Source of the DNA: Nitrospirae bacterium CG2_30_53_67
GTDB taxonomy: Bacteria > CG2-30-53-67
DNA length: 22,845 nt
Direction of reading: 5' to 3'
Assembly: GCA_001873285.1 (NCBI GenBank)
Contig: MNYV01000101.1
Coordinates: 1-22,845, forward strand
Shown here: positions 1 to 22,845 of the stretch, one piece after another
How the letters are laid out: each line of letters starts with the position of its first letter
How positions within the stretch are numbered: position 1 is the first letter of the stretch
Position numbers and translations under genes: made by a program
Notes under the pieces: model-generated
Database searches by the model: none
What the model saw: the letters and a program-made list of their open reading frames with translations, nothing else
What the model was told of the DNA's origin: nothing

Positions 1-144
1 CAGCGCCATGACGATCAAAAGGATGTCGGGCGGGATGGGAAAGAACGAGGACTCCGCGAAGGCGAGTGCAAAGAGAGCGACCACGGCATTGTCGGTCTGG
101 GCCCAGGAAACGGTCCAGTCTTTGAGTTCATGAATCCAGTTCAT
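1..144 (-). CDS. DedA/YqaA-like membrane protein, N-terminal fragment
   Basis: Only the first 48 codons are inside the window; the gene runs off the left edge. The readable N-terminus is a short amphipathic stretch ([19 protein letters not shown]) followed by a hydrophobic segment containing [16 protein letters not shown] Glu followed by an FPIPPD-type motif at the first membrane entry is typical of the DedA/SNARE-associated family, especially the YqaA branch, whose members are inner-membrane proteins linked to lipid flipping and envelope homeostasis. The ATG at 144 overlaps the last 17 bases of pcm, so it is probably translationally coupled to surE-pcm. The assignment rests on a short fragment. 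The start is well supported by this overlap, but the subfamily is less certain. Confidence 0.6.
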
Positions 145-823
145 GCGCCTCCTTCTTCACATTGGCCTGCTCCTTTTTCCATCCGAATCTGCCGATGAGT
201 TTGACAAACTGACAGAGATCCAGCTCAGACCGCTCTATCCCTGACGCCCTCTTCACCACCTTGACCAGCCGCTGGGTGCGCATGTCTCCTACGGGAATGA
301 CCATTCTGCCGCCGATACGGAGCTGCTTGACCAGATGCTCCGGTATGCCGGGAGCCCCTGCAGAGACCAGAATGGCATCAAAAGGCGACTGGTCCGGCCA
401 GCCGTAGGTGCCGTCACCGATCCGGACGGCCACATTGGAAATCCCGAGGCTGTCGAGCCGGTTCCATGCCAGTTTGGCCAGGGCCGGGATCCGTTCCATG
501 GTAAATACATTTTCAGCAAGACAGGAAAGCAAGGCGCTCTGATACCCTGAACCGCTTCCGATCTCAAGAACCCTTTCCTTCCCGGTCAAATGGAATGACT
601 GGAGGATCAGACCGATGGTGGACGGCTGTGAAATGGTCTGTCCATGTCCGATGGGAAGGGCCTTGTCTTCGTAGGCCCTAAGCTGAAGGGCCTCTTCCAC
701 AAACAGATGCCGGGGAATCTTTCGAAAGGCGCCCAGCACCTTAAGGTCGCTGATCCCCGACTCGGGGAGGATCACATCCGCAAGCCTCTTCCGGGCAATC
801 TCAGGATGGGTATACTGAACCAT
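128..823 (-). CDS. pcm: Protein-L-isoaspartate O-methyltransferase
   Basis: This 231-residue protein has the normal length and layout of PCMT repair enzymes, which use S-adenosylmethionine to methylate L-isoaspartyl residues in aged cytoplasmic proteins so that they can revert to aspartate. Visible marks are the family block [17 protein letters not shown] (residues about 55-71), SAM motif [13 protein letters not shown] (85-96), an acidic ribose-binding residue in FTMERI, and the later blocks [21 protein letters not shown] and GGRMVIPVG. The ATG at 823 lies inside surE, whose stop is at 801-803, giving a 23-nt overlap. The surE-pcm pair is a common arrangement for stress and stationary-phase repair genes. 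Nothing looks damaged. Confidence 0.96.
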
Positions 824-1562
824 TCTGGAAGATCCTTTTCATCTTGGCGAGGACCGCATGGTGGGTCAGGTCCAGGTGCAAGGGGGTGACTGAAACGTAG
901 CGCTGCTCAATCGCTTCATAATCCGAGTTCTCTCCACGCTTCCAGACCACTTCTTCGCCGCCGATCCAGTAATAAGGCCTTCCCCTCGGGTCCTTTTTTT
1001 CCGTCACCGGGTCCTTGAAGACCCTCTTCCCCAGCGTGGTGACACGGACCCCCTGAATCTGGTCCGGCGGGATGTTGGGCACATTCACATTCAGAAAGGT
1101 ACCCGGCGGAAGACCGTTCCGAAGCACCTTCTCGGCCAGCCGGAGGGTGACCACGGCGGCGGCCTTGAACCGAAGCCGGCCGCTGTTGGTCAGGGATACG
1201 GCCATGGATGGGATGCCGAGCAAGGACCCTTCCATGGCCGCTGAAACGGTCCCGGAATAGGTGATGTTATCTCCCAGATTGCTTCCGCAATTGATGCCTG
1301 AGACCAGAAGCGACGGGGTCTCCTTGAGGATGGTATGGATACCCAGAGTAATGCAATCCGTGGGGGTCCCATTGACGCTGTAGACATCCTTGCGCAGCGC
1401 ATGAACCCTCAAGGGCTTGTGAAGGGTCAGAGAATGGCCTGCGGCGCTCCGCTCCCTGTCCGGCGCCACCACCACCGTACGGCCGATCGTACGCAGGACC
1501 TGTACAAGCGTCCGGAGACCCTTTGAATCAACTCCGTCATCGTTGGAAACCAGGATCAGCAA
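801..1562 (-). CDS. surE: 5'/3'-nucleotidase SurE
   Basis: SurE is a divalent-metal phosphatase acting on nucleoside monophosphates (and sometimes short polyphosphates), associated with stationary-phase survival. The N-terminal catalytic signature LILVSNDDGVDSKGL supplies the metal-binding Asp pair. VVAPDRERSAAGHSLT, NGTPTDCITLG and SGINCGSNLGDNITYSGTVSAAMEG are all standard SurE blocks. The open frame extends back to 1742 through the tRNA-Pro gene, but that extension is only the antisense-free reading of the tRNA and hairpin. I place the start at the TTG at 1560-1562, where the protein would begin MLILVSNDDG; GAGG lies 5 nt upstream (1568-1571). This gives 253 residues, the usual family size. 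The gene overlaps pcm by 23 nt. Confidence 0.93.
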   Translation of the reverse strand: MLILVSNDDGVDSKGLRTLVQVLRTIGRTVVVAPDRERSAAGHSLTLHKPLRVHALRKDVYSVNGTPTDCITLGIHTILKETPSLLVSGINCGSNLGDNITYSGTVSAAMEGSLLGIPSMAVSLTNSGRLRFKAAAVVTLRLAEKVLRNGLPPGTFLNVNVPNIPPDQIQGVRVTTLGKRVFKDPVTEKKDPRGRPYYWIGGEEVVWKRGENSDYEAIEQRYVSVTPLHLDLTHHAVLAKMKRIFQNGSVYPS

Positions 1563-1571
1563 AAAAACCTC

Positions 1572-1709
<138 letters not shown>

Positions 1710-1758
1710 GAAAACCCAACCTTTAGAAAAATCAGCGCTCACCGTCTTTTGATGAATG

Positions 1759-1787
1759 ATCTTACTGAGTCCGCCATTTTATGTCAA
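1759..1787 (-). promoter_or_regulatory. Sigma-70-type promoter for tRNA-Pro (and possibly surE-pcm)
   Basis: Read on the minus strand, a consensus -35 box TTGACA (1782-1787) is separated by exactly 17 nt from TAAGAT (1759-1764), a near-consensus -10. Transcription would start near 1750-1753, about 40 nt before the tRNA. It is the clearest housekeeping promoter I found in the window. Confidence 0.8.
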
Positions 1788-1894
1788 GGCTTTTCTCCGG
1801 ATTGGGTTTTTCCTGCTTGATTCCATGGACTTTTTTTGTTAGGGTAGGCAGGCTATGATGACGTTCGGGGCTTCCGTCCATTCGTCTGACTAAG

Positions 1895-2054
1895 TGGCCC
1901 TATTCGTAAATACGGCGGTATTCGAGTGCCGTAGGGCGGGCTCATCGGCGTTCCGCTCCTTGCGGTGTACCAGAGGGGTACGCCTCAGTCGCGCGCCTTG
2001 ATGCGCCCGCCCTACGACCCTCTCGGTACGTTACCATATTTACGAACAGGACCA
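1895..2054. mobile_element. MITE-like inverted-repeat element, copy 1
   Basis: This 160-bp non-coding element has imperfect terminal inverted repeats: the left end TGGCCCTATTCGTAAATA mirrors the right-end complement TGGTCCTGTTCGTAAATA. Inside the ends, each arm also carries GTAGGGCGGGC in inverted orientation, so nearly the whole element could fold. CTAAG sits directly outside both ends (1890-1894 and 2055-2059), as expected of a target-site duplication. A second copy of almost equal length lies at 18728-18888 in the opposite orientation. The right end is only 22 bp upstream of the start of the TPR gene at 2077. It has no ORF, so movement would require a transposase from elsewhere. Confidence 0.75.
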
Positions 2055-2076
2055 CTAAGAAAAGAGAGATAAATCT

Positions 2077-2805
2077 ATGATCCATCTCATGATTTCCACA
2101 GGTATCGGGCTCGTTGTTTTTTTTGCGTTATTCTTTTTTAAGATCCACTGGGGGCTTGCACTAGCCGCCTCCACGGCGGCTATGATGGGGACCAACTATC
2201 TGCTCGGCCGGCGCATCAACAAGGCCATCACGCAGCTCATGGACCAAGTCAGCCAGGACCTGAAGGGCGGAAGAATGGACCGGGCTGTTCGGACCCTCGA
2301 AGGCGGGTTGAAATACGGCCGTTACCAGTTCTTTGTGACCTCCCAGATCCGGTCCCAGATCGGGGTGATCCATTACATCAAGAAGGATTTCAACGCCGCA
2401 TTCCCCTACCTGAAGCAGTCCTTCATCCGAAACTGGGTGGCCCAGGGGATGCTCGCCGTCCATTACATGCGGAAGAAGGACAAGGAACAGATGGTCAAAA
2501 CCTTCAACCGGGCATTACGGTACAATCCCAAAGAAAGTCTTCTCTGGAATCTCTATGCGTACTGCCTGCTCCGCATGGGAGACCGGGATGAGGCCATCGA
2601 AGCCCTGGTCAAGGCCTCAAAAAAACTTCCAGGCGATGAGAGGATCCAGAGCAACCTCATCAATCTGCAGAACAATAAGAAAATGAAAATGAAGAATTAC
2701 GGAGAACTCTGGCTTCAGTTCCACCTTGAAAAACTCCCGGGGGCCATCGGCCAGAAACCTCCTCCCTACCCCATCCAGCGCGGAAAACGGGTGATCCGGC
2801 GTTAG
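2077..2805 (+). CDS. TPR membrane protein, function unknown
   Basis: This is the only plus-strand protein gene in the window, with 242 residues. The N-terminus has two hydrophobic helices (about residues 5-22 and 26-44) separated by KIHW, followed by a soluble region with helical repeats. The clearest tetratricopeptide-like units are around 150-195 (ALRYNPKESLLWNLYAYCLLRMGDRDEAIEAL). The C-terminal tail is basic and proline-rich. It is probably an inner-membrane protein that displays a TPR scaffold for protein-protein contact, but I do not recognise a named family. AAGAGAG provides a ribosome-binding site, and the MITE-like copy 1 ends just upstream, so its promoter may lie in or beyond that element. 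It converges with ptsI across palindromic repeat A. Confidence 0.8.
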   Translation: MIHLMISTGIGLVVFFALFFFKIHWGLALAASTAAMMGTNYLLGRRINKAITQLMDQVSQDLKGGRMDRAVRTLEGGLKYGRYQFFVTSQIRSQIGVIHYIKKDFNAAFPYLKQSFIRNWVAQGMLAVHYMRKKDKEQMVKTFNRALRYNPKESLLWNLYAYCLLRMGDRDEAIEALVKASKKLPGDERIQSNLINLQNNKKMKMKNYGELWLQFHLEKLPGAIGQKPPPYPIQRGKRVIRR

Positions 2806-2813
2806 GGGAAGAA

Positions 2814-3023
2814 GGGTTCGAGGGTTGAAAAGCCATAGGGTTCTAGGAATCAAGGGGTCAAGGGTTCAAGTGAAATGAAACCAAGCAGAATCTCCAGAGA
2901 AGAACACTGGAACCCTTTAACCCTAGGACCCTCGGCCCCTTATGTTTTTAGCACTTCGCTTGACCCCTTGAATCCTTGACCCCTTGACCCCTGATTTTTT
3001 CCTCCGCTCTTTTGGAGATGATC
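2814..3023. repeat. Palindromic intergenic repeat, copy A
   Basis: This is the most diverged of four related copies. Its arms are built from short CTTGACCCC/GGGGTCAAG-type units in inverted orientation around a centre containing AATCTCCAGAGAAG, AACACTGGAACCC and GGACCCTCGGCCCCTTATG. The right end CTCTTTTGGAGATGATC lies 10 nt beyond the ptsI stop codon. It fills the gap between two convergent genes and could act as a bidirectional terminator. It lacks the nested 71-bp module found in copies B and C and the full left terminus found in C and D. Confidence 0.8.
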
Positions 3024-3032
3024 TTTATTTTC

Positions 3033-4793
3033 TTAAGTCTCTGAATTGGCATCCCACTCAAACTCCTCTGGGAAGCGGGAACGCATGTGCGCCTTGGTAT
3101 ATTCCTCGATCTCTCTGGCCGTGGAAAACTTGAGAATTTCATTTGCAAGACGTTTGGATTCCTCCAGGGATACCGATAGAATGATCCTCTTGACCCTGGG
3201 GACCGAGACGGGATTCATGCTGAACTCCCGGAGCCCCAGCCCCAGAAGCGCAGGGGCGTAAGTCGGGTCCCCGGCCACTTCACCGCACATGGCCACCGGA
3301 ATCTTGGCGTCCATGGCCACGGAGATCACATATTTGATCATGCGCATCACGGCCGGGTGGAGCGGCTCGTATAGATAGGCGACATGTTCATTCACCCGGT
3401 CGATCGCCAGGGTGTACTGGATCAGATCGTTGGTGCCGATACTCAGAAAATCCACTTCCCTGGCGATCATGTCGGCCACAATGGCGGCGGAAGGGACCTC
3501 GATCATCGCCCCCAGCGGGATATTCTCCTTGAACTCCACCCCTTCCCTGCGAAGATCTTCCAGAACCTCGTGAAAGATATTTTTAGCCGTCCGCAATTCC
3601 ATCACGCCGGAAATGAGCGGGAGCAGGATCCTGAGATTCCCGTAAACGCCGGCCCGGGCAAGCGCCCTGAGCTGGGTCTTGAAGATGTCCTGATGCGCCA
3701 GACAGAACCGGATGGCCCGAAGACCCATGGAGGGGTTGGACTCCCTTGAATAGGGGATCTGCATGGAGAGTTTGTCCCCCCCGAGATCAAGCGTCCGTAT
3801 GGTCATGGCTTCGGGATAGATCATCTCCAGGGTGCTCTTGTAGGCCTGGAATTGTTCCTCCTCGCCGGGAAGATCGGGTCGGTTCAGGAAAAGAAATTCG
3901 GTCCTGTACAGTCCGACTCCGTCCGCCCCATGCTCCAGGACACTGCAGACGTCATCAGGGGTCTCAATATTTGCAGAGAGACGGACCCGGCATCCGTCGC
4001 TGGTTTCCGCAGGAAGGTGCGTCAGCTTCTGCAGCTCTTTCTCAAAATAGATATAGCGCCTCTGCTTTTCGAGGTACCGGTTGAATGTTTCATTGTCCGG
4101 ATGGATGACCACGGCGCCGCTGCCGCCGTCAAGAATTATAGGATCGCCGGACTTAACACAAGCCGTGATGTTCCCAATCCCGACGACGGCTGGGATATCC
4201 AAAGACCTCGCCATGATTCCCGTGTGGCTTGTCTTCCCTCCCAGATCGGTTGCAAATCCTTTGACGTGCTCCCGGCCCATCTGCATGGTGTCGGCCGGAG
4301 TCAGATCGTGAGCGATGACGATGACGTCCTCTTTCAATGAGGAGAGGCTCATGGGAGCATGGCCGGAGAGATTATGCAGTATCCTCTCTCCGACATGAAC
4401 CACGTCGGAACTCCTCTCTTTGAGATAGTTGTCTTCAATGGATTCGAAAGCGGAAAAAAATTCATCCAGAACTTTCTTCAAGGCGCCTTCAGCGGCGATG
4501 AGATCCTTGCGGATAATCTCATGGGTCCCTTCGGTCAGCATTTTGTCCTTCAACATCATGATGTGGCTGTCGAGGATAGAGGCGTGAGACGCCCCGATCC
4601 GGCTGCTGAATTGCGTTTTTACGGCTTCAAGCTGTGAGATGGACTTGGAGAGGGCCTGCTCAAAACGCAGGATCTCGGCTTCAACCTGGTCCTGGGGAAT
4701 CTTGATGATCTCGATCCTGACCTTCTCCCTGCTGAACACAAAGGCCTTCCCGATCGCAACACCCGGGGAAACGCCTATGCCGTGAACCTTCAT
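3033..4793 (-). CDS. ptsI: PTS Enzyme I (PEP-protein phosphotransferase)
   Basis: This cytoplasmic enzyme takes the phosphoryl group from phosphoenolpyruvate and passes it to HPr. At 586 residues it has the usual length. The N-terminal HPr-binding half leads to the phosphohistidine loop GGKTSHTGIMARSLDIPAVVG with His190. The C-terminal PEP-binding barrel shows DGVGLYRTEFLFL, RTLDLGGDK, GAMIEVPSAA, LSIGTNDLIQYTLAIDR and the late MCGEVAGDP with its acid/base Cys. The ATG follows the ptsH stop codon with no intervening base, and GGGGAGGAG at the end of ptsH serves as the ribosome-binding site, so HPr and EI are translationally coupled. It is the last gene of the long minus-strand PTS block, and repeat A follows its stop. 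Confidence 0.97.
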   Translation of the reverse strand: MKVHGIGVSPGVAIGKAFVFSREKVRIEIIKIPQDQVEAEILRFEQALSKSISQLEAVKTQFSSRIGASHASILDSHIMMLKDKMLTEGTHEIIRKDLIAAEGALKKVLDEFFSAFESIEDNYLKERSSDVVHVGERILHNLSGHAPMSLSSLKEDVIVIAHDLTPADTMQMGREHVKGFATDLGGKTSHTGIMARSLDIPAVVGIGNITACVKSGDPIILDGGSGAVVIHPDNETFNRYLEKQRRYIYFEKELQKLTHLPAETSDGCRVRLSANIETPDDVCSVLEHGADGVGLYRTEFLFLNRPDLPGEEEQFQAYKSTLEMIYPEAMTIRTLDLGGDKLSMQIPYSRESNPSMGLRAIRFCLAHQDIFKTQLRALARAGVYGNLRILLPLISGVMELRTAKNIFHEVLEDLRREGVEFKENIPLGAMIEVPSAAIVADMIAREVDFLSIGTNDLIQYTLAIDRVNEHVAYLYEPLHPAVMRMIKYVISVAMDAKIPVAMCGEVAGDPTYAPALLGLGLREFSMNPVSVPRVKRIILSVSLEESKRLANEILKFSTAREIEEYTKAHMRSRFPEEFEWDANSET

Positions 4794-5060
4794 CTACTCC
4801 TCCCCGAATTTGTTGTTCACCAGCATGGCCAGGCTTTCTATGGCCTCATGCTCGTCCGGTCCATGGGCCTCCAGAATCAGTTCCGTGCCTTTGGCTGCGG
4901 CAAGCATCATGATCCCCATAATGCTCTTCCCGTTGACCTCGGCATCATCCTTCTTGACCAGGATACGGGAGGCAAAACGACCGGCCATCTCAACGAACAT
5001 GGCCGCGGACCTCGCATGCATACCTAACTTATTCTGAATCAGGACTTTTGCAGCCTTCAA
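4794..5060 (-). CDS. ptsH: Phosphocarrier protein HPr
   Basis: This 88-residue small carrier shuttles phosphate from EI to the IIA domains. The catalytic loop NKLGMHARSA places His at position 15, the classical site. NGKSIMGIMML places Ser at position 46, the regulatory site phosphorylated by HPr kinase. That fits the hprK gene upstream in the same block. The C-terminal EEFGEE-like end overlaps the ribosome-binding site of ptsI. Because both His15 and Ser46 are present, the protein can in principle take part in both phosphotransfer and HprK-dependent regulation. Confidence 0.97.
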   Translation of the reverse strand: MKAAKVLIQNKLGMHARSAAMFVEMAGRFASRILVKKDDAEVNGKSIMGIMMLAAAKGTELILEAHGPDEHEAIESLAMLVNNKFGEE

Positions 5061-5076
5061 ATCTTTTTTCTCCTCT

Positions 5077-5844
5077 TCATATCCACCATCCCATGTGAGA
5101 CAAGCCTTGAGAAAGGATGAGCAGCGCCGCCGCCTGGATCAGGAGGGGCACACCCTTGCGTTCGGCTTTCACGCCGGCCCAGACCAGCAGAGCCATGAAA
5201 ACGAACAGACCAAAATAGGTGAAATTGACCGCAGGGACGGCCTGCAGGATCCACAAGGGAAGGAATAACCCAACAGCGAAAAGGATCATGCCGTTCATCC
5301 AGTAAATCTTTTTCTGAAATTTTACGTTATTCAGGTAGGTCAACAGACCCGACCCGTAGGCGTATCCGTTCCACAGACCCGCTCCTCTGATCCAGAGGGT
5401 GACCAGGTTGTACAGGACAAGAAACAGGAGCGGGGCGGCTGTCTCGTCAATGACGGCGGCCAGCGCCGCCGCCAGGCCTGCCAAGGGCCGGAGCGCCCCC
5501 CACGTGAGCGAATCCCCCAACGCCCCCAACGCGCCTGTCAGATCATTCTTGAATGTATCGATCTCTCCCGCAGTGACCCGGCCCTGTGCCCGTTCCTCCT
5601 CCAGACGCAGGGTCCCGCCCAGAATCATCCCGGCGAAATAGGGATTGGTGTTGAAGCAGGTCAGGTGCCGCTTGATCAGATCTCTGACTTCCTCCTCGGT
5701 AAATCGGGCGTGACGAAGAAGCGGGACCAGGGCATAGGCAAAACCGATCCCCTGAAAGTTCTCGAAGTTCCATGCAGCCTGTATGAAAAGCCCCCTGAAC
5801 AGAGCCTTGGAAAAGACCGGTATGCAAAGATGTTTCTTATTCAT
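5077..5844 (-). CDS. PTS mannose/fructose/sorbose family IID component
   Basis: This 255-residue membrane component belongs to the mannose-type PTS, where IID works with IIC to move sugar across the inner membrane. The family start is clear (FRGLFIQAAWNFENFQGIGFAYALVPLLR), followed by YFAGMILGGTLRLEE and a long N-terminal soluble part; the C-terminus has hydrophobic segments (about 170-250). GAAAGGTGA precedes the ATG. It lies between IIC upstream and ptsH 16 nt downstream, so it is probably co-transcribed with both. It is somewhat shorter than the E. coli ManZ type, from general knowledge. The sugar cannot be read from the sequence, and no catabolic gene is adjacent. Confidence 0.93.
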   Translation of the reverse strand: MNKKHLCIPVFSKALFRGLFIQAAWNFENFQGIGFAYALVPLLRHARFTEEEVRDLIKRHLTCFNTNPYFAGMILGGTLRLEEERAQGRVTAGEIDTFKNDLTGALGALGDSLTWGALRPLAGLAAALAAVIDETAAPLLFLVLYNLVTLWIRGAGLWNGYAYGSGLLTYLNNVKFQKKIYWMNGMILFAVGLFLPLWILQAVPAVNFTYFGLFVFMALLVWAGVKAERKGVPLLIQAAALLILSQGLSHMGWWI

Positions 5845-5920
5845 ATCACCTTTCAGCTTATCCCTTCCATGAATATTTTAACCTCCCTGCAGTTTGATGC
5901 GCTTTGTTCTTTCAGCCGTG

Positions 5921-6694
5921 TCATAAAACGCTGATCCGGCGCTCTTGAACGTAGACCATGGCGAACGACAGAAGAAAGAAAGACACAAGGACCGGCATGC
6001 TCTGCTGCCGCAGCCCGATAAATATCAAGAAGGATGCCATGGCTCCGGCTGCAAGGTGAATGCGGCCCTGCATGATATTCTTCCTGGCCAGCAGAGAGGC
6101 GACCCCAACGGCTGGAAGGAAGAAAAAGAACAGGCGCAGCCCCTGCAGGACCTCATCGGAAAGAAGCGCATATCCGCTGCTCAGCAATCCGCCGGAGAAT
6201 CCGACGACCAGGAACGTCACTCCAAAATAATAGAGGAAAAATATCAGGATCCCCATCCGGACTGCACGGGCGGCGCCCTTCTCCGGTGATTCCGATAAAA
6301 CCGCCATTCGGATCAGCCCTGCATTTTTCCTGCGTATCCACTGATCGAGGAAACCGGCCGGGACCAGCAGGAGGCCCACCCATAGAAAGACCCAGGCCAG
6401 CCAAGCCGTATCTATCCATTGAACGGTCTCTGAATGAAAGAAAGAGAGCCCTGAAGTCAAGAGGGCTGCCAGAGTGGCATCTTTCGGGATATGGCCTCCA
6501 ATCGGTAATCCTCGGAGCCAGAAAAGCTCAAGCACGACCCCGATCAGCAAGCCTGTGTGAAAATCCCCCATCAGCCATCCGACCAGAGGCGCTGCCACAA
6601 TCGGCTGAGAGATCATGAACTGGCCGAACGCCAAGCGATCCAGACCTGCGAATCCCGCAATCAGGGCTATTTCAAAGGTTCCCCAAAACGACAT
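5921..6694 (-). CDS. PTS mannose family IIC component
   Basis: This 257-residue protein has seven or more hydrophobic segments, with the family features LDRLAFGQFMISQPIVAAPLVGWLMGD near the N-terminus and GVVLELFWLRGLPIGGHIPKDAT in the first third. IIC forms the sugar-translocating channel in the inner membrane together with IID. GGGAAG precedes the ATG at 6694. The gene lies 47 nt after IIB and 76 nt before IID. No truncation is visible. Specificity is unknown; IIC proteins embedded in rpoN-hprK-rapZ loci are often annotated as mannose, sorbose or N-acetylgalactosamine types without experimental support. Confidence 0.92.
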   Translation of the reverse strand: MSFWGTFEIALIAGFAGLDRLAFGQFMISQPIVAAPLVGWLMGDFHTGLLIGVVLELFWLRGLPIGGHIPKDATLAALLTSGLSFFHSETVQWIDTAWLAWVFLWVGLLLVPAGFLDQWIRRKNAGLIRMAVLSESPEKGAARAVRMGILIFFLYYFGVTFLVVGFSGGLLSSGYALLSDEVLQGLRLFFFFLPAVGVASLLARKNIMQGRIHLAAGAMASFLIFIGLRQQSMPVLVSFFLLSFAMVYVQERRISVL

Positions 6695-6741
6695 GGTCTT
6701 CCCAAGGATAGAGTACGGCCGGAAGGTTTCTCTTTGCTCAT

Positions 6742-7233
6742 TCAGAAGAGATGACTCTCTTCAATCAGGCTTTTGAGGTCCAGGGCCGGCTCCGACGGCA
6801 CGGAGCGGATCTCCACCTGGATGCCGAGTTTGAGAATCGCCTGAAGATCCCGGATGTCCTCTTCCGTGGCCATGATTCCTTTGTACAGGACTCTGGTTCT
6901 TCCGACCCCATGAAGTCCTCCAAGATTCAGACGATCGATGCAAAGCCCGCAGCCGATGGCCGACAATGCATCCTTGGGCAGCCGGAAAAGAATCATCGCC
7001 CTGCATGCCGAATAGGCCCCTTCCAGACAACCGGCGGCAGTCTCCTTGATCGTCAGGATTTCAGTCCGGACCCCGTAGGGGACCACCAGGGTCATGAGGT
7101 CCCGCTGGAATGAACTTGCCGCAGCCGCGTCGTCCGCCACCACGATCCGGTCGGGATGGAGATAATGAAACCATCCTTCCACAACCTGGCCGTGGATCAA
7201 ACGGTCGTCAATCCGGAACAGAACAATGCCCAT
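6742..7233 (-). CDS. PTS mannose/sorbose family IIB component
   Basis: The IIB protein receives phosphate from IIA and gives it to the sugar in transit. The active-site block FRIDDRLIHGQVVEGW places the phosphohistidine at residue 14. The reading frame extends five codons further to a GTG at 7248, but the ATG at 7233 has GAAGAG 7 nt upstream, so I prefer the ATG, giving 163 residues. Unusually, palindromic repeat B separates this gene from its IIA partner, with the repeat ending only about 10-25 nt upstream of the start. Its translation signals therefore lie just outside the repeat. Confidence 0.93.
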   Translation of the reverse strand: MGIVLFRIDDRLIHGQVVEGWFHYLHPDRIVVADDAAAASSFQRDLMTLVVPYGVRTEILTIKETAAGCLEGAYSACRAMILFRLPKDALSAIGCGLCIDRLNLGGLHGVGRTRVLYKGIMATEEDIRDLQAILKLGIQVEIRSVPSEPALDLKSLIEESHLF

Positions 7234-7258
7234 AAATTTTCTCTTCACTTATTCCAAA

Positions 7259-7518
7259 GGGTTCGAGGATTCCAGGGTTCAAGGGGTCAAGTGAAATACT
7301 TAAACGCAAGCAAACTCTACAGAGAAAAACACTGGATCCCAAGATGCCTTAGTGTAGTAGCCGTCGCAGACGGCAAGGATAGAGAAAAGCGGGACACGCG
7401 AAGCGTAACCCTTGACCCCTGGGACCCTCGGCCCCTTATTTTTTAGCACTTCACTTGACCCCTGGAATCCTTGACCCCTTGACCCCTGATGTTTTCACCC
7501 ACTCTTTTGGAAATGATC
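7259..7518. repeat. Palindromic intergenic repeat, copy B (with nested module)
   Basis: This 260-bp copy has the same arms as A, C and D: GGGTTCAAGGGGTCAAGTGAA on the left side is mirrored by CACTTCACTTGACCCCTGG on the right. The nested 71-bp module occupies 7341-7411. The right end TCTTTTGGAAATGATC overlaps the stop codon of the PTS IIA gene (TGA, 7517-7519). It interrupts the PTS block between IIA and IIB, so any effect on transcription would change the ratio between upstream regulators and downstream transport genes. Confidence 0.85.
7341..7411. repeat. 71-bp module nested in repeat B
   Basis: The module starts AAGATGCCTTAGTGTAGTAG and ends GCGAAGCGTAACCC. It contains two small hairpins, GCCGTC-GCA-GACGGC and ACGC-GAA-GCGT. 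It matches 17328-17398 over 71 bases with only two A/G differences, and it is absent from copies A and D at the equivalent point. It looks like an element inserted into an element, or an optional part of the repeat. Confidence 0.75.
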
Positions 7519-7933
7519 AGACCGCGCGCCCCTGCTGTTCCTTGAGCAGCGTGCTGGCCACAATGATGCCCCGCTTGCCGTATTCTTCAAGATGCCCGCA
7601 GAGTTCGGCCATCTGATGATCTTTACGCAAGGTGATCCCCTTGATCAGCATCGGGAGATTCACGCCTGTGATCACTTCAACCTTGGGGTTTTCAAGAAAG
7701 GCGAGGCTGATGTTTGAAGGAGTCCCGCCCAGCATGTCCGTCATGATGATCACCCCGTCCCCCTGATCCACAGCCTTGACCGCCTCTGCAATTTCCGCTC
7801 TGGCCGCGTCCACGGCCTTGGTGAAGTCCACGGAGACGGCGAGCACCCCCTCCTGCTTCCCCAAAATCCCTTCCACGCAAAGATTCAATTCGTCCCCGAT
7901 ATGAGCATGAGTGACCATCACGAAACCGACCAT
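7517..7933 (-). CDS. PTS mannose family IIA component
   Basis: This 138-residue single-domain IIA protein is the first sugar-specific phosphocarrier, taking phosphate from HPr. The N-terminal VMVTHAHIGDEL carries the expected phosphohistidine (His9), and MTDMLGGTPSNISLAF is the conserved family block. In many relatives IIA is fused to IIB; here it is a separate gene, divided from IIB by repeat B. GGAG lies upstream of the ATG, and the gene follows rapZ by 41 nt. A free IIA beside rapZ and hprK is common in deltaproteobacterial-type loci and may have a regulatory role. Confidence 0.94.
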   Translation of the reverse strand: MVGFVMVTHAHIGDELNLCVEGILGKQEGVLAVSVDFTKAVDAARAEIAEAVKAVDQGDGVIIMTDMLGGTPSNISLAFLENPKVEVITGVNLPMLIKGITLRKDHQMAELCGHLEEYGKRGIIVASTLLKEQQGRAV

Positions 7934-7974
7934 CCCGTTTTTTCTCCTCTGTTAAACCGCCGGATTAAACAGCC

Positions 7975-8847
7975 TCATCTCCGCTCGATATCCCGGTATC
8001 GAACGGATGTTTTGTACCCCTTCTCTTCCAGATGCTTCTTCACGTTGTCTACCACGACCACGGAGCGGTGGCGGCCGCCGGTGCATCCGAACCCCAGGGT
8101 CAGGTAAGACTTCCCTTCCTGAACAAAGAGAGGGAGCAGATAATCCAAAAATTCATAGAACCGGGTTAAATATTCCTGCGTCTCTTTCCGATCGAAGACG
8201 TACCGGACCACCTCAGGATCCTTGCCGGTGCGATCCCTCAACGTATCCACAAAAAACGGGTTGGGAAGGAACCGGAGATCAAATATCATATCCGCATCAT
8301 ATACTATCCCATATTTAAACCCGAATGCAACCAGGGAAATGGATATCCGCCTGCTTCGAATCGTGGATTCAAACTGTTTTCTGAGAACGTCCCTCAGGCC
8401 GTGGATGGAATAATCCGAGGTGTCGATCACGAGATCGGAACTCGCCTTGACATCGGCCAGCATCTCCCGTTCAAGGGCCAGGCCTTCAAGAACCGAGGTT
8501 TCAGCGAGGGGGTGTCTCCGCCGTGTCTCCTTGAACCGCCGTAGCAGCACCTCGTCCGAGGCATCCAGGAAGAGCACCTGGTATTCAAATCCGTTTTTCC
8601 TGATATCGCTCAACACATCATTGTATCTTTTCAAAAACTTTTTCTCCCGGATATCCACCACCACGGCGACTTTTTCAATCTCACTCCCGCTTTTCACACA
8701 GAGTTCCAGAAACTTGGGGATCAGTTCCATGGGAATATTGTCCACACAGAAGAAGCCCATGTCTTCAAACTGATGGATCGTGGTGCTCTTCCCCGACCCC
8801 GAAATACCGCTGATGATGGCAAGTTTAAGTGTCTGTTTCTTCATCAT
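7975..8847 (-). CDS. rapZ: RapZ/YvcJ-family nucleotide-binding protein
   Basis: This 290-residue protein is the RNase adapter / GlmZ-decay regulator family in enterobacteria, with YvcJ as the Bacillus counterpart. The P-loop GISGSGKST (residues 14-22) opens the kinase-like domain, followed by DMGFFCVDNIP. The C-terminal domain carries FGCTGGRHRSVVVVDNV, the family signature that binds RNA or metabolites in E. coli RapZ. Its ATG lies inside hprK (23-nt overlap), indicating coupled translation. Neighbouring ptsN, hprK and PTS genes are the usual context. Whether it acts as an RNase E adapter here is unknown, since the E. coli small RNAs need not exist. Confidence 0.96.
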   Translation of the reverse strand: MMKKQTLKLAIISGISGSGKSTTIHQFEDMGFFCVDNIPMELIPKFLELCVKSGSEIEKVAVVVDIREKKFLKRYNDVLSDIRKNGFEYQVLFLDASDEVLLRRFKETRRRHPLAETSVLEGLALEREMLADVKASSDLVIDTSDYSIHGLRDVLRKQFESTIRSRRISISLVAFGFKYGIVYDADMIFDLRFLPNPFFVDTLRDRTGKDPEVVRYVFDRKETQEYLTRFYEFLDYLLPLFVQEGKSYLTLGFGCTGGRHRSVVVVDNVKKHLEEKGYKTSVRYRDIERR

Positions 8848-9775
8848 GACTCTGAATTTTCCGGCTCAGCTTCTTCTCAAAAGATCGCGCGGGGAAATGG
8901 CCGGAGGACTTCAACAGGTAGTTTCTTGCAGCCACTTCTATGATCAAGGCCATATTCCTCCCGGGTGTCACGGGCATCCTTAAAAAAGGCTTCATGACGT
9001 CCATGATTTCAAAGGTGCGTTCCTCCAGACCCAGCCGGTCAAAACTTTCCGATGCCTTCCACTCCACCAGTTCAACAAACAGGTCGATCTCTTTTCCCTG
9101 CTGGATCGAAGAAACCCCGTACAGATCCTTGATATTAATGATCCCCAGCCCGCGGATCTCCATATGATGGCTGGTCATGTCGGGGCAGCTCCCCACCAGC
9201 GTCTCCATATCCTTCTTCTTGATCATCACCGTGTCGTCCGCCACCAGTCTGTGCCCTCGGTCTATGAGGTCCAGCGCGCATTCGCTCTTCCCGATCCCGC
9301 TTTTCCCGAGAATCAGGATCCCGACGCCATAGACGTCCACCAGCACACCTGAACGCGTGATACGGTGCGCCAGGGCCTCCTCCAGGTAGGAGGTAATGCG
9401 CTTGATGCAATGGGAGCTGTAAAGCGGCGAACGAAGGATCGGAATCTTTTTGAGATTGCATATCCGGACCAGTTCCTCAGGCACGTCCAATCCCTTGGTC
9501 ACAAAGAAACAGGGAAACATGCTTTCACTGAATTGATTCAGCCTGTTTTCCCTCTCTTCGGGAGACAAGGAGATCAAAAACGAGATTTCGGTCTCGCCGA
9601 GAAACTGGACCTTGGAGGAATCTATATGGGCGGTATACCCGGCCAGGGCCAGGCTCGACTTTTGTATTCGAGGCTTTCGAATGAGATGATTGAGACCCTC
9701 TTCCCCTGCGATCAACTCCAGCCGGAGCCTGGATTGATTCGCCTTGAACAGGTCGGAAACGGTGACCTGGGCCAT
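8825..9775 (-). CDS. hprK: HPr kinase/phosphorylase with Ser at the catalytic His position
   Basis: HprK phosphorylates and dephosphorylates Ser46 of HPr. The 316-residue protein has the variable N-terminal domain and then the catalytic core: GVLVDVYGVGILIL, P-loop GKSGIGKS (157-164), HRLVADD (Asp180-Asp181) and the signature MEIRGLGIINIKDLYG (205-220). One key position is odd. Family members have HGVLVD, where the His 15 residues before the P-loop Gly (His140 in Lactobacillus casei) takes part in catalysis. Here the codons read CGT TCA GGT GTG, giving Arg-Ser-Gly-Val, so Ser142 replaces that His. AAGGAGAGG precedes the ATG. The gene follows ptsN and overlaps rapZ. Confidence 0.95.
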   Translation of the reverse strand: MAQVTVSDLFKANQSRLRLELIAGEEGLNHLIRKPRIQKSSLALAGYTAHIDSSKVQFLGETEISFLISLSPEERENRLNQFSESMFPCFFVTKGLDVPEELVRICNLKKIPILRSPLYSSHCIKRITSYLEEALAHRITRSGVLVDVYGVGILILGKSGIGKSECALDLIDRGHRLVADDTVMIKKKDMETLVGSCPDMTSHHMEIRGLGIINIKDLYGVSSIQQGKEIDLFVELVEWKASESFDRLGLEERTFEIMDVMKPFLRMPVTPGRNMALIIEVAARNYLLKSSGHFPARSFEKKLSRKIQSHDEETDT

Positions 9776-9881
9776 AACCTCTCCTTATCGCGATGCCCGT
9801 ATTGCCGTAACCTCACCACATAGAGAAAACAAAAACCTTTTTGCCGCGAATGAACACGAATCTACCGGGAAAAATCATGGG

Positions 9882-10349
9882 TCATGGCCCGTACTTCTCA
9901 TCCTCTGCTCGGATCAGGTCATACAATTCTTCACGGGTTCTTGCCTTGAGGAGCCGTTTCCTGAAGCTCCTGTTCTTGAGAATCTTTGAGATCCTCGCCA
10001 GAGTCTTCAGGTGGTCCACCGGAGCGGCATCCGGAGCGGTCAGAACAAAAAACAGATGAACCGGCTTCCCGTCCATGGCATCGAAGTCGATCCCCTTCAA
10101 GGAGAGACCGAAGGCAAGAATCAGCCGGTCCAGATCCTTCAGCCTCCCGTGCGGGATGGCGATCCCTTCGCCGATGCCGGTGCTCGAAAGGGTCTCCCTC
10201 CCAAGAATCACTTCCAGAAATTCGTCCCGATCGCGGATCTTCTTCTGATCATACAGCAGGGACGCAAATTCCTTCAAGACATCCTTTTTATTTTGTCCTT
10301 TGAGGTCCGGAATCATCAGACTTTGTTCCAGCAGATCCGTCAATTTCAT
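9882..10349 (-). CDS. ptsN: PTS IIA-type regulator (EIIA-Ntr)
   Basis: This 155-residue protein is a fructose-family IIA domain without transport partners, as in the nitrogen PTS. The active loop GIGEGIAIPHGRL carries the phosphohistidine at residue 67, and MDGKPVHLFFVLTAPDAAPVDHLKTLARISKIL is the conserved second half. Family members regulate potassium transport, sigma-54-dependent functions or stress responses through their phosphorylation state. The position between hpf and hprK, downstream of rpoN, is the standard one. It begins 8 nt after the hpf stop. No EI-Ntr/NPr pair is visible, so the EI and HPr of this block may feed it. Confidence 0.95.
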   Translation of the reverse strand: MKLTDLLEQSLMIPDLKGQNKKDVLKEFASLLYDQKKIRDRDEFLEVILGRETLSSTGIGEGIAIPHGRLKDLDRLILAFGLSLKGIDFDAMDGKPVHLFFVLTAPDAAPVDHLKTLARISKILKNRSFRKRLLKARTREELYDLIRAEDEKYGP

Positions 10350-10357
10350 CCTTGATC

Positions 10358-10915
10358 CTACTCATAGACCGGTACGATCAGACCGAGATTCCCATCTTTC
10401 CTCCGGTAGAGAACATGGACCTGGTCGGTCTTTGAATCCGTATAAACGATAAAGTCATTTTCCAAAAGATCCAACTGCATGGCGGCTTCATCGGTGGACA
10501 TGGGTTTCGGGGCATATTTACGGGACCGGATGATCCTCGGTTTTGCTTTCGCCCTGCCGGTCTTTTTTTGTTCAGCGGGCTTCGGAGCAGCCGGTTTGGC
10601 CGCCTCTTCATTCAGCCGCGTCTTACCCTTCCCGCTCCAGTTTTTGGTTGTGAATTTTTTGTATCTCTGCCCGATACTTTCAATGGCACGGTCCACGGAC
10701 TGGTACATATCTTTGGTCTCTTCGCTCGCCTGGAATACCGAACCTCCGACATGGCATGTGACCTCCGCGAGATGCCGGTATTTTTCCACGTGCAGCCGCA
10801 CCTCTATATCCGACTCTTTATGAAAGCGGCGCTGCAGTTTCTTCAACTCCTTTTCGATGTGGTCCCGCAAACCATCGGTCAAATTCATATGTCTGGCCGT
10901 GATGTTCAACTGCAT
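10358..10915 (-). CDS. hpf: Ribosome hibernation promoting factor, long form
   Basis: This 185-residue protein has two domains. Residues 1-100 are the S30AE/YfiA ribosome-binding fold (MQLNITARHMNLTDGLRDHIEKEL, SDIEVRLHVEKY, DMYQSVDRAIESI). After a basic, Ala/Pro/Lys-rich linker comes the C-terminal dimerisation domain (SRKYAPKPMSTDEAAMQLDLLENDFIVY... VLYRRKDGNLGLI). Long HPF proteins dimerise 70S ribosomes into inactive 100S particles in stationary phase, whereas E. coli has separate short forms. GGGAGG precedes the ATG. It follows rpoN with a 227-nt gap, which leaves room for its own promoter; I could not identify one. Confidence 0.96.
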   Translation of the reverse strand: MQLNITARHMNLTDGLRDHIEKELKKLQRRFHKESDIEVRLHVEKYRHLAEVTCHVGGSVFQASEETKDMYQSVDRAIESIGQRYKKFTTKNWSGKGKTRLNEEAAKPAAPKPAEQKKTGRAKAKPRIIRSRKYAPKPMSTDEAAMQLDLLENDFIVYTDSKTDQVHVLYRRKDGNLGLIVPVYE

Positions 10916-11142
10916 GGCATGTCCTCCCTCGTTCTATTTTAAATTCGCTTCTATGATGCCCCGAGGGGACTCCTTCGAGACGAATGATGATCCGGCATGG
11001 AGATTCCGTCTCAAAACGCATTCTGAGATCCCCTGAACCGGTAAAAAAACTTTTTTGGGTATGGATGCGCGGCAAAAAAAGGCTCAATTGAAAAGCATCC
11101 CCCTTGCAGTCGTCACAGAAACATCACATCGTATAGGACGCA

Positions 11143-12567
11143 CTATCGGACAGAACGTTTTCTTTCGGTTGTGGAAAGAATCTTCTGTTCCATCCTGTAT
11201 TTGGTGACCGTCCTTCTCGCAATACTGATCCCCTTCTTCTTCAGGATTTCTACGATCTTCTGGTCGCTCAACGGCCTCCCCTGGTCTTCTTTCTGGATGA
11301 TATGGCGGATCTTTTCCTGGACGCTGATCGCTGAAACATCCCCTGTATGGGAGGGGACCCCGCTGCAGAAAAAGTATTTCAGTTCAAAAATCCCGTGGGG
11401 GGTATGCACGTATTTATTGGTGGTCACCCGGCTCACTGTGGATTCATGCATCTCGATGTCTTCGGCAACGTCTCTCAATACCATGGGCTTCAAATAAGCC
11501 CGCCCCTTCTCGAAGAATTCCCTCTGATACTTGAGGATGCTCTCCATGGTCCGATAAATGGTCTTCTGGCGCTGTTCAATGCTCCTGATCAGCCAGAGGG
11601 CTGATTTGAATTTGTTCTCCACATATTCCGAGGTGGACGCATTCATATCCTTCTTGTTCTGAAGCATCTTCCTGTAAAAACTGGAGATCTTCAGCCGGGG
11701 CAGTCCGTCATCATTTAATAAAATGACAAAATGATCCCCGTCAGGGACTACGTAGATGTCCGGAACAATGTAGACCGGATCCTCCCCTCCGAATGACCGG
11801 CCGGGCTTGGGTTCGAAGTTTTCGATCACCTTGGCAGCCAACTCCACGTCCTGCAACGCGACGCCGAGCTTGCGCGAGATACCGGCAAGGTCCTTCTTCT
11901 GCAACAGGGAAAGATAGTCCTTGATCAGGGTCTCCACCAGACTGCTGTCGCTTGCCAATTGTCCAGCCTGAATCAACAGGCACTCCGTCAGATCCCTCGC
12001 CGCCACCCCTGCCGGGTCGAAACTCTGGACCAGGGTCAGCGCACGCTGGACATCCTCTGCAGAAGCCCCGGTCATCTCGGCAATCTCTTCCTTGGATGAG
12101 CGCAGATACCCGTCCGCGTCAAGATTCCCGATGATGAACTCGCCGATTCGTCTCATGGCGCCGTCTTCGGTGGAGAGATTGAACTGCCATAGGAGATGCT
12201 CTCCAAGTGTGGTCTTTCTGGTGAGCGTGTTTTCGTAGGAAGGGGCTTCATCCTGATCAGAATAAGGCTCGTAGGCAGAATAGCCGGAATCCATGGAACC
12301 GCGAAGATAACTTTTCCAGTCAAAATCTTCTTCTTTTTTCTTATGCCGCTCTCCGTCTACCCGGTCTTTATTGGATTCCTGAGTTTGTTCTTCGGAAGAA
12401 GGCTCCAGGAGTTCTTCTTCCAGAACAGGATTTTCTATCAATTCCTGATGGATGCTCTGGATCAGCTCGAGTTTGGAGAGCTGAAGAAGCTTGATAGCCT
12501 GCTGAAGCTGGGGGGTCATGACCAGCTTCTGGGTCAATTTCAGACTGAGTCTCGTATCCAGCTGCAT
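11143..12567 (-). CDS. rpoN: RNA polymerase sigma-54 factor
   Basis: This 474-residue sigma-54 has all expected parts: a Gln/Leu-rich activator-contact region I at the N-terminus (RLSLKLTQKLVMTPQLQQAIKLLQLSKLEL), an acidic region II (residues about 55-100), a core-binding region, a helix-turn-helix (RDVAEDIEMHESTVSRVTTNKY) and the C-terminal RpoN box ARRTVTKYRMEQ, with KYR as usual. It directs transcription from -24/-12 promoters that need enhancer-binding ATPases. It lies 50 nt after lptB, the classical lptB-rpoN pairing, and precedes hpf and ptsN. I saw no convincing -24/-12 promoter in this window, though I did not search exhaustively. Confidence 0.97.
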   Translation of the reverse strand: MQLDTRLSLKLTQKLVMTPQLQQAIKLLQLSKLELIQSIHQELIENPVLEEELLEPSSEEQTQESNKDRVDGERHKKKEEDFDWKSYLRGSMDSGYSAYEPYSDQDEAPSYENTLTRKTTLGEHLLWQFNLSTEDGAMRRIGEFIIGNLDADGYLRSSKEEIAEMTGASAEDVQRALTLVQSFDPAGVAARDLTECLLIQAGQLASDSSLVETLIKDYLSLLQKKDLAGISRKLGVALQDVELAAKVIENFEPKPGRSFGGEDPVYIVPDIYVVPDGDHFVILLNDDGLPRLKISSFYRKMLQNKKDMNASTSEYVENKFKSALWLIRSIEQRQKTIYRTMESILKYQREFFEKGRAYLKPMVLRDVAEDIEMHESTVSRVTTNKYVHTPHGIFELKYFFCSGVPSHTGDVSAISVQEKIRHIIQKEDQGRPLSDQKIVEILKKKGISIARRTVTKYRMEQKILSTTERKRSVR

Positions 12568-12617
12568 AATGTCTATCGCACCCCGTTAAGGTTGATATCG
12601 GCTCAAGAACCGAGGTT

Positions 12618-13370
12618 CTATAAAACTTCAAAATCATGACCGAGATATTGATTTCTTACCACCGGATCTCGGGTCACCGCCTCGGGCGGCCCGCTGATCT
12701 GTATTCCTCCTTTTATCATTATATACAACCTGTCGGCAATTTTCAACATCTCTCTCGCGTTATGATCCGTAATTAAAACCCCGATCCCTTTCTCCTTCAA
12801 TTGGGCGATGATTCCCTGGATGTCGCCCACGGCGATCGGATCAATCCCCGCAAAGGGCTCATCCAGCAGGATCAGCGCCGGAGAGACGACCAGGGCGCGG
12901 GCAATCTCCACCCTGCGTCTTTCGCCGCCGGACAGGGTATAGGCCTTTTGTCTGCGAAGATGGGTGATCCCGAAATCCCGGAGCAAGGTTTCAAGCCTTT
13001 GTTTCCGCTCCATGGCCGTCAGGCGGAGAGTCTCGAGAATCGCCGTCAAATTCTGCTCGACCGTCAGCTTCTGGAATACCGAAGCCTCCTGAGGAAGATA
13101 GCTGATCCCCTTTCTGGCTCGGATCACCATGGGGTCATGGGTCATCTCCTGGTCACCGAGAAAGACCTGCCCTCGATCCGCCTGAATCAGTCCGACAATC
13201 ATATAAAAAGTCGTGGTCTTTCCGGCGCCGTTGGGACCGAGCAATCCCACGATCTCACCCGGTTCCACCACAAGGTCCACGCCTCGCACGGCGGGAGTCC
13301 CATTGTATCGTTTCACAAGGCCGACCGCCCGTAATCTCTTCGGGTTCTGAACCGCATGATCAGACGTCAC
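12618..13370 (-). CDS. lptB: LPS export ABC transporter ATPase LptB
   Basis: LptB is the cytoplasmic ATPase that powers extraction of lipopolysaccharide from the inner membrane with LptFG and LptC. The Walker [11 protein letters not shown]-loop [10 protein letters not shown], signature [15 protein letters not shown], Walker [14 protein letters not shown] and H-loop TDHNAREML are all intact. The open frame reaches a GTG at 13385, but the GTG at 13370 has AAGGAG 6 nt upstream, so I start there (250 residues). The protein usually ends near YLGHDF, as here. It follows lptA by 113 nt that hold a small palindrome, and precedes rpoN. Confidence 0.95.
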
Positions 13371-13396
13371 CTTCCGCTCCTTCACACACCGAATAT

Positions 13397-13446
13397 CCGG
13401 CTTGCGCCTCCTGCATCATGCTGCAGGGATGACGGTATCAAGCCGG
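13397..13446. repeat. Small palindrome between lptA and lptB
   Basis: CCGGCTT (13397-13403) is mirrored by AAGCCGG (13440-13446), and between them CCTGCA and TGCAGG (13410-13427) form an inner stem around TCATGC. The 50-bp structure resembles a REP-type palindrome. It could form a hairpin in the lpt mRNA, but it has no T-tract, so it is not a classical terminator. I saw no second copy in the window. Confidence 0.4.
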
Positions 13447-13483
13447 CGTCCCGCATCCTTTGAGAACCTTTTTTCAACGGAGC

Positions 13484-14008
13484 TCACGGTTTGGTTTTTC
13501 TCAAGGTGTCAGGATGGAACAGAAACTTGGGCCGCTCCGCCGTACTCCCTTCCACCTCGGCCCGATCCTCCTTGAGATAAACCCGGATCAGCGGCCCGGA
13601 AAGGGTATTGTTCCCATCCGAAACCCTGGCATTTCCCGTCAGGATCAGGAGATCCTGCGCCTCGATATATTCCGCCCGGTCCGACATCGAAGAGCGCGAA
13701 CCGGATATCACACGCACATGACCTGCCGCCAAGACTCGTTCGATATCCTGTCCGGAATTCGCGGTTTGAACATCGGCCTGATCGGCATGCATGACCATAT
13801 CGCCCCGGATCACCTTGACCCCTCCCAGAAAAACAATAGCCCCCGACTTGAAATCTCCTTCCATCCTGTCCGAGGTGATGGTCATCGGAAGGCTTTTCCC
13901 CTCCGGACCGGACGCATCTTCCGCTCCCGCGTCCTGAATCAGGAGGGAACAGAGCATGAGGAGACCGGCAAGGCATCGCAGGCGGGATAGGCGTCTTTTT
14001 ATATTCAA
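13484..14008 (-). CDS. lptA: LPS transport periplasmic protein LptA
   Basis: This 174-residue OstA/LptA-domain protein forms the periplasmic bridge that passes LPS from LptC to the outer membrane. A signal peptide is clear: a basic start (NIKRRLSRLR), a hydrophobic core (CLAGLLMLCSLLIQ) and a likely cleavage after AGA. The mature part has the repeating beta-strand pattern of the family (TITSDRMEGDFKSGAIVFLGGVKVIRGD, MHADQADV, RAEYIEAQDLLILTGNARV). The start is TTG, sharing TTGA with the stop of lptC, so coupling is likely. Its position between lptC and lptB supports the call. Confidence 0.92.
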   Translation of the reverse strand: MNIKRRLSRLRCLAGLLMLCSLLIQDAGAEDASGPEGKSLPMTITSDRMEGDFKSGAIVFLGGVKVIRGDMVMHADQADVQTANSGQDIERVLAAGHVRVISGSRSSMSDRAEYIEAQDLLILTGNARVSDGNNTLSGPLIRVYLKEDRAEVEGSTAERPKFLFHPDTLRKTKP

Positions 14009-14598
14009 GGCTTTTTTCTTTCTTCCTGTGTGTCAGGCGTAATCACGGTCTGAATTCCTCCGGTCAATTCCACTTTACGAAGATCCGTACGATAAGACAT
14101 CCGGCCGCCGCTCACCCGGTATCCGGACGTAACCAGCTTCACCGGCTGCTCGGAAGAAATCAGGTTTTTCTCCTTTTCCCAGACGAGCCGGTCGGCATAG
14201 AGGGTATACCCTGAATCGGTCACGACCTGGACATCTCCGGAGAGTTCAATGCGTTTCTCCTTTTCGAAATAATCTCCGAGAAGGCTCGACAGATGGACCC
14301 ACCCCCCTTGATTCAGCGGATACTCCACCCTGACCTGATCCATGTGAACCTGCGACCGGTCCAGAAAACGCTCCGCACGCTCCGCCCAAATCTCCCATTT
14401 CTGTTCTCCGTTGCCCCGTTCCGTAAAATGAAATTTCCGGATGGAAAGATCGGCGCGGGTCTTTGGCGCCTGAACAATGTCCCCCCTTTGCCTGAATGCC
14501 CCCTCTCTTAACATCAAGAAAAAAATCGGGAGGGAAACCAGAACCGCCAGAGCTGCGAAAAAGAGGCGGGAGTGATTCCCCCGGATAAAATCGCTCAC
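14005..14598 (-). CDS. lptC: LPS export protein LptC
   Basis: LptC is anchored in the inner membrane by one N-terminal helix and hands LPS to LptA. Residues RLFFAALAVLVSLPIFFLML form that helix, followed by beta-strand repeats such as VHLSSLLGDYFEKEKRIELSGDVQVVTDSGYTLYADRLVWEKEKNLISS, typical of the family. The frame opens at a TTG (14610) that shares TTGA with the upstream stop, but the GTG at 14598 has GAGG 6 nt upstream, so I prefer it; this gives 197 residues. Family sequences are poorly conserved, so the call rests on fold pattern and gene order. Confidence 0.88.
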   Translation of the reverse strand: MSDFIRGNHSRLFFAALAVLVSLPIFFLMLREGAFRQRGDIVQAPKTRADLSIRKFHFTERGNGEQKWEIWAERAERFLDRSQVHMDQVRVEYPLNQGGWVHLSSLLGDYFEKEKRIELSGDVQVVTDSGYTLYADRLVWEKEKNLISSEQPVKLVTSGYRVSGGRMSYRTDLRKVELTGGIQTVITPDTQEERKKP

Positions 14599-14606
14599 AA
14601 AATACC

Positions 14607-15257
14607 TCAACGTATTAAGAGTAACCTTTTGATTTTTTTGATATATTCAGAAGCCTCCACCCCGCTGACCGGCTGGTCCACGGAAAACCTCCCGCCGGCG
14701 TCCAAGTCCATGACTCCGGCTTGTAACACCACCATGACCGATCCGTAAAAGAGATGATCATTAGGGAGATCGGACGGCTGATTCGGAGGGATCGGCCTTC
14801 GGACTCCTGAGATACCCCCTTTTTTGATCATCCCGGACAGAACCTGCGCCATCTCTCCACGGCTGACCGGCTGGTCCGGCAAAAACCGGTGATTTTTAAA
14901 AACCGGCATCAGACCCAGTTGCACGGTCTTCAGAATCTCCTCCCTGGCCCAGTGGTCTCTGAGATCCACCATGATCGGGATCTCCGGGCGTGCGCGGAAC
15001 GAATCCTTGGGAAGCTCGTACACCAGCAGAGCAGCCAACCCGCCGCGGGTGAGCACCTGCACCTTGGAGAGCGGAGTCATTTCTTCCGGCAATTTCTGCC
15101 GGGTTGGAATCTCCTGGACAGGGGCCTTGGCAGGGGCGGGCACAGGAGCCGGAACCGCCGGGACTGAAACCGGACCATAAGGCACACAGCCGAAAAGGAT
15201 CATCGCCATCCCCACTCCGGCCAGATAAAGCACGGGATAAAGCACGGGGTCAGACAT
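14607..15257 (-). CDS. SLH-domain-like probable lipoprotein, 5' end altered by insertion
   Basis: The C-terminal two thirds contain two S-layer-homology-like units: VDLRDHWAREEILKTVQLGLMPVFKNHRFLPDQPVSRGEMAQVL, and a weaker one around DLPNDHLFYGSVMVVLQAGVMDLDAGGRFSVDQPVSGVEA. Near the N-terminus MAMILFGC ends in a plausible lipobox Cys, followed by a Pro/Ala/Val-rich linker. The protein could be an envelope lipoprotein. The start is doubtful: the ATG at 15257 lies inside the inverted end of the RAYT element, and the peptide before the Cys has no basic residues. A GGAG-preceded ATG at VGMAM is an alternative. The original promoter and signal peptide may have been lost. Confidence 0.7.
   Translation of the reverse strand: MSDPVLYPVLYLAGVGMAMILFGCVPYGPVSVPAVPAPVPAPAKAPVQEIPTRQKLPEEMTPLSKVQVLTRGGLAALLVYELPKDSFRARPEIPIMVDLRDHWAREEILKTVQLGLMPVFKNHRFLPDQPVSRGEMAQVLSGMIKKGGISGVRRPIPPNQPSDLPNDHLFYGSVMVVLQAGVMDLDAGGRFSVDQPVSGVEASEYIKKIKRLLLIR
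15225..15248. repeat. 12-bp tandem duplication at the transposon border
   Basis: The unit ATAAAGCACGGG occurs twice in direct succession (15225-15236 and 15237-15248). The second unit runs into the inverted end of the RAYT element at 15246. In the SLH-like gene this encodes VLYPVLY. It may reflect slippage or the insertion event. Confidence 0.6.
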
Positions 15258-16290
15258 TGATAATTGGATATTTACCCCGCCCCTCTTTCCGAAGCGTCTT
15301 GACAATCCTCTGGATTTTCGCTGCAAGTTCACGATCATCGCATAACCTCTCCGTAAGCTTCTTCACTCCTAAACTGATGGATGCAGGATCCCGGCCAAAA
15401 CAGCCGGCTGATTTTATCAGGGGGATTCCTCCGATTTTCTTTGCAATATAGGATGTGACGGCCCTGCATAATGCAGCCTCTCTACTCCGGGAGCAATCCA
15501 TGATTCTCCCAACAGGCAGATTGAAGGCCTTACTGACCTCGGCAACCAGGGCATCTATTTTAAGGTCTATGAAAGATTCCATCCTGTCTTCTCTATCGAT
15601 CCGCTTCTCTATTCTCTCAACAAATAGGTCTTCTCCAAGATAATGCTGTTCCTTCACCGCATAGAGGTCTTCTCTGTGACCCGTTCTCAACGCGGCATGG
15701 ACAAAATCCTGATACGCGGAAAGCGCCGCCTTTCGGTTCTTCGACAGGATGGCCAAGGGCATATCCGTCTCAAGCCAGGACAAAGACTTATTTGAAAGGT
15801 ATGCCCGATGGCTGCTCCAGGTGTACTCGCCCGGAAGATTCACCATGCCGGCTCTGACCGGATTCAGATGGATATACCGGATCAATTCCAAGAAATAGGA
15901 ATCCTTGTCACAAATGATGGATTTGTATCTTCCCTGGAAGAGATGACCTGTCGTGCTGTATTTTCTATTGAAGTACATGGTATAGCTTTGCTGAAGCCCC
16001 TGCATCATCTTGGAAAGAGACGTTTTACCTTGTTCAATCAGCAGATGAATATGGTTAGGCATCAAAACATAAGCGTAGAGCGAACAGAGGCAGCGCCTCT
16101 GATAGGAGATCAGGCGGTTCAAGTATTGTTGGTAGTCTTCCTCTCCGCGAAAAACCTGTTGGCGCTGGTTCCCCCTTGCAATGACATGATAAAAAGCTCC
16201 TTGATATTCTACACGAGGCTTCCTGGCCATGCCTCATCAATAACAGAGTTGTGTAACGGTGTCAATATAAAAATATCAATGTCTGACCCC
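15246..16290 (-). mobile_element. RAYT transposon with perfect 17-bp inverted ends
   Basis: GGGGTCAGACATTGATA at 15246-15262 is repeated exactly in inverted orientation at 16274-16290. The interval holds one transposase gene. The inner flank of the right end is A/T-rich and can fold (GTCAATATAAAAATATCAATG-like). The element supplies the last codons and stop of the TPR gene on its right and a possible ATG for the SLH-like gene on its left. I saw no convincing target-site duplication, which agrees with HUH-type transposition. Confidence 0.8.
15250..16230 (-). CDS. REP-associated tyrosine transposase (RAYT, Y1/HUH family)
   Basis: The 326-residue protein starts in the typical way (MARKPRVEYQGAFYHVIARGNQRQ). 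It carries the metal-binding HUH motif MPNHIHLLIEQ (His60, His62), GHLFQGRYKS, and LIRYIHLNPVRAGMV with the probable catalytic Tyr119. Such single-strand DNA transposases act on short palindromic ends. The last third (about 225-310) is an extra helical domain in which IAKKIGGIPLIKSAGCFGRDPASISLGVKKL resembles DnaA domain IV; it is known in longer RAYT proteins and probably binds DNA. The stop codon lies within the left inverted end. The gene looks intact and the element may be active or recently active. Confidence 0.93.
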   Translation of the reverse strand: MARKPRVEYQGAFYHVIARGNQRQQVFRGEEDYQQYLNRLISYQRRCLCSLYAYVLMPNHIHLLIEQGKTSLSKMMQGLQQSYTMYFNRKYSTTGHLFQGRYKSIICDKDSYFLELIRYIHLNPVRAGMVNLPGEYTWSSHRAYLSNKSLSWLETDMPLAILSKNRKAALSAYQDFVHAALRTGHREDLYAVKEQHYLGEDLFVERIEKRIDREDRMESFIDLKIDALVAEVSKAFNLPVGRIMDCSRSREAALCRAVTSYIAKKIGGIPLIKSAGCFGRDPASISLGVKKLTERLCDDRELAAKIQRIVKTLRKEGRGKYPIINV

Positions 16291-16569
16291 AAGTGGGAGG
16301 AAGTTCGGGTTGAGTTCGTACGCCTTCCTGAAAGCCTCCCGCGCAGCGGGGTAGTCCCGCATCTCCTGGTAGGTATAGCCCAGATAATAGTAGGCGGCCG
16401 CGTGGTTCGGGTCTTGGGCAATGACCTCTTTGAAGGACTCCACGGCAGCCGGATAGTCTTTGCTGAAATAGAGATGCAAGGCAAAGTTGAGGCCATCCTG
16501 CCCGGCCCGGATCGTCACTGCCGTCGAGAGGAGCGCGATGACAGACAGGGATAAAATGATCTTTTTCAT
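16276..16569 (-). CDS. Secreted TPR protein, 3' end replaced by the RAYT element
   Basis: The 97-codon ORF starts with a signal peptide (MKKIILSLSVIALLSTAVTIRA) and has about two TPR units (YFSKDYPAAVESFKEVIAQDPN and AAAYYYLGYTYQEMRDYPAAREAFRKAYELNPNF). The final codons GVRH and the stop are read from the inverted end of the transposon (16274-16290), so the natural C-terminus is probably missing. The ATG shares ATGA with the stop of the cvpA-like gene. It is probably a periplasmic scaffold; the function is unknown. The product may still be stable, since TPR units are autonomous. Confidence 0.8.
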   Translation of the reverse strand: MKKIILSLSVIALLSTAVTIRAGQDGLNFALHLYFSKDYPAAVESFKEVIAQDPNHAAAYYYLGYTYQEMRDYPAAREAFRKAYELNPNFLPLGVRH

Positions 16570-17156
16570 TTTTTCTCCTTTTCCATGAGTTTGTCCATGA
16601 CCACGTCCTTCTCTTTCCGGATCATGGAGGAAATTTTCCTCTCTTTCCAGATCTGATCGAGTTTCTCCCGGGTTGCTTCAAAACGCCTCTGAATCTCCTG
16701 GGGCGCAGCCTTGGCGATCAGCCCGACGGTGGAAATGATGTACGGCGTCAGCTTGGATTCCTGGAGGACCCTGCTTCCCGGCATGAAGCTCGTCATGAGC
16801 ATGATGATCACGGAAACGATCAGGCATCCCTTCAGGAAACCGAACACGGCTCCGAGCAGGTGATCGGCCCATCCCAGCATGACTTGACGTGTCACACCCT
16901 CGAGCAAGACTCCGATGAGCCGTATGGCCAGGGTTGAACCCACAAAAACCAAGGCGTATCCGAGAATTTTGGAGAGGGGTGGGTGATGGATGAAACGGAG
17001 CATAAACTCGCCCATATACTCAAAGGTATGGTTGGCGATCAGAAAGCCCAGGATCACCGATCCGAGCGAGAAGACCTCCCTGATCACACCCTTGAAGAGG
17101 CTCAGCACAAAGGCCGATCCGACAATCACGATAATCGTTATATCAAGAAGGTTCAT
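16566..17156 (-). CDS. cvpA: CvpA family membrane protein
   Basis: This 196-residue protein has four hydrophobic helices (about 5-25, 28-48, 62-85, 100-122) with the family start LLDITIIVIVGSAFVLSLFKGVIREVFSLGSVILGFLIA and a central GWADHLLGAVFGFLKGCLIVSVI. CvpA proteins sit in the inner membrane and are linked to colicin V production and to envelope stress and bile resistance in enterobacteria. The charged C-terminal tail (about 155-196) is probably cytoplasmic. It is coupled by ATGA overlap to the TPR gene and follows repeat C. The gene symbol is by family only. Confidence 0.88.
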   Translation of the reverse strand: MNLLDITIIVIVGSAFVLSLFKGVIREVFSLGSVILGFLIANHTFEYMGEFMLRFIHHPPLSKILGYALVFVGSTLAIRLIGVLLEGVTRQVMLGWADHLLGAVFGFLKGCLIVSVIIMLMTSFMPGSRVLQESKLTPYIISTVGLIAKAAPQEIQRRFEATREKLDQIWKERKISSMIRKEKDVVMDKLMEKEKK

Positions 17157-17213
17157 TGTTTTGTTCTCAAACGGTTGTAAGATACCTATCGGTGCTTTAT
17201 AACAATTAAAGTC

Positions 17214-17500
17214 CTTCTCCCATTTAGTGGGTAAAAAGGGGTCGAGGGTTCAAGGGGTCAAGGATTCAAGTGAAATGCTTAAACGCAAGCAAAATCTCCA
17301 GAGAAAAACACTGTAACCCTTGAACCCAAGATGCCTTAGTGTAGTAGCCGTCGCAGACGGCAAGGGTGGAGAAAAGCGGGACACGCGAAGCGTAACCCTG
17401 GGACCCTCGGCCCCTTATGTTTTTAGCACTTCACTTGACCCCTGGAATCCTTGACCCCTTGAACCCTTATGTTTTCACCCACTCTTTTTGGAGACGATCC
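17214..17500. repeat. Palindromic intergenic repeat, copy C (with nested module)
   Basis: This is the longest copy (287 bp), with both termini. The left end CTTCTCCCATTTAGTGGGTA and the complement of the right end ATCTCCAAAAAGAGTGGGTG are imperfect terminal inverted repeats. Inside lie inverted GGGGTCAAG units and the 71-bp module at 17328-17398. The right end is 6 nt beyond the stop codon of the M20 amidohydrolase gene. It fills most of the 349-bp gap between the M20 gene and cvpA; the remaining roughly 60 bp before cvpA is A/T-rich and may hold a promoter I cannot identify. Confidence 0.85.
17328..17398. repeat. 71-bp module nested in repeat C
   Basis: It is nearly identical to 7341-7411 (two A-to-G differences) and has the same orientation and position within the host repeat. 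The high identity, compared with more variable host-repeat arms, suggests recent spread or conversion. Confidence 0.75.
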
Positions 17501-17505
17501 TATTT

Positions 17506-18678
17506 TTAGGGTTGATGTTTTTTGAACTCTTCATGCATCTTCTTCCGGACATCGGGATTCATCAGGACCTCCAGGCCGGTCAGCGCCAGGGCCTTGGCTG
17601 CGGTCCCCATAACCCGTTCTGCGTCCTCTGTACGCGCAGCCTCTGCAAACCTCGGCGTATGCGGCATGCGGTCCATGCCGCAGATGGAAAGCTCCGGGTG
17701 GATCGCCGGAAGGATCCGGCTGAGGTTGCCGATATCCGATGAGCCGATATATTTTGTCTCATCGGTATCGTCAATGACGATCCCGAGGGATTCCACGGCT
17801 TGCTGGAAGATCCCGGCCAGCGTATAGTTCGGCATCAATCCCTCATAGACCGGTCCGGCGGTCTCCACCGCGAAGGTGCATCCCGCGGCCCGGGAAGCCC
17901 CCTCCATGCAGCCCTTGACCCGTTCGATGATATGCTTCATGGTCCCTGTCTCAAGCGCCCGTACCGCGATCCTGGCCTCGGTCCTGGATGGAATGACGTT
18001 GACGGCATCCCCTCCGTGGGTGATGATTCCGTGGATCCGGACATCCTCCGGAGTCTGCTGGCGCAGGGCATTGACTCCTGAAAACATGAGAATCATGGCA
18101 TCGAGGGCGTTGATCCCCAGCTCAGGGGCGGCGGCGGCATGGGCGCTCTTCCCGTAAAATGTGATTTTGAGCTCGGTCATGGACAGGGTCCGTTTGACGA
18201 CCGCATTTCGGACCGAAGGATGGAACATCATGGCGGCATCGATCCCGTCAAAGACGCCGTGCTCGATCATCCTGATCTTGCCGCCGTACATCTCTTCAGC
18301 CGGCGTCCCTATCACCAAGATGCGCCCTTGGCCCCGGGGGAGGACGGAAGCGAGAGCGGCCCCGGCTCCGGCCCCTGCGGCGGCGATCAGGTTGTGCCCG
18401 CAGGCATGGCCGATACCCGGAAGGGCGTCATATTCCGAAAGAAAGGCCACCGAAGGCGACGCCGGCGCCCCCCGATGGGCCTTGAACGCGGTCTTAAGAG
18501 AGGCCGGTTCCTCCTCTAAATGGAATCCCTGGGAATCGAGGAACCGCGTCAGAAGCGAGTGCGACTCCTTCTCCTCAAAACCGAGTTCAGGATGGCCGTG
18601 GATGGCGCGGCTCAAGCCGACCAGTTCCGGAAAGAGCCGGTCCACTTCAGCGATCACCTTCCTACGAAGATCCGTCAT
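17506..18678 (-). CDS. M20 family amidohydrolase / peptidase
   Basis: This 390-residue metal-dependent hydrolase is of the M20D (AbgB/aminoacylase-like) type. Metal-binding and catalytic marks are IHGHPELGFEE, GHACGHN (His91, Cys93, His95), GTPAEE (Glu128-Glu129), FHPS (His153) and a C-terminal MPHTPRF. The dimerisation lid runs from about 165 to 280, with YGKSAHAAAAPELGINALDA as its typical start. The substrate may be an N-acyl amino acid, p-aminobenzoyl-glutamate or a peptide, and cannot be fixed from sequence. The start is preceded by the MITE-like copy 2, which separates it from rnc, so it may be transcribed independently. Repeat C follows its stop. Confidence 0.92.
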   Translation of the reverse strand: MTDLRRKVIAEVDRLFPELVGLSRAIHGHPELGFEEKESHSLLTRFLDSQGFHLEEEPASLKTAFKAHRGAPASPSVAFLSEYDALPGIGHACGHNLIAAAGAGAGAALASVLPRGQGRILVIGTPAEEMYGGKIRMIEHGVFDGIDAAMMFHPSVRNAVVKRTLSMTELKITFYGKSAHAAAAPELGINALDAMILMFSGVNALRQQTPEDVRIHGIITHGGDAVNVIPSRTEARIAVRALETGTMKHIIERVKGCMEGASRAAGCTFAVETAGPVYEGLMPNYTLAGIFQQAVESLGIVIDDTDETKYIGSSDIGNLSRILPAIHPELSICGMDRMPHTPRFAEAARTEDAERVMGTAAKALALTGLEVLMNPDVRKKMHEEFKKHQP

Positions 18679-18727
18679 GGTTTTTCACTCACTGGATAGG
18701 TTTATTCTTTGAAGGACCCTGCCTAAG

Positions 18728-18888
18728 TGGTCCTGTTCGTAAATATGGTAACGTACCGAGAGGGTCGTAGGGCGGTCTCATCTCCGCGCGCGACTGAGGT
18801 GTACCCACTGTGGTACGCCGCAAGGAGCGGAACGCAGATGAGGCCGCCCTACGGCACTCGAATGCGACCGTATTTACGAATAGGGCCA
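18728..18888. mobile_element. MITE-like inverted-repeat element, copy 2
   Basis: This 161-bp copy is inverted relative to that at 1895-2054. Read on the opposite strand, the two share most bases, including the ends and the internal GTAGGGCGG and CGCAAGGAGCGGAACGC blocks. CTAAG flanks both ends (18723-18727 and 18889-18893). The right flank contains the rnc stop codon, and the left flank lies about 45 nt before the M20 gene. It has no coding capacity. Confidence 0.75.
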
Positions 18889-19635
18889 CTAAGTGGCCCT
18901 TTTCGTTCCCGCCCTTCCGGCCTCGGTCCTGTGCACTTTCTTGATCTTTTCCAGGGCCTGCATGGCTGCCTGCTGCTGCGCCTCCTTCTTGTTCCGCCCG
19001 TTCCCGACGCCTAAGACCTCGCCGTTCACAGTGAGTTCCATGACAAAAAGGCGGTTGTGATCGGGACCGCTTGTCCGCTTGAGGTGGTATTCCGGAAGGC
19101 GCCCGAACCTTTCCTGACAGATCTCCTGAAAGGTGGTCTTGAAATCAAAAGGATGTTTTTGTTCCACGGCCTCCTCTATCATATCCTTGAAGTGCGCCAG
19201 AACCACCTGCGTGGCAGACCGCATCCCGCGGTCCAGGTAAATTCCGGCAATCACCGCTTCCAGGGCATCGGAGATGAGCGACACCTTCTCCCGTCCTCCG
19301 GTCCCCTCTTCCCCTTTGCCGAGGAAAAGATAGGTCCCAAGGCCGATTTTAGCGGCAATGGAGGCCAGGCCGTTTTCATTGACGAGGTTGGCCCGAATTT
19401 TCGAGAGCGCCCCCTCGTTCAGTTCCTGGTATTTCTTGTAAAGATAGTGGCTGATGATCAGGCTTAATACGGCGTCCCCCACAAACTCCAATCGTTCGTT
19501 ATCCTCCCGCCGCAGCCCGGGATTTTCATTGGCAAAAGACTTATGGGTCAGGGCGTTGATGAGGAGGGTTTGATCTTGGAAGGTATATCCAAGTTTCTCC
19601 TCCAGCGGGGATAAACCATAAACTTCAGGATTCAT
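18889..19635 (-). CDS. rnc: Ribonuclease III
   Basis: RNase III cleaves double-stranded RNA in rRNA processing and mRNA turnover. The catalytic domain shows NERLEFVGDAVLSL with its acidic residues and DALEAVIAGIYLDRG. The C-terminal double-stranded RNA-binding domain runs from DFKTTFQEICQERFG to NGRNKKEAQQQAAMQALEKI. The frame is open to 19710, but the ATG at 19635 has GAGG 6 nt upstream and gives 248 residues beginning [19 protein letters not shown], close to family length. The last codons (Thr-Lys-Arg-Ala-Thr-stop) are read from sequence that resembles the end of the adjacent MITE-like element. fabF-rnc linkage is common. Confidence 0.95.
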   Translation of the reverse strand: MNPEVYGLSPLEEKLGYTFQDQTLLINALTHKSFANENPGLRREDNERLEFVGDAVLSLIISHYLYKKYQELNEGALSKIRANLVNENGLASIAAKIGLGTYLFLGKGEEGTGGREKVSLISDALEAVIAGIYLDRGMRSATQVVLAHFKDMIEEAVEQKHPFDFKTTFQEICQERFGRLPEYHLKRTSGPDHNRLFVMELTVNGEVLGVGNGRNKKEAQQQAAMQALEKIKKVHRTEAGRAGTKRAT

Positions 19636-19765
19636 GCAATGCCTCAACACCGTTACACCCCGGCCTCTCGGCCCCGAGAAGCTGTGCGGGACCGGGTGTT
19701 TCCAATTCATCGGGATGAAACGTCACTGGATACGGCTCCTTGTCTGCGGACACTTCCTCATTCAT
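19625..19765 (-). CDS. Possible 46-codon ORF bridging fabF and rnc
   Basis: The ATG at 19765 overlaps the fabF stop codon (ATGAATGA), and the ORF ends a few codons inside rnc, so it tiles the gap exactly. The peptide ([20 protein letters not shown], then a Pro/Gly/Glu-rich tail) has no recognisable motif. It may be a small protein, a coupling ORF that carries ribosomes from fabF to rnc, or chance. Low confidence. Confidence 0.3.
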
Positions 19766-20993
19766 ACCTTCGGAGAACCAGTGTGGCATTGGTTCCTCCA
19801 AACCCCAATGAATTGCTGAGGGCCGCCCGGACCGGAACCCGGCGCGCCTGATTAGGGACATAATCGAGATCACAGGCCGGATCCGGCGCTTCATAGTTGA
19901 TCGTGGGAGGAATGATCCCATGCAGAAGGGTCATGGCCATGAAAACGGTCTCGATCCCGCCCGCCGCTCCCAGAAGATGACCGGTCATGGACTTGGTGGA
20001 GCTGACGGCAAGATGCATCGAGCGGCCTCCAAAGACCTTCTTGATGGCCAGGGTCTCGTTCTCGTCGTTAAATTTCGTAGAGGTCCCGTGCGCATTGATA
20101 TAGTCTATCTCATCGGGATTCATCCCGGCGTCTTTCAGGGCCATGGCCATACAGCGGGAGGCGCCCTCTCCTCCCGGCGCAGGAGATGTGATGTGATAGG
20201 CATCCGAGGTCAGTCCGTACCCGACGACCTCCGCATAAATTTTTGCGCCGCGCTTCCTGGCCAGTTCCAGTTCCTCCAATACCACCACGCCGGCCCCTTC
20301 TCCGATCACGAAACCGTCCCGCTCCGCATCGAAGGGGCGGCTGGCCTTTTCCGGCTCATGGTTCCGGGTGGAAAGCGCCCTCATGGCGGAGAATCCGGCA
20401 AGTGCCAGGGGACAGATGGTCGATTCGGTCCCGCCGGCGATCATGGCATCGGCATCATTCCTCTGGATCAGCCGGAAGGCATCCCCGATGGAATGGGTTC
20501 CGGTGGCGCAGGCCGTGACGATGGACGTGTTGGGGCCTCTCAGTCCGTAACGGATGGCGATCTGACCTGAAGCCAGATTGATCAGAACCATGGGAACAAA
20601 AAAAGGCGAGACCTTCCTGGGGCCGCGTTCCAAGAGGGTCTTATGGTATTTCTCAATGGCCTGAAGCCCTCCTATCCCCGCGCCGACAATCACCCCGACG
20701 CGTTCGGTATTGGAGGCGTCCACCACGAGGCCTGAGTCCTCCATGGCCATCTGGCCGGCGGCCATGGCATACTGGATGAAGGAGTCCATTTTCTTCTGAT
20801 CCTTCTTGTCTATATAGAGGTCCGGATCAAATCCCTTGACCTCCCCGGCGATTTGAGAAGGATACTCGGACGCATCAAACCGGGTGATACGGGTGATCCC
20901 GGATCGGCCGTTGATCAGCCCATCCCACGTGGTCTCGAGGTCATTGCCTACCGGCGTGACCACGCCCATCCCTGTAATGACAACCCTTCTCAT
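19758..20993 (-). CDS. fabF: 3-oxoacyl-ACP synthase II
   Basis: This condensing enzyme elongates acyl-ACP with malonyl-ACP in fatty acid synthesis. The thiolase-fold catalytic triad is visible: Cys162 in [10 protein letters not shown], His302 in NAHGTST and His339 in [10 protein letters not shown] (numbering from the ATG at 20993). [13 protein letters not shown] closes the protein. GGGGAG lies 4 nt before that ATG, giving 411 residues starting [16 protein letters not shown]. An in-frame ATG at 21017, directly after the stop of the small ORF upstream, would add eight residues (MDDTSGSV) and cannot be excluded. It is part of the fabD-fabG-acpP-fabF cluster. Confidence 0.96.
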
Positions 20994-21017
20994 AACACTC
21001 CCCGAAGTATCATCCAT

Positions 21018-21188
21018 TCAGATTCCCTGCCGCACGCTGCCGGGAATCTCCGGACGATAAGGATTTTTTCTGTAACCTTTCACGAACTCCTCATCGGCCC
21101 TGTTCATCCACAGGGTGAGACACCGGCCGGCGGTAAAAATCAAAGGAAGAATCTCCCATGCGTTCCCTACCGACATTCGGAATATCAT
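21018..21188 (-). CDS. Small hypothetical protein between acpP and fabF
   Basis: This 56-codon ORF fills the acpP-fabF gap. The peptide has a hydrophobic, possibly membrane-associated start (MSVGNAWEILPLIFTAGRCL), then TLWMNRADEEFVKGYRKNPY and a basic tail ending SVRQGI. The composition looks like real protein, and the stop is followed at once by an in-frame start for fabF, suggesting coupling. I do not recognise a family. The start (ATG 21188 or the adjacent GTG 21191) lacks a strong ribosome-binding site, so it may be coupled to acpP, whose stop lies 8 nt upstream of the ATG. Confidence 0.5.
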   Translation of the reverse strand: MIFRMSVGNAWEILPLIFTAGRCLTLWMNRADEEFVKGYRKNPYRPEIPGSVRQGI

Positions 21189-21195
21189 CACCGGA

Positions 21196-21420
21196 TCAGG
21201 ACCGGTCACGGATATAATCAATGGCATGCTGTACCGTGGTGATTTTCTCCGCCTCTTCGTCAGGGATCTCAATCCCGAACTCTTCTTCCAGGGCCATGAC
21301 CAGCTCCACGGTATCCAGGGAATCCGCTCCCAGATCATCCACAAAAGAGGCTTCCGGCTTGACTTGCGCGATATCCACATCCAACTGCTCTGCAATAATC
21401 TTCTTGACTTTCTCTTCCAT
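21196..21420 (-). CDS. acpP: Acyl carrier protein
   Basis: This 74-residue acidic protein carries growing acyl chains on a phosphopantetheine arm attached to Ser34 in [13 protein letters not shown], the classical modification motif. The helix pattern [16 protein letters not shown]...[26 protein letters not shown] is typical. It is slightly shorter at the C-terminus than the usual 77-78 residues. A strong AGGAGG precedes the ATG after an A-rich spacer, as expected for an abundant protein. It is separated from fabG by repeat D, with about 60 A/T-rich bases between the repeat and the gene that could hold a promoter. Confidence 0.97.
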
Positions 21421-21483
21421 TCTTTTTTTCCTCCTATTTAAATTTGTTTAGGATTTCGATATTCGTATCTACTATTTGCGGTT

Positions 21484-21700
21484 CTTCTCCCATTTAGTGG
21501 GTAAAAAGGGTTCGAGGATTCCAGGGTTCAAGGGGTCAAGTGAAATACTTGAACGCAAGCAAAATCGCCAGAGAAAAACACTAGGGAACCCTTGAACCCT
21601 AGGACCCTCGGCCCCTTATGTTTTTAGCTCTTCACTTGACCCCTGGAATCCTTGACCCCTTGACCCCTGACGTTTTCACCCACTCTTTTGGAGATGATCC
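21484..21700. repeat. Palindromic intergenic repeat, copy D
   Basis: This 217-bp copy has both termini (left CTTCTCCCATTTAGTGGGTA; right complement ATCTCCAAAAGAGTGGGTGA) and the inverted GGGGTCAAG arms. It lacks the 71-bp module: where B and C carry it, D reads directly from ACACTAGGGAACCC into the GGACCCTCGGCCCC block. Its right end is 10 nt beyond the fabG stop codon, and it separates fabG from acpP. Confidence 0.85.
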
Positions 21701-21709
21701 GTATTTGCC

Positions 21710-22453
21710 TTACATGTACATCCCTCCGTTCACATGAATAACCTGCCCGGTGATATACGCCGCTTCCTCCGAAGACAGGAACCTGACCGCATGGGCCACA
21801 TCCTCGACCGAGCCGAGCCTCCCCATGGGGATCTGCGATAAAAGGTTCTTCTTCACATCCACAGCGAGGACCTGCGTCATGGCCGTGTCTATAAATCCAG
21901 GGGCAACGGCATTGCAGGTGATCCCCCTCCCGGCCAGTTCCCTGGCCACGGTTTTGGTCAGACCGATCAGACCTGCCTTGGAGGCTGCATAATTGGACTG
22001 TCCGGCGTTCCCCATGACCCCGACGATCGATGCAATGTTTACGATCCGGCCGCTCCGCTGTTTCATCATGGGCCTGGACACCGCACGGATGCAGAGAAAG
22101 GCCCCCTTCAGATTGACCTTGAGCACCTGGTCCCAGTCTTCATCCTTCATGCGCATGATGAGCCCGTCCCTTGTGATGCCGGCGTTGTTCACCAGGATAT
22201 CAATCCTTTTGAATTCATCCATCCCCTTTTGAACCATCGCGGCCGCGTCTTTTGCATCGGACACATCGGCCTTGACGGCAACGGATTTCCGGCCGATGGC
22301 CCGAATCTCTCCTGCCGTCTTTTCAGCCGCATCCAGGTTGATATCCGAAATCAGACAGTCCGCACCATGCCTGGCCAGCATGAAGGCGATGGTCTTGCCG
22401 ATGCCTTGGGCGGAACCCGTAATCAGGGCCGCCCTGCCTTGAAGAGTCATCAT
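21710..22453 (-). CDS. fabG: 3-oxoacyl-ACP reductase
   Basis: This 247-residue short-chain dehydrogenase reduces 3-oxoacyl-ACP with NADPH. The cofactor motif GSAQGIG (13-19), NNAG (89-92), the catalytic Asn114, Ser142, Tyr155 and Lys159 (YAASK), and the closing SSEEAAYITGQVIHVNGGMYM are all present. The ATG shares bases with the fabD stop (ATGA), so fabD and fabG are coupled. A second Met follows at once. Repeat D begins right after the stop. Confidence 0.97.
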   Translation of the reverse strand: MMTLQGRAALITGSAQGIGKTIAFMLARHGADCLISDINLDAAEKTAGEIRAIGRKSVAVKADVSDAKDAAAMVQKGMDEFKRIDILVNNAGITRDGLIMRMKDEDWDQVLKVNLKGAFLCIRAVSRPMMKQRSGRIVNIASIVGVMGNAGQSNYAASKAGLIGLTKTVARELAGRGITCNAVAPGFIDTAMTQVLAVDVKKNLLSQIPMGRLGSVEDVAHAVRFLSSEEAAYITGQVIHVNGGMYM

Positions 22454-22845
22454 CCCTCCCCCTCCTTTGCAGCCTGCTGAATCGCTTTGAGACCTTCCGA
22501 ATCTTCAAGGTTGATGATCCGGGCGCCGGGCTGGATCCTGCTGATCAAGTTGCCGAGCACTTTACCGGGTCCAAGTTCAATGAAGGTCTTCACCCCGAGG
22601 GACGCCATCTCCCGGATACTCTGTTCCCACCGCAAGAGAGATACAAGCTGCTTGATCAATTCCTCCCTGATCTCCTCCGCCGTGCGGATCGTCTTGCCCT
22701 CCACGTTGTTCACGAGCGGAACCGAGAGATCCCTGATGGGGATTCCTTCCATGGCCTCTTTCAAACGCGGGCAGACCGGTTCCATGAGAGGGGAATGGGA
22801 TGGGACGCTCACGGGAAGGAGCATTACCCTTTTTGCGCCTCGCTC
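22450..22845 (-). CDS. fabD: Malonyl-CoA:ACP transacylase, C-terminal part
   Basis: The gene enters from the right edge, so only the last 131 codons are visible. The block RVMLLPVSVPSHSPLM contains the catalytic His of the Ser-His pair of FabD; the nucleophile Ser lies outside the window. Later marks are PLVNNVEGK, LIKQLVSLLRWEQSIREM and TFIELGPGKVLGNLISRI. The enzyme loads malonate onto ACP. It overlaps fabG by four bases. Confidence 0.95.
   Translation of the reverse strand, partial: ERGAKRVMLLPVSVPSHSPLMEPVCPRLKEAMEGIPIRDLSVPLVNNVEGKTIRTAEEIREELIKQLVSLLRWEQSIREMASLGVKTFIELGPGKVLGNLISRIQPGARIINLEDSEGLKAIQQAAKEGEG

Follow-up and report, generated by a model that had tools for sequence, protein, structure and literature searches.

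The palindromic repeats of the window, the whole 22,845-nucleotide stretch of Nitrospirae bacterium CG2_30_53_67 DNA that was analyzed and one entire contig, belong to a family that occupies about 120 loci of this 2.36-Mb genome. The family is very probably a MITE (non-autonomous DNA transposon) family with ISL3-type ends, and it combines a mosaic interior and a REP-like placement with an unusually strong strand bias. The MITE identity is ordinary in kind. The interesting part is the strand bias, about 12:1 in 41 informative insertions, which lets the relation between transposon orientation and transcription be tested on a small element and raises the question of whether transposons choose their orientation or selection clears the wrong one almost at once.

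The four window copies, A to D, were confirmed at the positions reported in an earlier note on this DNA, and Pfam agreed with the genes named there (ptsI, PTS IIA, M20, and fabG). In the list below, plus for a copy is the element's own left-to-right frame; ptsI mRNA reads the opposite strand.

2806..3024, plus: copy A, left terminal repeat lost, between the convergent TPR gene (which ends at 2805) and ptsI
7256..7519, plus: copy B, which lacks the left terminal repeat and contains an M2 module, between the PTS IIB start and the PTS IIA stop
17210..17500, plus: copy C, both ends and an M2 module, between the cvpA-like start (17156) and the M20 peptidase stop (17506)
21480..21700, plus: copy D, a complete simple element between the acpP start and the fabG stop
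21472..21479, plus: left target-site duplication of copy D, CTATTTGC, 7/8 identical to the right duplication
21701..21708, plus: right target-site duplication of copy D, GTATTTGC
21480..21504, plus: left terminal inverted repeat of copy D, GGTTCTTCTCCCATTTAGTGGGTAA, matching the ends of ISL3 insertion sequences
21675..21700, minus: right terminal inverted repeat of copy D, GGATCATCTCCAAAAGAGTGGGTGAA (minus-strand reading)
17210..17234, plus: left terminal repeat of copy C, AGTCCTTCTCCCATTTAGTGGGTAA
7340..7411, plus: M2 module in copy B (GATGCCTTAGTGTAGTAGCCGTCGCAGACGGC...GCGAAGCGTAACCC), a repeat independent of MITE ends
17328..17399, plus: M2 module in copy C
3033..4793, minus: ptsI (PEP-utilising enzyme, Pfam), gene upstream of copy A
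7517..7933, minus: PTS EIIA-man (Pfam), gene upstream of copy B
17506..18678, minus: M20 peptidase (Pfam), gene upstream of copy C
21710..22453, minus: fabG-type short-chain dehydrogenase (Pfam), gene upstream of copy D

Measured from the conserved right end (...GGAGATGATC), the distance to the stop codon was 9 nt for copy A (ptsI, 3033), 6 nt for copy C (M20, 17506), and 10 nt for copy D (fabG, 21710), and in copy B the right end overlaps the stop, the terminal TGATC of the element containing the TGA of PTS IIA (7517-7519). These values agree with the 0 to 10 nt proposed earlier. The outer inverted ends described for copies C and D were likewise found, these two being the only full-length copies. 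The conserved centre GGACCCTCGGCCCCTTATG is exact in copies A, C, and D and carries one mismatch in copy B. The common orientation claimed for all four copies holds for B, C, and D; copy A is flanked by convergent genes and so carries no orientation information. By themselves, four same-strand copies carry little weight in a window where almost every gene lies on one strand, and the genome-wide test is the decisive one.

The family appeared as four-copy in the window only. In a search of its own genome, copy D as a query matched 98 stretches (E <= 0.001) and copy C matched 120; the conserved core gave 39+40 matches against 5 for a reversed control pattern, and the left-end motif 90 against 0 for its control in a genome pattern search, far more than expected of chance repeats. 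A scan for ends over 472 kb, the stretches round all matches, detected 102 left ends, 90 right ends, and 63 elements with both. The assembly is a draft of 183 contigs, 95% complete, with breaks at repeats, and after removal of duplicated contig ends 124 loci entered the placement and orientation table. Element length ranged from 66 to 425 bp, and the full elements showed no sign of a transposase gene and have no room for one. About 20 copies were found in a sister species, represented by the one genome of the same genus that was compared (G001). Outside its own genome, the exact core pattern matched in the genome contig collection only two contigs, both from the sister species, and it had no match in viral contigs.

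The elements are bounded by imperfect terminal inverted repeats of about 23 bp (GGTTCTTCTCCCATTTAGTGGGT / GGATCATCTCCAAAAGAGTGGGT), with the left end GGTTCTTCTCCCATTTAGTGGGTAAAAAGGGTTCGAGG and the right end, read inwards, GGATCATCTCCAAAAGAGTGGGTGAAAACATCAGGGGTCAAGG. In about nine elements with a variant left end, the outer part is replaced by CTCCTCTACGAGCCATCGG. Among the 63 two-ended elements, the 8-bp flanks were identical at 0.67 of positions versus 0.44 when partners were shuffled (z 11.8), and this signal peaked sharply at a duplication length of 8 bp. Target duplications matched at 8/8 in 14 elements and at 7/8 in 13, that is, at 7-8/8 in 27/63 full elements. The target consensus TTN-WWAWTTWW-NAA is AT-rich and nearly palindromic. 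The duplicated targets are plain AT-rich 8-mers with no terminator tails, which does not support the earlier suggestion of insertion at terminators, and the suggestion of a MITE-like family was borne out and is now specified by the ISL3-type ends and 8-bp duplications. Internally the elements are mosaics built from other repeats, with arms made up of GGGGTCAAG units and with modules that can replace one another, namely M1 (CGCAAGCAAAATCTCCAGAGAAAAACACTGG), the GGACCCTCGGCCCCTTATG core, M2 (GCCGTCGCAGACGGC...GCGAAGCGTAACCC) in either orientation, and a CCCCGTTAGAGAG hairpin. Several elements also contain part of a 23S_rRNA_IVP reading frame (PF05635). In other genera of the same bacterial family, M2 is found with no MITE ends around it, which indicates an independent repeat that ended up inside the MITE.

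Occupied and empty sites were found in related genomes. Three sites (C17:28122, C17:50771, and C64:3513) look empty in the sister species, where the alignment spans the rebuilt junction, and at three others (C41:2797, C75:4285, and C75:11036) the element is present in both species. The copy B site is without the element in the sister genome (G001:C41 7018-7046), and the copy D site is empty in another genus (G002). The gap in the sister genome that matches the copy B site holds a different small palindrome. At the position of copy A, the sister species retains a shrunken remnant.

The ends share their type, GG-N-TC-W-TC...AGTGGG, with insertion sequences of the ISL3 family (PF01610), and the MITE is, on this end match, most likely ISL3-derived. 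The sister genome has a single PF01610 transposase (Pfam search, E 2.5e-38), which is preceded by GGGTCTTCTCCCAAACGAGTGGGTA about 80 nt before its start; this copy is truncated and frameshifted, and its second end is therefore unreadable. Six distant ISL3 copies in genome G133 begin GGGTCTTCCGGTTTTGTAGTGGGCGG, and five of the six lie between perfect 8-bp duplications, which are mostly AT-rich, as in the MITE. Distant ISL3 elements elsewhere end in GGTTCTTCGCC/GGTTCATCGCC (G023) and in GGCTCATC (G171). Unlike these insertion sequences, the MITE is without a transposase; only the outer 25 bp or so are common to both, and the interior is unrelated. The earlier view that the repeats match no described family thus stands for the mosaic interior but not for the ends. 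A Pfam search of the draft assembly returned no PF01610 match, and hence no intact ISL3 transposase, in the MITE's own genome, which weakens the claim of a current partner but not the end match, and no closer intact ISL3 copy in the phylum was present among the eight genomes searched. A candidate parent insertion sequence with the same left end and another interior was seen at a contig end (C107:1-331), which yielded only a short C-terminal reading frame.

A transposase of another type is encoded in the window itself, at 15250-16230 (RAYT, a Y1 transposase; PF01797, Pfam), and the repeats might be REP/BIME-like elements mobilised by it, since both use GGGGTCA-like arms and the mosaic build resembles BIMEs. 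This origin is very improbable for the present family, whose elements have terminal inverted repeats and unmistakable target duplications of 8 bp, neither of which Y1 (HUH) transposition is known to give. The flanks of the RAYT gene (GGGGTCAGACATTG..) are also unlike the element ends.

Placement was analyzed with genes called by codon usage, the caller having been checked on the window, and orientation was counted in co-directional gaps whose two flanking genes were no more than 300 nt away. The genome-wide tabulation upheld the proposed bias relative to stop codons: 38 elements had the right end toward the upstream stop and the left end toward the next start, and 3 were reversed (p = 1e-8). 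Counted as single ends, the right end faced a stop at 62:12 and the left end a start at 74:12, the median distance being 10 nt between right end and stop and 43.5 nt between left end and start. The sister genome shows the same trend, with right ends toward a stop in 9 cases and a start in 2, and left ends toward a start in 13 and a stop in 3. Co-directional, convergent, and divergent gaps were occupied in the same shares as in the background, so the anomaly concerns the strand and not the gap type; a preference for convergent gaps was accordingly rejected.

The bias was present with every set of interior modules, and among fresh-looking insertions, those with 7-8/8 duplications, 22 were concordant and 1 discordant. 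Asymmetry of the target was rejected as the cause: summed over empty co-directional gaps, the target preference gave 0.96:1 from the 8-bp duplication alone and about 1.5:1 at most when three to six flanking bases were included. A replication-strand effect is unlikely, since both orientations occur within single contigs and follow gene direction there. As target and interior do not explain the bias, and age does not visibly do so, the candidate causes are biased insertion and a selection that already acts strongly on fresh copies.

In the mechanism that we propose, an ISL3-family transposase would, most likely, move the MITE in trans, recognising the ends GG-N-TC-W-TCTCC-N5-AGTGGGT and joining them with an 8-bp stagger to the near-palindromic AT-rich site TTN-WWAWTTWW-NAA. 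Copies would survive in intergenic gaps, and where genes are tightly packed, the AT-rich stretch open to insertion would lie just past a stop codon, before the next ribosome-binding site. Between co-directional genes, copies would be retained or generated almost exclusively with the right end toward the upstream stop, and the gene transcript would read the element from right to left, with a long hairpin from about 10 nt after the stop. We give an even chance to selection on this transcribed hairpin, through removal of the reversed orientation, as the cause of the bias. Selection is favoured over biased insertion by analogy, because transcribed hairpins close to stops affect mRNA in other repeat families: REPs that lie no more than 15 nt from a stop codon are reported to stall ribosomes and BIMEs to attenuate (PMC12306157, PMC3049150), and the effect of ERIC on the upstream transcript depends on its orientation (PMC2229807).

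Purifying selection would have to act fast to give a ratio of 22:1 in elements whose duplications are still nearly perfect, and this ratio is also consistent with biased insertion. Orientation might thus be set at insertion, with no later selection, by a transposase complex with unequal ends that reads a cue to gene direction, which could be transcription, supercoiling, or asymmetric bending of the target. This is a possible but less probable cause, consistent with a bias that tracks the ends independently of the interior modules and follows the genes within single contigs; the weak orientation predicted from the target and its flanking bases and the nearly palindromic target consensus argue against it. 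We know of no ISL3 element that senses gene direction, which also counts against such a cue. That transposition of the MITE itself senses gene direction, its unequal ends being inserted in a fixed way relative to transcription, with the right end directly after the stop codon, regardless of interior and target sequence, is rather unlikely.

A further reading, doubtful in our estimate, is that of a domesticated 3'-end element, whose transcribed hairpin would act on the upstream mRNA as an attenuator or terminator, a barrier to 3'-5' exonucleases, an RNase III site, or a cause of ribosome stalling, the copies being kept as useful. The median distance of 10 nt from the stop is consistent with it, as are the reported REP stalling and BIME attenuation (PMC12306157, PMC3049150), the consensus stem, which on the transcribed strand runs into TTTTT, and the stable hairpin of that strand (z -6.3 versus shuffles). 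The antisense strand folds at least equally (z -7.4), and strong folding of both strands into a long hairpin is as expected of any palindromic MITE. Among 18 copies, RNAalifold detected doubly changed pairs at 0/44, and with the single-sequence fold imposed there were 3 compensatory changes versus 2.3 expected, a number not beyond shuffles. Pairs were kept equally on both strands (22 G-U-retaining versus 17 A-C changes, p 0.52). In the absence of both compensatory changes and a strand preference, the repeats are not called a structured RNA family, and the structured RNA considered in the earlier note is unsupported; an Rfam search of the window returned tRNA-Pro only and no described RNA family for the repeats. 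Domestication is also opposed by the deletion of most of copy A in the sister species, by convergent gaps that are not enriched, and by a scan for terminator patterns without clear excess (26 versus 20.8, sd 4.3).

The left end might instead serve as an outward promoter or leader for the downstream gene, hence left ends would face starts. The left-end bias is slightly stronger than that of the right end, and ends of insertion sequences often carry outward -35 boxes. This role is improbable, as a pattern scan gave no promoter match in or beside the four copies and the shared sequence is without a visible consensus -10.

Set beside known repeats, the family resembles REP and BIME in lying close behind stop codons and in its mosaic of inverted modules, but REPs are 20-40 bp long and without the terminal repeats and target duplications present here. 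The ERIC/IRU elements are likewise hairpin repeats of transcribed intergenic regions, with an orientation that matters for the upstream transcript (PMC2229807); they differ in being unrelated in sequence and in their ends and duplications. The MITEs RUP, BOX, and Correia/NEMIS are also small, with terminal inverted repeats, target duplications, a hairpin, and ends that tie them to an insertion sequence (PMC3049150, PMC2229807), but they duplicate TA, whereas the present family has an 8-bp duplication and a mosaic interior. RUP and BOX are enriched between convergent genes (PMC3049150); the present family is not, and shows the 38:3 bias in co-directional gaps instead. The literature found gave no ISL3-type MITE with 8-bp duplications, which is weak evidence of absence as it largely leaves subscription papers uncovered. 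TIMEs, mosaic miniature elements derived from Tn3, are similarly non-autonomous, with AT-rich targets and mosaic interiors, and they differ in their 38-bp Tn3 ends and 5-6 bp duplications (PMC4133298). With its roughly 120 loci, the present family offers a natural set of long hairpins near the ends of genes, many of them directly behind stops and inside gene strings such as fabG-acpP.

The gap between fabG and acpP, the site of copy D in the window, is a repeated recipient of repeats. In G005, a genome of another genus, the insertion in this gap is not copy D but another one, in which TTTTTGCGAAGCCGTCACAT units recur (L242, contig C42, record positions 10598-10863). The sister-species (G001) gap without copy B carries another small palindrome, ATCAGATTTGAAATTTCAAATCTGATTTT (L240, contig C41, 7005-7050).

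A second near-palindromic repeat family, distinct from the MITE family, was observed in the window, with a unit of approximately 174 bp and ends like CTAAGTGGCCCTATTCGTAAATACGG / CCATATTTACGAACAGGACCACTTAG.

1886-2059, copy of the second family
18719-18894, copy of the second family

Dozens of its copies were found in G001, G005, and G002 (which lacks copy D), a wider spread than that of the MITE family of copies A to D.

Within the MITE family, fragments of the 23S rRNA intervening-sequence protein gene (PF05635) were present inside some members in the CG2_30_53_67 genome, and intact PF05635 genes were located separately on contigs C159 and C145.

MITEs with a PF05635 gene fragment:
C94, 1-254
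C22, 1-246
C123, 1-231
C17, 34457-34690
C56, 16003-16273

In the same genome, positions 1-331 of L166 (contig C107) comprise a MITE-family left end, an unrelated interior and, last, a short reading frame (SAVFSYNLLVMARLQEA*); this element, interrupted by the contig end, is possibly an autonomous element or carries other cargo. Two MITE right ends in inverted arrangement with identical flanks (L132, contig C47, 6534-6822), at a contig end, are probably an assembly artefact.

Two further features were annotated in the window.

15250-16230, REP-associated (RAYT-type) Y1 transposase gene
1572-1632, strong hairpin (arm length 29 bp; ATTAAAATTAGGGACCTTTCC...)

The transposase, with an additional weak DnaA C-terminal-like match, is bracketed by inverted repeats GGGGTCAGACATTGAT.../...ATCAATGTCTGACCCC at 15246-15279 and 16257-16290. 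The hairpin, whose arms are 97% complementary, directly follows tRNA-Pro(GGG) and is likely its terminator.
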